IMG/VR virus record: IMGVR_UViG_3300030328_001039
Location: 1 to 64,000 of that record
Origin: a virus
Strand: one strand, 5' to 3'
Length of the DNA: 64,000 nt
In this document: positions 1 to 64,000 of the stretch, one piece after another
Layout of the letters: each line of letters starts with the position of its first letter
Position numbering within the stretch: position 1 is the stretch's first letter
Made by a program: the position numbers and the translations under genes
The notes under the pieces: model-generated
Database searches by the model: none
Seen by the model: the letters and a program-made list of their open reading frames with translations, nothing else
What the model was told of the DNA's origin: nothing

Positions 1-1542
1 GAGAACATCACACCTGAGAAACTACCTGAAGGCTTCATGGTTGTCGAACCTGCTGGCTCTCGTCTCTCTCACATCTATGCCCACTGCCGTGGTGTTGGCG
101 TTGCTTATGCTATCACTCCTTCAGTAACTGTGGGTGACCGCTGGGTTGAGGCTGCTGCTGGTTGGGTTGTCAGAGACAATGAGCACAAGTTTACTCCTAA
201 GCCGTATGCTCCTCATGCTTATCTTGATGACTTCTCTCGTGGACTCAAGGATGGTAACTTGTACTGGCGAAAGCAACAGGGCTGGTTCTCCACCTTCTTC
301 CATCAGTGGGTCAGTCTGCCATACAGCAAACCATCCGATGTGTCATACCTTGCTGGTATGTTCTGTGCTTGGTTACCTAAAGCCATGCTTGCTCTTGGAC
401 TTGGTGAGATGCGACACGCTCGTAGCCTCAAGACCAATGCTAATGCAGAACTGTTTGCTACAATGACTGCTTGTATTGGTAGCGATGTATGGAAGAAAAT
501 CAACAACACTCCTCACCTTGACTCTACTCGTGGTCACTACTATGCAGCGATAGGTCACATCGAAGTGGACTGGGCTGACTGTGCAAAGATGCTTCGCTTC
601 TTGAACAAGCACTATCGTAAGGGGTGGTCATCCTCATACGGTGGCCCGAAGTGGGGCGACTCTATGTTGATGGGTGCTGAGATATGTGATGCCATACAAG
701 CGTTCACTGCTCAACCTGATGCTACTACTCTTGGACAACTGATTGTAGTTGTGAACAAGGGTGAGAATGCAGTACACAACAATGGTTCACTGTTCAACAA
801 GTGGCTCAGCAAGTATGCTTTCGATGCTGGTACTGCTGGTTTCAATCCACGAAGAGACATGAATGCTATGGCCTCAGTCTTTGAGATGGCTCGTGAGTTC
901 CTTGACCCTGAACTTGAAGAGAGTCGTACTCAGTGGGAGAGTGCTTCTCCACCTGAGAATGACTGGGGTAGCCTACTAGATTATGTTGAGAAGAAAACTC
1001 CAGCCTACTGGCGTAAGACTCCTATTGCTTCAAGCAAGAATGTTCACGAGGCTCTTCGTAATGTCATGGAGATTCTACCAGTTGGGTGGAGACATGGTGA
1101 CAAAGGTAGCCATAACAACCCAATGAATAAGGACTTCATTATGTGTGGTGTATCTACTTGCCAGCAGTGTTCTAAGCATCTAACTTGGGCTGCTCACAAT
1201 CCTAACGAAGTGGCTCATACACAGTTGGTTGAACTCAAGTCACTGTTCGATGAGCACAGTGCTTCACTGATGATTGCCCCTCCTCCTGTTGATGTATGGT
1301 TGGTTGGCTCTCAAGGTGAGACTCGTACCAGTATCAAGGAGCAGATTGCTCTCATCAAAGCGAAAGAGTTCCTACCTACAGCGAAGGAGTTCAATGCTCT
1401 GTATGAAGCGATTGACCCTACTGACCCTGACACTCCTGAAATGATGCTGATACTGAACAAGTATCTAGCGAAGCAGGGTGATGGGCTAGAGGATTTCCTC
1501 AAGGCTATGACTGAGGATGAAGTAAAGGAAGTGAAAGAATGA
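1..1542 (+). CDS. Unrecognised protein, 5' end outside the window
   Basis: The frame is open from base 1 and no start is evident, so the gene begins upstream; the first in-window ATG (position 37) is probably internal. At least 513 residues are visible. I do not recognise the family. Visible features are a tryptophan- and glycine-rich middle part (around residues 190-230, including a GWSSSYGG stretch), a lone CxxxCxxC cluster near residue 390 (CGVSTCQQC) that could bind metal, and an acidic C-terminus. No signal peptide or membrane segment is visible in the part present. The stop overlaps the start of the PTP-like gene by 4 nt (ATGA), so the two are cotranscribed and probably translationally coupled. 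Its reading is confident; its function is unknown. Confidence 0.85.
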   Translation, partial: ENITPEKLPEGFMVVEPAGSRLSHIYAHCRGVGVAYAITPSVTVGDRWVEAAAGWVVRDNEHKFTPKPYAPHAYLDDFSRGLKDGNLYWRKQQGWFSTFFHQWVSLPYSKPSDVSYLAGMFCAWLPKAMLALGLGEMRHARSLKTNANAELFATMTACIGSDVWKKINNTPHLDSTRGHYYAAIGHIEVDWADCAKMLRFLNKHYRKGWSSSYGGPKWGDSMLMGAEICDAIQAFTAQPDATTLGQLIVVVNKGENAVHNNGSLFNKWLSKYAFDAGTAGFNPRRDMNAMASVFEMAREFLDPELEESRTQWESASPPENDWGSLLDYVEKKTPAYWRKTPIASSKNVHEALRNVMEILPVGWRHGDKGSHNNPMNKDFIMCGVSTCQQCSKHLTWAAHNPNEVAHTQLVELKSLFDEHSASLMIAPPPVDVWLVGSQGETRTSIKEQIALIKAKEFLPTAKEFNALYEAIDPTDPDTPEMMLILNKYLAKQGDGLEDFLKAMTEDEVKEVKE

Positions 1543-2741
1543 ATTGGATGAACAATAGTAAAGCAGGTTGTCACACTGGTAACCCAGTTGTGTTTGAGAT
1601 TGATGGTGTAGCGATACACGCTGGTGGTCACAGTCGTAATGGTGGCTGGCATCGTATGACTCCTATGCCTGACCTAGCGATTGGGCCAGCACAAGTAATG
1701 GAGAACTCTCGTGCTACTGTCGCACCTACTGGTTGGTCATGTCAAGGTTACATTGGTGGTGGTACACCACAGATTATCAGTATCGACTGGCCTGACTTCT
1801 CCATCCCTCAAGATGTTCACCGTGAGTTTTGGCTTGCACTTGTTGCTGACATAAAGGCTCAGGGTATCAAGACTGTATCTACTCAGTGTGTTGGTGGACA
1901 TGGTAGGACTGGTGTGCAGTTGTGTATTCTCGGCTACCTCATGGGCGATGATGGTTGTCTCAAGCAACCTGATGCTGCTTCTTTAATCGAGCATGTTCGT
2001 GACTTGTACTGCCACCATGCAGTCGAAGGTAAGTCACAACAGAAGTATGTTGCTGAAGTTCTACAGATACCTGAAGGTAAGTCTCTGTTTGCATCACTTG
2101 GTAACAACCGTGGTAACTTTACATTCTCAGATGAATCGAACATACCAAAGAAGAAGCAGAAGAAACCAAAGGCTGAGTATTGGGATGAAGTCGAGGATGA
2201 TGAAGGCGATGGATTCCCACCTTCATGGGAACTGTATTCTTGTGCAGTATGTACTAGCCATGAGTGGGTACACAAAGAAGATGGCGTACCTGAAGTGTGT
2301 GACAACTGTGGAGCACCTGAACTGATGCTTGCTACCGATGGTCTGTATGACATGGTAGATATATGTCCTAAGTGTGACAACACTGTATCACACTTTGGTA
2401 TGCACAGTGATGTATGTATTGTCTGTGCCGCTGAAGAGGATAAGGTCAAGACTCGTGATGGTATGGTTCAATGTAAGAAGTCTAAGAAGTTCTACCTACC
2501 TGAGTTCTTCAATGTAGACACATGGATTTCATATGATGCTGAGCGCAACGAGCGACTCAAGGCTAAGAAGAAAAAGAAAGGTAAGGGTAAGAGCAAAGGC
2601 AAGGACTACCCTGCTAAGAAGAAAAGCAAACTCGACAAGGAAATGGAAAGGCGTAAGGAGGAGGCTGCATCCATACAGGGGCTGGGTAAGTACGGCATGA
2701 CTGTAGAGGATGAGGACTGGCGAGACGACTTTACAGTTTGA
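1539..2741 (+). CDS. Protein tyrosine phosphatase-like protein with zinc ribbons
   Basis: 400 residues. The N-terminal half carries a full set of PTP landmarks: a WPDF loop at residues 84-87 (general acid Asp86), followed 31 residues later by the P-loop CVGGHGRTG (nucleophile Cys117, Arg123), the CX5R(S/T) signature of cysteine phosphatases. The Asp-to-Cys spacing is close to that of classical PTPs. The C-terminal half is a different module: paired CxxC motifs from about residue 235 to 300 (CAVC, CDNC, CPKC, CIVC) suggest two zinc ribbons, then a lysine-rich segment around residues 335-375 that could bind nucleic acid. The likely activity is dephosphorylation of a phosphoprotein or another phosphate ester; the substrate cannot be inferred. 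It is coupled to the unknown upstream gene by a 4-nt overlap. Confidence 0.7.
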   Translation: MNWMNNSKAGCHTGNPVVFEIDGVAIHAGGHSRNGGWHRMTPMPDLAIGPAQVMENSRATVAPTGWSCQGYIGGGTPQIISIDWPDFSIPQDVHREFWLALVADIKAQGIKTVSTQCVGGHGRTGVQLCILGYLMGDDGCLKQPDAASLIEHVRDLYCHHAVEGKSQQKYVAEVLQIPEGKSLFASLGNNRGNFTFSDESNIPKKKQKKPKAEYWDEVEDDEGDGFPPSWELYSCAVCTSHEWVHKEDGVPEVCDNCGAPELMLATDGLYDMVDICPKCDNTVSHFGMHSDVCIVCAAEEDKVKTRDGMVQCKKSKKFYLPEFFNVDTWISYDAERNERLKAKKKKKGKGKSKGKDYPAKKKSKLDKEMERRKEEAASIQGLGKYGMTVEDEDWRDDFTV

Positions 2742-2743
2742 TT

Positions 2744-2762
2744 GTTGATATATAAAGGAACA
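2744..2762 (+). promoter_or_regulatory. Archaeal promoter P1 (TATATAAA element)
   Basis: Copy of the 19-bp element GTTGATATATAAAGGAACA, with the TATA box TATATAAA at 2749-2756. It starts 3 nt after the stop of the phosphatase gene. The ATG at 2778 lies 22 nt past the last base of the box, where archaeal transcription normally starts, so the message should be leaderless. This spacing is also the reason for choosing 2778 as the start codon of the next gene. Confidence 0.85.
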
Positions 2763-2777
2763 TTGGAGATAGATAAC

Positions 2778-3185
2778 ATGGCAGAATATGGAGAAGCAAG
2801 ACTACAAGTTAGAACACAGTTCGATACTAACCGAATACACATTCAGGGTGTAGGTGAACCTACCGTGAATCGTAAGTATGGTATTGCATTGGAACTACGA
2901 GCACCACCTGAATTGACTGACTGGCTAAGCGAACAAGAACCTACACTGGCAAGTCCAGCAAGTGGCTCTTTGTTGTATGCACCTATGTCAGTCATATCAT
3001 ATGTAGAGCAAGAAGGTACAGTGCAGATACTCATTGAAGGTGAAGAACTGAATCACCCAAAGGGTGCTATGCTTGATGTAAAGGATGAATCAACAGCAGT
3101 GTCTACACTAATCACATTCGTAAAGAACACTAACTCAGGTCTTGTGCTTGAGAGTGGTGAAGTATTTTCAACAGAAGAGGAGTGA
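2778..3185 (+). CDS. Unrecognised 135-aa protein, first gene after P1
   Basis: 135 residues. The frame is open further upstream, but that part is the promoter element itself, so ATG 2778 at leaderless distance from the TATA box is preferred. The protein is mildly acidic, with no cysteines, no membrane segment and no motif I recognise; the alternation of short hydrophobic and polar runs suggests a small beta-rich protein. It is the promoter-proximal gene of a three-gene unit (2778-4114) and ends within the Shine-Dalgarno region of the next gene. Function unknown. Confidence 0.75.
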   Translation: MAEYGEARLQVRTQFDTNRIHIQGVGEPTVNRKYGIALELRAPPELTDWLSEQEPTLASPASGSLLYAPMSVISYVEQEGTVQILIEGEELNHPKGAMLDVKDESTAVSTLITFVKNTNSGLVLESGEVFSTEEE

Positions 3186-3190
3186 GTATA

Positions 3191-3802
3191 ATGGCACAGC
3201 CCAAGATTTATGCAGACATGGAGAAGAGATTACTCTCCTTGATTGAGACTATGGTAGATGCAGAAGGACTGCATGTGTTACCTGAAGAAGTAAGTTTCTA
3301 CTTACATACACGAAGGAAAGCATTATCCTCTTCTTCATGTAGAGCACAAGACACAGCAAGTAAACATCTAACATGGATTACATATCATCAAAACATAGTA
3401 CAGAACACTCCGTTTGTTGATGGTATTGCATGGGAGATATGTTACCAAGCACTAGCGTTGAAGTATGGTGTATCGGTTGATGCAATCAATTGTATTGACA
3501 TGGGTATATCAGCCGACCCAGCCAAGTCCGTAATTAAGATTAGAGGATTGAAGCCTATGCTTACATCAGAGAATAAGACTTCACCTGAGTTTGTTGCTTA
3601 TGCTAATGCTCATGCAGAAGAGTTCGGTTGGGATATTGCTGAACTCCATCCACCCGCACTAGCACTATCGCTAGAGGACATGAACCAGTTCGATGATTTG
3701 ATAGCAAGTGTGCTTTCGGACATGGGAGTAGAAGGCAACACGCCAACTTTCCTAGATGTTATGATGGGCGGAGACATAGGAGAAGATGTATTCCTCGCAT
3801 GA
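3191..3802 (+). CDS. Unrecognised 203-aa protein
   Basis: 203 residues from ATG 3191. An in-frame GTG at 3182 also exists, but the GAGG Shine-Dalgarno at 3177-3180 is 1 nt from that GTG and 10 nt from the ATG, so the ATG is preferred. The composition is that of a soluble, mostly helical protein; the segment around residues 50-100 is rich in aromatic and hydrophobic residues and the C-terminus is acidic. No catalytic motif is recognised. It is the second gene of the P1 unit. Confidence 0.7.
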   Translation: MAQPKIYADMEKRLLSLIETMVDAEGLHVLPEEVSFYLHTRRKALSSSSCRAQDTASKHLTWITYHQNIVQNTPFVDGIAWEICYQALALKYGVSVDAINCIDMGISADPAKSVIKIRGLKPMLTSENKTSPEFVAYANAHAEEFGWDIAELHPPALALSLEDMNQFDDLIASVLSDMGVEGNTPTFLDVMMGGDIGEDVFLA

Positions 3803-3835
3803 GAGAATTATGATAGTCGTTAGGAGAGTGAATGT

Positions 3836-4114
3836 ATGAGCGATAGCAATAAACTTGAGCGAAAGATAGCAGTGCTGGAGGGCATTATCAAAAATGTTTG
3901 TGACAATTATCCCTTTGAGCAGTGCAAATTATGCGAAGAGTTGTTCGACACAGATGAGTATTCCAATTGTCCTGACTGTCCTGAGTGCAGTGGTTGCACA
4001 GAAACAGTTGAGCAGTTGTATACCAATAGTGGCGGGGATATGTGGTGTAAGGAGTGTATAGAAATACAGCACGACATGGATGACCTCATGAGAGATTACA
4101 ATGAAAGTCGATGA
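3836..4114 (+). CDS. Small cysteine-rich putative zinc-binding protein
   Basis: 92 residues with nine cysteines (22, 30, 33, 45, 48, 51, 54, 71, 74) arranged mainly as CxxC pairs, enough for two zinc sites. An N-terminal helical stretch (residues 5-20) precedes the metal-binding part and an acidic helix follows it. An AGGAG Shine-Dalgarno lies 6 nt before the ATG. Family unknown. Proteins of this kind in viruses often bind nucleic acid or protein partners, but nothing here shows which. Confidence 0.75.
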   Translation: MSDSNKLERKIAVLEGIIKNVCDNYPFEQCKLCEELFDTDEYSNCPDCPECSGCTETVEQLYTNSGGDMWCKECIEIQHDMDDLMRDYNESR

Positions 4115-4122
4115 TTGGAGAA

Positions 4123-4141
4123 GTTGATATATAAAGCAACA
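4123..4141 (+). promoter_or_regulatory. Archaeal promoter P2 (TATATAAA element)
   Basis: Second copy of the 19-bp element, in the GCAACA variant; TATA box at 4128-4135. It sits 8 nt after the preceding stop. The predicted transcription start is near 4156-4158, leaving a leader of about 10-12 nt with AAAGGA before the 4168 gene, so this unit is not strictly leaderless. An ATG at 4155 (10-codon frame ending at 4187) lies at the leaderless position and might act as a leader peptide. Confidence 0.8.
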
Positions 4142-4167
4142 ATGAATGAAACAGATGAAGCAAAGGA

Positions 4168-4764
4168 ATGATGAACATGACAAATGAAACAGATGATGTG
4201 AAGATAGTTGGGCGAAGTGGAATACCTAAGCCTACTGAAATGACACTGCAAGAAGTGATGAAGAAGTTTGAATACGCTCAGCATAGGAGTTGGTCTAATG
4301 ACACTATGTACTACAGCCCTGCATCGAGTTGGATGAAGGGAGAATACTTGGCGTTTATGCACAATCCCACAGGGATTATTTTAGCACACCAGTCTAACAG
4401 ACATGGTAGCGGTACTGTAACTACATACAAACTAGATGGTACTATGACTAGCGATGCTGTATTCGGCGTGGCGGTTGCTAAGGGTAGTTTTGGAAAGATG
4501 ACTGAGAAGATGGATGAAGTAGACTCAGACAGGATGAACTGGGATGTGGTGCGTGTTAGACCTAAACCCATATTCAGTAGTTGCTACAGCACTATGTATA
4601 TCTTCGATGGTAGCAGCAGATATTACAACGGTGATTTGAGTATGATATTCGACAAAGTAGATGTGCTACAGAAGGGATGCAAGGTCATTAAGAGTAAGTA
4701 TTCAATTGAAGGTAAGATAACCAAATTAGAAAAGACAAACGATGTAAAGGAGATGATTGTATGA
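4168..4764 (+). CDS. Unrecognised 198-aa protein, first gene after P2
   Basis: 198 residues; ATG codons at 4168, 4171 and 4177 are all in frame, and 4177 has the best spacing (9 nt) from AAAGGA at 4162-4167, so the true N-terminus may be three residues shorter. No recognised motif. The protein looks like a soluble alpha/beta protein with a serine/tyrosine-rich central part and a basic C-terminal third. Its stop overlaps the next start by 4 nt (ATGA). Confidence 0.75.
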   Translation: MMNMTNETDDVKIVGRSGIPKPTEMTLQEVMKKFEYAQHRSWSNDTMYYSPASSWMKGEYLAFMHNPTGIILAHQSNRHGSGTVTTYKLDGTMTSDAVFGVAVAKGSFGKMTEKMDEVDSDRMNWDVVRVRPKPIFSSCYSTMYIFDGSSRYYNGDLSMIFDKVDVLQKGCKVIKSKYSIEGKITKLEKTNDVKEMIV

Positions 4765-6329
4765 GTGGAGAATGGAAAGGCTGGCAAAGTTGGGATAGAT
4801 ATGAGAAAGCAGGTATTGTAGAAAACGCTGTAGATTTCAGCGAAGAAGCGATTATCGTAGACCACGCTGTTGGGAGAACGAAGAAGGCTATTGGTAAGTG
4901 CTGGCCTATGGATGCAGCAGTTGCCTACACGCTGATGAAGGCTGGCCCTGATACTGGGCTGACATGGAGTGACATGGTGAACAACTACACTCGTGCTGCT
5001 GCTGTGATGATGACAGGTAAAGTTGGTTGGGGCACAGTACCTAAACCAAGTGTTGATACTTGCGGTCATGATGAAGTTACTGGCTACAAGCATTTCATGG
5101 GAACACCGACTCTGTATAGTGATGGTGACGGTGACGGTGATGGTGAACTCTACATACAAACTGGGTGGGGTTCAGATAATATCGGCAAATGGTTCACTGA
5201 AGTGGGTGACAAACTCAAGGAGTTAGGGCATGACCCAGTTGCATTATCAGAGAAGTATTCCGTTATTCGTATGTCTAAGAACTACCCAATTGCTCACTTT
5301 ACTATGGCGACAGATGAGTTCTTTTCTGAACTGATAGATGCTTTCCAAGACTTCTTCGGTGATGTGACTATTCGACCTGCTAGTAACGGCAGTACGATTT
5401 TCAGGGCAGTAAACCATACTTACGGTGAATGTAAGTGGGCTGATAAAGACAAGGAGTGCAGACACCACGATAGACCTACTGAAACCATGTGGGCTATGCG
5501 AAGGCAAATCAATAATGGTACTGGTTTCATTACTGCATGGAGTCGTGCTCCGTGTCATGGTGGCTGGAACAGTCATCAATGGGCTAAACCACAGCAAGAC
5601 ATGGTTGCTAAGAATGTAGTCTCATGGGATGAGATGCGTAGAGGAATGTCTCAGGCTGTACCTGAAGAAGATGTAATCAAATACATTCGTGAATCTTTGA
5701 CTCGTATGCTAAAGCGTAATGACAACATTGTTTCTAAGACTGGCAAGGGTAGGACTTCTCAGCACTCATGGTCTGACTGGAGTTGGCTTGCTGAAATGAC
5801 TGCTTATGTGAAGAACACTAGCAGCAAGAATCGTAAAGAGGGCGATGTTGAGAACGGTTGGAAATACACCAAGGTTCGTTCTCGTAAGTCCTTTGGTCAC
5901 GAGATTGCTGACTTCGTTTGGAAGCCAGTTGATGTTATCAAAGATTATGTGGTTGGGCGTAAAGAAGTAAGCGACTGGAATGCTTCAGGTATTATGACAA
6001 ACCTTCGCTTCTCTACCAAGCAGCAGTGTATCGACTTCATGGAGGCTATTTCCAATGCTCACCTTGATGGTGGCGGTCACTTTGCTAATCGTACTCACGA
6101 TGGACTAGAGAAGAATGACAATGGTGCATGGAGCATTCGCTCTATCGAAATCAATGTAGTCATGTATGGTCGTGTAGACCCTGAAGATTACTTATCCCCT
6201 CAAGAAGTTGTGGCTATGTGGCGACAAGGAGCACCTGCTGTACTTGCAGAGCACAAGCCTAACTTTGAGAAAACACCTTCTTACACTGTAAAACAAGCCC
6301 CACCTAAAGAAGAGGCGGCTGTTGAGTGA
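4761..6329 (+). CDS. Large unrecognised 522-aa protein
   Basis: 522 residues. The protein is tryptophan-rich throughout, with scattered His/Cys residues but no regular metal-binding spacing. At residues 121-128 a run of four Asp-Gly pairs is encoded by an in-frame hexanucleotide repeat (5121-5147); it resembles a calcium-binding loop only superficially. The C-terminal 20 residues are Pro/Glu/Lys-rich and look unstructured. Size and position resemble the unknown large protein at the left edge, but I see no clear sequence similarity between them. It is translationally coupled on both sides. Function unknown. Confidence 0.8.
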   Translation: MSGEWKGWQSWDRYEKAGIVENAVDFSEEAIIVDHAVGRTKKAIGKCWPMDAAVAYTLMKAGPDTGLTWSDMVNNYTRAAAVMMTGKVGWGTVPKPSVDTCGHDEVTGYKHFMGTPTLYSDGDGDGDGELYIQTGWGSDNIGKWFTEVGDKLKELGHDPVALSEKYSVIRMSKNYPIAHFTMATDEFFSELIDAFQDFFGDVTIRPASNGSTIFRAVNHTYGECKWADKDKECRHHDRPTETMWAMRRQINNGTGFITAWSRAPCHGGWNSHQWAKPQQDMVAKNVVSWDEMRRGMSQAVPEEDVIKYIRESLTRMLKRNDNIVSKTGKGRTSQHSWSDWSWLAEMTAYVKNTSSKNRKEGDVENGWKYTKVRSRKSFGHEIADFVWKPVDVIKDYVVGRKEVSDWNASGIMTNLRFSTKQQCIDFMEAISNAHLDGGGHFANRTHDGLEKNDNGAWSIRSIEINVVMYGRVDPEDYLSPQEVVAMWRQGAPAVLAEHKPNFEKTPSYTVKQAPPKEEAAVE

Positions 6330-6652
6330 TGAAAGAAGATAAAGAGAAGTACAGGAATGCCGAGTTGAAACCCTCTGCCATCACTCCTGATGGTATGTGG
6401 GTACTCCCTGATGGTCACAAGTGTGACCTCCGGCATGTTCAATTACAACTCCCTGATGGGAGGGGCGAGGAGTGGGTATTAGGTGTTATACTATCGGCAG
6501 AGGGAATCTACGAAGTATGCCCTGAGTGCCAGCAAGAACTCAAAGAAGGGATGGTTCTCATCATGGAGAAGCATCACTACTTGGTTGTGCGCTGCTGTGA
6601 CAAACTCCTACTGTATCAAAACCAAAAGATAAACCTAGACATATGGATGTGA
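6329..6652 (+). CDS. Small protein with a zinc-ribbon-like cysteine set
   Basis: 107 residues from ATG 6329, which shares its first base with the stop of the previous gene (TGATG). An in-frame GTG 3 nt upstream is less likely. Cysteines at CDLR, CPEC and the RCC near residue 91 could form one zinc site. The N-terminal half is charged and the C-terminal end is hydrophobic/aromatic. No known family recognised. Confidence 0.7.
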   Translation: MKEDKEKYRNAELKPSAITPDGMWVLPDGHKCDLRHVQLQLPDGRGEEWVLGVILSAEGIYEVCPECQQELKEGMVLIMEKHHYLVVRCCDKLLLYQNQKINLDIWM

Positions 6653-6656
6653 AATT

Positions 6657-7376
6657 ATGACAGAAGAATATGAACCTGAATTACAAGTATGGGCGTTAGA
6701 ACACTTTAACCAAATGGCTGAGAAGGCTGTATGGCGACCTGATGGAACTGGCTGTAGATACCGTAAGGTAGACGAGCAGACACTGCAACTTGAGCATAGG
6801 GTAGACCACCCTGACTCAGAAGCACATCACAATCGCATTACTGGATTGTTTGCCTCAGTTAATATCAACATGATAGACGATAGCCCAATGATTACCAGTG
6901 CTGCTTTATCAGCCGAGGATGCTTTCAGACAAGAAATGCAAGAGCGTCAAGCGGTTGCTGCTTCATGGACTACAGAGGATGGTACTAGATTAGCAGACTT
7001 ACCATTAGAGCAAGCCTATCCAGTTTTCATTGGTAATAGAGAAGTGCTCCTAGATAACGGAGAGACACACACAGTAGAAGATTGGGGAGTTGCTGTACCA
7101 ACTGATGAAGGTGATACAATCACAATGAATCCTGATGACTACAATTTACTTGCTGGTGACTCATTGTTCATGCGTTACCGTATAACAGATACTGATACTT
7201 ACATGATTGCTATGACTAGGCAGCAGATGTATGATGCTGCTGAGTCAGGAGAACTCGGCGCATTAGTAGGTGCTACTTGTCCTGATAGCGGAGACAAAGT
7301 TCCTCCGTGGATGTGGGGTACATACTGTGCTAGAGTATCAGAAGCAGACCTGTTCCTTGGAGATGAAGAAGAGTGA
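6657..7376 (+). CDS. Unrecognised acidic 239-aa protein
   Basis: 239 residues, strongly acidic with many Asp/Glu-rich turns and an EEE C-terminus. No membrane segment. A CPDSGDK...WMWGTYC region near the C-terminus contains two of its three cysteines. I recognise no domain. The gene lies in the P2 unit and its stop overlaps the next start by 4 nt (GTGA). Confidence 0.75.
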   Translation: MTEEYEPELQVWALEHFNQMAEKAVWRPDGTGCRYRKVDEQTLQLEHRVDHPDSEAHHNRITGLFASVNINMIDDSPMITSAALSAEDAFRQEMQERQAVAASWTTEDGTRLADLPLEQAYPVFIGNREVLLDNGETHTVEDWGVAVPTDEGDTITMNPDDYNLLAGDSLFMRYRITDTDTYMIAMTRQQMYDAAESGELGALVGATCPDSGDKVPPWMWGTYCARVSEADLFLGDEEE

Positions 7377-7558
7377 TTGGTGGCTACTGGCAGAACAAGC
7401 ATACCTTTCGTTTAGCAGAGATAGTTGCTGAACCTATCGCTGCTGTCTTTGAATTACGCTACCTAGAAAGTACAATAGAGAATCAACGATGGTGTGCTCG
7501 TGATTTACATAGGCACTGGGAATACATTGGTGATGAACCTATAGATGAAGAGGAATAG
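7373..7558 (+). CDS. Unrecognised 61-aa protein with GTG start
   Basis: 61 residues starting at a GTG that overlaps the preceding stop. Mostly helical in appearance (residues 10-50), acidic at the C-terminus. It is supported by the tight packing between two coding genes and by the absence of any alternative frame in the gap. No function can be proposed. Confidence 0.6.
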   Translation: MIGGYWQNKHTFRLAEIVAEPIAAVFELRYLESTIENQRWCARDLHRHWEYIGDEPIDEEE

Positions 7559-7560
7559 AC

Positions 7561-7821
7561 ATGACTGAGAAAGTAGTGTGGCAATCGAGTAGCCTTGAGG
7601 CTAAGTGGAAAGATGGTAGAGGCGATGTAAGGTTGGCTCATGTAAACTTCTACGGTAAAGACTGGATTGACCTACGCATTCTTCGTGATGGTAAACAGCA
7701 CACTAGACACGGAGTTCGCTTGTCTATAGAACAGGCAACTGAGATGCTACCACGACTCATAGAAGCAATTGAGAGTATCAAGGATGCACAAGAGCAAGCA
7801 GATAGAAAAGACGATTCTTGA
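7561..7821 (+). CDS. PC4-like (transcriptional coactivator p15) ssDNA-binding protein
   Basis: 86 residues. The core VNFYGKDWIDLRILRDGKQ followed by HGVRLSIEQ and an amphipathic helix matches the layout of the PC4/p15 fold: four beta strands with an IDIR-type strand, a conserved KGISL-type turn (here HGVRL), then one helix. PC4-family proteins bind single-stranded DNA as dimers and act in transcription, replication or repair; tailed phages carry related proteins. The tail after the helix is charged. It is the last gene of the P2 unit; its stop lies 2 nt before promoter P3. The assignment rests on motif layout only. Confidence 0.55.
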   Translation: MTEKVVWQSSSLEAKWKDGRGDVRLAHVNFYGKDWIDLRILRDGKQHTRHGVRLSIEQATEMLPRLIEAIESIKDAQEQADRKDDS

Positions 7822-7822
7822 A

Positions 7823-7841
7823 GTTGATATATAAAGCAACA
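7823..7841 (+). promoter_or_regulatory. Archaeal promoter P3 (TATATAAA element)
   Basis: Third copy (GCAACA variant), TATA box at 7828-7835, immediately after the stop of the PC4-like gene. ATG 7856 begins 21 nt after the box, so the message is predicted to be leaderless. Confidence 0.85.
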
Positions 7842-7855
7842 CTAAAGACCACTTC

Positions 7856-8083
7856 ATGGAAAGAGCAGCCAGTGTCAGCCATGTGGAATACGAAGTGATT
7901 GCATTACTTCGTGACAGCATAGACCTAGCATCACTGAAAGAAGTGATGGTTACTGATGATGTTACTGAGAAGCGTTGGTCTACTGGTGTAGCCAATGTTT
8001 GTGAGTTACTAGATAACATGTGTAACAGACGCATACATAAGTTGCCCAAGACACATACTGAATACAAAGAGAAGGTGAAGTAA
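7856..8083 (+). CDS. Small 75-aa protein, leaderless start after P3
   Basis: 75 residues, helical in appearance, basic at the C-terminal end. No Shine-Dalgarno is needed if the message is leaderless as promoter P3 predicts. The single cysteine pattern (CELL...CNRR) is not a zinc site. Unknown family; helix-rich small proteins at the head of viral operons are often DNA-binding regulators, but no helix-turn-helix is convincing here. Confidence 0.7.
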   Translation: MERAASVSHVEYEVIALLRDSIDLASLKEVMVTDDVTEKRWSTGVANVCELLDNMCNRRIHKLPKTHTEYKEKVK

Positions 8084-8164
8084 ATGGAGTTTGAAATAGG
8101 ACTGATAAGAATGACAGATGAACATAATGAAATGCCATACATTGGTGAGTTTATAGGTGAGTGA
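8084..8164 (+). CDS. Possible 26-aa small protein
   Basis: A 26-codon frame starting directly after the preceding TAA stop and ending inside the Shine-Dalgarno region of the next gene. It fills a gap that is otherwise empty in a genome with almost no spacers, which is the main support. The product would be acidic. It could equally be a non-coding leader that spaces the next gene. Confidence 0.35.
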   Translation: MEFEIGLIRMTDEHNEMPYIGEFIGE

Positions 8165-8168
8165 CAGC

Positions 8169-8591
8169 ATGAGTTTCTTCTTTGAGCCTGAGAAAGCATC
8201 TTGTAAAGTCTACGAAGGTAGAACTTGTGTAGAGTCTCTGTTGAATTATATCACTAAGTTACCCGACACCATAGAAGATGGCACTATTAATGGGAATCAT
8301 AACAAATGGAAAGAAACACTTGTCATAGACTTACACAAGATAGACAAAAACAATCACTTGGCATATGGTAAAGGACAGATGGGAGTTCAGATTACATCCG
8401 AAGGTAGAGTGATAGACTACACATGGGCTTTCGGTCAAAAGACTACTCGTAGGCTACAGAATTGGTGTAAAGGTAAACTGTATAACACGAAGGGTGGTAC
8501 ACTTATCGCTGTAACTATGCACTCTAAAGACTGGGTTATTGCAGATGACTGTTTCAAGACGGTATCAGATGAAAGCATGGAGGAGGAGTGA
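8169..8591 (+). CDS. Unrecognised 140-aa protein
   Basis: 140 residues from ATG 8169, 8 nt after GGTGA (8156-8160); an in-frame GTG at 8157 lies inside that site and is less likely. The protein is basic in the middle (KTTRRLQNWCKGK region, about residues 84-96) and acidic at the C-terminus. Beta-rich appearance. No known family. Confidence 0.7.
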   Translation: MSFFFEPEKASCKVYEGRTCVESLLNYITKLPDTIEDGTINGNHNKWKETLVIDLHKIDKNNHLAYGKGQMGVQITSEGRVIDYTWAFGQKTTRRLQNWCKGKLYNTKGGTLIAVTMHSKDWVIADDCFKTVSDESMEEE

Positions 8592-8593
8592 AG

Positions 8594-8965
8594 ATGATTG
8601 ATGAAAGCAAATATACAGGGCACACACCTGCACCGTGGGAGATTTATGGCGAGCGCATCTGTGCTCAAGATGCATGTGATAGGTATAGGAATGTAGGTGG
8701 TGATATTGCGACTGTAATTGATGAAGTCAATACTCATCTCATAGCAGACGCACCACTTCTTTTAGCAGAAGTCTTGCGGTTGCGTGAAGTGATTGACAAA
8801 GAACACCCTACATTTGATTGGGCATCAAGACAAACGATAGCGAACCTTGATGCAGAAGTCAAGCGGTTGCGTGAAATGTATGAAGATGCAAACCGTTACC
8901 TCGACTTAATGGTTGAGCGATTTGGTATTGAAGCGTTGGTGGAAATGGTAGGTGAAGAAGAATGA
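8594..8965 (+). CDS. Phage-type HTPxPW family protein
   Basis: 123 residues from ATG 8594, 5 nt after GGAGGAGTG. The N-terminus HTPAPWEI, a GGDIATV segment and the later HLIADAPLLLAEVLRL helix reproduce, in order, the hallmarks of a small protein very common in tailed bacteriophages (HTPGPW ... IA ... NA.LIAAAPELL). The biochemical role of that family is not known to me. Two further helices follow. Its stop overlaps the next start by 4 nt. Finding it in an archaeal virus points to exchange with, or descent shared with, bacteriophages. Confidence 0.6.
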   Translation: MIDESKYTGHTPAPWEIYGERICAQDACDRYRNVGGDIATVIDEVNTHLIADAPLLLAEVLRLREVIDKEHPTFDWASRQTIANLDAEVKRLREMYEDANRYLDLMVERFGIEALVEMVGEEE

Positions 8966-9243
8966 ATGAAAAGAAGTATACCCCAAAGGTATTGCATACT
9001 AGCGTAGATGGTAAGTCATACATATGCGGTGACAAGGTAGAAGGTTCGTGGCATGATAGATGTTTGAACGATAGGTTCGCAAGAACTCTACCTTTGTGTG
9101 AAGGCTGTGAAGAAGTGAAGGGTCAGAGAACAACCGTGACCTTTGTACCACCTACAACAAAAGAGAACATGCTCTCTTCTCCAAGTATCATTGACTTTGA
9201 TGCTGGAGAATTGTATGTCAAAGATTACAGGAGGGATGCTTGA
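8962..9243 (+). CDS. Small 93-aa protein with paired cysteines
   Basis: 93 residues with four cysteines (YIC, RC, and CEGCEE), spaced so that one zinc site is possible. Otherwise unrecognised. Start overlaps the preceding stop (ATGA), and the AGGAGGGAT near its end is the Shine-Dalgarno of the next gene. Confidence 0.7.
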   Translation: MNEKKYTPKVLHTSVDGKSYICGDKVEGSWHDRCLNDRFARTLPLCEGCEEVKGQRTTVTFVPPTTKENMLSSPSIIDFDAGELYVKDYRRDA

Positions 9244-9803
9244 TGGGTGGACTTATTGTAGAATGTGAAAGATGTAAGAAGTCAATGCAAAGGAGTTCAT
9301 TCAATTCAAAGCGAAGATTATGTCACGATTGTCTTTACAAAGGCGTATGGACTAAAACAGATAACAAGTATGCTGCTGTAGCAAATGATGAATTGACTAA
9401 GAAGCAGTTGGTAAAAAAACTGGATAAGATGGATAAGAAGATGGAGAAGATACTTGACGCTCAAAAGTTGTTAGACGAAGGTATATCAGAAACCATCCAA
9501 ACAAAGGTAGATGTAGCGATAGAAGCAGCACTCAAGGACATTGGTGATAAAGCAGCATTGGAGCACGCTGATGATTTTATTGAACTCAAAGCAGGTATAG
9601 AGGCTTTACAGAAAGAACATGAGGATAAAATGAAAACGCTACTCGCTTCAGTTAATTCTCGTATCATACAACTAAAAATTGATGTTGAAAGTAAAATCAA
9701 CCTACTCACTAAGAGGCAAAGAGAACTCAGGCATCATGCTAAGAAGCGAGATTGGCCTCTTACACAAGAGGGTATGACTCATTCAAGATTCGACCTTGAT
9801 TGA
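9243..9803 (+). CDS. Zinc-finger plus long coiled-coil protein
   Basis: 186 residues from ATG 9243 (shares one base with the preceding stop; AGGAGGGAT precedes it). The N-terminus has a compact zinc finger, CERC ... CHDC (residues about 8-29). Residues about 50-170 are an almost continuous heptad-rich helix, heavy in Lys, Glu and Leu, which should form a long coiled coil. Such an arrangement suits a structural or bridging factor. Its stop codon lies inside promoter P4. Family unknown. Confidence 0.75.
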   Translation: MGGLIVECERCKKSMQRSSFNSKRRLCHDCLYKGVWTKTDNKYAAVANDELTKKQLVKKLDKMDKKMEKILDAQKLLDEGISETIQTKVDVAIEAALKDIGDKAALEHADDFIELKAGIEALQKEHEDKMKTLLASVNSRIIQLKIDVESKINLLTKRQRELRHHAKKRDWPLTQEGMTHSRFDLD

Positions 9804-9817
9804 TATATAAAGCAACA
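9799..9817 (+). promoter_or_regulatory. Archaeal promoter P4 (TATATAAA element)
   Basis: Fourth copy (GCAACA variant, first base A instead of G); TATA box at 9804-9811. The TGA stop of the upstream gene (9801-9803) is part of the element, so coding and promoter sequence overlap. ATG 9833 starts 22 nt after the box (leaderless); the in-frame ATG at 9818 would precede the expected transcription start. Confidence 0.85.
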
Positions 9818-9832
9818 ATGAATGGTGATAAT

Positions 9833-10399
9833 ATGGAATGGACTGATGGAACTGGTAAAGCATTGAGTAAACTAGGTAGTGAACTTAGTAAGAGCGAGAA
9901 GGATAAGCGTGACCCTGAAGTGGAATACTACGCTGACCCTCAACTGTATGTCATGGATTTGAACACTGGTGCTGCTGTACTGATTGAGACTGATACTAAC
10001 AACACTAGGGGCAAGACTCACGGCAGAGGCTATCGAAAGTGTGCTCAGGTTGAGCAAAGAATGCCAGCCAAGTTTCCTCAGAAGAAAGCGATAACTCGCT
10101 TATTGGCTATGGCTATCCGTAACTTTGTACCTACAGATACTGACCCCACTTTCTACAGTGTGGTAGTTGAGAATGCTATCAAGGACATAGCAGCCATGCT
10201 TACCAATGATTCTGAATGGAACATTGAAGAAGAGAAGCACGCTCCAGCATTGAACAAGGCTATCAGTAAACTGATGGATGAAACACTTAGCACTCGTGCT
10301 GGTGATACACTACTCAATGTCAAGGTCACTGAAATAGAGACAGCCATGATGGATGTTTCCGCTATCAAGGAGAATAAGAAAGACAAACTGACAAACTGA
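9833..10399 (+). CDS. Unrecognised 188-aa protein, leaderless start after P4
   Basis: 188 residues. ATG 9833 is chosen over ATG 9818 because of its position relative to the P4 TATA box. Residues 10-35 are charged; a KTHGRGYRK patch near residue 66 is basic and could contact nucleic acid; the rest looks helical. No family recognised. It is the head of a seven-gene unit that ends at promoter P5. Confidence 0.75.
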   Translation: MEWTDGTGKALSKLGSELSKSEKDKRDPEVEYYADPQLYVMDLNTGAAVLIETDTNNTRGKTHGRGYRKCAQVEQRMPAKFPQKKAITRLLAMAIRNFVPTDTDPTFYSVVVENAIKDIAAMLTNDSEWNIEEEKHAPALNKAISKLMDETLSTRAGDTLLNVKVTEIETAMMDVSAIKENKKDKLTN

Positions 10400-10412
10400 A
10401 GGAGGATAAGAT

Positions 10413-10667
10413 ATGACAATGAATGACCATCAAGACAGTGAGAACTTTGGTTACAACCGTACTTGGAAAGAGATTGAAGATTTGCTATGGGAGGCTGAGC
10501 GAAAACAGAATCACCACTTAATGGCACTTAGGCGTAAAGGTCTGACTAAGGAACAAAAGGTTCAGCACATGAGAGATTTCAAAGGACTACAAGGAGTCAT
10601 CTATGGACTCCGCTGGGTTCTCGGTGATTTGAAAATAACAAGAAAGAAGGTGTTAGGCGATGAGTAA
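10413..10667 (+). CDS. Small helical 84-aa protein
   Basis: 84 residues behind a strong GGAGGATAAGAT Shine-Dalgarno region. Helix-rich and basic in its second half, with tryptophans at residues 18, 26 and about 68. No recognised motif. Overlaps the next gene by 8 nt. Confidence 0.7.
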   Translation: MTMNDHQDSENFGYNRTWKEIEDLLWEAERKQNHHLMALRRKGLTKEQKVQHMRDFKGLQGVIYGLRWVLGDLKITRKKVLGDE

Positions 10668-10854
10668 GAAGAAAGACTTAGAGAAGATGGTAAAGATACA
10701 GAAGGCTACAATCAAGATTTTGACAGCGAACCTTGAAGCGTTTGATAAGAAGGTCAAGGAGTTAGAAAGAGAGAATCAATCGCTTCGTGTACGATTGCAT
10801 GAGACTGGTGGCTTCAACTTTATGAAAAATGTGTGGGATAAAGATGAGCGATAA
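10660..10854 (+). CDS. Small coiled-coil protein (64 aa)
   Basis: 64 residues, of which about 1-50 form a single highly charged Lys/Glu helix with leucine/isoleucine heptads, a probable short coiled coil. It is embedded in a run of overlapping genes (8-nt overlap upstream, 11 nt downstream). It could oligomerise or pair with a neighbour's product; nothing more specific can be said. Confidence 0.7.
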   Translation: MSKKKDLEKMVKIQKATIKILTANLEAFDKKVKELERENQSLRVRLHETGGFNFMKNVWDKDER

Positions 10855-11182
10855 GGCAGAAATATTGGCTCGTGCTATAGCAGCGCACGCTGGTGTAGAT
10901 AGAGGTATGGAACTAGCATTGGCTATGGGTCTAAAGGGAGGCGAGTATGCTTCCGCTAAGGCTCTATCAATCAAGGTAGCAGGTGATGACAGGTGGATAA
11001 ATCAGAGAAGCCCTCATGGTTTAATGGTGGACTGCTTGTATCTATGTGCTAAGCGTAAGGGTATCAAGACCAGTGCCATCAAGATTCGTGACTTGTCGTT
11101 TGAGATATTTGGAGTGGGTACTCAGCCTCGACCAAACAGTTGGCAGAGCGACTTCACTGATTTCATAGAGGCTTGGTTATGA
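10844..11182 (+). CDS. Possible TFB-like cyclin-fold protein
   Basis: 112 residues from ATG 10844. The segment QRSPHGLMVDCLYLCAKRKG followed by IKTSAIKIRDLSFEIFGVGT resembles one cyclin repeat of archaeal transcription factor B (GRSP-G-AAA-LYLA-R--G---T---IA----GV). A typical TFB has an N-terminal zinc ribbon and two such repeats, so this would be a half-size, ribbon-less relative. If real it could modify promoter choice on the stereotyped TATA elements of this genome. The resemblance is by eye and limited to about 45 residues; another helical fold is quite possible. The stop overlaps the next start by 4 nt. Confidence 0.4.
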   Translation: MSDKAEILARAIAAHAGVDRGMELALAMGLKGGEYASAKALSIKVAGDDRWINQRSPHGLMVDCLYLCAKRKGIKTSAIKIRDLSFEIFGVGTQPRPNSWQSDFTDFIEAWL

Positions 11183-12450
11183 CGAAGTTTGCATTACTTG
11201 CTGATATACATGAGCGTATAAGACTGAATAATTCACATGAAGTTAGGCTACAACAGTTATCACGATTGAAGAATGCTGACGATGCTATAGTATTCTTTCA
11301 GTTCTTGTTCCCATCAGTTCCTACTCAAAACCCAATCCGACTAATCGCTTATGAAGCAGCATCGTTTTATGATGTAGTTAAAGACATGCTACCTGAAGAA
11401 CAACCTTGGATGACAGTAGCATCGGAGAGTGCTAACTACGGTTCAAGGGATTATGACACTAAGTATGTTCGTGCTTTACTCAATGTAGAAAAGTCCTTTA
11501 CTGCAATAGCGAAGCAGTTCAATGAAAAGGAGGCACGCTTACTTTGGAGGTGGGCTTTTTCCTCATGTGGTATGGGGGGTGCTCCTCTTATGACAAGGAG
11601 AACATTTTTTGGTATACTGGCTCGCATACACGGTTTACCAACTCATGTCTTACAAGCGAACATGAACATCGCCACTATTGCTAAAGTCTACAATCAGAAA
11701 GACAGCATACTTGGGCTTGAAAGATGGTGGGAATATGCTATGCCCCCAGCACCTATGCGTTGGAAAGCCTATACATCACTCGCTCCTCCTGAAGAGAAAC
11801 ACTTAGCAGTGGTTGTTCCTGAAGGTAGAATTGTATACGCTTACAAAGGAGAGATTCGTAACAGAGCAGGGATTAGACAACCTACTACTCACAATACTTT
11901 CAAAGATATAGATGCGTACTTTGAGTTAGTAATTGATGATGTTGATTACTATCCGAGTGTACTTGACCAAGTGATGCAAAAAAATCCTGACGAATCGTTT
12001 TCTAGTCGCTCAGATTGTCAAATGAATACAGACGAGCACTGGGATGATATTGTTAATCATTTACATTCACCCGATGTAAGATGTGTTAGACTCATCAAGC
12101 CTGAGCAGAAGTTCAAGCCTGATGGTATCGGTGGGTATGTAATGCACGCTGACCGAACTAAAGTATTCCTCAAAGCAAGTATACACGAGAAAGGCATTGA
12201 GTTTGATGGATTAATCACGCTTAGTGCAATAGATGGTATTGACGACTTCGTACCAGTAGCAACTACTGACGACATAAATGTGAAAGGTTACTCCGGTATC
12301 AGTGAAGGGTGCTGGGTTGTAGAAGTAGCAGCAGTGCGAGTAAGTGAGAAAGGACAACTAATCAATTTCACAGTGATAGGTTTAAGAGAGGACTTGGGTA
12401 TTCGTGATGTTACCCAGTTCACAGAACTTGTAGGGAGAGGAATGGAATGA
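11179..12450 (+). CDS. DNA ligase-like protein lacking a clear KxDG motif
   Basis: 423 residues from ATG 11179 (4-nt overlap). Residues 30-155 look like the helical N-terminal DNA-binding domain of archaeal/eukaryal ATP-dependent ligases. The C-terminal part (about 316-415) resembles the end of the nucleotidyltransferase core and OB-fold: a GGYVMH segment, LKAS around Lys332, then VEVAAV and LREDLG (402-407) in the position of ligase motif VI. In the expected motif I region only AYKGEIR (221-227) is found, without a KxDG signature, so the enzyme may be inactive, divergent, or not a ligase at all. The gene reading is solid; the family call is tentative. Confidence 0.35.
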   Translation: MTKFALLADIHERIRLNNSHEVRLQQLSRLKNADDAIVFFQFLFPSVPTQNPIRLIAYEAASFYDVVKDMLPEEQPWMTVASESANYGSRDYDTKYVRALLNVEKSFTAIAKQFNEKEARLLWRWAFSSCGMGGAPLMTRRTFFGILARIHGLPTHVLQANMNIATIAKVYNQKDSILGLERWWEYAMPPAPMRWKAYTSLAPPEEKHLAVVVPEGRIVYAYKGEIRNRAGIRQPTTHNTFKDIDAYFELVIDDVDYYPSVLDQVMQKNPDESFSSRSDCQMNTDEHWDDIVNHLHSPDVRCVRLIKPEQKFKPDGIGGYVMHADRTKVFLKASIHEKGIEFDGLITLSAIDGIDDFVPVATTDDINVKGYSGISEGCWVVEVAAVRVSEKGQLINFTVIGLREDLGIRDVTQFTELVGRGME

Positions 12451-12611
12451 AAGAAACAAAATGCGGTAAGTGTGGTTGTAATTTAGACAAAGAGCACTTT
12501 GAAGGAAAAGAAGAAGTTAGCCTGATAATAGACACTGACGAGACTGGAATGATAACAGATGTTCAGTTTTGGTGTGCTGCTTGTACGAGTGGGGAGGGAA
12601 TAAACGGATGA
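12447..12611 (+). CDS. Zinc-ribbon miniprotein (54 aa)
   Basis: 54 residues between two tightly packed genes, overlapping the upstream stop and the downstream start. It contains CGKCGC near the N-terminus and CAAC near the C-terminus, a standard two-knuckle zinc ribbon separated by a beta-rich stretch. The ATG is at 12447. Function unknown; one of several such ribbons in this half of the genome. Confidence 0.65.
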   Translation: MKETKCGKCGCNLDKEHFEGKEEVSLIIDTDETGMITDVQFWCAACTSGEGING

Positions 12612-13051
12612 TGCAGACAGATGATAAAACAGGATTTGGTATAGGTATAGGCTACATACTAGGCCAACTCAAGTTCAATACCTATGTGAGTAAGGACTCA
12701 GAAGCAAAGGTGGGTTTCAGGGTTAGGCGTTCAGTTACTTGGAGGACAGAGCCATCACTACATGTTATCCCCTACATTCAACAGGTGTTAGACATAGGTG
12801 ATTTCCTTGCTCATGAGTTTGACATGCAGGGCTTTACATCTAACAGAGCGCAGTTGAGACTCCGCTTACTACTACAGACTATCAATAAAGAATACCCTAT
12901 ACTCAACGCCTTCGCTGACAGCGTAGGTTACCACATGTGGACATTTGTGCATGACAACCCTCCGCCTAATGATTATGAGGAGTTCCTCTCTTGGGCTGAG
13001 GCATACGACACTGAGCACGAACAAGTGTCCTACGAAGAGGACTCAAATTGA
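12608..13051 (+). CDS. Unrecognised 147-aa protein
   Basis: 147 residues; ATG 12608 or the adjacent in-frame ATG 12611, both behind GGGGAGGG. A glycine-rich N-terminal motif (FGIGIGYILG) leads into a basic segment (RVRRSVTWR) and a helical middle, with a strongly acidic C-terminus. I considered a LAGLIDADG-type nuclease and see no matching catalytic motif. Last gene of the P4 unit; its stop is 1 nt before promoter P5. Confidence 0.7.
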   Translation: MMQTDDKTGFGIGIGYILGQLKFNTYVSKDSEAKVGFRVRRSVTWRTEPSLHVIPYIQQVLDIGDFLAHEFDMQGFTSNRAQLRLRLLLQTINKEYPILNAFADSVGYHMWTFVHDNPPPNDYEEFLSWAEAYDTEHEQVSYEEDSN

Positions 13052-13052
13052 A

Positions 13053-13071
13053 GTTGATATATAAAGGAACA
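13053..13071 (+). promoter_or_regulatory. Archaeal promoter P5 (TATATAAA element) of the replication core
   Basis: Fifth copy (GGAACA variant); TATA box at 13058-13065. ATG 13087 of the clamp-loader gene starts 22 nt after the box, so the message is predicted to be leaderless. It would drive the clamp-loader to PolB block. Confidence 0.85.
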
Positions 13072-13086
13072 ATAAAGGTGAAAAAC

Positions 13087-14022
13087 ATGGAGAACAGTAC
13101 CGAGCCACTGGTATTAGAGGATATAGCAGGTCAAACTGCATTCGTATCTGACGCTATGGGCTGGCGTGATGGTGGTCAGTGGCCTCGTGCTGTTCTCCTC
13201 CACGGTATGCAAGGCACTGGTAAGTCTACTGCTGCTAAGGTTATGCTCCGTGAGAAGATGGGCGACTACTTTGACCCAATGAATTACATTATCGTCAATG
13301 CCTCAGACGACAGAGGGCTTGACTACATTCGCAATCAACTCAAACAGATGAGTGCAGTCAAGGCTGTAGGCACTGACAAGAGAGGCATTATCGTAGACGA
13401 GGCTGACGGTCTTACCCCTGCTGCTCAAGATGCACTGAGAGGTATCATGGAGGAGTATGCTGACAATGTTATCTACATCTTCACTTGTAACGAGATTAGC
13501 AAAATCAAACCTGCTATCCAAAGCAGGTGTCTTGTGTATGAGTTCAAGCCTATCAGTCCTGAAGATGGGGCTGAGAGACTAAGGAATATCTTTTATCCAC
13601 AGACACACTATCAACAAACAACTAGATGTATAGAGGCTTACATGAGACTTATGAAGCATACTGGTGGGGATATGCGTAGTGCTATTGCTATCGCTGAAAT
13701 GCACACTTCTATGGACTCCTTAACCGATTCACTATCCGATGGGGGCAACCCATCTCAGGCTGCACTTGCTGCTATCAGTGGTGAGTACGGTGATATGAGA
13801 AAGCAATTCTATTCCATGCTTGACCGAGGACTTTCACTTACCTTTGTCATGCGAACATTCCATGAGAACCTGACCGAGTTCTTTGAGATGGATGAAGATA
13901 ATACATGGACAGTCATGGGTGTGCTGGGTGAAATGATACCCCACATGTATGAGTGGCCTATCGGTTCCTATTCCTTTGTTGATTGCCTAGTGGCAAGACT
14001 ACGAAAGGAGGTGAAGGTTTGA
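13087..14022 (+). CDS. rfcS: Replication factor C small subunit (clamp loader ATPase)
   Basis: 311 residues, AAA+ ATPase. Walker A GMQGTGKS (40-47), Walker B IIVDEAD (101-107), sensor 1 TCNE (133-136), the SRC arginine-finger motif (146-148) that defines RFC small subunits, and a GDMRSAI sensor-2 region. Length is close to the archaeal RFC-S norm (about 320). RFC opens the PCNA ring and loads it at primer ends using ATP. No RFC large subunit is seen in the window, so the virus either uses the host large subunit or a homo-oligomer. The clamp gene lies 2.5 kb downstream in the same unit. Start chosen from the leaderless spacing to P5; the upstream in-frame ATT/ATG region is promoter sequence. 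Confidence 0.93.
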   Translation: MENSTEPLVLEDIAGQTAFVSDAMGWRDGGQWPRAVLLHGMQGTGKSTAAKVMLREKMGDYFDPMNYIIVNASDDRGLDYIRNQLKQMSAVKAVGTDKRGIIVDEADGLTPAAQDALRGIMEEYADNVIYIFTCNEISKIKPAIQSRCLVYEFKPISPEDGAERLRNIFYPQTHYQQTTRCIEAYMRLMKHTGGDMRSAIAIAEMHTSMDSLTDSLSDGGNPSQAALAAISGEYGDMRKQFYSMLDRGLSLTFVMRTFHENLTEFFEMDEDNTWTVMGVLGEMIPHMYEWPIGSYSFVDCLVARLRKEVKV

Positions 14023-15365
14023 CAGAAGAATACGAAAATGTTAATGAAGAAGTAAACGAAGAAGCAGGTACTGTGTTACCCGATGGTGTCTTGGAGAGGC
14101 TGGAGCAATATGCTACCCGTACTAAGCAAGAACTCAAAGATGTGGTAGCCAAGTTCCGTGAACAGATTGAGAGCGAACATGGTTGTAGCGACCCAAGCCA
14201 AGAAGATGAGGACTTACTCATCGACTGGGCTGAACAGATGTTCATTGAGACAAGGAATGTAGGTAGAGGCGGTACAGTAATGGCTGGCTCTGTGCCATTC
14301 GTAGGGTGCTTTGTCGGTGTCGATGATAAGAGGCGTGACCGTAGAAGCAACCTTGTTAATCGTGCTAAGCGTGATTTCACTCTTGACCCACTTTCTGCTG
14401 TGACTAGCGGTATGGTTGGTCACTATGTCAAGAAAATCAATCAAGGTACCGATGGAGTATGGTGCTTAGAAAGCAACAACGGTACAGTTCTTACAGAGAC
14501 TCCAGTAGTTGAAGTTCCTGAGCATTCATTTGTTGCAGATGGTGAGCGTATTTGTTTGCTTGCTAAGAGTGGCCGACCAAAGGCTATGACAATGAATGGT
14601 CGTAACTACTACTTCTTGGGTGCTCCCGAAGATGAGTTCACTAATGATGGTGCTATTCAACTATGGAGACTTGACATGCAAGGCGAAGATGCTGATGCAG
14701 AAGTCCTGATTGGAGAGCCTTGCCGTATCATGGCACGCCCTCCGAGTGAGAAGGCTGCTGAAGGATTCAAAGATGTGCTGTCTACCAGTATGGGTACAGC
14801 GAAGATGATTGAGTACACTGATGAGTTCGTTAATGAGAACATGCGTGGATTACTCAAGCCGTTCAAGTTTTGGACTGATGGTGAACTACACTCTCACTTC
14901 ACAGCACTAGAAGATTTGGTAGAAGCGTTTGAGGCTGGCAGTCGTACCTTCACTATCAACGGTGAACAGGGGCGCAGTGGCCCAGTTATACTGACTAAAG
15001 GTACAGTCAATCGTATGTCTACTGAGCCTCGTGACAACCAGTATGACGAAGATGGGCGAGGTTACTCACTCACTCTTACATCTACTGCTTTACAGAGTCT
15101 ACATGGTAGCAAGGATGCAGCAGATGTAATGTGCTGGATTGGTAGTGCTGCTAATGATTTGGTTGCGCCATTCGTGGCTAGAACAGATGATGAGACTATT
15201 CCTTATGCAGAGCGTTCCACAGTATTGGTGTGTGGCCGTGTCGCTGTAAAGCGTAAAGACGGTACTGACATTCCAAGTATCAAGGTCATGGGAGTCTTTG
15301 CTGATGCAAGACGCATCAGAAGAAGGCAGACTGGTGGAGATACTGGCGAAGGACAATTCAATTGA
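14019..15365 (+). CDS. Replication-module protein, possible OB-fold ssDNA-binding protein
   Basis: 448 residues with a TTG start at 14019, supported by the near-perfect Shine-Dalgarno AAAGGAGGTGA (14004-14014) and a 4-nt overlap with the RFC stop. The N-terminal 60 residues are acidic and helical. The C-terminal part contains strands of OB-fold appearance (VLVCGRVAVKRKDGTDIPS then a VMGVFAD strand) and ends in a flexible Gly/Arg-rich tail. Position between clamp loader and recombinase-like ATPase suits a replication protein A equivalent, which is otherwise missing. This is inference from context and secondary-structure impression; no diagnostic motif is present. Confidence 0.45.
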   Translation: MTEEYENVNEEVNEEAGTVLPDGVLERLEQYATRTKQELKDVVAKFREQIESEHGCSDPSQEDEDLLIDWAEQMFIETRNVGRGGTVMAGSVPFVGCFVGVDDKRRDRRSNLVNRAKRDFTLDPLSAVTSGMVGHYVKKINQGTDGVWCLESNNGTVLTETPVVEVPEHSFVADGERICLLAKSGRPKAMTMNGRNYYFLGAPEDEFTNDGAIQLWRLDMQGEDADAEVLIGEPCRIMARPPSEKAAEGFKDVLSTSMGTAKMIEYTDEFVNENMRGLLKPFKFWTDGELHSHFTALEDLVEAFEAGSRTFTINGEQGRSGPVILTKGTVNRMSTEPRDNQYDEDGRGYSLTLTSTALQSLHGSKDAADVMCWIGSAANDLVAPFVARTDDETIPYAERSTVLVCGRVAVKRKDGTDIPSIKVMGVFADARRIRRRQTGGDTGEGQFN

Positions 15366-15376
15366 GGTGACAAATA

Positions 15377-16378
15377 ATGGCGGGATTTGGTAAGACGAAA
15401 GAAGCAAACAATGCAGAAAAAGAAGAGAAGGTACTGGAGGAAACTCCAGCGGTCAAGCGTACTGACGCTGACCCCTTTGCCTCTCTACGCAATGAACTAG
15501 AGATGATGGACAATACACCACAGACTCATATCTTCATGGGTATCGCAGGGCATGACAACACTGGTAAGACGGCTATCGTAACTGATGCCTTTACTAAGTG
15601 GTTGGCTGCTCCTGAGAGAACAGAACAGGAGAAAGAAATGCAACTGTGGATTATGGACTTTGAAGGTGGGGGTGCTGCTAACAAGTCAGCATTCCATCGT
15701 GACAATGACAACATCAAGATTTTTGAGCCGTGGGTTATGATGAAGAATGACAGCACTGCTTACAACTATCCTGAGACACATCTTCGTGTCATGGGTATCA
15801 CTCAGTTCGCTAATGATATTGCTCAGAAGCAGCGTGACCCCGAATACACTGGCCCTCGTCTGTGGGGATTCCATGTTACTGGGGTAGACCTTTGGGATAG
15901 CGTATGTGTAAACTGTATGCGTATCGTAGATTTGAACATCGCTAAGGATGGTATTGAGGCTGCTGACTGGAATAAGAAGGTAGGCCACCAGTGGGATTGG
16001 GCTATTCGTAAGACTCGGTTTCACCAACTCACTGGGCTATGCCGTGGCTTGGTAAAGTCAGGAGTGCGTGTCTTTTGGGAGACTCACCTACGATTGACTA
16101 ACTACTCTTGGGGTAAGAATGAGGACACTGCTGCTACATGGCGACCTGACTGGGAGAAGGCAAGTAACAACTTTGTCTATCAGATACTAATTTGTGAGCG
16201 TCAAGATACTCTTGACGAGGACACTGGTGATGTAGTCAAGTCCGAATACACTATTCGATTTGACAAGAGCAAAACCAATGCACGACTACAAGGACAGAAG
16301 AGGACTACACTCGTTACTGAGGCAGGTAAAGAACCACAGTGGTTCGGACTACCTGAACTCTATGACGGTACACTTTGA
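15377..16378 (+). CDS. RecA/RadA-fold ATPase of the Sak4 (AAA_24) type
   Basis: 333 residues. After an acidic N-terminal tail the protein has Walker A GHDNTGKT (58-65) and a Walker-B-like strand LWIMDFEGG (about 89-97), the layout of phage Sak4/AAA_24 RecA-fold proteins, which act as single-strand annealing recombinases or accessory ATPases. The C-terminal portion is beta-rich with basic patches. A full-length RadA would have an N-terminal HhH domain, which is absent here. Start ATG 15377 follows GAGGTGA by 6 nt. It is probably the strand-exchange/annealing component of viral replication. Confidence 0.7.
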   Translation: MAGFGKTKEANNAEKEEKVLEETPAVKRTDADPFASLRNELEMMDNTPQTHIFMGIAGHDNTGKTAIVTDAFTKWLAAPERTEQEKEMQLWIMDFEGGGAANKSAFHRDNDNIKIFEPWVMMKNDSTAYNYPETHLRVMGITQFANDIAQKQRDPEYTGPRLWGFHVTGVDLWDSVCVNCMRIVDLNIAKDGIEAADWNKKVGHQWDWAIRKTRFHQLTGLCRGLVKSGVRVFWETHLRLTNYSWGKNEDTAATWRPDWEKASNNFVYQILICERQDTLDEDTGDVVKSEYTIRFDKSKTNARLQGQKRTTLVTEAGKEPQWFGLPELYDGTL

Positions 16379-16530
16379 TATTCTCATGGGGGTTTTGGCA
16401 GACTAAAAACGGTAAAGGTGTTTGACGCAGTAACAGGTCTTTTCCCAACTAAATAGTTGTAGACAGTTACTTTATGCCAATGGGGGCTTTCCTTTCCCCT
16501 CATACCGTTCCCCCACCTAGAGGTGATAAC
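16379..16530 (+). promoter_or_regulatory. Structured leader/intergenic region before the clamp gene
   Basis: 152 nt without a convincing gene, unusual in this compact half. It holds TGGGGG at 16387-16392 and 16481-16486 and CCCCCA at 16510-16515, so either G block can pair with the C block; a small AACTA-AA-TAGTT palindrome lies at 16448-16459. The Shine-Dalgarno GAGGTGAT (16520-16527) sits directly after the C block, so the stem could influence clamp translation. A terminator for the upstream unit is an alternative. No good TATA box is seen. Confidence 0.4.
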
Positions 16531-17286
16531 ATGACTAAGATACAGATTGACAGAAAACAGTTGTTGGATTTCCTATCCGACTTTGGTAAAAACGCTGAGG
16601 ACTTGCGTATCAAGTTCGCTGATGGTAAGATGACAGCCTCGGTAGCATTCATTTCTCACTACTTGTCTAAGACGAGAAAGGTAGAGGGTTCTATACTAGA
16701 GGCAGGTACACTAGATATTACTGAACTTGTCAAGGTTCGACAGTTCATCAAGGCTGCAAAGAATGACTTAGTGACCATCAGGCAAACAGGTTCAGCAAAG
16801 ACACTGAACATTACTTGTGGTTCGTCTAAGATTTCTATGCCTACATCTTCTACGATTGTCAGTGCTGCTAAGGCTGTGTTGTTTCAGAAGTTGATTGATG
16901 AGGCAGTCGAATCTAAGTGGACTAAGTTTCATTCATGCGACCTGAATACATCAGGAGTCATCACATTGGATGAGTTGTCTACTGTGTCAAAGATGAGAGG
17001 TATTCTCAACAGCACTCCTATCTTCAAGATTACAGCAAACCCAAGTGAGAATGAGTTTCTCATATCATCAGGTAAGCGACATGAAACGAAGTTGTTCACT
17101 ACGCTTGAGTTGCGTGATTCTACTGGCCCAGTTACAGGCAGCGTGAGTTCTACATTTGGTTCATGGTTCATGGATAACATAGCACTGCTTGGCAAAGGAG
17201 AGGCTACTATACACATGGGTGAGACGACTATCATAGCACTTGAGAAGGATGATGATTTACTGGTGATTATAGACCAAAGGGTGTGA
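16531..17286 (+). CDS. pcn: Sliding clamp (PCNA-like)
   Basis: 251 residues, the usual archaeal PCNA length (about 245-250). The protein shows two similar beta-rich halves of the clamp type and ends in a strand pair (HMGETTIIAL then LLVIIDQR) resembling the PCNA C-terminus. Identification leans on length, fold impression and position beside PolB and in the clamp-loader unit; sequence conservation is low. ATG 16531 is chosen because it follows the perfect Shine-Dalgarno GAGGTGAT by 3 nt; an in-frame ATG at 16474 would add a 19-residue proline-rich tail and has no ribosome site. The clamp ring tethers PolB and other partners to DNA. Confidence 0.65.
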   Translation: MTKIQIDRKQLLDFLSDFGKNAEDLRIKFADGKMTASVAFISHYLSKTRKVEGSILEAGTLDITELVKVRQFIKAAKNDLVTIRQTGSAKTLNITCGSSKISMPTSSTIVSAAKAVLFQKLIDEAVESKWTKFHSCDLNTSGVITLDELSTVSKMRGILNSTPIFKITANPSENEFLISSGKRHETKLFTTLELRDSTGPVTGSVSSTFGSWFMDNIALLGKGEATIHMGETTIIALEKDDDLLVIIDQRV

Positions 17287-17290
17287 TTGA

Positions 17291-17437
17291 ATGAACACAG
17301 CAGAATTGATGGAATTGATAGAAGAAAGAGATGTAACAGCAGCAAGAGTTTGGAAACTAGAAAATGAACTATCTATTGTTGTTAAAAGGCTAAATGAATT
17401 AAATAAACAGATTAAAGATGGTAATGTGATAGAATGA
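17291..17437 (+). CDS. Small coiled-coil protein (48 aa) upstream of PolB
   Basis: 48 residues, one continuous amphipathic Leu/Glu/Lys helix with heptad spacing. It lies between clamp and polymerase genes, 4 nt after the former and overlapping the PolB start (ATGA). The translation coupling suggests a role with the polymerase, for example as a small accessory subunit, but there is no motif to support a specific role. Confidence 0.55.
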   Translation: MNTAELMELIEERDVTAARVWKLENELSIVVKRLNELNKQIKDGNVIE

Positions 17438-19848
17438 TTATTGACTGGTATTACCCTGCTGAGTCTGACAACTTTGGAGAGCCTAATCTATACTTGCGTA
17501 CTCGTGACAAGCATGGTACGCTGCAAGAAGAGCACATATGGCCTGAAGATGATAGGTATGTAAAGCCGCATTGTTGGATTCCAGTAGATACTCCTGAGTG
17601 GAAACTCAATCGTATGATGGGTAGATACCCCAGTGCTAAGATTCATCGAGACATTCGTACCAAAGGTATTGACAAGAAACCACTGATGAAAGTCGAGGTA
17701 GACAAACCCACAGACCTTTGGGATATTAAGGATGAAATGCCTACTTATGAAGCAGACTTGAATTATCTCGACCAAGTGTTACTGCAACTATATCCTGACA
17801 AACTACCTGAGTTCAAGCCTCGTGTATGGTACTTTGATTTGGAGTGGGACACAAAGGAGGACTTCACATCAGTTATGGCTGTAGTGGATAGCGACCTTGA
17901 CACTCCTGTTGTATTCGCATGGGCTGATTGGGAGAAAACTAACTGCCCTCAGCCTACACGCTCGACCCCAAGTGGCCCGATAGATAAAGAAGTCCGAGGT
18001 CAAAAATACACTCTCTTCAATCACTCTTCTGAAGCAGAAATGCACGAGAGTTTCATCAAGTTCTTACACAAGCGTGACCCCGATATTCTCGTAGCCCATG
18101 CTATCATGTGGGCTGACTTACCACACCTTATGCGTAGACTCAAAGACCCTGACCAACTTTCACCACTTGGTCAAGTGATTAGACCATTCAAGGGTAGAGA
18201 CGGTTACAAAGATACTCAACAGCCTATCAAGGGTAGAATATGTTTTGACTCAGCAGCACCTTGGAAATCAGGTAGTGGCTTTGAATCCTTATGGCAGAAG
18301 TCAGGTAGAGGACAATTACCTAATCGTAAGTTGAATACCATAGCAGAGCGACTTGAACTTGGTAGCAAACTGACTGAGGAAATTGAGGGTATGACTGTTC
18401 ACAATGGTTGGTACGAATACTGGAGTGACTTCGTAGATTACTGTCTCCTTGACACTACGCTACTGCGTGACATTGACAAGAAACTCAATGCCATTGATTT
18501 CTTCGTAGCAGTACAACAGTTATGTGGTGTATCATTTGCCAGCACACACAAGGTCACTCGATACTTTAGAGGTCTTGTTGGTAGGAGGACTAAAATGAAA
18601 GCCAAGAGTGCTATCAATAATAGGCGTGAAGCATTGACTGCTGCACACATACCTGACCCTATTCCCGGTAGACATGAGGGTGTAGCCATTGTAGACTATG
18701 CCTCACTATATCCAAACATCATTCTCAGTGACAATTTATGTTACACTACTAAGCGTGACCATCCGACTACCACTACCAAGACATTGGATAATGGTTCACA
18801 CTGGTGTCAGAAAGAGAAGGGTCTGCTACCTTCTATTGTTGAAGAAATGCTCGCTCTTCGTGCTGAATACAAAAGGCTCATGCGTGACGCTATAGACCCT
18901 GATGAGAAGTTGGGGTACGACATGATGCAGACCGCAGCAAAAGTCCTTGTCAATGCCCTATACGGTATGACGGGAATGAAGTCTGTTCAAGGTATGTGGA
19001 TTGATAATGATATAGCAGCCGCTATCACATACAGAGGGCGTGAGGCTATCCAACATTTGCTAAAGGAGAGTGAAGAGCAGGGCTACAAGTCACTGTATGG
19101 TCATACTGATTCAGCGTTTATTCAAGTTCCATTCGATGATGCTGAGCCACTCGCTAAGCATCTTACTCAAACTGCGAAGGATAAGTTGAACTTACCAACA
19201 ATGGAGGTTGAACTTGAAGCATACTTTGACTACTGGATTACTGCTCCAGTGAAAAACCGTTACTTCGGTATCAAGGTGTGGCCTGAAAAGAGCAAGGGTG
19301 AAATGAAGATTAGTGGTTATGAAATCAAAGCCTCTAGTTCTTCACGGATTACCAAACGCATTCAAGAAGTGGCTATGCAAATGATAGGCACTGGTAAAGA
19401 CGAAGAGGCTGTGACTGATGTACTGAGAGAAGTAAGCCTCCAAGTTAGAAACGGTGAAATACCAATTGAAGATGTGGCTTGCTCTTCTCGATTGACTATG
19501 GCTTTCAAAGATTACAAGAGCCTACCAGCACCAGCAAAGGCTGCTATGTATTACAATGAACATGTCGCTACTAATGCCGATGAAAGATGGGCTAAGGGTG
19601 ACAGTGTATCATGGATTTATGTCAAGGGCTTCAACAATGATGTACCTGACTATTACACTCTCAACGGGGAGAAGAAGAAGGTAGACTTCGTTGCTTTCCG
19701 TGATAAGTCTGAGTTGAAGAACTACACCATAGACTGGGATAAAGTGCTCAGTGTAATGGTTAAGTCTAAACTCATGCGAATATACGAGAGCCTTGACTGG
19801 GAACTAGATGCTGCCGCTGGAGCGACTATGCCTAAGTCATATTTTTAA
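17434..19848 (+). CDS. polB: Family B DNA polymerase
   Basis: 804 residues. Exonuclease motifs: Exo I YFDLEWD (Asp135, Glu137), Exo II PDILVAHAIMWAD (Asp228, but the usual Asn and Phe are replaced), Exo III YCLLD (Tyr336, Asp340). Polymerase motifs: A DYASLYPN (Asp421), B KVLVNALYG (503-511), C YGHTDS (555-560), where the first Asp of the usual YGDTDS is His557 and Asp559 remains. It is RNA/DNA-primed, not protein-primed, judging from the absence of TPR insertions and the presence of a primase gene. The C-terminus (PKSYF) lacks a PCNA-binding box, but the next small gene, in the same frame, encodes two such motifs. Replicates the viral genome with clamp, loader and primase. Confidence 0.95.
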   Translation: MIIDWYYPAESDNFGEPNLYLRTRDKHGTLQEEHIWPEDDRYVKPHCWIPVDTPEWKLNRMMGRYPSAKIHRDIRTKGIDKKPLMKVEVDKPTDLWDIKDEMPTYEADLNYLDQVLLQLYPDKLPEFKPRVWYFDLEWDTKEDFTSVMAVVDSDLDTPVVFAWADWEKTNCPQPTRSTPSGPIDKEVRGQKYTLFNHSSEAEMHESFIKFLHKRDPDILVAHAIMWADLPHLMRRLKDPDQLSPLGQVIRPFKGRDGYKDTQQPIKGRICFDSAAPWKSGSGFESLWQKSGRGQLPNRKLNTIAERLELGSKLTEEIEGMTVHNGWYEYWSDFVDYCLLDTTLLRDIDKKLNAIDFFVAVQQLCGVSFASTHKVTRYFRGLVGRRTKMKAKSAINNRREALTAAHIPDPIPGRHEGVAIVDYASLYPNIILSDNLCYTTKRDHPTTTTKTLDNGSHWCQKEKGLLPSIVEEMLALRAEYKRLMRDAIDPDEKLGYDMMQTAAKVLVNALYGMTGMKSVQGMWIDNDIAAAITYRGREAIQHLLKESEEQGYKSLYGHTDSAFIQVPFDDAEPLAKHLTQTAKDKLNLPTMEVELEAYFDYWITAPVKNRYFGIKVWPEKSKGEMKISGYEIKASSSSRITKRIQEVAMQMIGTGKDEEAVTDVLREVSLQVRNGEIPIEDVACSSRLTMAFKDYKSLPAPAKAAMYYNEHVATNADERWAKGDSVSWIYVKGFNNDVPDYYTLNGEKKKVDFVAFRDKSELKNYTIDWDKVLSVMVKSKLMRIYESLDWELDAAAGATMPKSYF

Positions 19849-19857
19849 GGTGATAAA

Positions 19858-19995
19858 ATGACTAAAACAAGACAAACAAAATTAACGGAGTATGGAATGA
19901 CATTTGAAGGACAGACAAAACTCACTGAGTTTGGTATGACTTTTGAGGCTGATATAAAAAGGAACAGTAAAGACCAAGTTGGTGAAGAGGAATGA
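19858..19995 (+). CDS. 45-aa protein with two tandem PIP-box-like motifs
   Basis: 45 residues containing a 13-residue tandem repeat, QTKLTEYGMTFEG and QTKLTEFGMTFEA. Each copy has the QxxLxx(F/Y) core of a PCNA-interacting (PIP) box, though the last aromatic position is Gly. The two copies differ at seven synonymous but only three non-synonymous nucleotides, so the protein sequence is under selection. It is in the same frame as PolB, separated from it by a single TAA and three sense codons, so it looks like a detached PolB C-terminal tail or a readthrough extension; yet it has its own Shine-Dalgarno AAGGTGAT (19847-19854). A clamp-binding bridge or clamp competitor is plausible. Confidence 0.65.
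   Translation: MTKTRQTKLTEYGMTFEGQTKLTEFGMTFEADIKRNSKDQVGEEE
19948..19966 (+). promoter_or_regulatory. Variant archaeal promoter P6 inside the PIP-box gene
   Basis: GCTGATATAAAAAGGAACA matches the 19-bp element at 17 of 19 positions; the TATA box is TATAAAAA (19953-19960). Predicted transcription start is near 19981-19983, giving a leader of about 10 nt with GGTGA before ATG 19992. The element lies within the coding sequence of the 45-aa protein. Confidence 0.55.
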
Positions 19996-20459
19996 CATCG
20001 TTTAGAATGAAGTGTGCAAAGATAGCAGCGACAGTAGTAAATCTACTTGCTGAGAAGAATGAACAGTATGGTGATAGCGCATTTGACCCTATCCGATTCT
20101 TTAGCGACCTACCCCCTGATGCTGGTTTAAGAGTGAGGATTGATGATAAACTCAGTAGACTCATGCGAGGGAGTGATACCATTGAGTCTGACATTGATGT
20201 GATTGAGGACTTGATTGGTTACTTCATTCTACTACGATTGACAATGGAGGATAAAAGACCTGAACCACAGCCACTTTCAGAAGGAGCAGAAGGAGAGTTA
20301 GACTACTACAGAAACAAGGACTTCGACCCTTATCACCCTCAAGGGGGAATAGGGGGCGACCATAGCCCATTTATCCCACCTGAAAAGATTTCTACCGGGG
20401 AAAGAATAGTAAGAAGGTACAACAAGTTCGGTGGTGAAGATGAGGTTCAACCCGAATGA
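19992..20459 (+). CDS. DUF1599/MazG-like protein, possible nucleotide metabolism role
   Basis: 155 residues. The first 85 residues follow the pattern of phage DUF1599 proteins: a helix ending in KNEQYGDSAF, then RVRIDDKLSRLMRG, then a helix VIEDLIGYFILLRL. This family is related to all-alpha NTP pyrophosphatases and is linked to nucleotide pools or base modification in phages. The C-terminal 70 residues are Pro/Gly-rich and probably unstructured. Start ATG 19992 overlaps the PIP-protein stop. Overlaps the next gene by 20 nt. Confidence 0.5.
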   Translation: MTSFRMKCAKIAATVVNLLAEKNEQYGDSAFDPIRFFSDLPPDAGLRVRIDDKLSRLMRGSDTIESDIDVIEDLIGYFILLRLTMEDKRPEPQPLSEGAEGELDYYRNKDFDPYHPQGGIGGDHSPFIPPEKISTGERIVRRYNKFGGEDEVQPE

Positions 20460-21528
20460 GACTACTGTTCACTGGTGCGAAGCGTGTGATGTAGTAGTGA
20501 AAGATGCTGACGAAGGCAAAGGTTGCTCAATCTGTAACGACTATGACTGCATTGTAGAGAAGTCAATGAATACTTTTCCTGAGTACCTAGTAGATACTCA
20601 GTACCCTTATCCTGAAATGTTTGAGTCGTATGACAAGAGCGCATACAACTGGCAACCTAGCATGGAGGATAAGATACTCCGTGTAACTAAGTCATCGCTA
20701 GGTACTTTTGATTTCTGTCCTAAGCAGTATTATTTTCAAAACATACTAGGAATGAGGGGTGAAGAACAAGACCATCACATTCGTGGGTCAAATGTTCACG
20801 ATGCAGTGGAGTGGTTTTGGAAAGAGTCACACACAAGTCTACCAGTTGTTAATGAAATGATAAACGAGGGAAAGGTAAACACTGCTAAGATGGAGTTGCG
20901 TAAAGCACTACCCAAGCCTCCAACTCCCTATGTCTATGGTGAAGAGCCTCAACTTAATCAGTATGTAGACTGGCAATTTGAAAGGCTATTACAAATGCAG
21001 AACAATCCTAAAGATTGGTTTCCTATTGCTAATGAAGTAGAGATTCATTCAACAAGAGTAGTGGTAGCCACTGATGGTAGAGTAATACCAATTCACATGA
21101 AGGGGTTCATTGACCGTATCTTCATTGATGATGACCATACTGGTATCATTCTAATGGAGTTGAAAACTGGTAAGTGGGTAGACCGTAAGCGTTCTTCTAT
21201 GCGTGCTGAAATGCAGTTCTATCGTATGATGCTAGAGCATAGCCCTCACATCGAATACCTACCTGTTGTCGGCTGGGGCTGGCAGTTTCCGGGCGGGGGT
21301 ATCAATGGTGGCGAAGGTGCTATGTGGGATTACGAGAGCGTAAAAGGGCCGGGTGGTCGGTACGCTCCTAAGACTGTAGAGAAGAGGCTTGTACGCTTGA
21401 TTGATGCACATTTGAATGATGATTTCCCTGCTGAGGCTCACGAAGCGAAGTGTGCTTGGTGTGACTTTATGGAAATGTGTCCAGCGTGGATGGGTGATTT
21501 AGCAATCGACCCTGATGATATGAGGTGA
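20440..21528 (+). CDS. RecB/Cas4-type PD-(D/E)XK nuclease with Fe-S cluster
   Basis: 362 residues from ATG 20440. Nuclease core: His120 in GSNVHDAVE, Asp225 in GFIDRIF, Glu240-x-Lys242 in MELKTGK, and QFYRMM (Gln259) as the RecB-family QxxxY-type motif. Cys93 (FCPKQY) with Cys338, Cys341 and Cys347 reproduces the four-cysteine 4Fe-4S arrangement of AddB and Cas4 enzymes. A short N-terminal extension has a CEAC/CSIC pair that may bind zinc. Likely a DNA-end exonuclease acting in recombination or genome processing. It is located beside the primase and ERCC4 nuclease. Confidence 0.85.
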   Translation: MRFNPNETTVHWCEACDVVVKDADEGKGCSICNDYDCIVEKSMNTFPEYLVDTQYPYPEMFESYDKSAYNWQPSMEDKILRVTKSSLGTFDFCPKQYYFQNILGMRGEEQDHHIRGSNVHDAVEWFWKESHTSLPVVNEMINEGKVNTAKMELRKALPKPPTPYVYGEEPQLNQYVDWQFERLLQMQNNPKDWFPIANEVEIHSTRVVVATDGRVIPIHMKGFIDRIFIDDDHTGIILMELKTGKWVDRKRSSMRAEMQFYRMMLEHSPHIEYLPVVGWGWQFPGGGINGGEGAMWDYESVKGPGGRYAPKTVEKRLVRLIDAHLNDDFPAEAHEAKCAWCDFMEMCPAWMGDLAIDPDDMR

Positions 21529-21532
21529 GAGA

Positions 21533-21832
21533 ATGGATAAAGAAGGACTAGATACGATTTCATTGTTGCTACAAATGTCATTAGAGAAGTTATGGCCTAA
21601 GTATGAGTTTTCCGTAGAAACATCGCTTCTCCCCACTGGTAAGCGTATCATAGTCAAGTCAATGTCTCAACTAATCATTGAAGATTATAATGAAGAATCT
21701 GATGTAAAGGATAGACACATCTGCTTCTTCATCGCTATTCATCCATCTAAATTAACACTAGAGCATATTAGGAATACATACGACACTATCGTTAGTAAAG
21801 TGATATACGAAATGGCATTGATAGAGGGGTGA
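21533..21832 (+). CDS. Unrecognised 99-aa protein
   Basis: 99 residues, alpha/beta in appearance with no cysteine-rich site and no known motif. It sits 4 nt after the RecB-type nuclease gene and 4 nt before the primase gene. The stop is followed closely by GTGAAAGA before the primase ATG. Function unknown. Confidence 0.7.
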   Translation: MDKEGLDTISLLLQMSLEKLWPKYEFSVETSLLPTGKRIIVKSMSQLIIEDYNEESDVKDRHICFFIAIHPSKLTLEHIRNTYDTIVSKVIYEMALIEG

Positions 21833-21836
21833 AAGA

Positions 21837-22952
21837 ATGAGTTTCATCACACTTGATTTCCCTCGTGAAGTCCTTGAGATAGCCTCTAATGGTAAACAAG
21901 GTGGTCGTTATTGCGTAAAGAATTGGAGTGAGTTAGAAAGATACTGGAAAGGTAAGAACGGCAGTGGTAATGTATACTTCACAGCCTACGGTTACCGAGC
22001 CACTAAGCCACCGAGAAACCACAGAGTAGATTATGACACACCTATTATCCGTCACTTTGTCATGGACTTTGATTGTAAGGACTTCAAACAAAGAGGCGCT
22101 GAGGTTGATTTTTCATTCATGCACGAGCAGGTTAAAAGGCTACATCGTTTTCTACTGAGAGAGAACACTCGCCACTTTGTTTGGTTCAGTGGTGGTGGTT
22201 TCCATATTTGGATTCCTCTAAAGAATACACATACCCCATCGGATGGTTACAGTGTTGCTAGAGTAAAAGAAGGTGGTAGAAAACTGATAGCAGCATGGCA
22301 TAAGAAACTCAACTTATCATGTAACGACCCTACAGTTGCTTTCGACACATCAGGCATGATTCGTATACCTAACTCCTACAACTCTAGGAGAGGCTGCTGG
22401 AGTATACCACTGGATTCAGATTCCATTCTCAATCTAACTCACGATGATTTGATGGAGAGAGCACAAGACCCGATTAGTGGGTACATAGAAAATGGTGAAA
22501 ACGATATTGCTATAACAGTGGCTCAGCGTAAAAGCCCGTTCAAAAAAACTGTTGAGAAAGTAGACGGTCTACCTGACATTACACTAGGCGATATTATTGT
22601 ATTACCATGCCTTGCTCAATCAGCATTAGGTGAAGGTAACCCTACCCACAAGGCGAGGTTTCACTTAGCATCATATCTTGCCGCAAGACTACGATGGTTC
22701 TATCCCCCTGATGCAGTAGATGATGAGATAAAGGCTGAGCATGTTAATCGTATATGTGCTATCATAGAAGAACAGGGATGGGTAGATTACTCCCCTCGTG
22801 TTACTCGTGAGCAGGTAGAGAACATTGTATTCGGTGGTGCTGGTAACAACGGTTACTCAGCAGCGTCATGCGCTACACTTGAATACGATGGACTATGCAG
22901 CGGAAGATGCCGCTATTATGATGGCAGCATAGGTGATTCAAATGAAAATTAG
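21837..22952 (+). CDS. Archaeal primase: PriS catalytic domain fused to PriL-like Fe-S domain
   Basis: 371 residues. The N-terminal archaeo-eukaryotic primase domain shows the DxD motif MDFDCKD (Asp77, Asp79), SGGGFHIW with His123, and a third acidic residue in VAFDTSG (Asp170). The C-terminal part has LPC (Cys258), then KARFHLASYLA, and after a spacer SCATL (Cys345), GLC (Cys354), GRC (Cys358): the four-cysteine pattern of the PriL C-terminal 4Fe-4S domain. In cellular archaea these are two proteins; fused forms are known from some archaeal plasmids. It makes primers for PolB. A GGGTGAAAGA ribosome site precedes ATG 21837. Confidence 0.85.
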   Translation: MSFITLDFPREVLEIASNGKQGGRYCVKNWSELERYWKGKNGSGNVYFTAYGYRATKPPRNHRVDYDTPIIRHFVMDFDCKDFKQRGAEVDFSFMHEQVKRLHRFLLRENTRHFVWFSGGGFHIWIPLKNTHTPSDGYSVARVKEGGRKLIAAWHKKLNLSCNDPTVAFDTSGMIRIPNSYNSRRGCWSIPLDSDSILNLTHDDLMERAQDPISGYIENGENDIAITVAQRKSPFKKTVEKVDGLPDITLGDIIVLPCLAQSALGEGNPTHKARFHLASYLAARLRWFYPPDAVDDEIKAEHVNRICAIIEEQGWVDYSPRVTREQVENIVFGGAGNNGYSAASCATLEYDGLCSGRCRYYDGSIGDSNEN

Positions 22953-23181
22953 ACAACATAGAATGCACGCTAATCTCTGCTTTAATTGCGGTAATGTTTT
23001 AGGTAGAACTAATAACAACAAAAGAATGATGATGTTGTGTTCAACATGTAATAAGAATGTAGACTTACTACCCGAAGAATACCGTTGTAAAGGTGAGACA
23101 AGAAAAGGTAACAGATGTAGAACAGCGGTCTATGATGGCACAGGTTATTGTCGAAATCATAAGCATCAGGAGGAGGAGTAA
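22942..23181 (+). CDS. Double zinc-finger small protein
   Basis: 79 residues from ATG 22942 behind AGGTGATT; overlaps the primase stop by 11 nt. First site: CFNC ... CSTC (about residues 16-40). Second site: RCKGETRKGNRC ... YCRNH, a C-C-C-H pattern found in many small phage and nuclease-associated zinc knuckles. The C-terminus is acidic. Probable DNA- or RNA-binding factor; no assigned function. Confidence 0.7.
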   Translation: MKIRQHRMHANLCFNCGNVLGRTNNNKRMMMLCSTCNKNVDLLPEEYRCKGETRKGNRCRTAVYDGTGYCRNHKHQEEE

Positions 23182-23891
23182 TGCCTAAGCCTGATTTAAT
23201 CATAGACTCTAATGAAAGGGGTAGCCTTTGTGAATCAATAGAGCGTAGGGCTAAGAAAGAAGGTTTGAATGTCATTAGACAACCATTAGTAGTGGGTGAT
23301 TACTTACTAGGTGCTGCTTGTGTAGAAGCAAAGAGTGTCACCGACTTGTTTCAATCGAGTCACAGCGGTCACCTATGGCGACAGTTAGACAACATGGATG
23401 CCAACTACGAGCGATTCTTTTTAGTCATACATGGTTCGATTGCCAAGTATGTCGCATTCGCTAAGAAGCAAGGCAGGTTCTTGACACACAGTAGAGTGCA
23501 GAATGAACTCACTGGTACTATCGCTCGTATCATGGCTGATTTTGAATGTCAGGTATTCTTCACTCCAAACATCAGCGAGGCTGCTATGTTCGTCACTAAA
23601 CTACACAATAAGTTACACAAGCCAGCGAGTAAGCATGGTGCTCATGCTATTCGTAGAGTATCTACAAACGATGTACGGGTAGACATGTTGCTAACAATTC
23701 CGGGTGTCGGTGCTGAGTTAGCAGAGCGTCTACTAGAGAAATGTGGTAACCTAGAAGAGATGTGTTTCCCTGAATCCCTGAAGCAAGTTAAGGGGCTGGG
23801 TGATAAGAAAAGACAACTCATTGTTGAGGTTTTGACCAGCGAATCACCAGTCCACATACAACGAAGTGTTAGGCGCAAGAGGGGTATTTAA
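23181..23891 (+). CDS. XPF/ERCC4-family nuclease with HhH domain
   Basis: 236 residues. ERCC4 nuclease landmarks: IIDSNERG (Asp9, Glu12), VVGDYLLG (Asp40), VEAKSVTDL (Glu49, Lys51, Asp55), where the normal ERK triplet reads EAK. The C-terminal domain has tandem helix-hairpin-helix motifs (IPGVGAELAERLL and VKGLGDKKRQ). This is the arrangement of archaeal Hef/XPF nucleases without the helicase part; such enzymes cut branched DNA at forks and 3' flaps. Start ATG 23181 behind GGAGGAG. Last gene of its unit before the largest intergenic gap in the rightward half. Confidence 0.88.
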   Translation: MPKPDLIIDSNERGSLCESIERRAKKEGLNVIRQPLVVGDYLLGAACVEAKSVTDLFQSSHSGHLWRQLDNMDANYERFFLVIHGSIAKYVAFAKKQGRFLTHSRVQNELTGTIARIMADFECQVFFTPNISEAAMFVTKLHNKLHKPASKHGAHAIRRVSTNDVRVDMLLTIPGVGAELAERLLEKCGNLEEMCFPESLKQVKGLGDKKRQLIVEVLTSESPVHIQRSVRRKRGI

Positions 23892-24021
23892 GGCAGCATC
23901 GTACTCCTAATTGTCCGGGTTGTCCGTTGTCTTGTCTATACTTACATGTTTATAGAGTGTATGAATTAAGAATATAATGTTCAGACGGTACATCGGACAA
24001 TCAAGACAACCAATATTGATA
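23892..24021. repeat. TTGTC repeats in direct and inverted orientation, candidate origin/operator
   Basis: Non-coding gap. The left side carries four direct TTGTC units: TTGTCCG at 23911-23917 and 23920-23926, TTGTC at 23927-23931 and 23932-23936. The right side carries inverted copies: CGGACAA at 23994-24000 and GACAA at 24005-24009. The 57 nt between are AT-rich with several TATA-like runs (for example around 23935-23975). The right arm ends about 13 nt before promoter P7 of the putative helicase gene. The layout suits a replication origin with iterons or an operator controlling P7. Confidence 0.5.
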
Positions 24022-24040
24022 GTTGATATATAAAGGAACA
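24022..24040 (+). promoter_or_regulatory. Archaeal promoter P7 (TATATAAA element)
   Basis: Sixth exact-type copy (GGAACA variant); TATA box at 24027-24034. ATG 24057 starts 23 nt after the box, predicted leaderless. It is the only copy preceded by a substantial non-coding region, with inverted TTGTC repeats just upstream, so it may be the most regulated. Confidence 0.85.
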
Positions 24041-24056
24041 GTTAGAGTTGAGAGAT

Positions 24057-25463
24057 ATGAGAGAAGCACAAGATTACATGGCAGTCAAGCGATACCCTGT
24101 CTTTGATGGGTATGTAGATAGGTTTAGTAGAACAAGTATAGATAATGACATACCAGCGATGTTATCCTTCTTCTACATACAAGGTCAGATAGCAGCCCCT
24201 TTCATTCGTATTCCGTGGGATGCAAGTCACCTTGACCCTCGTGTTCATGTCTTTTGGATTCAGCCATCAAGAACTGGTAAGTCAGTAGCATGGGAGTTCG
24301 TAGGCGATGTACTCAAAGACTGTGGCTTACATCAGGACATGTATACATCAGGTTCAGATGCTGGACTAATCGGCGGTGTCACCAACGAGACAGTCGTGGA
24401 TGAGAAAGGGAACAAGGAGCAGGTAGCAGTTCAAACAGAAGGTATGCTTGCTGGACAGAAGGCTCTCAACTTTGACGAAGGGAGTATCATTCTCAACCCC
24501 GGTAAGCACTCACAAGAGACTGTTCTGTATCTACAGTCAGCGTGTAACCCGATTGGCAGTAACTCAAACATACTGGTCAAGCACTTGAGTGGTAGAAGAA
24601 TAGAAACCGAGTCGCTTGTCTCACTGTGGATTACTACCTACCCACCTGCTGGTGTCAAAGAGTATGTTTTGACAAAGGGTATTTTCCAGCGTGTTCTATT
24701 GTATTGGTCTGATTGGGATATGGATAGGCGTATGGGGGTCAGTATGAAGCGTATGGAGAGAGCCTTCACAAAGACTCCTAAGCAGAAGTTATCCTACGAG
24801 GAAATCATTGACTATTTCACTGGGCTTGAGAAGCGACTGCGTGACCGAGTTCTCAATCTAACTGAGATTTCATTCACTGAATGGGATGGCATGACTCGTG
24901 AAGAGCAAGAAGATGTAGTTCAGTCAGTTATGCACGAAATGTTCACAGCAGATGAATCATTCTATGTGGCTACATATGACTTAGTAGAGGACTTGTATTC
25001 CCTACTGGATGGATTGAACTTCGCTATCGGAAATGTTGTTGCTTCTTTCATACCTGCTATGGAGAACTACTCAGTTATCCTTGCTACTCACATCGCTATG
25101 ATGGATGAGAAGTGGGTTATCACTGGCGAGCATCTTGACATGGCTAAGGAAATTATCTACGACCTGTTCAAGAACCTAATTCTGTGGCTTGAGGGTGAAG
25201 TTGAAGTTGGTGCTAAGCAAACTGAGAAGGCTAACCATGCAAAGAATTGGATGACTGCTTACAACACAATCGCCCCAGTTGAACTGGATAAGAAGGGCGA
25301 GGGCTGGCGAAAGAAGTCAGCAGTCATCAAGCAGTATTGTGTCGCTGAGCAAGTGACTCGTGGTACTGCATTCAATCGCTTCTCAAAGTGGGGTGCTCAC
25401 TTATTCGATGCGGCTAAGGATGGTTCTACTGTATACATTCGTCAGAAGGAGGCGGAAGCATGA
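24057..25463 (+). CDS. P-loop ATPase, putative replicative helicase
   Basis: 468 residues from ATG 24057 (leaderless position; an in-frame TTG 9 nt upstream is disfavoured). Walker A is IQPSRTGKS (68-76), with Gln in place of the first Gly; an acidic Walker-B-like strand ALNFDEGSII is near residue 140; a sensor-like SLWITTYPP and GIFQRVLLYW with a potential arginine finger follow. This order resembles phage DUF3987/SF3-like primase-helicase ATPases, and MCM is a less likely alternative. No MCM or DnaB gene is otherwise seen, so this is the best helicase candidate. The C-terminal 90 residues look like a winged-helix DNA-binding part. Confidence 0.6.
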   Translation: MREAQDYMAVKRYPVFDGYVDRFSRTSIDNDIPAMLSFFYIQGQIAAPFIRIPWDASHLDPRVHVFWIQPSRTGKSVAWEFVGDVLKDCGLHQDMYTSGSDAGLIGGVTNETVVDEKGNKEQVAVQTEGMLAGQKALNFDEGSIILNPGKHSQETVLYLQSACNPIGSNSNILVKHLSGRRIETESLVSLWITTYPPAGVKEYVLTKGIFQRVLLYWSDWDMDRRMGVSMKRMERAFTKTPKQKLSYEEIIDYFTGLEKRLRDRVLNLTEISFTEWDGMTREEQEDVVQSVMHEMFTADESFYVATYDLVEDLYSLLDGLNFAIGNVVASFIPAMENYSVILATHIAMMDEKWVITGEHLDMAKEIIYDLFKNLILWLEGEVEVGAKQTEKANHAKNWMTAYNTIAPVELDKKGEGWRKKSAVIKQYCVAEQVTRGTAFNRFSKWGAHLFDAAKDGSTVYIRQKEAEA

Positions 25464-25714
25464 TACAGTGGATGATTAAAAGAACAATAGGATTCATGGG
25501 TAGAGTCTATGTGTTTTTAGATAAGTTTCTAAAACATGAGACAAGCCCGATACTCGGTGTTGAGATAGATGAGGACTTACAAAATATGACACGGAGAGAA
25601 CTATGCAAACACATAGAGAAGAAGTTTGGCTGGGATGAAGATACCTTTTGGAATCTTGAATCTACACAGAAGATTAGGTTGTGCTGTCAAGTAGCAAGGG
25701 AGAGGATGAAATGA
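25460..25714 (+). CDS. Small unrecognised 84-aa protein
   Basis: 84 residues; ATG overlaps the helicase stop by 4 nt. The first 25 residues are hydrophobic and basic (possible membrane-associating or partner-binding helix); the rest is a charged helical domain (MTRRELCKHIEKKFG). No known family. Confidence 0.65.
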   Translation: MIQWMIKRTIGFMGRVYVFLDKFLKHETSPILGVEIDEDLQNMTRRELCKHIEKKFGWDEDTFWNLESTQKIRLCCQVARERMK

Positions 25715-25875
25715 AGTGTGTCTGTTGTGATAACGAAGCAAAGTTTAGTGACAACACTGCTGTAGGTGTAAGGCATTTTTGTACCGAGAAGTGCTGGGCT
25801 GAATACAACGGCCTTGAAGTAAAACCCGAAGGACACTACGGGCTGATTAAGAAAGAAGTAGGATGGTGGGCTTAG
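25711..25875 (+). CDS. Zinc-finger miniprotein (54 aa)
   Basis: 54 residues from ATG 25711 (overlapping the previous stop, preceded by GGGAGAGGATG). CVCC near the N-terminus and FCTEKCW at residues 28-34 form a treble-clef or TRASH-like zinc site of the type CxxC-x20-CxxxC. Function unknown. Confidence 0.65.
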   Translation: MKCVCCDNEAKFSDNTAVGVRHFCTEKCWAEYNGLEVKPEGHYGLIKKEVGWWA

Positions 25876-25946
25876 TGAATGAAGAAAACTTAGTAGTAAG
25901 AATCGAGACTGAAGAATGGATTTACTGGGAATACAAGGAGGCGTAA
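25875..25946 (+). CDS. Possible 23-aa acidic peptide
   Basis: GTG-initiated frame of 23 codons that overlaps the previous stop by one base and ends just before the next gene; it contains the AAGGAGG ribosome site of that gene. The support is only tight packing; it may not be translated. Confidence 0.25.
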   Translation: MNEENLVVRIETEEWIYWEYKEA

Positions 25947-25948
25947 AT

Positions 25949-26569
25949 ATGAGTGACATAATGGCATTGGATATTGAGACTGGTAACTACTCTTGGGAAA
26001 TAGGCGGTTGGGATAAACATAGCCTGTTTGAGCCTACAGTTGTAGCAACATGGGATGGTATAGAGGGTAATGTGTTTGCTAAGCAGCATATAGAAATGGC
26101 AAATGCTACTGTTCATGACTTACACCCTCGTACTCTTGGTGACCATTTGCAGAAACACATTGACGGTGGTGGTAAGATACTGGGTCACAATATTCGTGGT
26201 TTCGATTTGCCAGTTCTAAACGCTGCACTGGACTGCTGGACTGCTGGTGATTTGATGAGCAAAAGTGAAAGTATCATTGACACCAAGATGCTAGTTGATA
26301 AAGCAGCATTGAGCGTGGGTAAAGTTCACACCACACTTGACACTCTTGTACGCACTACTCTTGATTTGTCAAAGAGTATGCAGAGTAGCGATGCGCCATT
26401 AGCATGGCGTGAAGGTAAGTATCTTGAGGTAGCCGACTACTGCCTGAAAGATTGTCAATTGACTTACGACCTATACAAGTATGGTTGTGACAATGGCATT
26501 GTAAAGAGTCGTAGTATGGCTGACGGCTCTATAGTTGAAATTGAGGTTGATTGGAATGACGGAGAATAA
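25949..26569 (+). CDS. DEDDy 3'-5' exonuclease (DnaQ-like fold)
   Basis: 206 residues from ATG 25949, 8 nt after AAGGAGG. Exo I MALDIETG (Asp8, Glu10), Exo II GHNIRGFDLP (HN...FD) and Exo III YCLKD (Tyr-x3-Asp) give the full DEDDy set. Related to the proofreading domain of family B polymerases and to archaeal/viral stand-alone exonucleases. Since the Exo II site of the viral PolB is atypical, this enzyme might supply or supplement proofreading; alternatively it degrades host DNA or RNA. It overlaps the chaperonin start by 14 nt. Confidence 0.88.
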   Translation: MSDIMALDIETGNYSWEIGGWDKHSLFEPTVVATWDGIEGNVFAKQHIEMANATVHDLHPRTLGDHLQKHIDGGGKILGHNIRGFDLPVLNAALDCWTAGDLMSKSESIIDTKMLVDKAALSVGKVHTTLDTLVRTTLDLSKSMQSSDAPLAWREGKYLEVADYCLKDCQLTYDLYKYGCDNGIVKSRSMADGSIVEIEVDWNDGE

Positions 26570-28031
26570 TACAACACAAAGGCTAAACATAGAAGCAGTA
26601 AAGCGTATCGCTGAAACTGTAAGAACGACACTTGGGCCACTAGGCATGGACAAGATGATGGTAGACGGTGGTGGTAATGTTATCGTAACTAACGATGGTG
26701 CTACTATCCTACGAGAACTTGACACTGCTCACCCTGCTGCTAAGATGGTAGTAGAGGTATCTAAGATGCAAGAGGCAAATGCATACGATGGTACTACTAG
26801 CACAGTTGTACTAGCGAGTTCAATGCTCGCCAATTCAGAGAACTTATTCATTAAAGGACTACACCCTAATGTGGTTATCAAAGGCTATGCAGCAGCACGA
26901 AATATGGCTATTAAATGTCTTGATGGTATGCCTAATGCTGAGGGAGACTTACAGAAGATAGCAAAGACTGCAATCACTGGTAAATCCCTTGAAACATCAG
27001 AGGATAGAGTCGCTGACTTGTGTGTAGAAACAATAGAAGCAGTTGGAGACGCTCGTGAGGTAAGGACACTCGCTGCTCCCGGTGGCTCTTTGGCTGACTC
27101 TTACCTGTACCGTGGTGTAGTTCTCAATAAGGACTTCATTGGTGGCGGCGATGAGTTCAACAACTGGGCAAACGAAGATGGTGTAGAAGTATTACTACTC
27201 AATGGTGGGCTTACAGAGGGCAAGGATAGCACAAATGTATCTGTTCAAGTATCTGATGCTAACTCTTACAATCAAGTACAAGCGATGGGGCGTGACAAAT
27301 TACTTGCTGCTTCTAAGGCAGTGGTAAGCAGTGGTGCTAATGTGGTTCTATGCCGTGACGCAATTCACGATACCGCCATAGCATATCTACGCAAGCAAGG
27401 TATATCTGTAGTACAGAGAGTACCTGAGAGTACAATGCGTAGACTGTCAAATGAATTAGGAACACCCACGCATATGTTCCCTGACGCTACATCTACAACT
27501 GGTGCTGCTTTTATTTCTCGTGAGTCATACAACGATGTACCCTATCTATTCTTACACGCACAAAACAAAGAGGCTACGCTAGTATTGTTTGGTGCTACTC
27601 AATCTACTCTTGATGAGATTCAGCGTGGATTTGATGACGCTCTAGGGGTTGTATCATTGATTAAGAATGGTGATTCTATGCGCTATGGTGGTGGTTCTAC
27701 TTATCTTGCTATTGCTATGCACTTGCGTGCAAATGCTAGTGAAGTAGGTGGTCGTGCTCAAATGGCAATAGAAGCCTTTGCAGACGCACTTGAAGCAATC
27801 CCTGCTACCATCGCTGAAAATGCTGGTTATGATTCGCTTGATACTGTCTTAGCGATGAGACATGCTTTACCTGAGCCTTATGGCCCTGATGTGGAGAATG
27901 GTGGGATTAAACAAATGAAGGGAGTATTAGAACCAACATCGCTTATTCGTAGTGCCATCAATGGTGCCACTGAAGTTGCTAGTGCTATTCTACGCATTGA
28001 TGATGTAATCGGGCGTAGAGGTGCTGAGTGA
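26556..28031 (+). CDS. Group II chaperonin (thermosome subunit)
   Basis: 491 residues, against about 545 for cellular thermosomes. N-terminal signature TTLGPLGMDKMM, nucleotide-binding NDGATIL (Asp47) and DGTTST (Asp78), and the typical end AILRIDDVIG, with no Gly/Met-rich C-terminal tail. Start ATG 26556 follows GAGGTTGAT. Thermosomes fold proteins in an ATP-driven double ring with a built-in lid; a virus-encoded copy is most likely used for folding capsid or the very large tail proteins. Thermosome genes are a known trait of magroviruses, and the host also has them, so this was probably acquired from the host. Confidence 0.95.
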   Translation: MTENNTTQRLNIEAVKRIAETVRTTLGPLGMDKMMVDGGGNVIVTNDGATILRELDTAHPAAKMVVEVSKMQEANAYDGTTSTVVLASSMLANSENLFIKGLHPNVVIKGYAAARNMAIKCLDGMPNAEGDLQKIAKTAITGKSLETSEDRVADLCVETIEAVGDAREVRTLAAPGGSLADSYLYRGVVLNKDFIGGGDEFNNWANEDGVEVLLLNGGLTEGKDSTNVSVQVSDANSYNQVQAMGRDKLLAASKAVVSSGANVVLCRDAIHDTAIAYLRKQGISVVQRVPESTMRRLSNELGTPTHMFPDATSTTGAAFISRESYNDVPYLFLHAQNKEATLVLFGATQSTLDEIQRGFDDALGVVSLIKNGDSMRYGGGSTYLAIAMHLRANASEVGGRAQMAIEAFADALEAIPATIAENAGYDSLDTVLAMRHALPEPYGPDVENGGIKQMKGVLEPTSLIRSAINGATEVASAILRIDDVIGRRGAE

Positions 28032-28195
28032 TGGGCAGACTCCTTGACAAACTCAAGGTAAAATGTAGGGCTTGTTTACACGAGCATATACCAAGAAGGC
28101 TACAAGCCCGTTACCTAGATGGTAAGCGTGAGCGAATAAGTCTATGGCAGTGCAAAGAATGCGGTCACATTTGGCAAGATAGTGCCTTCAAGTAA
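28031..28195 (+). CDS. Zinc-ribbon miniprotein (54 aa), last rightward gene
   Basis: 54 residues from ATG 28031 (TGATG overlap with the chaperonin stop). CRAC and CKECGHIW form a zinc ribbon around a basic middle (RRLQARYLDGKRER), which would suit nucleic-acid binding. It ends 5 nt before the end of the convergent leftward fibre gene. Confidence 0.7.
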   Translation: MGRLLDKLKVKCRACLHEHIPRRLQARYLDGKRERISLWQCKECGHIWQDSAFK

Positions 28196-28207
28196 CCGTA
28201 TCACGGT
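28195..28207. terminator. Small palindrome at the convergent gene junction
   Basis: ACCGT-ATC-ACGGT spans the 5-nt gap between the convergent genes; the rightward TAA and leftward TGA stops both touch it. It could act as a weak bidirectional terminator stem, though archaeal termination usually depends on T-runs, which are absent here. Confidence 0.25.
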
Positions 28208-30816
28208 AATTGTCCACCAACAGTAGGTGCAACATGAGTTGCTAGGTAATCTACAAGTCTGTTGATTGCATCTTCTGTTGTAGGCGGAGGCCCAGCAGCG
28301 GGATTCCAATGAGCCGGATTAGCAGGGTTGTAAGCGTGACCGGCTGCGGCTACTGTGTCGGTTGAAGTGAATGTAATTGTATCAGTTCCCGCAGTAGTGG
28401 TAATGGCTGTTGCACCAGCCCCTACGAGCGTCAGTGTATCATCTGCTGCGTCTGCTACTACATCCGTTTGACCCGCTACTGCTATGGTCTTGAATGCTAA
28501 ACTTGCACCACCACCGCCACTTGCAGCAGCCCACTTAACACCGGATGCTTCGCCGCTATCGGCTGTTAGAACATGATTGTTAGTTCCTACCGCTAGGCGT
28601 GTAAGAGTATTGTTAGCAGTTGCTACGAAAATATCACCCTTTGCATTAACATCAGTTTCCATAACTGCACCTGCTGCGTTTACAGTTGTTGCATCAGTCA
28701 CATCTGCACTCGCAGAAATACCGTCTAACTTAGTTTTGTCACCATTAGCAAATGCACCCTCGGAAGGTTTAGGTTGAAGTGTGGAGATTGTTACTCCTTT
28801 AACACCAGCAAGGTCAGTCAATTCTGAGTCCATCAAAGCACCTGCGGCAGTTACATTTGTAGCGTTAATATCACTTGTTAAAGCAACAGTGCCTGTAGCA
28901 TTTGGTAGAGTAATAGTTCTATCAGCGTCAGGGTTTGATACAGTTAGCGTAGTCTCGTGAGCGTTTGCTGCTGAGCCTTCAAAGACAACATTAACATCTA
29001 CACCAAGATTGACATTAGTATCAATAAGCACTCTCTCAGTTCCCGCTGTGTGCATAGAAATAGTATCAGCATCGGATGAAGTTTCTACATCTACCTTAGT
29101 ATCAGCATCAGCATCGGCTATGTTACTGGGGGTAGACCCGCCCAGTGCCGCTATAGAAGTAGCAGTTACAGTTTTGAGATTATTAGAATCATCAATATCC
29201 CTAACGAACACTAAGTCACCTGATGCTATAGAGCCACTTGTGATAGCACTCAATGACCCTGATAAAGCAGTCTTGATATTTGCTTCATCAGTAACATCGG
29301 CAGCAGTCTCTATGTTTGTGAGTTTAGTACGCTCGCCTGAAGTTATGATAGCACCTGAACCAGCGTTGCTTACATCACTTAGTTCAGTAACACTGTCTGT
29401 AGCGTGTAGAACTTTCTTATCAGTTCCGGCATCATCAGTGAAGTAAAGTCTGTTAGGTGCATCATCCTTTACCCATAGTAAACCCTTACCAGCAGCCGTT
29501 GTATGACCTGTAGCGGCTACATTGGCTTTCTCATCTATGACTAACCCAGTAGGGTCAATCAACCCAGTAACTGTGAGTTTACCATTCACTGTAAGTGTAG
29601 AAGTACCAGTAGTCCAAAACAACTTAGCATCACTTGTGTGGCTACCTGAACCATCAGACAACTGGACTAAACCTGTTGCACCACTTGCTAGGTGAGTAAC
29701 AGTAGAACTGTGAATTACCTTTACCCAAGCAGTGCCGTTGTATACGAACATAACTGCCTCTGTGTTAGCCATTCCTATGTTCACTCCACTGGGGTCAAAG
29801 GTGACAACACCAGCCCCTGTGTTACTTACGATAACCGTGTGACCGGGAGGGAATGTTCCTGTTGGGGTCAAACTCTTAGAACTACCACCACTGAATGCGA
29901 ATACCTGTGCATCATCGAACTCAAAGTTACGACTCGCTGTTAAGGATAAAATACGATTTGGCCCAAGTAAGTGCGTGTGTCTGTTAGAACCATCTTTAGC
30001 ACTAAAGTATAGATTTGGTAGTCCATCATCTTCATTGTAAGACAACCACATAACACCATTATTACCGAAATCACCATGTTGCCCTGAACCATGTATTTGT
30101 TCTAACGCAGTGTGTGTATTCAAATGGTCGGTAGAGTTAGGTGCGCCCGTAGTTACGGGAGACAAATAGAACGGAGAAGGTCTGATGAATACTCTCTTAT
30201 CGTTAATTTCATCAATGTCTAAGTAAAGGTCATTAGCAGTAGCAGCACCGCTGTTATACGAAGCCCTTACGGTAGCCAATACCAAAGACTGTTTGTTATG
30301 AGCAGGGGTACTACCCCCATCCATTCTTAGATATGAGTTAGTAATCCCACTATCTAAATCTGCATAAGCACCAGCAGCAGTAGTAACTGCTGTAGTTTGC
30401 ACCCATTTTGCGCCATGTGCGGTAGCAATAATAGCAAACAAACACTCTTTGTCCGGTGAACCAGTCAAGACAGTATGACTTGTACCTGCTAATTTATCAC
30501 TTGAAGTTGTTGTCAAATCAAGAGTTACATCTCCACCTGAACCATTGTCTATGGCGTAAGGCACACCGTCAAGAATCACACTACAAGCCTTGATTGTAAC
30601 TTGATGGTCAGCACCACTACTCACTGCACCCGGTAGATTAGCGGGAGTAATACGGTCACCAGTAGGGCTACCATATGCTGTATCATATGGATTTAGTATA
30701 CCGTTTCCGTGTAGTCCTTCGTAGATATTAGTCAGTGATGGTGACAGTATATGGTCACCATCTCTTAGTCCGTCATTCGCCCCTGCTGTATGTCCTGATA
30801 TTGGATTCTGCCCCAT
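28201..30816 (-). CDS. Tail fibre / receptor-binding protein
   Basis: 871 residues, low in cysteine and rich in Thr, Ser, Ala and Gly, with repeated beta-strand segments. Around residues 480-520 and 695-720 are the GERTKLTNIETAADVTD and GDKTKLDGISASADVTD repeats typical of marine phage tail fibres. The middle has LYF/LWVKDDAPNRLYF-type short repeats, and the C-terminus is proline-rich and then helical (TEDAINRLVDYLATHV), a common trimeric fibre end. It is the most distal structural gene and overlaps the next gene by one base. Probably the host-recognition fibre; variability in related viruses would be expected here. Confidence 0.75.
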   Translation of the reverse strand: MGQNPISGHTAGANDGLRDGDHILSPSLTNIYEGLHGNGILNPYDTAYGSPTGDRITPANLPGAVSSGADHQVTIKACSVILDGVPYAIDNGSGGDVTLDLTTTSSDKLAGTSHTVLTGSPDKECLFAIIATAHGAKWVQTTAVTTAAGAYADLDSGITNSYLRMDGGSTPAHNKQSLVLATVRASYNSGAATANDLYLDIDEINDKRVFIRPSPFYLSPVTTGAPNSTDHLNTHTALEQIHGSGQHGDFGNNGVMWLSYNEDDGLPNLYFSAKDGSNRHTHLLGPNRILSLTASRNFEFDDAQVFAFSGGSSKSLTPTGTFPPGHTVIVSNTGAGVVTFDPSGVNIGMANTEAVMFVYNGTAWVKVIHSSTVTHLASGATGLVQLSDGSGSHTSDAKLFWTTGTSTLTVNGKLTVTGLIDPTGLVIDEKANVAATGHTTAAGKGLLWVKDDAPNRLYFTDDAGTDKKVLHATDSVTELSDVSNAGSGAIITSGERTKLTNIETAADVTDEANIKTALSGSLSAITSGSIASGDLVFVRDIDDSNNLKTVTATSIAALGGSTPSNIADADADTKVDVETSSDADTISMHTAGTERVLIDTNVNLGVDVNVVFEGSAANAHETTLTVSNPDADRTITLPNATGTVALTSDINATNVTAAGALMDSELTDLAGVKGVTISTLQPKPSEGAFANGDKTKLDGISASADVTDATTVNAAGAVMETDVNAKGDIFVATANNTLTRLAVGTNNHVLTADSGEASGVKWAAASGGGGASLAFKTIAVAGQTDVVADAADDTLTLVGAGATAITTTAGTDTITFTSTDTVAAAGHAYNPANPAHWNPAAGPPPTTEDAINRLVDYLATHVAPTVGGQLP

Positions 30817-31160
30817 TACTTCACCTCAATTAGAATCTGTATTCGTATCTCGTTTGATGCTGTTTTATTAAACGCTGCTATCGTATGCCTTGCTATTGGT
30901 ATCGTATTCAGAGCACCTCTGAATTGAACAAAGACTTCTCGTAAGTCCTCGTTAAATGTGTGATTTGCCCCTAAGAAGCCCTCCACTAGCAAAGAAGAAT
31001 CGCTGACTATTCGTACTGTAGGATTGATAACTTTAGCAGGTCTACCTGCTGCCCCGTCACTTTTTGTTGCAGGGTTACCATCGAAACCAATAACCATCTC
31101 ATTGATGTTATCAGCAATAGTCTCAATTAACAATCGTCTTACATGATTTGATACTGGCAT
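30816..31160 (-). CDS. Small tail/baseplate-type protein (114 aa)
   Basis: 114 residues, alternating strands (VINPTVRIVSDSSLLVEGFLG, then a REVFVQFRG strand) with a helical N-terminus. The position between hub-like protein and fibre, and the beta-rich pattern, suit a fibre-attachment or baseplate component. ATG at 31160 follows GGTGAG. No named family. Confidence 0.6.
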   Translation of the reverse strand: MPVSNHVRRLLIETIADNINEMVIGFDGNPATKSDGAAGRPAKVINPTVRIVSDSSLLVEGFLGANHTFNEDLREVFVQFRGALNTIPIARHTIAAFNKTASNEIRIQILIEVK

Positions 31161-32585
31161 CTACTCACCTCTATTTACAAACTTCAAAGTCTTGCTGCCA
31201 CCAACGGATTCTTTGTCGCCACTTCTACCTACGACACCTCGACCCATACCTCTACCAATGATGAAACCATCGCCTGATACACCGTGGCCTACTACCTCTG
31301 TGATAACAACTGATATGATTTCTAAGTCACCGAATAAAGCCATGTTCTTCTCAACAATCTGCTCGATTGAATCTTCTAGGTCGCCTGTATTTTTAGTGCC
31401 TTCAAGCAATCCTTGTAGTACACCTTCTACACCACTCTCTACACTCAAGAATACAAGGTCGGCAGTATTACTAGCGAGTTTGTGTCTAACCTCTACCAAT
31501 ATCTTTCTCTGACCATCGTACTCAATAATCATACCCGGTCTTAAATCCCAAGAGTTAGGGTGACCAATACTTGTTAAATTACCAAGCATGACTGAGTTGG
31601 CTTTGAGTATGTTACGCCCTACTTCTCTTGCTTGCTCGTTACTGCGTACAGTAAAATCACCGACAACTTGCGGCTCTTCTAATACCTCTCCGGCACGACC
31701 TGACTGCTTTTCTGAATTGTTTACCTCTGCGTAAGCAGTATCGTTTACAGCCGTAGCCACGCCTTCTACAATAACTCGATTTGATATGTTCTCAACTGGG
31801 TTGTTGATAGCAGGGCCAACACGAGCGTTAGCGTCTATGAATCTACTCTTTTCTTCAAATTGGAATGGAACATAAAGCAAGTTACCAAACCTGTCAAAGT
31901 GAATAACCCTACCGTCATGGCGACTAATAAATCGCATAGCATCTACAAGTGTTATGCCGTGGAAATCTACACCAAGGAAACTACTACTGTGAAGCCTTCT
32001 ATCTACCTCAGAGTTGCTTGGACTCATAGGTAGTGCTATGTTCACGGATGTAAGAGAGTCAGCAATATCTTTACTAATGCGTAATGCCAAGTCTGTAGTT
32101 CTTAAACCAGCATCAATAGACTGTCCAAAGTGTGCTTGTCTACCTACAAATCCAAGCGACTCTAGTGTTTTACCCTTGGTGTTTCTAACAGCGAATGTAG
32201 TACCAGTGCCGCTAGAAATTACTGAAGATGTTCGTAGTCTCTCATGCTCAGCATCTTTACCATAAAGCAGCACTGGTTTGTTTTTGTCAGTGTCGCTGGT
32301 GATTGATGAATCTAAGTAAACAATTGCTCCCTCGTAGTTTCTACCATGCGTACCTGTATGTTTTAGAATTACAGAATCTTGCAGTTCGGTCAAGGTGTAA
32401 GTATGCGGGGTGGCGATACCATAGTTAGCAGTCTTGCGCTGCCTCACTGTGACTTTCTTCTCCAAGTTTCTCTGTGGGGTATACTCACCAAGATGCAGAG
32501 CATTATCCACAAACTTTGGTTTACGAACCGCTTTCATTACAGCATCTGTATCTGCTGTCGCTCGCTTGTCCTTGAGTAAACCCAT
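31161..32585 (-). CDS. Tail hub / baseplate-like protein
   Basis: 474 residues from the ATG that shares a base with the giant gene's stop (TGATG). The later half has an NILKANSVMLGNLTSIGHP ... LRPGMIIEYDGQRKILVEVRH segment, the style of gpD/late-control tail hubs, where such strands form the central channel. An acidic helix and a very Gly-rich tail (GRGMGRGVVGRSG) end the protein. Probably at the tail tip beneath the tube. The assignment is by layout and order. Confidence 0.5.
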   Translation of the reverse strand: MGLLKDKRATADTDAVMKAVRKPKFVDNALHLGEYTPQRNLEKKVTVRQRKTANYGIATPHTYTLTELQDSVILKHTGTHGRNYEGAIVYLDSSITSDTDKNKPVLLYGKDAEHERLRTSSVISSGTGTTFAVRNTKGKTLESLGFVGRQAHFGQSIDAGLRTTDLALRISKDIADSLTSVNIALPMSPSNSEVDRRLHSSSFLGVDFHGITLVDAMRFISRHDGRVIHFDRFGNLLYVPFQFEEKSRFIDANARVGPAINNPVENISNRVIVEGVATAVNDTAYAEVNNSEKQSGRAGEVLEEPQVVGDFTVRSNEQAREVGRNILKANSVMLGNLTSIGHPNSWDLRPGMIIEYDGQRKILVEVRHKLASNTADLVFLSVESGVEGVLQGLLEGTKNTGDLEDSIEQIVEKNMALFGDLEIISVVITEVVGHGVSGDGFIIGRGMGRGVVGRSGDKESVGGSKTLKFVNRGE

Positions 32586-35500
32586 CACGCATCACCACTG
32601 TGGTCTGATGTGTTGAACGATACATCTTCTTTATGCCCTTTACTATGCAGCGATTGACTGAACCTTGATTTAACAGTGTAGTCCTTACCTTGTCCTGTTC
32701 TTCTAGGAGCATCGCTCTTGAAATGCTGTAGGGTATTTTCACTTATGACAAGTCTAGTAACGCTACTCTTTAATGTCGTTTTGTCAAAGCCAGTAACCCC
32801 CGTACCCGGCAACTTCGGGCCTTTTGACACCGGCAGAGTGTCACTGCTAGACTCAACTAAGTACACTGGTTGGTACGGGGCTGATGTGTTAGGGTTAGTA
32901 GCACGCATGTATGACCCACTGCTCGCTCTACCGCTTGGTGTTGAGTAGGTAAACAACCCATACTTACCACCAGCAGTGGCGGTAAATGCAGTGCTACCAT
33001 TTTGTTTACTGCCGCTGTGTAGAGCCAATGCTGGTCTAAATACTGCTATGTGTTGATTGTCAAGTAATCGAATAGGTCTGAGCATAAACTGCACAGCATC
33101 ATCAGTCATGTTTGTTGGGTTTGCTATCGAACTTGTTGTTTGGTATGGATTGCTTGTTTTATTACCACTCATACCGCTGCGCCCCCATCCTGTATCATCG
33201 AATGGACTGGCGAAACTACGAGCCTCCAAGATGTAAGTTCCACCCATTGATTTGAAGTTAGAAGTATGACTAAATCTCATTACACCACCATGAGGTTGAG
33301 CAGCAAACGATAGCGTAGTCAAGTCATAGTGACCCAGCGTTTGAGAGCCTGACTGCATACCACCCTGTAGCACAACTCTTTGTCCTACACCTCTGTTAGT
33401 GTGTAGGCTATGTGCCTCTGAGTTAATGGCTACCATGTTGCTATTACTGCCAGTCAAAGATTCTATTGTATCACCGTCTATACCAATTCTTGGAGAAGAG
33501 CGAGAAATAGCATCTTTGTGTACTGATGTACCACTGATTGATTCTACCTTGTCGCTCACTGTTGCTTCAGGTTTTAACAAACCATCCTCGTCTACCTCTA
33601 GTCTACTACTGATACCTCTTACAATTTCACTTGCTTGCAGTACATCGTTTCTTGGGCGAATTAGACCTTCACCAAATGTAGGTTCTGCTGTGTTACCTGA
33701 TAATACTATACCTGAGTTTTCGTAGACAGCACTGAGTTCTACCAATCTATCTTCGTTAAACTGAGTTGGGAATCGCACACCACGACCATTACCCATATCT
33801 CCTACTCGCATAGCGTTTGTAGGAGCAAATACATCGACTAAGGTAGTGTCTGTATTATTGTTACCAGTGTTCTTTCTACCACCGAATCTAGGAATAGTGA
33901 CTGTAGGTGATGACAATACATTACCGTTAGTGAAATTGACAATACCCTTCAAGTCAAAGATAGGCTTACCGTTATTCCAAACTCGCTCAAATGGTGTACG
34001 ACCATTGGCTCTATCATATTCGTATGCGTCTCCAGCATCCCAAGATGGGTTAATACCGAAACTACGAACTGGGAATCTTCGTACATCTTCACCACGAGTA
34101 TTGCCCCACCAATCAATCAGATAATACGATACGGCATCTTTGTAATACAACTTCCCCATACCAGCGGAATCGCCCCACCAATCTCTTAGTACAGTGCTCG
34201 CATTTCTTATGGTACGAATAGCACAACCAAATCCTCTTGTCATTCTACGCCCCTCGCTGTAACGAACTTGCCATTCGTACTTGTCAGCGTTCAACATACC
34301 CGCTGCTGTAGTGCTACGCTCGATAATACCAACATAGGTTGTTGGTAAGTTAGTATTGCTTTGTGTTGTATCTCCACCAGCGTAAAGCCACCCGTTGCTT
34401 GTTATGGCTTCGTATTCTACCAGTGGCCCTGCTTTGTAGCCTACTGCAAAGTTACTTGCTCCTGAGTGAGTGGCTTGCTCTTGGTATGCACGCATACCAT
34501 AATGACCCCATTGAGGTCTATTCCAAGCCTGTCTTAACCCAAAGCGATAACCAAACGGATAGGTACGAAGAGTGCTTAACGAACCAATGCTTACACCGCT
34601 AGAAACCGCATAAGTACCAGCATCGTCATCATCCTCCCAATGTGTACCGGCAGCATGTGCATAACTTTGCGGTAAATGCCATGCTGCTGCTGACATAGCG
34701 TAGCCATCCAATCGACTAACTAATGCTCCACCACGACTACCGCAAGGCCAAAAGTTCGTCAGCATAGCAGTTGGCCCGCCTTGAGATGAAATACCAGTCA
34801 TACTGTGTATGTTTGCAGCGGTATCAATTGACCCATCGCCGCCTACATACACAGTATCTCCAGTTACCAAGTTACTGCTTTCAAATATCTTGGTGTAAAG
34901 TGTAATGTTAGCACTACTAACAGTGTTTACTCTACCAAGAACTCTACCCTTTGCGAATAGCACATCATTTGAAGATACACCACTAACAGTTGTGGTCATT
35001 GTTATCACTGTAACAGTAGTGGTAGTAATAGTATGAACAGTTCCAGCGAGTGGTTGAGGGGGCTTTGGTGTTTTCATTTGTAGAGAGAATGGGCCATGAC
35101 TTGCGGTGTAATTAACATCCTGATAGTGTATTGTCTCAAAATGCTGTGGCATACTGTTGTATGCTGCATTGTTTACTGCTCTATCCGTTGTGTGATTTAC
35201 ACCGTTTGTAATCCATGTTCTACTTGCATCGGAATAGAAAGTATGAGGGCGACCCAAATTAGGACTCCAAGCACATAGGTATGCATCGGTTAGGAAAAGA
35301 CTGTTTGTATCTCTTGTACCACTTAGTAACTGTCCTAGATTCTTTGTCATTACACTTTCACTATCTATCTTGAGAATATCATTAACAGATTTTGTAGAGT
35401 ACGGTTTGCTTAATGTCAGTTTAGTACCACTCGTTAATGTAACACCTGTAGGTAGATGGAATATATCAGGCTCATTCATAGTACCTGAACTGTGTGTTGT

Positions 35501-38500
35501 ACCTTGCCTTCTTGTGTAAGTAAATGATACAGTTTCTCCCGTATCAGGGTCAATATACTGTAATTTTTGACCATAATACGGTATCTCAGGGAATAGTGAA
35601 CAGTCATCAACTTGTATAGTAGTAGAAGAACTATGATTTCCTACTACTTTACAAGTAGGAGTAAGACTGACATTCTCCATTATCTTTGAGTAAATATCAG
35701 GGTATATGCTAGGATAACCAGCCAGTGTCAATTGAGCACCTATTGCTCCATAACTCGCACGACAGAACTGATAGTAATTGTCGATACGATACAAGGCGAG
35801 ATGCCTGAAACCAACAGCAGATGCATCAGATGGAGTGCCTTGGTGCATGATACTCCACCACGGAATGTTAGTTGTAAATCCGGGTGTAGCGTCTTTGAAA
35901 GAAACTTCAGATGTAGTAGGGTGATATGGGTGACCTCTACGAGTAAAGTGAGGACTTTCGCTACCTTGAACTCCAAGTGGATTATAAAGCAGCATCGGAG
36001 GGATGTTGGTAAACTGGCTACCGTGGTCAGGGTCGTGGTCTAGTATGACCTCATTCAAGAATATCTCACAGCCTCTTACATCAGCCAATGTAGCCTCGGA
36101 CAATATTAGTGTCACACCACCAATATTAGCAGAGTTAGTTAGTGTGGCGTGTCGCTCTTCATCGTACTTTATTCCTATTACAAGAGCAACTTGCTGACTT
36201 GTGAGACTCGATAATTCTGTACCAGCAGTTGGTAAGCCTGTAGAGTCAGCATTGTTACGATGGAATCCTGTGATTTGTTGTGAGCGCAAGTTTGGTTGGA
36301 TGACAATTTGATACGCCCCAACTTCAGCAGGGTCAGGGAAATGATTGGCTTGAGTATAATTACCCCCAGCCTCAAGCACAATAGAGTGTCCTCCGGCCTT
36401 ATTCATATCTCCAGCAGTGCCTTTTGATGCTAGTATACCGTAACCGTCATACTTGATTTTTGTCTCAAACATTAGGGTAAATGCACCACCGTGAATGTCA
36501 CTCGGCCCTGATGGGTTGGTAGTAAGTGAACCTACTCTTAATGCTGGGTTAAGAGGGAATATTCTCTCTTCAACTGCTGTGGGTATTGATGTTTGATTAT
36601 TTGTTGTACCATCTATTTCAACTAAGTTTTCAGCCAATGAAGTGTAATCTTCGTCACCTAGAGCAGCAAGCCTATCTGAGTTTGCCTTGTCATACAAACC
36701 TGCATACGAAGGATGCGCCCAATGACCCGGCATCATAGGCATAGTAGCATTGACGAAGTGATGACCCATACGAGGAATAGGCATTGGAGTTAGTTGTGGT
36801 TTGCTGTATCTTGAATGAATAGTGGTTTGAGAGTCACCATCAAAGTATAGAGTGTGAGCCATGTCGGGACTGTTACCACTTACTTCTGCGTGGTCACGCA
36901 ATCTTCTTGCTGCGAATATACGAGTGCTACCCGCTGGGATATAGTAAGAAGGAGTAATCGTCAATGTTGTTGTAGCAGGTGGGTTATCAGCAAGGAATTG
37001 GTCAAAGTCAATATCTCCTACCACGCCTTTGAACAAATTAACCTCACCACCAGTTCCGATAGAAGTATACGACACAACAACACTTTCACCCGCTGGATTT
37101 GCGATGCGAAGGAATCTACGGTCACCAGCCACCTCTTTTGTTCCAAATCCAGCATCGAATATAGAAGGAGTAATAGTAGCACTAGCAGTTAGAATAGGAC
37201 TGGCGAAACTACTGACCGTCAAATCTTGATTTACCACACCAGCAGCATGAGTGTAAGTTACTGGGAACTTTTCAGTGTGGCTGTGACCCATCTTAGTGAT
37301 GTGGAAATACAGTGCTCTGTCTTGCTGCTCGTAAGAACTGCGTAGTGAGTTATTGCGTGTCGCCTCTACCCATCCATCACGAGTAGACTCAGGGAAGTTT
37401 TCTCCTTGCGATATGTGTTCCCATCCTACTTCGTTCATAGTTGGCCCTTTTCTCGGCGCCTTCACTACATTGTCAAACAAATGACCAATATGAGAAGCAC
37501 CCAAATCAGGATGAATCATACCACCGTCACCAACGGTTTCAGTTTGGTACGCTTGGATTGGGTCAAAGCCACTACGGACAAGGATATTTCCGGGTATAGA
37601 TTCAGGGTCGGGTAACTGAATCTCAAAGTTAGGAGCGATACCGCTGTTGGCTGGAACTGGCTGTAAACCACTTGCTAGTCTAGTCGATGTTGGTTTATAC
37701 GCTCTGATAATAATACCTAAAGGAGAGCCGCCTTCTAGTGTGTGTACCTGTCCTGTATCATCAACAACGGTAATATCTTCAAATTGTATTTCTTCATTTG
37801 GTATCTCAAGTATACCACCAAGAGCAATAGGGTGCTCTTTTGCTAATGTAGGGTGTGCTATCTCTTGTGCCTGTAGAACTGGCATCATGGCTGAGTTTGT
37901 TGTCTCAAAAGAAAATCGAATGTTACCATACAACTTCTCTCCCATTTGATGAGCAGTTCCGGCAGCATCACCTACTACTGCATTTTTAACACGAGTAATC
38001 CACGGAACTGCTCCTAAACCACGAGCATTTGATGCTGGCATAGTAACTGTACCACCATCCATTCGTTTCCACACAATATGTTCTGTGCTGAAGTTTTTGT
38101 GAGGTGTGCGTTTAAGCACATCGTAAGCGTTTACATCACCAGCCCAAAATACTTCAGATTGATTAGTACCTACATTATGAACCATGTTAGCAGAAGGATT
38201 TGTATTCGCTGTAATAAAATCAGTAGCAAGATTTCTTTCCGCTATATCTCCTTCGTGATTTATAATACCTACATTTTTGTCAATATCGAAGAATAAATCG
38301 CCTGTTTCAGCAAAGCAAGGCTCTGCGTTTGACAATGAAGTATCAGCAGATATACTACCATGTAGGTAGAACTGAGCATCGAAAGGTGCGTTATCCAAAG
38401 CACTTGTTGCTGTATAATCAGCAATTGTAGGCGGTGCTGTGGCATCAACAATCAAAGCCTCAACATTTGGCCCAGCGTTTGCTGGAGCGATAAATCTGTC

Positions 38501-41500
38501 AGCGTTATGGAATCTCTCATCCCATTGAGTAGTACCACCGGCCAAAAGATAATCACCAGTAGCAGTGTATGAATCTCTATCTTTCCTCGCTACTAAACTA
38601 AGTTCACCCTCATGTGCTACTACTAACAACGCACGAGCGTAAGTACCTTGAGGGTGAACCAACTCTTTCTGTAACTCAGGCATAGTTCGCATCACTGGTG
38701 GGTTGTTGAACTGAGCACCGTCAGCCCAGCCTACGACATATGAGCCGAATGCCACTGGGTCATCTACAGAGAAACTTACTTGGTCTGCTTCTGTATCACC
38801 GTCACTTGGGAAATTGTCAAGACTGCGACCCGGTATATCGGTAGGAGGCATACTTTCAGGCGAGTTAGGTAGAGGAGTGGTATGTGGTAAATGTCCTAGT
38901 ATAGTCGCACAAGATGATGCGCCACCATATGGTGAGAACCCAAGCATAGAATGCCAAGCACCTAGACCAGCAGAATAACCACCGTCTACTGGTAAAGTGT
39001 TGAGATAAGAGTACCTTTCACCATGCCACCCAACAGCACCAACTGGTTTTGTTCTATCTATTGCATCAACGATACCGCTAAAGTGAACTGCTCCTATTCC
39101 TTTCTGAAGGTATCTTTCAAAGTCAGCAGAGTTGTCTACACCAAGAGTTGAACTCTTTGACCATATCCATATTTTTGTACCAGTAGTAGGGGCAGGGTGA
39201 GGTAGACTTACTCCTCCTACATTTGAACCATTTTGAGTATTAAACGGGGTAGTGGTGTTAGCATAAATACGCCAAGCCTCACCATCTTCAAACGCTTTCA
39301 AACCTGTGATTTTATTGTTAGATAAAAAGAATCTACAGAATAAATCGCTACCGTTTCTATAGGTAGCACGACTGTGATAACAAGCCCATGCTGCCGTTTT
39401 TACACTAGACGATACAACACCGCCATAATCAGTATCTGCTTCAGTACGCAACCAACCCGAAGTAGGTATACGATTAACAATAGATTGAGTAGCAGTATCA
39501 CTAGCATTGGTATAACCCGTTATTTGTAAATCAATGAAACAGTCACCTGCTTTGAGATTTGATGCTAATGATGCCGTATTACCCAGTGTGTTGTGTGTAT
39601 GCGTAATGGTTACACCGCTGTTTGATGCATTAGGGTTAGGAGATACAGTAATACTAGAACCAGTAAAACTGACAACAACGGTGTTGGCTTGTAACCCAGT
39701 ACCAGTTACAGTTTGCCCCGCTTGCATATTAGGAGGGAATGTACCAGTTACAGGAATTAATGGGTCATTGTTAGTGATATTTCCAGTAAATGTAGATGTA
39801 GTCAAAATACTTCTAGTCATAGCCTGTCCGCTAACTACATTGTTTGAATAACCTAATCCCGCAACCTGAGCATGTGGGGTCACACCACCCGCCCCTCCGC
39901 CGTAAACACTTGATGGTATAGCGGTAGACTCAGCCGCAATCCAACCATAGCGGTCTTGTTTAGTAGAGTTACCCATAGATGGCATGAATGTTCCACCTAT
40001 TGCCTTCAAAGCACCTTTACCGGGGAATGTATTGATTGCTCCTCCGAGTAAACATGCTAACTCTTCTCCATTTTGACAACGGGTAGCATCTACTACAATG
40101 TATTCGTGGTCTACATCACCTTGGACTAATGTTTCCGCTGCAAAAGCAGGTGAACCTGAGTTGTCATTTGAGTAAAGCATCCTTGTAGCCAAAGTCCCTG
40201 CTACTCTAAACGCAGTTTTGTTAATTTGAGTTGTAGTGGTTTGGGCTGGAACTCTAGCGTCATCTGCTTCTCTTGGTGGATTCATGGTAATTTGATTATC
40301 CATCCACGAGCCACCGGGATGGTTACCATTATCCATATGCCAACACAAATCAGCATTTTTAACCATACCATGACCATAAAACATAGCGTGTCTACTTGGT
40401 TGAGCCACAGAGTATGCTCGTGCAACATTATCGGTAAAGTTACCAAAACTGTTGTAATGCTTAAACGCAGCAGCGGTAAATGAACTACCATAGTTTCTAC
40501 CACTTTCGGGTCGCTCCCTCAAAAATACAGTATCAGGAATACCAAGTGATGATTCCCAATTAAACACTTGGCGGTAGTGGTAACTGTGCTTGAGTAATTG
40601 AGTAGCAGCACGCTCAGGCATATAATCGCCATCTGAATTATGAATGTGATTTGGTAAGAAGGCACGACCACCAACCCCGCTTGACATATTTGGTACTTTT
40701 GACCAGCCATTACCAGTGCTAATAGCCGAACCGGGGTGTGGCTCAAAAGTATTATTTGGAGTGGCAGACTCTTGTGTTAATGGGAATGCTTGACCCGGCC
40801 CAAATATAATGAAAGTTGTTTTATTTTCTGTTCCATCTCTATGGTCTTGATACCTCGCAGTCGGGTGTGCAAAGCGTAATACCATAGGAGAAGGAACTTG
40901 CATATGCACGCCAGCAGTATATGGAGCAGCATTGGGGTGAATGTTACTTGGGGTATGCGAGCCTCGTTTTAGGTCTTGAGAAAGAATACTATCTTTGTTG
41001 TAAACTGGTGGGTTAATACTACCACGATGTTGCTTTAACAACGCAGTTGCTGGGAAAAATGCCATGATAGCGTTACAGTCAATTGTAGAGAAAGATGAAA
41101 GAATCTCATTGGCATTTTGAATGCCCGATGAACCAGTCGGCCCATTTGCATACGGATGTGTATTATGCTCCGAATAGTCATTTTGAGTACCATCATTTAT
41201 GTCAATAGTAGCCCCACTAAACCCACCGCCAAAGAATAGAGGAACATAGTTATCAGGGCTATCACGAGCACCTGTAAAACGAATAATTGGTACAGAATGT
41301 ACGCTACCAAGAGAGCGTTTACCAGCAAACAAAAATGCCCTTCTAGTGTCATTGTATTTCTGTATAACAATAGTACCACTTGGATTCGATGAAGGCCAAT
41401 CCTCACTTCTCAAGTTCGCATCACTAATTGCCTTGAATGTACTTTCAGCAGCGGCTAATGTTGTTCCTCGGCTTTCAGCAATTGCTGTGTGTTTGTTGTA

Positions 41501-44500
41501 ACTTATTGGGGTTTGAGTACCAAAAGAGTCTACTCTTGTTAAGTCATTTGATGAACCATTGAAAACATGATTTACATTGGATTCTTCGCCCGATGGTTTA
41601 GCAAAATGCCACATAGCATTGTCACTATGTAGAGTTATAGCCGCACCTGCGTGGCCTATAGCACTCATCTTTAGCGTTGGATTGTCAAGATTTGGTAGAA
41701 TTAAGTCACCACTGGATTCAATGAAGTTCTCTCCTATCAAGTTTTTACGCCATGTGTTAGTATCAATTGGGTTGTTTTGTGAGTCTACTATATTTGGAGT
41801 GGGTGTGTTAGAGTTATGGCCTCTACCGCTTGTTGTAATTTGTAAAACACTTGATGGTATATACCCACAGTTTACGCTACGCCCACTATCTATCAAATCA
41901 TTAGTTACTGGTCTATCCCCAGTGCCTCCTATAGACACTCCTTCATCGTCAAGTTTCAAACTCTCAACTTCACCATATTCAATATGACTGGCTCTAATAC
42001 CTGTATCTTGGGATAGACTTGCTGTAAAGAAGTTAGATATGGGTTCAATGTCATTTTTCGTATTGTAAGCCTTAATTTTAATTGACTCTTCAGTGATACC
42101 CCACTCAGCAAATGTTCTACCGTCAGCGGCGTACATTTCTGTGCAATCAAAGAAATGCCCTTTTTGTTTGTTAGGGTTATCTAAGTTGATAGCAAAAGCA
42201 GTTACAGCAGCCATTAATTCATCTGTTATCAGTGTAGTCCAATTAGCAACTGGTGTGATAAGTGCTGATGTAGATTCAGTTGTTTCGCCTACAACATAAT
42301 CACCAGCCTCAAAGACCGGAGCACTGATAGTAGACGAAGAGTGATGTTTATGCCTTGAAACATATGTATCACCGACAACACCGTGGAAAACATGAGTGCC
42401 AGTTTTATCATTCCTTGTTCGATGAGTATAGGAGTACATATTACCCCAGTTACCGTTGATGGATTCTATTAGTGTGAATTGAGCGTTAGTACCTCCTATA
42501 CCACTTACGCTGATTGTATCTCCGTTAATGTAACCACCTTCACCAAGGGATGTAATAGTAACACTTGTGACTGCATTACTACCATTTGTATTGATACTCA
42601 AAGTCATTCCACTACCACTACCGCCTACTCCTATAGCATCTGCATTTGTTTGACCTGCTGTATAACCTGAACCACCAGCGGTTATAGTGGCTGCACCCAT
42701 GTGATTGAATGGGTCTGACAAATGTATGACACCATCTTCAGCAGGGAATCCCATATAGCCTAAAATATCGTGATGGTCACAAGCGTCATATGGAGCATAG
42801 GGGGTGACAGTAATTGTTTGATTCGCCACACTGTAAACTACATTTGCGTTGTAAGAAGCATTTGGAGCAGGTGCTCCTCTCCAATAGTTACCTCTCCAAC
42901 TTGCTAAATTAGCGTTATCAGGTATAGCAGGGAATCTACCAGTTGGGTCACTTATACCATGCATATGTTTTCCAATTGTAAAGCCGCCTTGAGAGCAGTC
43001 TTTGTGATTGAAATAGATAGCAATTTCATTATCCAAAGTTTTTGGTAAAGTTGTATTATCTAAAGCAAAATTGTCACCCATATTTTTGTAAATGTAACGC
43101 AGTCCGTGACTTACTCCTCTATGGTCTTGAAGGCGTAGCCCATAGAGATTGGTGTCTCCTATGTTTTCAGGGAATGTATCAGGTGTAGGTACATGACCTG
43201 TGTATGTAGAAGCCGGGTCTGTGTTACTTACTGTTGTTAGTAAGCCATAATCGTTAGCAAATCTATTATCTCCCTTTCTACCGAATCCCCACTTACCCGC
43301 ATCAGGAGCAAAGCCCGGAATACCAGCCGCTACAAGACCACCAAAGTTTATTCTTGCTACGGCATTAGTACCCACTCTCAATCCTTCAGTAAATGATGTG
43401 TTGAATCCTTCTACTTCAAGAGATTCAGTGTTGAGTGTATTATGGTTTTGACCGCTACCGCTATGCGCTGATACGGCACGCAATCTTGGTGTTGTAGTTT
43501 CATCGTGATTGTTAGAAAACTCCCCTTTTGGTGCTACTGCTTGCATTGATTCATCGGGTTGCGTATACTGTCGTAGAGAAGTAATAGGAGCAAAAGGTCT
43601 GCCGTGTTTATTTAGCGGCATCGGTGCTGGGTGCATATTTTCTCCACTTATTTCATCAGGCATACACCAAAATGTTCTGAATCTACCTCCGTGGCCTATC
43701 ATAAACTCAGGTCTGTAAGGTAATTGCCCCTTACTATTGTCGAGCCATACACAGAAATTACGGCCAGTAGCACCCGGTACAGTGCTGTGAATAATTATTG
43801 AAAATCCTTCTTCGCTACCATCTATATTTTTAACAACCCTACCAAGGTGAGCACGAATGTAACCCATGTGAGTTCCTTTATCGTGAGACTCAAACGCCTT
43901 GTCCTCATCCCACCATACAGCGGGGTCGTGAGTAGAACCAGTTGTAGCAAAGTCAGCCTCACCAGCAACTTTTACGGGATATTGTTTGTTGTTATTATCG
44001 CTGTGGGTGCGCCCTTTTTTAGCAGCAGCCTGATTTATCATACGAACTACTTCAGTCGCTGCTGCTTCGACATTAGTAATACCATCCTTAACGGCAACCT
44101 CTCCTAAATCAATAGTCATCCTTCTTGTGAAATCCATTTGAGTCCACTGAGGCAAGTGTTGTAGTCTTGTTTCATTCATGTTAGATAAATCAAGAGCCTC
44201 AGACCTAATGCCCTTTAATGCAAGGAATGCTGGGATTACACGAGTTCCATCCGGTGTATCGAAGAGAGTAGATGTTTCATCGTTAGTATTGTTAATGTTT
44301 AATGTAAAACTACCTTTGCCATCACCAGCCACAAAAGGCGGTGTTGCTGTAGGTAAGTCATTGACCCTTCTATCAGCGATAAAAATTGTATCTCCATCTT
44401 TGTATAGACTGTTACCATGCCTTCTTACTGTGGCTGTAGCCACTGCTCCACTTGATATTACAACATCTACAGTCATTCCTTTTCCTTTACCATCAGATGT

Positions 44501-47500
44501 TGTTCTTACATTAAAGAAAGTACCATTGTTGTAAGTAGACCCACCTGCTTTCAAAGTCAATGTTTTTCCTTTCTTTATTCGATGCTGCATTAAAGCCTTG
44601 ACTAAAATATCATTTGATGAAAATAATTTTCTTGTCTTTTTATGCTCTTTATTTGCATGGTATATTGTAACTGCTGCATTATTTGTTCTTGATGCAATAC
44701 TATCACCAAGAGCACGCTCTTTTGCTAATGGCCCACCAGTGTGGAAACCTGTATGTATGAAATGACCGTGGGCTTTACCATAAATCATACTCTGAGTCAT
44801 GGTAGTTAATGTGTTAATCAAAGATGTACCTGTGTGTGTGAATACTTTGAAAACAGCATTGTTATTTCCACCAGTGACTCTTATTTTTGATTCAAAGCCC
44901 CCACCACCGACTCTTGAAGTTAAATAGCCGCTACCGGGAGTATTAACAGCAATAGTAGTAATTTGACCGGATGTTGTAGTAATATCTACAGTTAATCCAG
45001 TACCTCCAGCGTTTATAGCAGTTGTAGCCACATTAGTAGTTGTACCTGATGGGTAACCAGTACCATTTTGTCTGTTAAATGATGATTGCCCTTGCACTGG
45101 TTCTATTCTTGAAACAATACCTTTTACTGGTTCTAGCATTTCACTTGCCATATTGTTAGCAATATTATGAGCATAAGCACTTTCCATAAAATTAGAATGC
45201 TGATACTCTCTGATGTATTTATTTTGAGAAGGATAACCATTAGCAACATCTACTTGGGTAATAAATGGATTTTGACTGCCACCATTGTACTTGATAGAAT
45301 AATAACTTAAATCAACTTCATCAGTTCCATCGGCTACATTCTGAGAAGTAGACAATCTTTCAAAGCCAATTTCAGCAGCCTTCGGAGATGTTTGAACTTG
45401 CATATGTATGTCTTGGAATGCTATGAACTCACGGTCATGCGCTACATCGTATAACAATACACGAGCGTGTCCTTCTGTTGCTAAGTACGGGTCAAGATAA
45501 GCAATTGTTGGTGGGTTACTAATACCAAGGTTAGTGTAATTTAACTCAATTGTTTTATTCACATGCTGAACAAAATTACGAGCAGTATCAATACAACTGT
45601 CTCCAATCAAGAAGTTTTCAAGTGGTATAGAATCACGAGGCTCAGCCGCCATTAAACCTAAACCACCGTTGAAGCCTTTCCAAACAAGTGCTTCATTTAG
45701 CACACCACGACTCTTAGCAAACATCCCTTGAACAGCATGGGGATTATTGTAAGTCATATTCATCCATATTGTATCTCCCCTACGCAAACCACCTTGGGCG
45801 TAAGGAAATAGCCAAGTTCTGTTTAGACAAGCCTCTTCATCATTTACCATCATTGAATGACAACCAGTTCTAAGGTAGACAAACTCTGTAGCAGAAAGAG
45901 CCGCTGCTCCTAACATAGCGGTTAGGCTGGTTTTGTTAGCAGTAGGTACTGCTGCTTTAAGATGAACTATCCCAGCAGTCTGAGGAATAGTAACTGGATT
46001 ACCCAAAATTATACTCTCATTTATGTAATCAACTTGTCCTAGTATTGTTACTTTAACTACTTCTCCATCCTTATGATGCTCAGCATAAAGCCAGTCCTCA
46101 TGTTGGACATTTAGATTAAAAGTGTTTGATTGAAGTATTTCGCTCTTTTGTATGCTTAGTGTAATTTGGTCATCACCACCAATTAACGCACTAATTTGCC
46201 AAGGTGCTGAATAATGAACTGGTCTACCAGTATGTGACATGTTTACTGTATTATCCAATAATGTGTTGTACTTGTCACTTGAAAAGAAAACATCATATCC
46301 ATATTTAGTAAGGGTGGCGACTTCTCCCTTCAAAGTGTCGTTGTCAAGATAAGATGGAATTGAATTGTTTTCCTTTGTCATTACTATAATACTTGAGAGT
46401 GTATCAAGAGAATCAGTAGGAGTTGTACCACTGGTAACCAGCGTGCTTTTGTTTTTGTTACCTTCTCCAAAGTAAACAAATGTATTAGTGCCAATTTCTA
46501 AACTATAGTGTGCTTGACCCATTTCCCATTTATAATCAGCGTTTATAGCATTAGGTTGCCTTTCAATATTCGGGAACTTATCTACATCTTCTTGACTCAT
46601 AATAAGATGAGCGAATCCAGTATAAACAGACCCGTTCATAATAGGCTCTACACTCAGAATAGTTCCCGCTGCACGCTTAGATTGAATCTTTGCTGCGTGA
46701 GGATTTGATAGTGGCCCTGCTTTGAACTCTACTGCACTTACATACTGGCGTAAACCATAGTCAATATTGCCGCCTTGTGTTTTTGCACTAGCAGCATCGT
46801 AGTAATATTCACTTCTATTTTCAAAGTCAGCAGCGGCATTAAGAGCATCACCTTTGAGTGGGACTAAGACTTCTGAATCGTATATATTCCCTATGAGTAA
46901 AGGTAAACCTACCACTGCTTCACCTACAAATGTTTCAGATACATACGAATCTTCTTTTACAATTTCTATGTAACCATCTGTTGCTGGGTTATTAGAATAT
47001 ATAGCCCATGCGCCTGATGGTAAAAATACTCTACGGTAGAGCAGTACATCATCTACATTGAAATATTTATCAGATGATGTGTCACCTGCTGGGTACATTT
47101 TAGGATTAGTCACATAGATTCGATAAGTAGAAGTAAGTATCTCAAAATTAGTAATGTTAGACTGATTATTTCTCTCATTACTAAGTATGCTCTTTGCGAA
47201 TGCTCCGTATGCACTTCTATCAGAAGGAGGCATATCTTGGTATCTACGACCAACTGGAGATGGATTCCATGTATGCGCTGTCATAGTAGGGTCAATATGT
47301 AGTTTCAAAGAGTTGTCAGGGCTTGGATAACTGTTACGGAATCTATCTACAAAGAATTGCCCTCTAAACAAAGGAATCTCTACTAGCGCACGAGTAGAAG
47401 CAAATTGAGTTCCAAGTTGATAGTCATGCGATATATTATCCATAGATTGGAACATTCTGTCATTTACAGTCGTACCATCTGACTGCAAGTTTTCGACAAA

Positions 47501-50500
47501 GAAATGCCCGTCTCCCATAATAATTTCACCAAGCGGGAAATCTTGAGACTGAGTACCTGTTAAAGCCCCAGCATCTTTACGCAATCCACTACCAACTACC
47601 CAGTCTTGGAATGTAGCAACTGCGTTACCATTTGGTAAAAGGAATCTTCGTGTACTAACAGTAGAATCATCAAACAAAAAGCAAGACCCGTTCTTACTCT
47701 GATACTCTGCATTTGCTCCGTTCTTCAAATATATTCTCCCAACTTTAGGGAATGGGTATGTACCCCAACTTGCTAAATCAGGCGACTCATTGTTCAGAGG
47801 AGATACTTCTATGAACTGAGTTTCGTTACTTGAACTCAAATCAACTCTTACTTTAGTAGCAAGACAAGAGAAACCTCTTCTGCTACTGTAAGGTAAATGT
47901 GCTAGTGTGCTTCTGTCAAACGATGGCTTTGTGTCATACGCCCCTTGACCCACTCCTCCTAGTGTTACACTCACAACTGGTGCGTTAGGGTCTATCTCTT
48001 TGACAACATGAGAGTCAGGACTACCTGAGCCTAACTCATTGATACTACGAGTCGCTGCTACATCAGAAAGACCTACACAGTTTACCACTGTGAAACGCCC
48101 TTCATCGCCTTCTATCTGCTCAACACCACGCAATTTTGAGCGACCCATAAGGAACATTACAACGGCTATGTTACTAGAGTCAGGTCTATCCCCTGTTGAG
48201 TAAATGTACTGTAATTGATTAGTTCTAGTTCTATCAGATGGCTGAATAAAGAAGCGATGTGTAACTCCAACTAGAGTTGTAATTTCTACATTGTCAATAA
48301 TGTCAAACATCTCATGTATGGCAGAGGCAGAAGAAGTTACACCAATATCAAATTGACCAGCACTTGGGCTACCGTGAACAGTATGAGGAGTCATACGATT
48401 GAACTCAGATGTAATCTCTAAAGCGTCAGCGTTTTGCACTCTTTCAATAAGTATGCGATGGAAAACAGAGTCGTGCTGAGCCTTTGTTGTATGAGACGCA
48501 GTAAGACTTTGAGGAGTAGTATTACCATTAGTGGTTGTTGCTGTAAAATTAGCAGGTGTGAGTCTCTCGTCTAATTCAACATCAGCCTCAAATCCTTCGC
48601 TATTATCCCCAACTAGAGAATGAGAGAAATTAATAGAGCCTAAGTTTCCTTCTTTTGATTTACCAACATCAATGTAGCCACCGGGGGAGTAAAGTGTAGC
48701 AGTTCCAGCAGCAACATCTGTGGCTATGTCATCGTAAACATATACCCCACTTGCTACTTCATAATTTGAAGCAGGTACAGTTTTTTCGACCATTAACATT
48801 GGTGCGGTTTTACTCATTGATGCGCCTGTAAAATCAATTGCGTTGTAGTGTACTTCTACATATGGTGCTAAGCCACGAGAAGCAAGAGTGGGTACATGTA
48901 AAAGAGCAATACGGCTATTTCTTGAAGGGTGTAGATGGAACTTACGAACATTACTATCAACATTATCTAAGTCTGACGGAACTGGCCCTTTCAAAACAAA
49001 CGGTAGTGGGTTAAAGTTACGAGCACCAGTCTTAGAACCACCAATTGCTATCAAAGTTCTATTAGCCCCTGCTAGACCATTTGATACTATTTCGTGCGGA
49101 GCACTTGAGTTCACAACTGTCTTGATTTCAAACGCTGCTGTGTCTTTGTAATAATCAACTTGAGAATTAATAGGGAACATTTTGTCAATGCCTTTTGTAG
49201 CAGCATCGTACATCAGCGTAAGAATGTCTGAATTACCAGCCTGTTGGTCTAGGTTTTCCTCGTTAGCACGAGGCATCATTCTAAGATATGAATGTCCTTC
49301 AATATGATTTAGAATATGGCGACCTGAATGACCTATCTGAAAACTTTCGTCTAAATCTGTAGGCCATGCTACAGCAAATGGATTATCAGTATCAACAGCG
49401 GTTGTAGACATACGGCTTGAATATGCCATAGCGTGTTGCTCATACTCACCTTCATCAATCAACATTTGACCTGCTCTATCAATCAACTGAGTAGCAAGGT
49501 GCGGTGGTTGATACGGGCGACCTGTACCATTTTCAATTAAACAATCTGCTGAAATAACAACAAACGAGTTTGCTCCATTAGCAGAAGTGTGAGTAGAGTG
49601 AAGAATAGGTCGCAATCCATTGGTGTTTGTTGTATTTTTGAAATCTAAATGAACGCTTGATACCAATAATTCGCCTGATGAGATATTGATACGGTGCAGT
49701 CGCACACGCTCAGGTGGTTTGCCGTTTGGCTTCTTTGAGTTTTGATTTATCGAGCCGGGATTAATGAGAAGATTGTAAGGAACATGAGGCACAAGATGAT
49801 TAGTAGTCGTACCGGGAGTGCTGTATCTGTCAATAACAGAATAGTCACCAGTTGAGTATGGGGAGATTGTGAAATCAACATAAGTGTCTGTAATTGTTTT
49901 ACCAGTCAAAGCATTAGCCAAAGACTGAGCATCAGCAGTGGGTATGGTGATAGCAGTGAGGTCATTTTCAGTAACCCCTGAGTCACTGTATGTAGAATCT
50001 ATACTGCTAATAGTGTAAACAGTATCTAGCGGTGAGATAGGCTCTTCAAATCTAAATAATGATATGGTTCTGTCACTTACCATTGAAGGATTACGAGTTA
50101 TCATTTCGTTACTAAATGAAGAAGAGACATGAATACCCTCAATTACACCTCTAAACTCACCGCCCTTTCCTCCAATGTAAACATGAGAGTTTTTACTCTT
50201 CAAAGCACTACCAATAGGAATATTTTGATTGGCAACTAAATCACCATTTACATAGATTTCAGCGTTACTTTGATTAATACACGCAACGATATGGTATAAC
50301 GGTCTTTGATTTCTGCTTAACGATGTTGCTTTATCTTTACCACTATCAAAACGATTGTATGAATCATCTAAACCACCAAATGTTGTAACTGGGTAAACTT
50401 GACCATCGTAGCCGTTTGTTTCAGGTTGAGCACTACGGAGTAAAACTTTGAAATCACCAATAGAAGAAGATGTAAGATTGGCTTCAAACTCAATTGGGCC

Positions 50501-50791
50501 GGGTGTATCGACAGTACCCATGCTTAGCCTAAACTGACCGTCTTTCATCAGAATAACACCACCGCAGTCCGGTACAACCCATGCTTCAATAGCAAGTCCA
50601 CTGCCTAACGCATCAGCAATCATACCTCGCCCTGATGAATGAGATACGATTTCTTCAGAACTTCTTCTAGTGATGGCTGTCTCTTTATCGTAATCTTGCC
50701 CTAACTTGCTAAAATTACCTTGAGGGATAATCACGCTGTCGCTTACTCCGTCAAAAAATAAAGCGTGATTAGATTGAAGCATAATTGGCAT
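32585..50791 (-). CDS. Giant 6068-aa structural protein with LamG/lectin-like domains
   Basis: A single open frame of 18.2 kb, about 660 kDa. Residues 1-250 form a laminin-G/concanavalin-like domain (ALFFDGVSDSVII ... IEAWV ... EIYVNGDLV ... VYIGG), and a second one lies near residues 4765-4920 (FTLMFETKIKYDGYG ... IFLNEVIL). Near residues 1930, 2105 and 2735 are Gly-rich beta modules of the GSGY-GD type seen in marine phage structural proteins. Other stretches have Thr/Ser-rich strands (for example near residues 3700 and 5270). Cysteines are scarce, and no protease, ATPase or membrane segment is evident. It lies between distal tail protein and hub in the late operon, so it is most likely a tail-tip or side-fibre protein for adhesion. 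No frame break was found. Confidence 0.85.
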   Translation of the reverse strand: MPIMLQSNHALFFDGVSDSVIIPQGNFSKLGQDYDKETAITRRSSEEIVSHSSGRGMIADALGSGLAIEAWVVPDCGGVILMKDGQFRLSMGTVDTPGPIEFEANLTSSSIGDFKVLLRSAQPETNGYDGQVYPVTTFGGLDDSYNRFDSGKDKATSLSRNQRPLYHIVACINQSNAEIYVNGDLVANQNIPIGSALKSKNSHVYIGGKGGEFRGVIEGIHVSSSFSNEMITRNPSMVSDRTISLFRFEEPISPLDTVYTISSIDSTYSDSGVTENDLTAITIPTADAQSLANALTGKTITDTYVDFTISPYSTGDYSVIDRYSTPGTTTNHLVPHVPYNLLINPGSINQNSKKPNGKPPERVRLHRINISSGELLVSSVHLDFKNTTNTNGLRPILHSTHTSANGANSFVVISADCLIENGTGRPYQPPHLATQLIDRAGQMLIDEGEYEQHAMAYSSRMSTTAVDTDNPFAVAWPTDLDESFQIGHSGRHILNHIEGHSYLRMMPRANEENLDQQAGNSDILTLMYDAATKGIDKMFPINSQVDYYKDTAAFEIKTVVNSSAPHEIVSNGLAGANRTLIAIGGSKTGARNFNPLPFVLKGPVPSDLDNVDSNVRKFHLHPSRNSRIALLHVPTLASRGLAPYVEVHYNAIDFTGASMSKTAPMLMVEKTVPASNYEVASGVYVYDDIATDVAAGTATLYSPGGYIDVGKSKEGNLGSINFSHSLVGDNSEGFEADVELDERLTPANFTATTTNGNTTPQSLTASHTTKAQHDSVFHRILIERVQNADALEITSEFNRMTPHTVHGSPSAGQFDIGVTSSASAIHEMFDIIDNVEITTLVGVTHRFFIQPSDRTRTNQLQYIYSTGDRPDSSNIAVVMFLMGRSKLRGVEQIEGDEGRFTVVNCVGLSDVAATRSINELGSGSPDSHVVKEIDPNAPVVSVTLGGVGQGAYDTKPSFDRSTLAHLPYSSRRGFSCLATKVRVDLSSSNETQFIEVSPLNNESPDLASWGTYPFPKVGRIYLKNGANAEYQSKNGSCFLFDDSTVSTRRFLLPNGNAVATFQDWVVGSGLRKDAGALTGTQSQDFPLGEIIMGDGHFFVENLQSDGTTVNDRMFQSMDNISHDYQLGTQFASTRALVEIPLFRGQFFVDRFRNSYPSPDNSLKLHIDPTMTAHTWNPSPVGRRYQDMPPSDRSAYGAFAKSILSNERNNQSNITNFEILTSTYRIYVTNPKMYPAGDTSSDKYFNVDDVLLYRRVFLPSGAWAIYSNNPATDGYIEIVKEDSYVSETFVGEAVVGLPLLIGNIYDSEVLVPLKGDALNAAADFENRSEYYYDAASAKTQGGNIDYGLRQYVSAVEFKAGPLSNPHAAKIQSKRAAGTILSVEPIMNGSVYTGFAHLIMSQEDVDKFPNIERQPNAINADYKWEMGQAHYSLEIGTNTFVYFGEGNKNKSTLVTSGTTPTDSLDTLSSIIVMTKENNSIPSYLDNDTLKGEVATLTKYGYDVFFSSDKYNTLLDNTVNMSHTGRPVHYSAPWQISALIGGDDQITLSIQKSEILQSNTFNLNVQHEDWLYAEHHKDGEVVKVTILGQVDYINESIILGNPVTIPQTAGIVHLKAAVPTANKTSLTAMLGAAALSATEFVYLRTGCHSMMVNDEEACLNRTWLFPYAQGGLRRGDTIWMNMTYNNPHAVQGMFAKSRGVLNEALVWKGFNGGLGLMAAEPRDSIPLENFLIGDSCIDTARNFVQHVNKTIELNYTNLGISNPPTIAYLDPYLATEGHARVLLYDVAHDREFIAFQDIHMQVQTSPKAAEIGFERLSTSQNVADGTDEVDLSYYSIKYNGGSQNPFITQVDVANGYPSQNKYIREYQHSNFMESAYAHNIANNMASEMLEPVKGIVSRIEPVQGQSSFNRQNGTGYPSGTTTNVATTAINAGGTGLTVDITTTSGQITTIAVNTPGSGYLTSRVGGGGFESKIRVTGGNNNAVFKVFTHTGTSLINTLTTMTQSMIYGKAHGHFIHTGFHTGGPLAKERALGDSIASRTNNAAVTIYHANKEHKKTRKLFSSNDILVKALMQHRIKKGKTLTLKAGGSTYNNGTFFNVRTTSDGKGKGMTVDVVISSGAVATATVRRHGNSLYKDGDTIFIADRRVNDLPTATPPFVAGDGKGSFTLNINNTNDETSTLFDTPDGTRVIPAFLALKGIRSEALDLSNMNETRLQHLPQWTQMDFTRRMTIDLGEVAVKDGITNVEAAATEVVRMINQAAAKKGRTHSDNNNKQYPVKVAGEADFATTGSTHDPAVWWDEDKAFESHDKGTHMGYIRAHLGRVVKNIDGSEEGFSIIIHSTVPGATGRNFCVWLDNSKGQLPYRPEFMIGHGGRFRTFWCMPDEISGENMHPAPMPLNKHGRPFAPITSLRQYTQPDESMQAVAPKGEFSNNHDETTTPRLRAVSAHSGSGQNHNTLNTESLEVEGFNTSFTEGLRVGTNAVARINFGGLVAAGIPGFAPDAGKWGFGRKGDNRFANDYGLLTTVSNTDPASTYTGHVPTPDTFPENIGDTNLYGLRLQDHRGVSHGLRYIYKNMGDNFALDNTTLPKTLDNEIAIYFNHKDCSQGGFTIGKHMHGISDPTGRFPAIPDNANLASWRGNYWRGAPAPNASYNANVVYSVANQTITVTPYAPYDACDHHDILGYMGFPAEDGVIHLSDPFNHMGAATITAGGSGYTAGQTNADAIGVGGSGSGMTLSINTNGSNAVTSVTITSLGEGGYINGDTISVSGIGGTNAQFTLIESINGNWGNMYSYTHRTRNDKTGTHVFHGVVGDTYVSRHKHHSSSTISAPVFEAGDYVVGETTESTSALITPVANWTTLITDELMAAVTAFAINLDNPNKQKGHFFDCTEMYAADGRTFAEWGITEESIKIKAYNTKNDIEPISNFFTASLSQDTGIRASHIEYGEVESLKLDDEGVSIGGTGDRPVTNDLIDSGRSVNCGYIPSSVLQITTSGRGHNSNTPTPNIVDSQNNPIDTNTWRKNLIGENFIESSGDLILPNLDNPTLKMSAIGHAGAAITLHSDNAMWHFAKPSGEESNVNHVFNGSSNDLTRVDSFGTQTPISYNKHTAIAESRGTTLAAAESTFKAISDANLRSEDWPSSNPSGTIVIQKYNDTRRAFLFAGKRSLGSVHSVPIIRFTGARDSPDNYVPLFFGGGFSGATIDINDGTQNDYSEHNTHPYANGPTGSSGIQNANEILSSFSTIDCNAIMAFFPATALLKQHRGSINPPVYNKDSILSQDLKRGSHTPSNIHPNAAPYTAGVHMQVPSPMVLRFAHPTARYQDHRDGTENKTTFIIFGPGQAFPLTQESATPNNTFEPHPGSAISTGNGWSKVPNMSSGVGGRAFLPNHIHNSDGDYMPERAATQLLKHSYHYRQVFNWESSLGIPDTVFLRERPESGRNYGSSFTAAAFKHYNSFGNFTDNVARAYSVAQPSRHAMFYGHGMVKNADLCWHMDNGNHPGGSWMDNQITMNPPREADDARVPAQTTTTQINKTAFRVAGTLATRMLYSNDNSGSPAFAAETLVQGDVDHEYIVVDATRCQNGEELACLLGGAINTFPGKGALKAIGGTFMPSMGNSTKQDRYGWIAAESTAIPSSVYGGGAGGVTPHAQVAGLGYSNNVVSGQAMTRSILTTSTFTGNITNNDPLIPVTGTFPPNMQAGQTVTGTGLQANTVVVSFTGSSITVSPNPNASNSGVTITHTHNTLGNTASLASNLKAGDCFIDLQITGYTNASDTATQSIVNRIPTSGWLRTEADTDYGGVVSSSVKTAAWACYHSRATYRNGSDLFCRFFLSNNKITGLKAFEDGEAWRIYANTTTPFNTQNGSNVGGVSLPHPAPTTGTKIWIWSKSSTLGVDNSADFERYLQKGIGAVHFSGIVDAIDRTKPVGAVGWHGERYSYLNTLPVDGGYSAGLGAWHSMLGFSPYGGASSCATILGHLPHTTPLPNSPESMPPTDIPGRSLDNFPSDGDTEADQVSFSVDDPVAFGSYVVGWADGAQFNNPPVMRTMPELQKELVHPQGTYARALLVVAHEGELSLVARKDRDSYTATGDYLLAGGTTQWDERFHNADRFIAPANAGPNVEALIVDATAPPTIADYTATSALDNAPFDAQFYLHGSISADTSLSNAEPCFAETGDLFFDIDKNVGIINHEGDIAERNLATDFITANTNPSANMVHNVGTNQSEVFWAGDVNAYDVLKRTPHKNFSTEHIVWKRMDGGTVTMPASNARGLGAVPWITRVKNAVVGDAAGTAHQMGEKLYGNIRFSFETTNSAMMPVLQAQEIAHPTLAKEHPIALGGILEIPNEEIQFEDITVVDDTGQVHTLEGGSPLGIIIRAYKPTSTRLASGLQPVPANSGIAPNFEIQLPDPESIPGNILVRSGFDPIQAYQTETVGDGGMIHPDLGASHIGHLFDNVVKAPRKGPTMNEVGWEHISQGENFPESTRDGWVEATRNNSLRSSYEQQDRALYFHITKMGHSHTEKFPVTYTHAAGVVNQDLTVSSFASPILTASATITPSIFDAGFGTKEVAGDRRFLRIANPAGESVVVSYTSIGTGGEVNLFKGVVGDIDFDQFLADNPPATTTLTITPSYYIPAGSTRIFAARRLRDHAEVSGNSPDMAHTLYFDGDSQTTIHSRYSKPQLTPMPIPRMGHHFVNATMPMMPGHWAHPSYAGLYDKANSDRLAALGDEDYTSLAENLVEIDGTTNNQTSIPTAVEERIFPLNPALRVGSLTTNPSGPSDIHGGAFTLMFETKIKYDGYGILASKGTAGDMNKAGGHSIVLEAGGNYTQANHFPDPAEVGAYQIVIQPNLRSQQITGFHRNNADSTGLPTAGTELSSLTSQQVALVIGIKYDEERHATLTNSANIGGVTLILSEATLADVRGCEIFLNEVILDHDPDHGSQFTNIPPMLLYNPLGVQGSESPHFTRRGHPYHPTTSEVSFKDATPGFTTNIPWWSIMHQGTPSDASAVGFRHLALYRIDNYYQFCRASYGAIGAQLTLAGYPSIYPDIYSKIMENVSLTPTCKVVGNHSSSTTIQVDDCSLFPEIPYYGQKLQYIDPDTGETVSFTYTRRQGTTHSSGTMNEPDIFHLPTGVTLTSGTKLTLSKPYSTKSVNDILKIDSESVMTKNLGQLLSGTRDTNSLFLTDAYLCAWSPNLGRPHTFYSDASRTWITNGVNHTTDRAVNNAAYNSMPQHFETIHYQDVNYTASHGPFSLQMKTPKPPQPLAGTVHTITTTTVTVITMTTTVSGVSSNDVLFAKGRVLGRVNTVSSANITLYTKIFESSNLVTGDTVYVGGDGSIDTAANIHSMTGISSQGGPTAMLTNFWPCGSRGGALVSRLDGYAMSAAAWHLPQSYAHAAGTHWEDDDDAGTYAVSSGVSIGSLSTLRTYPFGYRFGLRQAWNRPQWGHYGMRAYQEQATHSGASNFAVGYKAGPLVEYEAITSNGWLYAGGDTTQSNTNLPTTYVGIIERSTTAAGMLNADKYEWQVRYSEGRRMTRGFGCAIRTIRNASTVLRDWWGDSAGMGKLYYKDAVSYYLIDWWGNTRGEDVRRFPVRSFGINPSWDAGDAYEYDRANGRTPFERVWNNGKPIFDLKGIVNFTNGNVLSSPTVTIPRFGGRKNTGNNNTDTTLVDVFAPTNAMRVGDMGNGRGVRFPTQFNEDRLVELSAVYENSGIVLSGNTAEPTFGEGLIRPRNDVLQASEIVRGISSRLEVDEDGLLKPEATVSDKVESISGTSVHKDAISRSSPRIGIDGDTIESLTGSNSNMVAINSEAHSLHTNRGVGQRVVLQGGMQSGSQTLGHYDLTTLSFAAQPHGGVMRFSHTSNFKSMGGTYILEARSFASPFDDTGWGRSGMSGNKTSNPYQTTSSIANPTNMTDDAVQFMLRPIRLLDNQHIAVFRPALALHSGSKQNGSTAFTATAGGKYGLFTYSTPSGRASSGSYMRATNPNTSAPYQPVYLVESSSDTLPVSKGPKLPGTGVTGFDKTTLKSSVTRLVISENTLQHFKSDAPRRTGQGKDYTVKSRFSQSLHSKGHKEDVSFNTSDHSGDA

Positions 50792-50800
50792 TTTATCACC

Positions 50801-52042
50801 TCAAATAATCATGTCAATCGGAGCAAAGACCATTTGGAATGTATAGTGTTGCTCACCAGCATTGTACCCAACATCAAACTTCTGTATTGTACCTTGAATG
50901 CCAGTGGTTTCATCTGTTGTACTAAAATCTACATTTGCTGACTTTGTATTACCCGATGCTATTTTTTCATTTGTATCTACAAAAAGACCAGTCTGAATCA
51001 TAAAGTTACGAACACTATATTTTTTACCACCATCGGCAGTAATCATTGAGTTGTAAGGTATTTGTAAACCAATAGGATAATCGCCGTTAAATAAACCATC
51101 AAAGGCTAAAACACCACCTGCTACAATACCAGCGGCTAAACCAACACCGCCAGTTGCCACACCAACTGCTAAGCCAGCAACTAAAGCAGCAGTGCCTCTG
51201 TCTGTATTGTGTAAGATACCATACAAGTCTTGCACTTTATCTCCAGCCGATTTATTGTTCAAATCAGTTGCGCTTGAACCTCCACTGAATGGTCGATGAT
51301 ATGGTGCATAGTTGTCAGCATCTACGAACCATTTCACGCTATCATTAACTAACATCGCACCATTAACGCCTTGTGTAAGTGTAAGTTTTGAACTACCAGC
51401 AGCAGGTGCAAACTCAGATGTTGATACAGAGCCAGTGATTGTTGAGTTTAGATGACTTGCTCCTAATGCTGTAACGACAGAAGCAGCGATATGTGCTGGT
51501 GTTGTTGATGAAGAATGAGTGTATACTTTTGTACCGGATGGAGAATTAGTGTCTGTTACGACATTTGAAACACCGGGGTTTGAAAAGTTCTTACTGTTGT
51601 CAGGCACAAAATGAATAGTCTCTGTTGTAGTGACGCTGCTATCAGCAGATTGCTTTTCCTTTAACTCCAGTTTTTCTAAATTATTAAAAAAAACTGAGTT
51701 TGCTATTTGTACGAACTTACCAACGCTAGTAGTTTCTGCTTGATTAACTGCAAAATCAATTACACTGGTAGCAGCGGTGGCAGATGATGAGCGTCTGTTT
51801 ACATCATCGTCTGTAAAAATACCCTCAATAACAATTGTAGAATTAACCATGTTCAAATCAATACCTATTCTTGACCCTCCAAATAATGGTATAGGCATTC
51901 CACCAACTTTACGCTCTACACTGAGAGCAATAGAGAGTGCTTGGAGTTCCATAGGAGGGAACGGTTTGTCACCAATACCTATTTTGTGACCTATTCCTCC
52001 GTCAAAATGGAGGCGAATAGGTGTACCATATCCGTCACTCAT
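50801..52042 (-). CDS. Distal tail-type protein with a hydrophobic Gly/Ala segment
   Basis: 413 residues, directly downstream of the tape measure as distal tail (Dit-like) proteins are. The N-terminus has beta strands (IRLHFDGGIG, STIVIEGIF) and the C-terminus YNSMITADGG ... FQMVFAPIDMII fits a tail-ring fold. Around residues 285-320 a Gly/Ala/Val run (GTAALVAGLAVGVATGGVGL and following) could insert into a membrane during DNA delivery. Overlaps the tape measure stop by 4 nt. Confidence 0.55.
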   Translation of the reverse strand: MSDGYGTPIRLHFDGGIGHKIGIGDKPFPPMELQALSIALSVERKVGGMPIPLFGGSRIGIDLNMVNSTIVIEGIFTDDDVNRRSSSATAATSVIDFAVNQAETTSVGKFVQIANSVFFNNLEKLELKEKQSADSSVTTTETIHFVPDNSKNFSNPGVSNVVTDTNSPSGTKVYTHSSSTTPAHIAASVVTALGASHLNSTITGSVSTSEFAPAAGSSKLTLTQGVNGAMLVNDSVKWFVDADNYAPYHRPFSGGSSATDLNNKSAGDKVQDLYGILHNTDRGTAALVAGLAVGVATGGVGLAAGIVAGGVLAFDGLFNGDYPIGLQIPYNSMITADGGKKYSVRNFMIQTGLFVDTNEKIASGNTKSANVDFSTTDETTGIQGTIQKFDVGYNAGEQHYTFQMVFAPIDMII

Positions 52043-53355
52043 CTACCCGACCTCATTGTTGAGCCACCGCTTGCACGAGCAATCTCTTGTTGGATGGCAT
52101 TACTCATTTTTCTTGCGAACTCACGCTTGTCAGTTCTGTCTGTCATGCCTGATGGATTGATTGTAATATTGTAGGTATTACCGCCCCCTGTTCCAGTACC
52201 ACCGTTAATTTCAACTGGTATAGAACGGTTACCTGAAAGCGGAACTACAGCCTCAGTGCCGTGTAACATTACCGGGTAACCCGACTCAGGCCCAGTCGCT
52301 ATACCACCTTCAGCGAATCCCATCATTTCTAAACCCGCATCAACAATTTTACCACCATATTCCCACACCTTTTCGATTGCTTTGAGAATTGGTTTTATTG
52401 TATCATATAATATATCTAGTGCTAACGCAAAAGCCTCAAGTACAGGTGAAAAGATATTTTCCCAAGTCCATTCAAATGCTGACACTACAGCATCCCAAAC
52501 AACTTTTAGATTTTCCATACCCTCTACTATACCCGGCCCTGCTGCCTCCCATAGAGCACCAAGAGTGTTATCCCAAGCCATTTTCATACCGCTTGTGAAT
52601 ACATTCCAATATATTCCGAGAACCTCAAAACCAGCCTTCATTGGCGGGCCGACTAGATTCCAAAGTGGTACAACTATAGCATCCCAAATCTTTTTCATAC
52701 CATCTGCGAGTAAATCCCACCCTTCACCGATAGCACTTATACCAGTCATCATTGGTGTGCCGACTAGATTCCACAAAGGAACTGTGATGTTATTCCAAGC
52801 CAAGGCCATACCAGCCATGATTGTGTCCCAAAGTAAACCAATCGCAGTTAAGCCAGCCGTGATAGGAATACCCACTAAGTTCCAAAGAGGCACAATCAAA
52901 TTATCCCATAATAATTTCATTCCTTTAACAAGACCATCCCATAAGATACCTATTACAACAAGACCGCCTTCAATAACTGGGCCAACTAGACTCCATAACG
53001 GTACTATTATTTCTTGCCACATTAAGTCCATTCCTACCATGAGAATATCCCATGCTATCTTTAATGCATCAAACGCAAGGCCAAGCGTGTCCATTATGAA
53101 CTGCCCTATTGTCATTATAATAGGCTCAGAGAACTCCCAAAGTGCTTGGAAAATTGGCATGATATGTTCATTAAACCAATCTTTGACAACTTGAAACTTC
53201 TCTTTTATGAATGTAACAGCACCAGCAAAAGCACCAGTTATTGCTGCAATTGCACTACCAAATATACCACCAAGAGCACCAAAGATACCTGAGACTACAC
53301 CTGCACCGCTTGACAACCCACTAAGGGCTACGGTTAGGCCAGCCAGTGCTACCAT
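52039..53355 (-). CDS. Tape measure protein with 37-residue repeats
   Basis: 438 residues. Hydrophobic Gly/Ala-rich N-terminus (1-50), then five tandem 37-residue repeats (109-293) of the form M-x3-W-x4-VPLWNLVG, each with two Trp/Leu helices, further Trp-rich helices, and a C-terminal region FAEGGIATGPESGYP ... GTEAVVPLSG, a hallmark of siphovirus tape measures. At about 0.15 nm per residue the predicted tail is near 65 nm. It acts as a ruler during tail polymerisation and is ejected with DNA. It follows the two tail-assembly chaperone genes, as expected. Confidence 0.9.
   Translation of the reverse strand: MVALAGLTVALSGLSSGAGVVSGIFGALGGIFGSAIAAITGAFAGAVTFIKEKFQVVKDWFNEHIMPIFQALWEFSEPIIMTIGQFIMDTLGLAFDALKIAWDILMVGMDLMWQEIIVPLWSLVGPVIEGGLVVIGILWDGLVKGMKLLWDNLIVPLWNLVGIPITAGLTAIGLLWDTIMAGMALAWNNITVPLWNLVGTPMMTGISAIGEGWDLLADGMKKIWDAIVVPLWNLVGPPMKAGFEVLGIYWNVFTSGMKMAWDNTLGALWEAAGPGIVEGMENLKVVWDAVVSAFEWTWENIFSPVLEAFALALDILYDTIKPILKAIEKVWEYGGKIVDAGLEMMGFAEGGIATGPESGYPVMLHGTEAVVPLSGNRSIPVEINGGTGTGGGNTYNITINPSGMTDRTDKREFARKMSNAIQQEIARASGGSTMRSGR
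52477..53031 (-). repeat. Five 111-bp repeats within the tape measure gene
   Basis: Residues 109-145, 146-182, 183-219, 220-256 and 257-293 form five exactly 37-residue units. The first four keep VPLW(N/S)LVG almost unchanged and the fifth is divergent (GALWEAAG). Unit gain or loss would change tail length by about 5.5 nm. Confidence 0.85.
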
Positions 53356-53633
53356 CAGAAGTCCTCCCTATTTAGGAAATCATAGTCAAGAGACACTGTT
53401 TCTCGACTGCCATTTTTCGCTGACTGCGATGCTCTTTTGTTTGCTTTCTCCTCTTCTTCACGAGCAATTGTCGCCCAAGTATAGGATTGATAGAATTGCT
53501 GTGGAGTCATCTCATGTACCTCTTTTATTGAAATTGTATAATGCTTTGCTACAATGTATGCTTTCATCTCAAGAGAGAGTTCTAAATCGGCAGGTGTCTC
53601 TATGACTTTGCGACTCAGGAAATCCCGAATCAC
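53355..53633 (-). CDS. Tail assembly chaperone, second part (T-like)
   Basis: 92 residues if started at GTG 53633, which overlaps the upstream stop (GTGA) but lacks a good Shine-Dalgarno. The frame is open back to the G-run at 53654-53659, from which a -1 shift joins the first chaperone to this one without a stop (VYQRREEV then IRDFLSRK). That is the G/GT arrangement of siphovirus tail-assembly chaperones, which lie just before the tape measure. Helical, charged. Confidence 0.7.
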   Translation of the reverse strand: MIRDFLSRKVIETPADLELSLEMKAYIVAKHYTISIKEVHEMTPQQFYQSYTWATIAREEEEKANKRASQSAKNGSRETVSLDYDFLNREDF

Positions 53634-54007
53634 TTCTTCCCGCCTTTGGTAAACCCCCCTGCCATCATTTCACCCAGTTCGTTAGGACTTGGTAGGAGTG
53701 CAGATATTTGTTCACCAATGTGACCCTTGAGTTTCAATAAGTCATCATTTGACATGGCTGGGTTAGTTCGCACTACCCAGTTTGAAAAAGCGTATTTGTA
53801 AAAGCCTTCTAGGTTTAGAGACATTTGACCATCTTTACCGATGTTAAACATTTCTTGTGCAGCCTTTTGAATGTCGAAGAAAGAAACATCACGCACCCAA
53901 ACCTCCATGATAATATCAGGATTATCGGGGTCTACGCTAATTTCGTGTTTCTGTTCATCATGCCGTCTCATCAAAAGATTCTTGTTTGCTACTACTGTTT
54001 TCGTCAT
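53630..54007 (-). CDS. Tail assembly chaperone, first part (G-like)
   Basis: 125 residues from ATG 54007, 5 nt after GGTGA; an in-frame ATG at 54019 lies in that site. It overlaps the upstream SAP-domain gene by 50 nt. The layout (small acidic/helical protein immediately upstream of a T-like frame and the tape measure) identifies it; these proteins bind tape measure and tube subunits and are absent from the virion. Ends with MMAGG-FTKGGKK; the Gly codons are the slippery run. Confidence 0.65.
   Translation of the reverse strand: MTKTVVANKNLLMRRHDEQKHEISVDPDNPDIIMEVWVRDVSFFDIQKAAQEMFNIGKDGQMSLNLEGFYKYAFSNWVVRTNPAMSNDDLLKLKGHIGEQISALLPSPNELGEMMAGGFTKGGKK
53654..53659 (-). other. Slippery G-run for -1 ribosomal frameshift
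   Basis: GGG GGG TTT in the reading frame of the first tail chaperone, 24 nt before its stop. A one-base backward slip continues in the T-like frame with no stop. Frameshifting at this gene pair is conserved in siphoviruses. Confidence 0.6.
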
Positions 54008-54524
54008 CTGTCTCACCATTGGTCACAGCCGCTTCAGCGGGGGTGTCCGACTCAACTTCAGCAGCCGCTTCAGCGGGGGCTTCAGTCTCAGTCGTGGACT
54101 CGGATATGCCTTCATCGTCACGCTTCAAGCGTAGAGCGATTTCGGCTTTTGTGCCGTAGACAGGTAGCCCACGGTCTTTGCATAGTGCCTGAAGTTCCTT
54201 GAGGGTCATAGCGTCATAGGTCAGGTCTGTTGGAAAATCTTCGCTATCACCAATCTCTTCAGGTGTAGCCAATTCTGATGTTGCTTCATATACTTCTTCT
54301 GTTGGCTCTTCAGCAATATCTTGCTCATCCACTGTAGGTAAAAGTGCAGTAACTGCATCTTCAATAAGTTCTACTGAGCGCATTTTACCAGCAGAAATAA
54401 TGTCATCCCTAGAATATGCATCGGCTGGGAGGTCAGGGAGATTAAGTTGCATAGCGTACCAAAAAGCGTACTCTTCGTGAGACAGTTCTCCGTATTTTTT
54501 TGCTCGTTGTGCTGGTGTTACCAT
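53958..54524 (-). CDS. SAP-domain protein with acidic low-complexity tail
   Basis: 188 residues. A SAP domain (MTLKELQALCKDRGLPVYGT with the following AEIALRLK helix, about residues 105-135) of the kind that binds nucleic acid or protein, preceded by an acidic Glu/Thr-rich linker and followed by a Glu/Ala/Pro/Thr-rich low-complexity tail encoded by short imperfect repeats (54020-54100). It lies between tail tube and tail chaperone genes. Its role in the virion or assembly is unclear. Confidence 0.7.
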   Translation of the reverse strand: MVTPAQRAKKYGELSHEEYAFWYAMQLNLPDLPADAYSRDDIISAGKMRSVELIEDAVTALLPTVDEQDIAEEPTEEVYEATSELATPEEIGDSEDFPTDLTYDAMTLKELQALCKDRGLPVYGTKAEIALRLKRDDEGISESTTETEAPAEAAAEVESDTPAEAAVTNGETDDENSSSKQESFDETA

Positions 54525-54535
54525 GTTAAATCACC

Positions 54536-56545
54536 TCAAGAATGTAGTATCGTGTCTCTTGAAACAACACGCAAAGCCTTTGGTAAAATCTTCAAAGGTG
54601 CTTTGATTACGCCCTTATCTTCAGGAATTGGTAGTGGCGCTTCTGTGATGTAGAAGTCATCCACTATAATGTCAATCTGCTCACGAGGAGTGGTAGACCC
54701 CGGTTTTGTAAAGGATAAGCGAATCATATTATCAGAACTTGATGGGTGGTCTACTGCCCTTCGCATCTTATGATAGAATACTGGGTCATCTACAATAATC
54801 TCACAGTCCATGCTGTACTCAGTTTTACCCTCAATAGCAAGTGAAGCGTTACGAGAGCCACCGAATGGGATTTGGTCAGTAACACTGTCGGATGTAGCAG
54901 CACCGTTGATGGTGTAGAATTGCTGCACTCCAGTGTTACCAGTAATAGTGAATGAAACAACTTGACCTATGTTTACTCCAGCAATTACAACTGTTCCGTT
55001 GTAGAACATGTATGGCTTTTGTGTACCCTTCTCAATACCAGCCTCTTTTCTCTTCGCAAGAGTAGATGCAGTCTCTTCAAACATACGATGAGTTTTGTAT
55101 CGGTCACCTTTTGTACCAGTTGAGTAATTAGATACAGCAGTGGTTTCAAGACGACCAGTATCTGTGTAGCATAGTGCTGAATCAAAGTTTACGCTAAGTC
55201 GAAGAGCAGCATCTGTATCAGCAGTCATAGAGAAATCTTTGACCTTGCACCCCTTAAACACACGAGTGAGTTGCTTAGGGTCTGTTGTTCCTCCGTCTGT
55301 AACATCAGCATCAGCACCCTCTACATCTCTTCTACGAATGCTTACCTCCATAGCAAAGGATGGTACGCTATCACGAGAATAAAGCAAACGACTGATAGGG
55401 AATGTAAGAGCACCTGTTGATGCACGATGAGGGCTACCAGTATTGGTTGCTCCTCCTCCTTCTTGATAGCGAATGATACGCACTTGACAACCATCAGCGT
55501 GACCGTAACAAAGACCATCATCTAGGAAAATAGTAGTACCATTAATAGCAGCGATTCTACGAATCTCATTCTTTTGAGTGGTGTCAAAGAAGTCATCTCC
55601 TTCAATATTCACCGCACCAAAAGCAGCACCAGTCGCTGTTGTGCCTTCACGGTGAGTTATAATATCCTCTACTGTTGTGTCGATGATAAGAATGTAATCA
55701 CCTGCTTGAGCACCCGAAGTACCACCAAGAGGATTTGACGGGGCGGTAAACTCAAGCGCACCGTCTACTGTAATCAGAGACTGTCCTTTTTCGACAGCAC
55801 CGTTTAGAGCACGAGTAGCACTCATAAGTGAATTATACAGACCCGCAGCAGCACCGTTTGCCATGTAAGATATAGACTCCATACCTAAGCAATAATACAA
55901 CCATCGTGGATTGTGTAGATTGACTTCAAATGACCCACCTTCGTTTAGGAAACGACCCGGTACTTGCACCGCAGTATCACGGCCAAGTCCTACAATGTGG
56001 TAACGCTTGAGGTCTACTTTTGTTTCAGGTAGAGTAACAGTAGCAGCAAGACCGAGGAACTGGTCAGTAAGCACACGCTCACTACTAGAGGCCGCTGTAA
56101 TATTCCATCCAGTCATATTTGCATCAAAGGTTGGTGTGCCAAAAGAGTTGATGATGAGTACATCGTTTGTGTTAGAATTACCAATTCCTGATTTCAAAGC
56201 AGGTGTAACGGTTAATTCCGTTCCATTTGAAGAGTGATTTTTGTGCTCTAATACAGTGTAAGTGCGACCAGTATCGTGAGAATCGTCTGCCGTGAAGTTT
56301 GCCTTACCAATAATAGAGATTTTACAACCAACAAGCATACCAACTGGGTATCGTAAAAGCCCCCCAGTACAAGGTAAAGCAGAGCCACCGCCTGAAAATC
56401 CAATAACACTGGTGTTTGAATTAGCATCTGTGGACACATGTTTGAACAAAAACGATGAGCCAAATCCATTGTGTTTTAGTTCTAATGCTGTTTCGTGACC
56501 GAATGAGACTTCGGTTAAATCCCCTTTGTATACTGTAGATGGCAT
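54536..56545 (-). CDS. Major tail tube protein
   Basis: 669 residues, larger than phage tube proteins (about 150-300), so it carries extra surface domains. The segment GCKVKDFSMTADTDAALRLS and the strands around it fit the tube-subunit fold (beta sandwich with a long loop), and VDDPVFYHKMRRAVDH near the C-terminus is typical of such proteins. It lies directly upstream of the chaperone pair and the tape measure, as tail tube genes do. The long N-terminal region is rich in Thr/Ser/Gly strands. Confidence 0.7.
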   Translation of the reverse strand: MPSTVYKGDLTEVSFGHETALELKHNGFGSSFLFKHVSTDANSNTSVIGFSGGGSALPCTGGLLRYPVGMLVGCKISIIGKANFTADDSHDTGRTYTVLEHKNHSSNGTELTVTPALKSGIGNSNTNDVLIINSFGTPTFDANMTGWNITAASSSERVLTDQFLGLAATVTLPETKVDLKRYHIVGLGRDTAVQVPGRFLNEGGSFEVNLHNPRWLYYCLGMESISYMANGAAAGLYNSLMSATRALNGAVEKGQSLITVDGALEFTAPSNPLGGTSGAQAGDYILIIDTTVEDIITHREGTTATGAAFGAVNIEGDDFFDTTQKNEIRRIAAINGTTIFLDDGLCYGHADGCQVRIIRYQEGGGATNTGSPHRASTGALTFPISRLLYSRDSVPSFAMEVSIRRRDVEGADADVTDGGTTDPKQLTRVFKGCKVKDFSMTADTDAALRLSVNFDSALCYTDTGRLETTAVSNYSTGTKGDRYKTHRMFEETASTLAKRKEAGIEKGTQKPYMFYNGTVVIAGVNIGQVVSFTITGNTGVQQFYTINGAATSDSVTDQIPFGGSRNASLAIEGKTEYSMDCEIIVDDPVFYHKMRRAVDHPSSSDNMIRLSFTKPGSTTPREQIDIIVDDFYITEAPLPIPEDKGVIKAPLKILPKALRVVSRDTILHS

Positions 56546-56556
56546 GTCGGCTCAAC

Positions 56557-57003
56557 TCAAGGCACTAACTCCGCAAAGATAACTACTTCTATCTGAAAGG
56601 TCATACGAAATAAAACCTTTGACCTATCAGATAAATCGGTACGGGTCTTGTAAACCATGCGGTCAAAGTTTATACCGTCACCTTTTCTTACGGAGTGAAT
56701 CAATCTTCTAATCTCATTCTCCATCAACTGAAGATGCTTTCTACCCTTTGATGTACGGGCATCAACTGTTATGTTGAGACGAGTGGTAACGAAGTCATAC
56801 AGCAACTCAGGTGCTTCTTCGTTGTGTGCTGTTTCGTAGCACAGAATATAGTCGTGGCGAGATAAATCAAGCCTCTTTCCACGCTCAGGAACAAGGGTAG
56901 CAATATCGGCTATGACTGGTTTGATGTTGCTAGTGTTAGCACGATTCCAGTCATTAAGAGTGCTAATAACCATATCAAGAGACTCAGTAAATGTAGCAAC
57001 CAT
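56557..57003 (-). CDS. Tail completion/terminator protein
   Basis: 148 residues. The order of helix, DYILCYETAHNEE, strand RLNITVDARTS, helix and final strands (KVLFRMTFQIEVVIF) follows the gpU/tail-terminator fold. Location between connector and tail tube agrees. It would cap the tail and join it to the head. Confidence 0.6.
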   Translation of the reverse strand: MVATFTESLDMVISTLNDWNRANTSNIKPVIADIATLVPERGKRLDLSRHDYILCYETAHNEEAPELLYDFVTTRLNITVDARTSKGRKHLQLMENEIRRLIHSVRKGDGINFDRMVYKTRTDLSDRSKVLFRMTFQIEVVIFAELVP

Positions 57004-57007
57004 ATTA

Positions 57008-57343
57008 TCACTCCGCCTTCATTTTCTTGTACGCCTTCTTATCAGGCAGCAACAAACCACCCTTAAACACCAACTTTCTCTCAATTAGCATTGGTGATTC
57101 ACGGAGCATACGCTTATCGGCCTCTTTTAATGCAGCATCAATCTCAGACTGAGATGCTGCTTGGTTACCTTTTTTGTAACCATCATCAGTTTTTCTAATG
57201 CTATACATGCCTAATTCCTGTGCTTCTACCTTTTTACGGTAATTCTCAGGTCTTTGAGTAATAACCATTCGTAGTTCCTCTTGGTATTTTGGGTCTGACA
57301 TTTCAATAGTCAGCATTTCCAAAAACTCATCTTGAGGCTTCAT
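57008..57343 (-). CDS. Small charged protein, possible head-tail joining component
   Basis: 111 residues, very rich in Lys, Glu and Met, mostly helical. No recognised fold. It lies between connector and tail completion protein, a position often filled by head-closure or neck proteins. Confidence 0.55.
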   Translation of the reverse strand: MKPQDEFLEMLTIEMSDPKYQEELRMVITQRPENYRKKVEAQELGMYSIRKTDDGYKKGNQAASQSEIDAALKEADKRMLRESPMLIERKLVFKGGLLLPDKKAYKKMKAE

Positions 57344-57349
57344 ACGGCA

Positions 57350-58912
57350 TCACTCAAACACAACAATTTCAATATATCGGGCTAAGATAGCATCAACTTC
57401 AGCCCGTAGCAACTGAATCTTTGAAGTCAAATCTACATTCTGAGTTCCTTCAGGAATCAATACACTTCTGTCGTCTGACATTAAAACATCAATCGCCACC
57501 ATCTTTGTAGCAGCCTCTTCAATGGCTTTCTCTAAGTATCGCTCACCATAAATGTATGAGCACTTGATAGCATTCCATTCAAAGAAAGGATAGGAGTTGT
57601 TGAAGTAGATAATACCCATCTCATAGTCAGCCCACCAATCTCTTAGACGGGCGTTATCACCACTTGCTGAGCCACCTTGTAGGTCGATGGTAAAAGTGTG
57701 CTGAATGATTTCCCCACTAAGGTCACCGAGAGGACTACCTACAACAATAACGCATCCTGTAAATGATGTAGCGGTTTTACCAGTATATCTGAACACAGTG
57801 TCACCTTTTACACAGACACCAGCATGTGAAAAAGAATTGGTATCATCTACATTGACAGTAGTAGATACGATACTGGTAATAGTTGCTGTATGCTTAGTGG
57901 TTTGTTTGAGTTGAATATTGCTGTCAGTGGTAACAATAGAACAAGTTTCACCACCTTTACCAGCACGCATACTGGTGACCTTTATTTTACCAGTACCGTA
58001 ATCAGCATTTGCTGTAGCGAGGAACTCATTATCGACATTGATGTTGCTTGAAGAACCTTCTAATTTGTATGCTGGTGAAAACTCCACTGCTGCTTTATTT
58101 ACTCTGTCCTCTTTATTGATAAGGTCAGCAAGATTTTGTGCAGTTGTAGCAGGGTCAAAGTCAGCACGCCATTGATTAGTACCAGTGCCGATAGTCAATG
58201 TAGCAGCCGAGCCGTTACCTGTAGACATGATGATAGAGCCTGAAAGTGCTCTTACATCGTCAGGTATGTGAATACGAGCCTCAGCACTACAGATTTCTCG
58301 ATAGTCGTCTCCCTGCCATAATTCAAGACGAAGAATCTGTTGCACATTTCTAAACAGTAGAGGAGCAGTACCGACATAATCTGTATAGTATCTTCTCCTG
58401 TATGGCTTGTATGTATCGAAGTTAATGTACTCGGCACTCACAAGATATGGTCGCCAAGCGTTGTGTGTAAGATTGTCAATTTTATCCTGAGCCTCTTTGA
58501 TACGAGCCTCTACAACTGACCTTTTCATACCACGAGTTTTACCATTGGTAAACGATGCTGTGTTTTGAACATAGGTATTGTCAGCAGCCTGATAATCAGA
58601 AGCGGTGATTGTAGTATCAAAATTAAGTTCAACCCCATTTGCACTTGTGCTTATGGTTGTAATTACTCTCTCAATACCTAGTGGGTCAGCATCGGAGTAA
58701 ATGAGTATAGTGTCATCTTTTTGAAATCCCACAGTCCTGTAATCAGCACCAGTGACGAAAACGGTATTAGTAGTGCTATCTGCGCTAACAAGTACCGCAT
58801 CTTGAGGGCCAATTGAGAGGAAATCAGCAACTTTCTGTGCAGTAGTATAGACAATTGCCGTAGGGTCAAGTGGTCGTGTTTCAGCCTCACCGGGATTAAA
58901 AATTATTGGCAT
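57350..58912 (-). CDS. Head-tail connector/adaptor protein
   Basis: 520 residues. Both ends match the connector adaptor layout (gp6/gp15-like): an N-terminal segment with RIKEAQDKIDNLTHNAW and the C-terminal GERYLEKAIEEAATKMVAI and later RAEVDAILARY helices. In between lies a long insert of beta strands and Thr/Ser-rich loops (about residues 235-390), probably an exposed domain. It starts within the last 10 nt of the small gene before it. Confidence 0.6.
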   Translation of the reverse strand: MPIIFNPGEAETRPLDPTAIVYTTAQKVADFLSIGPQDAVLVSADSTTNTVFVTGADYRTVGFQKDDTILIYSDADPLGIERVITTISTSANGVELNFDTTITASDYQAADNTYVQNTASFTNGKTRGMKRSVVEARIKEAQDKIDNLTHNAWRPYLVSAEYINFDTYKPYRRRYYTDYVGTAPLLFRNVQQILRLELWQGDDYREICSAEARIHIPDDVRALSGSIIMSTGNGSAATLTIGTGTNQWRADFDPATTAQNLADLINKEDRVNKAAVEFSPAYKLEGSSSNINVDNEFLATANADYGTGKIKVTSMRAGKGGETCSIVTTDSNIQLKQTTKHTATITSIVSTTVNVDDTNSFSHAGVCVKGDTVFRYTGKTATSFTGCVIVVGSPLGDLSGEIIQHTFTIDLQGGSASGDNARLRDWWADYEMGIIYFNNSYPFFEWNAIKCSYIYGERYLEKAIEEAATKMVAIDVLMSDDRSVLIPEGTQNVDLTSKIQLLRAEVDAILARYIEIVVFE

Positions 58913-59016
58913 TTCTTATCCCCCGTTACAAAACACTTCTTGGTTTTAGCCTCGGTTTTATCAACCTGCTTTGATTTAGCATCAAACCATTCATCAAGGA
59001 GTTTACAACGGGTCAT
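58903..59016 (-). CDS. Basic 37-aa small protein
   Basis: 37 residues, ATG overlapping the preceding stop (ATGA) and ending 10 nt into the connector gene. Lys-rich with three cysteines. The strict packing on both sides supports it as a real gene. Role unknown. Confidence 0.5.
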   Translation of the reverse strand: MTRCKLLDEWFDAKSKQVDKTEAKTKKCFVTGDKKCQ

Positions 59017-59312
59017 GCTCTTGCCTCCTCATCAACAGAAGCAAGGTTGTATTCCATAGGTTTACTGCAACTACCGCAGTTTTCTCGCCATAGGAAATGA
59101 AGCATACCACAGTGTTGGCAGCGAGTGCCTGAGCCAATGTTTAGAACATCACTGGCCTCAAGATTACGCTTACGCTGTGTTTGAGTTACACCCTTTAGCG
59201 GGTTTTCCTCATCAATGACTTTACCAAGTAGAGTTTGTGCGTCAGAACGAATGCCTTGCTTTTGAAAACGCTCAATATCCGTTAGGTCAATTGATTGCTC
59301 TTTCAGTGACAT
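59013..59312 (-). CDS. Zinc-finger protein in the head module (99 aa)
   Basis: 99 residues. A single CQHC ... CGSC site near residues 66-83 (CQHCGMLHFLWRENCGSC), of RanBP2/zinc-ribbon style, follows a charged helical N-terminal half. An unusual find within a head gene set; it may be an assembly factor. Confidence 0.7.
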   Translation of the reverse strand: MSLKEQSIDLTDIERFQKQGIRSDAQTLLGKVIDEENPLKGVTQTQRKRNLEASDVLNIGSGTRCQHCGMLHFLWRENCGSCSKPMEYNLASVDEEARA

Positions 59313-59327
59313 ACATACTCCTCACGC

Positions 59328-59501
59328 TCAACTGGTGGTGACAAATATGTAAATGTTGCCAAGAATATGATGCGGGTCGCAAGATACACATGTGTTAGAA
59401 GCAATAGCGGTGCTGATTGCAGTCGCTATAGCAGTCCTTGCTGTATCGTCATTGAAATCCTTTGGCGGATAAGGGCCAAGGATTGTCACGGTCTTTGCCA
59501 A
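59328..59501 (-). CDS. 57-aa protein with TTG start
   Basis: 57 residues from a TTG at 59501, 8 nt after GAGGTGG. An N-terminal VTILGPYPPKD and an Ala/Thr/Ile-rich helix are followed by a CVSC pair. It fills a 200-nt gap between head genes that otherwise contains nothing. Unknown. Confidence 0.5.
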   Translation of the reverse strand: MAKTVTILGPYPPKDFNDDTARTAIATAISTAIASNTCVSCDPHHILGNIYIFVTTS

Positions 59502-59512
59502 TTACAGCCACC

Positions 59513-59830
59513 TCAAGAGCGTCTGCCAATTACAAAGAAAGTACCAGCATTAGTGGTTTGACCTGTTAGCGGCGGCTCAATAGTAATTGTAGTACCATCA
59601 AAGGTTGCTATGTCCTCTGATGCACCTACAACTGCTGCGTATGAAGAGCCACCTGTAATATCTACATCTTGGTGCTTCAATACTTGTGCTGCGCTAAAGT
59701 TTACAATTATTGCATCAATTTCAGCCAGCATATCACCTAATGTAATAGATGTTTCACCTGCATCAAATGAGCCTGTTATAATCATTCTGTCTCCCATGTA
59801 AGTCGGTCTTGGGTCAATTGTTACTGCCAT
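59513..59830 (-). CDS. Small head protein with MAVT leader (105 aa)
   Basis: 105 residues, beta-rich (MIITGSFDAGETSITLG and DGTTITIEPP strands). It shares the start context GGAGATGAA-(A/T)AA-TATGGC and the MAVT start with the 133-aa gene nearer the capsid gene. Probably a capsid decoration or minor head component. Confidence 0.6.
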   Translation of the reverse strand: MAVTIDPRPTYMGDRMIITGSFDAGETSITLGDMLAEIDAIIVNFSAAQVLKHQDVDITGGSSYAAVVGASEDIATFDGTTITIEPPLTGQTTNAGTFFVIGRRS

Positions 59831-59832
59831 AT

Positions 59833-60207
59833 TTATTCATCTCCAGTTGTTTCTTCTTCTGCACTCTCTTCTATAAGTGCTTCTGTCTCCTCAGCACCGT
59901 CAGGACTCATAACAGTCTCGACAAGTTGTAGGAGAGTAGTTTTAGTTGCATAGCCTTTTGGCTTAATATCATACTTTGCGAGCCATGCTGCTATATCAGC
60001 ACGACTCCATCCAGCATCAGGAATATCATCACTACCTGACTCTACAGATTCATAGCCTTCTACGATAAAATCGTCACTAAGTCTATGCCCCCACTTATCA
60101 AGCCACGCTGTTGTGACTTCAATGGGTCTACCCCTTACAAAGTCGGGATAAGAAGCGTCTATATTTCTTGTAGTCCAAGAACGCCCCATGTAGGTTACTG
60201 TAGGCAT
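59833..60207 (-). CDS. HeH/LEM-like protein
   Basis: 124 residues from ATG 60207 behind GAGGTGA; an upstream in-frame extension has no ribosome site. Near residues 65-100, WSRADIAAWLAKYDIKPKG followed by a TKTTLLQLVETV helix reads as a HeH/LEM/SAP-type helix-extension-helix fold. The tail is acidic. Role unknown. Confidence 0.6.
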   Translation of the reverse strand: MPTVTYMGRSWTTRNIDASYPDFVRGRPIEVTTAWLDKWGHRLSDDFIVEGYESVESGSDDIPDAGWSRADIAAWLAKYDIKPKGYATKTTLLQLVETVMSPDGAEETEALIEESAEEETTGDE

Positions 60208-60217
60208 GAGGTTCACC

Positions 60218-60619
60218 TCAAGCCACGATAGCCATGAATCCAACTGTAGTATCAATGGTTGCTTCTGCGGTAAATGTGATTGTACCACCGCTTGCTACTG
60301 CTGTCAAAGACTTACCAGCCGCACCGCTACCACCAATGATAACGGATTGAACAATACTTGCATCTCCTCCAACTGTGAATACATTTGCATTTTGAACCAA
60401 AGTGCATTCTCCAACAATGAGTTTCAATCCAGCAACTGCATTTGTAGTGTTAGTGTTCTTTGCTTGGAATCCAGCAAGAGCACCCGGATAAGAGTCAGCC
60501 GCTGCTCCACCATCGAGCCATGCTGTACTGTCATTCGGGCTACCTGCGTAAAGGTCTAGTTCAGTCTTGACGGTCATTACTCCACCACTGCCTGTTGTTC
60601 TTTCAAAAGTTACTGCCAT
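60218..60619 (-). CDS. Probable capsid decoration/minor head protein (133 aa)
   Basis: 133 residues next to the capsid gene, rich in Gly, Ala, Thr, with beta strands throughout (TITFTAEATIDTTVG). Such small proteins after the major capsid gene are commonly decoration proteins. Start ATG 60619 follows a leader nearly identical to that of the capsid gene. Confidence 0.6.
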   Translation of the reverse strand: MAVTFERTTGSGGVMTVKTELDLYAGSPNDSTAWLDGGAAADSYPGALAGFQAKNTNTTNAVAGLKLIVGECTLVQNANVFTVGGDASIVQSVIIGGSGAAGKSLTAVASGGTITFTAEATIDTTVGFMAIVA

Positions 60620-60650
60620 ATTTTTTCATCTCCTATATTTTTTTTTATTA
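60620..60650 (-). promoter_or_regulatory. A-rich leader shared with the capsid gene
   Basis: On the minus strand: an A9 tract in an AT-rich run, then GGAGATGAAAAAATATGGC. The Shine-Dalgarno GGAG is 9-10 nt from ATG 60619. The pattern is almost the same before the capsid gene, suggesting matched high expression. Confidence 0.5.
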
Positions 60651-60653
60651 TCC

Positions 60654-61829
60654 TCACTTCAAGTCACGGATGCTTGCCTGTGCTCCGAAGAAAGTAGTCC
60701 AAACTTCACCCATTGTGCGGTAAAGTCCTTCCTGTCCTAGTCTGTTGATAGCGAATGGGTCGCCAGTTTCGATACCGGACTCAAAGTATTGAGTAGGGAT
60801 TGCTGTGCTAAAGTACATGTAGTCAGTGTCTAAGAGGTACATTCTGCTTAGGCCATCTGTCTTTACAACATCCTTGGATGGAATGATAGGTACACCATTG
60901 TAGGTTGCTACAATGAAACCTGCTTCGATACCGGGTACACCCTTAACACCGTTGTAGGTTGGAGTAACTCTCTTCTCTTCCATGAACCTTTGCTGAGCCT
61001 GTAGCAATTGCTGTAGTCTCATTAGAGTGTCATATCCAGTTAGGATAACCTTTGGATTACCACCACGCTCCCAAACTTGCTGGAAGATTGTGTCAAGGTG
61101 GTCTAATGATAGAACACGCTTGTTACTTGCTGTAGTATCTGCTGCACAGTTTACTTCTGCACTAGCCCAAGCATTGTCTCTGCGGTCAATGCTGTAAATG
61201 TCAAGGTCACCGTCATCAGCGTGGTTGTTGCTGGATGTGGTTTTCAAGGTAGTTGCTGAACCTGCTCCGTTGCTTGCTTCAGCAGCGGTGATTCTGTCAA
61301 GTGATTCAAAGTTGTTACCTGCTGCTGTAGAACAGTCAGTCAAGAGCATCTTGTTTACCATTTCAGCGTGGTGCTTACCCATTTCTTCTTTGAGAACTGA
61401 GCGCATGTCGCCAAGGCCGTCATCCTTGTCAGCAAGGAATACTGCAACTTCGCTTACATCGAAAGAGTGAGCGATTGTCTTTGGCTTTGCTGCTACATGT
61501 TGGAAAGTAGGCTTAACAGTTTCAGGTAGTGTACCGTTTTCTGCGATTCCACCGTGTACTGCTCCGCTGTTAGGCTTCTCAGTGATGACTCTCCATCCAC
61601 TGCGCTCCCACGGCTTCTTTGGTAGAATTGAAAATGCGTTGAACTCTTGGTTCAACTGTGACCAAACTTTGCGACCATAGATTGCTTGGTATGTTCCAGC
61701 GGTGGTGCTTAGCATTGGTGCGTCTGCTTTGAGAAGTTCACTACCAGTGTAAGTGTAACCCATTGAGTTACCTGCTCCGTAGTAGTATCTTTCCATGTCT
61801 GTTACTGTGCGTACATAATTTCGTGCCAT
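60654..61829 (-). CDS. HK97-fold major capsid protein
   Basis: 391 residues from ATG 61829 (9 nt after GGAG; the in-frame ATG 9 nt upstream abuts the site). The protein has the HK97 order: N-terminal arm with a long helix, KPWERSGWRVITEKP strand/loop, spine helix around MRSVLKEEMGKHHAEMVNKM, A-domain with LDTIFQQVWERGGNPKVILTG, and a C-terminal GMIEAGF/VATYNGVPIIPS region. It follows the protease-scaffold gene in the standard order. Self-assembles into the icosahedral head. Confidence 0.85.
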   Translation of the reverse strand: MARNYVRTVTDMERYYYGAGNSMGYTYTGSELLKADAPMLSTTAGTYQAIYGRKVWSQLNQEFNAFSILPKKPWERSGWRVITEKPNSGAVHGGIAENGTLPETVKPTFQHVAAKPKTIAHSFDVSEVAVFLADKDDGLGDMRSVLKEEMGKHHAEMVNKMLLTDCSTAAGNNFESLDRITAAEASNGAGSATTLKTTSSNNHADDGDLDIYSIDRRDNAWASAEVNCAADTTASNKRVLSLDHLDTIFQQVWERGGNPKVILTGYDTLMRLQQLLQAQQRFMEEKRVTPTYNGVKGVPGIEAGFIVATYNGVPIIPSKDVVKTDGLSRMYLLDTDYMYFSTAIPTQYFESGIETGDPFAINRLGQEGLYRTMGEVWTTFFGAQASIRDLK

Positions 61830-61858
61830 ATTTTTCATCTCCTATTTTTTTTATTTTG
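61830..61858 (-). promoter_or_regulatory. A-rich leader of the capsid gene
   Basis: AAAATAAAAAAAATAGGAGATGAAAAAT before ATG 61829 on the minus strand (61830-61858). The A-tract is placed about 16-27 nt before the ATG and could act as a weak TATA box; GGAG is the ribosome site. Confidence 0.45.
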
Positions 61859-61864
61859 TGAGCC

Positions 61865-63253
61865 TTATTCGCCTCGGTATAGCCCTCCAGCCAATTGGTG
61901 AACTTCTTCCCAAGTCATGTTAGCCAAGTCTTGTGTGCTTGGTACATCAATAGTTGGTGAAGCAGACTTAGCGATTAATTCGCCTCCGCCATTAGATAGA
62001 GTGTCGATTCTCTCGTTGAGTGCTCCTAGAGCCTTCATTACCTCGTCAAGAGGAGCACGAGCGTCAAAGTTTGCAGCCTGAGCCTTTGCGATTTCTGCTT
62101 GAGATTCTTGTGCGAAGCGACCTTCAAAGTTTGCTTCAAGAGACTTGCGGAACTCTTCTTCTTGCTTTGCTGCTTTGAATACGCCATATGCTTCTTCAAT
62201 GCGGTGAGAATCAATGTTGTGACCTGTGACAAAGGCAGACTTTTCAAGACTGCCACCGCCACTTAGTCCAGCACGCTTGATAGCGTTAGTAGATGGGTTG
62301 CCTCCTTCTTGAGCACGACCCTTAACTTGTCCAGCAAAGTAATCAGCGCCATCGCCAATTGCTTCAGGAGTAGAACCGAGGTTTGCTTTTGCGACTCCAT
62401 CAAAGTGAGAGCGAGCAGCACCAGTATCTACACCAGCGGATTTCAAAGTGTTCTCCATCCAATCTAGGTATTCAGAAGTGATAACATCTGAAAACTCAGA
62501 TTTCATCTTGTCATCTTTCTTGTCGTCTTTCTCTTCATCTTTCTTCTCGTCTTTATCCATGTACTTCGCCTTCATTTTCTCGTCTTTCTCATCGTCAGAA
62601 GATTCTTCTTTCTTCTTCTTTTGAGCGTCTTTTAATGCTTGAGGTAGTTCTCCTTTCTCCATAGAGTCAAGTCTGCCTTCTAGTCGTGTTAGTACATCGT
62701 TCATTTGTTCCATTACTTCATCAGTCATTTTGTTCACCTTGTTTTTATCTTCTTTTAGTATGTTGAATGTGGCTTCGGGGTTAATTCCTTTTTCGCATAT
62801 TGTGATTTCGTGTAATTCTAGTTTTGATATTTCTTGATATGAGCCGTGGGATTTATCGCTTTTGTTTACTCGCTTGAATGCCTGTCCTCCGATGCTGAAT
62901 CCCGTTAGGTTTCCTTTTCGGATTTCGCTTGCTACTTCTCGTGCCTTCTCAATGTCGTTTCTTAATTGTACTACAACAAACATTCCAGCATCGTCTACTT
63001 CGCTTTTCCACAACCTCCCTTGATTATCTGTATAATTTGAAATTACTTCTCCTACTTGTATGTTTGAATGTGCTAGTTGGACATTTCTGTATTTTGGGTC
63101 GGACATAAACTTCTTGAAAGCGTCTTTCAATGCTGACCTTGTGATTAAATCCCCTTGTTTGTCTACGAGTTCAACTGAAGCATACCCTGCCACAATGAGG
63201 TCATTGACCCCCTTGAGGAGTTCGATACCATTCCTCCGCTGACTTCGCAACAC
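61865..63253 (-). CDS. Prohead protease fused to scaffold
   Basis: 462 residues with GTG start. The first 165 residues are the HK97 prohead protease (family S78): VAGYASVELVDKQGD, catalytic His62 (QLAHSN), Ser120 (LTGFSIGG), Glu149 region (LHEITIC). The rest is a scaffold: a helical segment, a very Lys/Glu/Asp-rich stretch (about 208-255) and a long C-terminal helical part. An internal Shine-Dalgarno/ATG at residue 176 could yield the scaffold alone. It cleaves scaffold and capsid during head maturation. Confidence 0.88.
   Translation of the reverse strand: MLRSQRRNGIELLKGVNDLIVAGYASVELVDKQGDLITRSALKDAFKKFMSDPKYRNVQLAHSNIQVGEVISNYTDNQGRLWKSEVDDAGMFVVVQLRNDIEKAREVASEIRKGNLTGFSIGGQAFKRVNKSDKSHGSYQEISKLELHEITICEKGINPEATFNILKEDKNKVNKMTDEVMEQMNDVLTRLEGRLDSMEKGELPQALKDAQKKKKEESSDDEKDEKMKAKYMDKDEKKDEEKDDKKDDKMKSEFSDVITSEYLDWMENTLKSAGVDTGAARSHFDGVAKANLGSTPEAIGDGADYFAGQVKGRAQEGGNPSTNAIKRAGLSGGGSLEKSAFVTGHNIDSHRIEEAYGVFKAAKQEEEFRKSLEANFEGRFAQESQAEIAKAQAANFDARAPLDEVMKALGALNERIDTLSNGGGELIAKSASPTIDVPSTQDLANMTWEEVHQLAGGLYRGE
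62726..62740 (-). promoter_or_regulatory. Internal translation start for a separate scaffold protein
   Basis: AAGGTGAAC (62732-62740, minus) followed by ATG 62728 in the frame of the protease gene, at residue 176, just after the protease domain. It matches the nested protease/scaffold arrangement of lambda-like phages. Confidence 0.55.
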
Positions 63254-63297
63254 ACTAATTCACTCTCTGTTTGTTTACCTATATGAATAAAGCGGCA

Positions 63298-64000
63298 TCA
63301 CTCTTCTTCACCATACTTATTGAAATCGCTGTGCTGCTTGCCCTTTTTCCTCTTTTTGCGTTTGTTACGCAAATGGTCGTATTCTTCTTCGGAATCCTCT
63401 GTAGGTCGCTCTATCATATCCCAATCAGGCAGACTTTCTTCACTTGTCAGTGAAGTTGGCCCTCTAGGAGATTCAGTACCGTCTCCAACATTAATACCTA
63501 ATCCTTGAGCACCTACTCTACCTGACATTTTTTCTTTTTGTATAGTATCAATTCGCTCTGTAAGGTCATTAATACGAGTAATTGTTTTGAGCATTTTCTT
63601 CATATTCGGCTTGATGATATTCATTTCATCATCAGCATCAATGATACCAGCAGAGTTTTTCTCACTCTCCTTTCTATCTTTTTTTGAATGCATTGAATGG
63701 TAGTCCTTCTCAGGAATAATTTCTTCAACTATGCTTTCTTCTTTTTTATTGATACCTTTCATCATCAATGAAACAGCCTGATTCCATAGCGGTCTAACGC
63801 TTTCTGCTAGTTGTAGAGAGTAATCAGACTGGGCTAAAGCGCCCATAACTGACTGTGGAGAGTGCGCCCAATTTCCAGTATGACTGGATTCTGACTTGTA
63901 AATTACCTCGTCTAACCCATCAAAAACGATGGATATTTGGTTTTCTTTGAGGGTTATATCGTAAGGAACATGGATAATAGGATGAGATTTAGCCAAAAGA
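63298..64000 (-). CDS. Head-module protein, 5' end outside the window
   Basis: At least 233 residues; the frame is open to the window edge, and the in-window TTG at 63996 may be internal. It contains a Trp/Leu helix (ESVRPLWNQAVSLMMKG), then a long Lys/Glu-rich coiled-coil region and a highly charged basic/acidic C-terminus (KRKKRKKGK, EEE). Position directly before the protease suits the C-terminal tail of a portal protein or a separate head protein; there is not enough sequence to decide. Confidence 0.6.
   Translation of the reverse strand, partial: LLAKSHPIIHVPYDITLKENQISIVFDGLDEVIYKSESSHTGNWAHSPQSVMGALAQSDYSLQLAESVRPLWNQAVSLMMKGINKKEESIVEEIIPEKDYHSMHSKKDRKESEKNSAGIIDADDEMNIIKPNMKKMLKTITRINDLTERIDTIQKEKMSGRVGAQGLGINVGDGTESPRGPTSLTSEESLPDWDMIERPTEDSEEEYDHLRNKRKKRKKGKQHSDFNKYGEEE

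Follow-up and report, generated by a model that had tools for sequence, protein, structure and literature searches.

A repeated TATA-type element on the replication strand of magrovirus-like genomes changes in concert between virus types

Introduction

The class I intergenic repeats of HF2 have been shown to act as promoters. They lie in the early/middle arm of an archaeal virus, work in a heterologous host that supplies no viral factors, and were not lowered in activity when the BRE or the conserved flank was altered (PMC8707807). The elements described here resemble these Haloferacalesvirus repeats in several respects: in an archaeal tailed virus, promoter-bearing repeats are limited to the early/middle (replication) arm, their positions are conserved among relatives, the TATA box lies at about -26, and the PolB of HF2 is distantly related. 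The HF2 repeats are, however, 56-58 bp long, contain alpha, beta and gamma motifs and enclose the transcription start site, whereas our elements span 19-22 bp at BREu-TATA-BREd and, unlike those of HF2, are replaced in concert between viruses. Matches to the HF2 beta motif (TCTTTAAGTC) in the window, i.e. the whole stretch of 64,000 nucleotides analysed here, were not beyond chance. No repeated late-strand element of the HF2 class II kind was found, only core-like TATAAAGCARCA sites near the divergent region.

The SIRV2-type early regulatory sequences are similar in that a strong core and virus-specific flanks are common to all copies of a given virus (PMC11065993). Their BRE and TATA core is highly similar between viruses, whereas in our case the BRE position differs in every version; and they serve small anti-defence genes, while the magrovirus elements serve the replication module. 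The present system is of the same kind as the repeated early promoters of HF2 and SIRV2, from which it is set apart by its length, the replacement of the BRE, the set of genes behind it and the concerted change demonstrated here.

The promoters of T7-group phages are present in many near-identical copies of about 20 bp per genome, in one orientation, and have diverged in concert with a co-evolving phage RNA polymerase. T7 with altered promoter specificity has been engineered (PMC6171733). Our elements share the copy identity, the length of about 20 bp, the single orientation and the concerted divergence, but unlike the T7 promoters they have an archaeal TATA-type architecture. A search for a single-subunit RNA polymerase gave no match, and the positive control genomes gave no match either.

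The tailed viruses of the Magrovirales have been attributed to Poseidoniales and transcribe their replication module in the opposite direction to their morphogenesis module (PMC12999244; PMC10768690). The elements bear on how viruses of such uncultured marine archaea take over transcription.

Seven copies of the element in one virus

The rightward half of the window virus codes for a family B DNA polymerase, a clamp loader, a PD-(D/E)XK nuclease and a thermosome-type chaperonin (Pfam), the leftward half for a terminase, a portal, a prohead protease and a major capsid protein of the SU10 type. The predicted gene content and layout match those of Magrovirales. Searching both strands of the window for GTTGATATATAAAGSAACA with at most 3 mismatches gave exactly seven matches, all on the plus strand, against a shuffled expectation of 0.01; these are the seven elements of the preliminary description. 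The copies and the genes needed below are the following (ATG denotes the first in-frame ATG after the copy).

2744..2762, + strand: element copy 1 (GTTGATATATAAAGGAACA); next-gene ATG 2778, predicted leader absent or almost absent; 13 other records have orthologous copies
4123..4141, + strand: element copy 2 (GTTGATATATAAAGCAACA); ATG 4168, predicted leader about 11 nt
7823..7841, + strand: element copy 3; ATG 7856 of a 75-aa ORF conserved in 7 records, without SD-like motif, leaderless start predicted
9799..9817, + strand: element copy 4 (ATTGATATATAAAGCAACA); ATG 9833; the copy overlaps the stop codon of the gene before it
10844..11182, + strand: 112-aa TFB-like protein (single cyclin repeat), candidate reader of the elements
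13053..13071, + strand: element copy 5; lies before the gene for the clamp-loader small subunit, whose ATG is at 13087; 14 records have an orthologous site
13087..14022, + strand: clamp-loader small subunit, the gene behind copy 5 (PF00004, PF13177)
17434..19848, + strand: family B DNA polymerase, query for finding relatives
19948..19966, + strand: element copy 6, variant GCTGATATAAAAAGGAACA; ATG 19992; the T-to-A change in the core is also found in the orthologous copy of relatives
24022..24040, + strand: element copy 7; ATG 24057 of a conserved 468-aa protein
26535..28031, + strand: thermosome-type chaperonin, end of the rightward module (PF00118)

Five copies (2744, 4123, 7823, 13053 and 24022) match without mismatch, the copy at 9799 has one mismatch and that at 19948 two. 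The whole virus record of 95,711 bp (G000) contains the same seven copies only. As described before, none is on the minus strand of this record, and the reversed-pattern control gave 0 matches. The shuffled expectation, the reversed control and the one-strand copies in relatives together rule out chance or base composition as the source of the element.

Each copy had been placed at the end of the preceding gene. This holds for five of the seven, which overlap the preceding stop codon or fall within 9 nt of it, but not for copies 19948 and 24022, which sit in gaps of about 100 and 130 nt, respectively. In five of the copies 20-22 nt separate TATATAAA from the first in-frame ATG, while the other two have 31-32 nt; these values are near the earlier figures of five close starts and two with leaders. 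Archaeal TATA/BRE promoters are expected to show a TATA-like box about 22-27 nt upstream of a gene start or leader, repeated before genes, and the copies agree with this.

Relatives with the same element

Relatives were found by an exact 17-mer scan of 2.9 million viral contigs. Dense clusters occur in five large contigs with 9-14 copies each, always on a single strand. The fuller relatives have 12-14 copies on the strand of the replication module only, and their structural module is devoid of any, so the absence from the structural half, also pointed out earlier, extends to the relatives. The record of the window virus is incomplete, and relatives carry further copies to the left of what it covers. 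The relatives form two groups, about 93.5% and 78% identical to the window virus, and in many relatives the copies precede the same genes, e.g. the clamp loader. It should be noted that all sequences are metagenomic contigs, several incomplete and some near duplicates; G002, G003 and G000 are near copies and hence not independent, as are G001 and G005.

In G002 the conserved stretch covers about 20-22 positions (GTTGATATATAAAGSAACAnTAA), and the sequence outside it is unrelated from copy to copy. Conservation therefore does extend beyond the TATA box on both sides, as the preliminary description had it. The information content of the element is about 37 bits over 24 positions; most sets have 36-42 bits. 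Three copies in G004 show a further variant, GAGACA.

Single 17-mer matches in unrelated contigs (G006-G017) are probably due to chance, and 0 of the 11 compared align by blastn. When about 85,000 prokaryote species were scanned for the 18-mer, 29 matches came up, all bacterial and at about chance level; the exact 18-mer is absent from every archaeal genome in this collection. As far as the archaeal genomes of this collection go, the absence argues against a host promoter consensus as the source of the element.

Concerted change between virus types

A search with PolB yielded 64 loci with identities down to 40%, which were then subjected to element scanning and de novo motif searches. Nine element versions were found, and each virus type has its own, nearly invariant one on the replication strand. 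Besides that of the window virus these are TTGATATATAAAGCAGYA (G018), TTAGTATATAAAGCAGCA (G019, G020), TTCCTATATAAAGCARCA (G024), TTCACTACTTAAAGCAG (G022), TTTCCCATTTAAAGGAACA (G028), TTCCTCATATAAAGGAACA (G029), GATTCTATATAAAGAAATGA (G030) and GGCTTCTTTATAAAGCAACC (G031). It is conspicuous that the TATA-like core is kept between versions, while both flanks and sometimes the core are altered in all copies together. The de novo search returned one dominant element per virus, with scores of 34-55 against 9-16 for the reversed control (G018, G019/20, G022, G028, G029, G030). The element of G024 was weaker (22.7 against 13; 55.9 against 16.9 in a second search), and that of G031 was likewise found by additional searches.

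Orthologous promoters differ between versions at 2.2-10 of 19 bases, paralogous copies within a virus at 0.2-3.1; some weak or off-type copies in G018, G004, G019, G020, G022 and G029 were left out of this test. For G019/G020, whose copies vary more, the two ranges approach each other in a few pairs. One left-out copy of G029 (CGTTCACATATAAAGCAACAACAA) scored above the threshold, and its counterpart is present in G028.

The clearest pair is G028 and G029, close sisters in the PolB tree with PolB about 97% identical. Their HSPs are 88-95% identical and the DNA flanking the elements 91-95% identical, yet the element versions are different: two element positions differ in 7/7 orthologous copies. 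We also looked for an outlier protein between the two as the altered factor; several genes are variable and none clearly indicates a factor.

Recombination or gene conversion that homogenises the copies, without any functional co-evolution, would also result in identity within a genome. We consider this extremely improbable: DNA only 12 nt away is site-specific, flanks show no relation from copy to copy within a genome while orthologous flanks of G028 and G029 are 91-95% identical, and conversion tracts under about 20 bp are implausible. The concerted change is best explained by co-evolution with a recognition factor, and the pattern suggests, for each virus type, a recognition protein that matches the promoters it reads. 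The flanks had earlier been taken to imply either a dedicated factor or strict spacing. Since they are conserved among the copies of each virus and change together in all copies of more distant relatives, the former is favoured over mere spacing. Moreover, the conservation of the flanks in relatives, set beforehand as a test, proved to be a property of each virus type, and between types the flanks are replaced in concert.

A different reading is that the flanks are sites of a viral repressor that shuts off the early genes. Co-evolution of a repressor and its sites would likewise yield invariant copies and concerted change, and there is a proposed precedent in the wHTH protein Aca8 at SIRV2 early genes (PMC11065993). 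The element contains no inverted repeat on inspection, however, the promoters serve replication genes, and Pfam (E <= 0.01, among the 25 of 27 families listed) did not reveal an HTH repressor in the early module, so that we regard this reading as quite improbable.

Start codons and probable leaderless starts

The start codons were investigated in 88 copies with an assignable ATG from ten representative viruses; first-ATG offsets were assigned mechanically and include a few likely wrong starts. The first ATG lies at offset 31-36 from the T of the element in 37 of the 88, with a peak at 32-33, compared with 3.9 +- 1.9 in shifted controls. In these 37 the -1 base is never A (0/37 vs 135/326 elsewhere, p=2e-8), and 29 of them have C or T there (vs 117/326 elsewhere, p=1.4e-6); both are expected if transcription begins at the ATG.

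SD-like motifs are nevertheless present in 23 of the 37 apparently leaderless genes, compared to 56% of other genes (p=0.6), and several lack one. The leaderless mRNAs predicted earlier are thus favoured by the ATG peak and the -1 base, but not by the SD-like motifs, which are as common as before other genes. Leaderless or near-leaderless starts are likely for some genes and unproven for the remaining ones. Transcripts that read through from promoters farther upstream would account for the SD motifs; alternatively, transcription may start at another site than the ATG.

A putative recognition factor

The explanation that we hold to be moderately probable is that the elements are promoters of the replication side, read by one co-evolving recognition factor. 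That they are TATA-type promoters of the transcription units of the replication half is supported by the sequence features above; from the same features we infer their promoter activity, the start sites and the existence of a dedicated factor. The 19-22 bp elements would serve as promoters of replication-side genes, with the core TATATAAA bound by TBP. Taking the ATG, which lies 33 nt from the first T in TTGATATATAAAG, as about +1 would place GTTGA at -34 to -30 and GSAACA at -21 to -16, i.e. at the positions of BREu and BREd, the contacts of TFB/TFIIB-type factors. Host RNA polymerase would then start at, or a few nt from, many start codons. One factor reading all copies would keep the whole footprint invariant within a virus, and a change in this factor would shift the footprint in all copies at once. 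Among virus-encoded proteins, the early TFB-like protein of 112 aa is the leading candidate for the reader; the role may instead fall to a particular host TFB or to a different viral DNA-binding protein. Control of early versus late genes, suggested in the preliminary description, would fit the genes present and the parallel to HF2.

The BREs known from archaea are degenerate, far below the 36-42 bits of most element sets. This argues against the reading that the elements are optimal promoters for the TBP-TFB pair of the host, the concerted change recording a switch of host or TFB among Poseidoniales and a viral factor being unnecessary. The absence of the 18-mer from all archaeal genomes in the collection and the different versions in two viruses with about 97% identical PolB point in the same direction. 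Yet the conserved footprint appears to coincide with BREu-TATA-BREd, the viruses encode no TBP, and SIRV2-like early promoter cores are also present at strong host genes (PMC11065993). Moreover, HF2 promoters function without viral proteins (PMC8707807), which is the main reason why the host reading stays alive; we consider it rather unlikely. The activity of HF2 repeats with conserved flanks in the absence of viral factors (PMC8707807) also means that invariance need not indicate a dedicated activator.

With regard to a virus-encoded reader, orthologs of the 112-aa early protein are found in nearly all element-bearing viruses. In three divergent orthologs the best Pfam match is PF00382 (TFIIB repeat), with E 0.06-0.0019, below the curated cut-off. 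A profile search of 177,635 PDB sequences with this protein gave eight matches at E<=10, all TFIIB/TFB. The AlphaFold2 model is all-helical (pLDDT 83, pTM 0.73), and its top Foldseek neighbours are cyclins and TFIIB, at weak E values (>= 0.27). The protein is like archaeal TFB/TFIIB in its matches to the TFIIB repeat profile and to cyclin-fold structures, at scores below the curated cut-offs, but unlike them it has one cyclin repeat instead of two and no N-terminal zinc ribbon; a PF08271 match is also absent from G000, G002 and G004. Each virus possessing the protein has no other TFIIB-family match, and in the seven viruses in which no element was found such a match is absent. There are two exceptions: G030 has the element without the protein, and G033 has the protein while the element was not found.

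The protein is therefore a candidate reader of the elements, proposed from its sequence and predicted fold. Its C-terminal GTQPRPxxW motif is nearly invariant across the element versions, so a simple change of a recognition helix in this protein is a poor fit as the cause of the flank changes, and the protein may not set the flank specificity. A viral TFB is not new in itself in a magrovirus, as TFB is labelled on the published map of magrovirus YSH_150918 (PMC10768690). SSRV1 also has a putative virus-encoded TFB.

Implications

The elements mark replication-side transcription units from sequence alone and provide a pattern by which such viruses can be found and typed; the nine versions amount to a natural mutation experiment. 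The vague idea that archaeal viruses use host TBP and TFB becomes a model that can be tested, with a viral protein named as candidate. A change of the host or of its TFB could likewise underlie promoter shifts between near-identical viruses. A further proposal is that a viral TFB with a single cyclin repeat steers host TBP and RNA polymerase to private promoters, co-evolving so fast that viruses about 90% identical differ in version. This we put forward as tentative and, on present evidence, unlikely. If true, a fast-co-evolving viral TFB with private promoters would be the archaeal counterpart of a phage-specific transcription system.

Variability of the element and of its surroundings

In the related viral contig G004 the downstream flank GSAACAGTA is replaced by GAGACAGTA in 3 of 13 element copies, i.e. 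a third downstream variant is found inside a single virus.

G004:16566, element copy with GAGACAGTA
G004:23938, element copy with GAGACAGTA
G004:106181, element copy with GAGACAGTA

In three other contigs the 468-aa gene has, in place of the element, the inverted repeat TGACCTCTcTAGGGGTCA, which is positioned just upstream of the ATG (oriented coordinates).

G026:14327, inverted repeat
G027:19371, inverted repeat
G033:24109, inverted repeat

On the late strand, a gene is preceded by a TTATCAAGCAACATCATCGG-like sequence that has the downstream half of the element in common, and TATAAAGCARCACTGCG adjoins the leftmost early promoter (G002, G004).

G000:93366 (the window's own virus), late strand, TTATCAAGCAACATCATCGG-like
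G002:103457, late strand, TTATCAAGCAACATCATCGG-like
G004:102694, late strand, TTATCAAGCAACATCATCGG-like
G022:90496, late strand, TTATCAAGCAACATCATCGG-like

Late module and hairpin region

The structural module contains one open reading frame of 6068 aa (window 32585-50791, minus strand). Possible DNA-binding proteins of the late module are a small protein weakly resembling MazE/AbrB (L043:5839-6063) and a SAP-domain protein (window 53958-54524).

In window 23880-24015, an element-like GGGGTATTTAAGGCAGCATCG at the nuclease gene end is followed by a ~100-nt sequence predicted to form a hairpin. The predicted hairpin is strong (-37.7 kcal/mol), the sequence has no match in Rfam, and similar sequences are present in G002-G004, G014 and G018. 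This stretch is possibly a small RNA gene.
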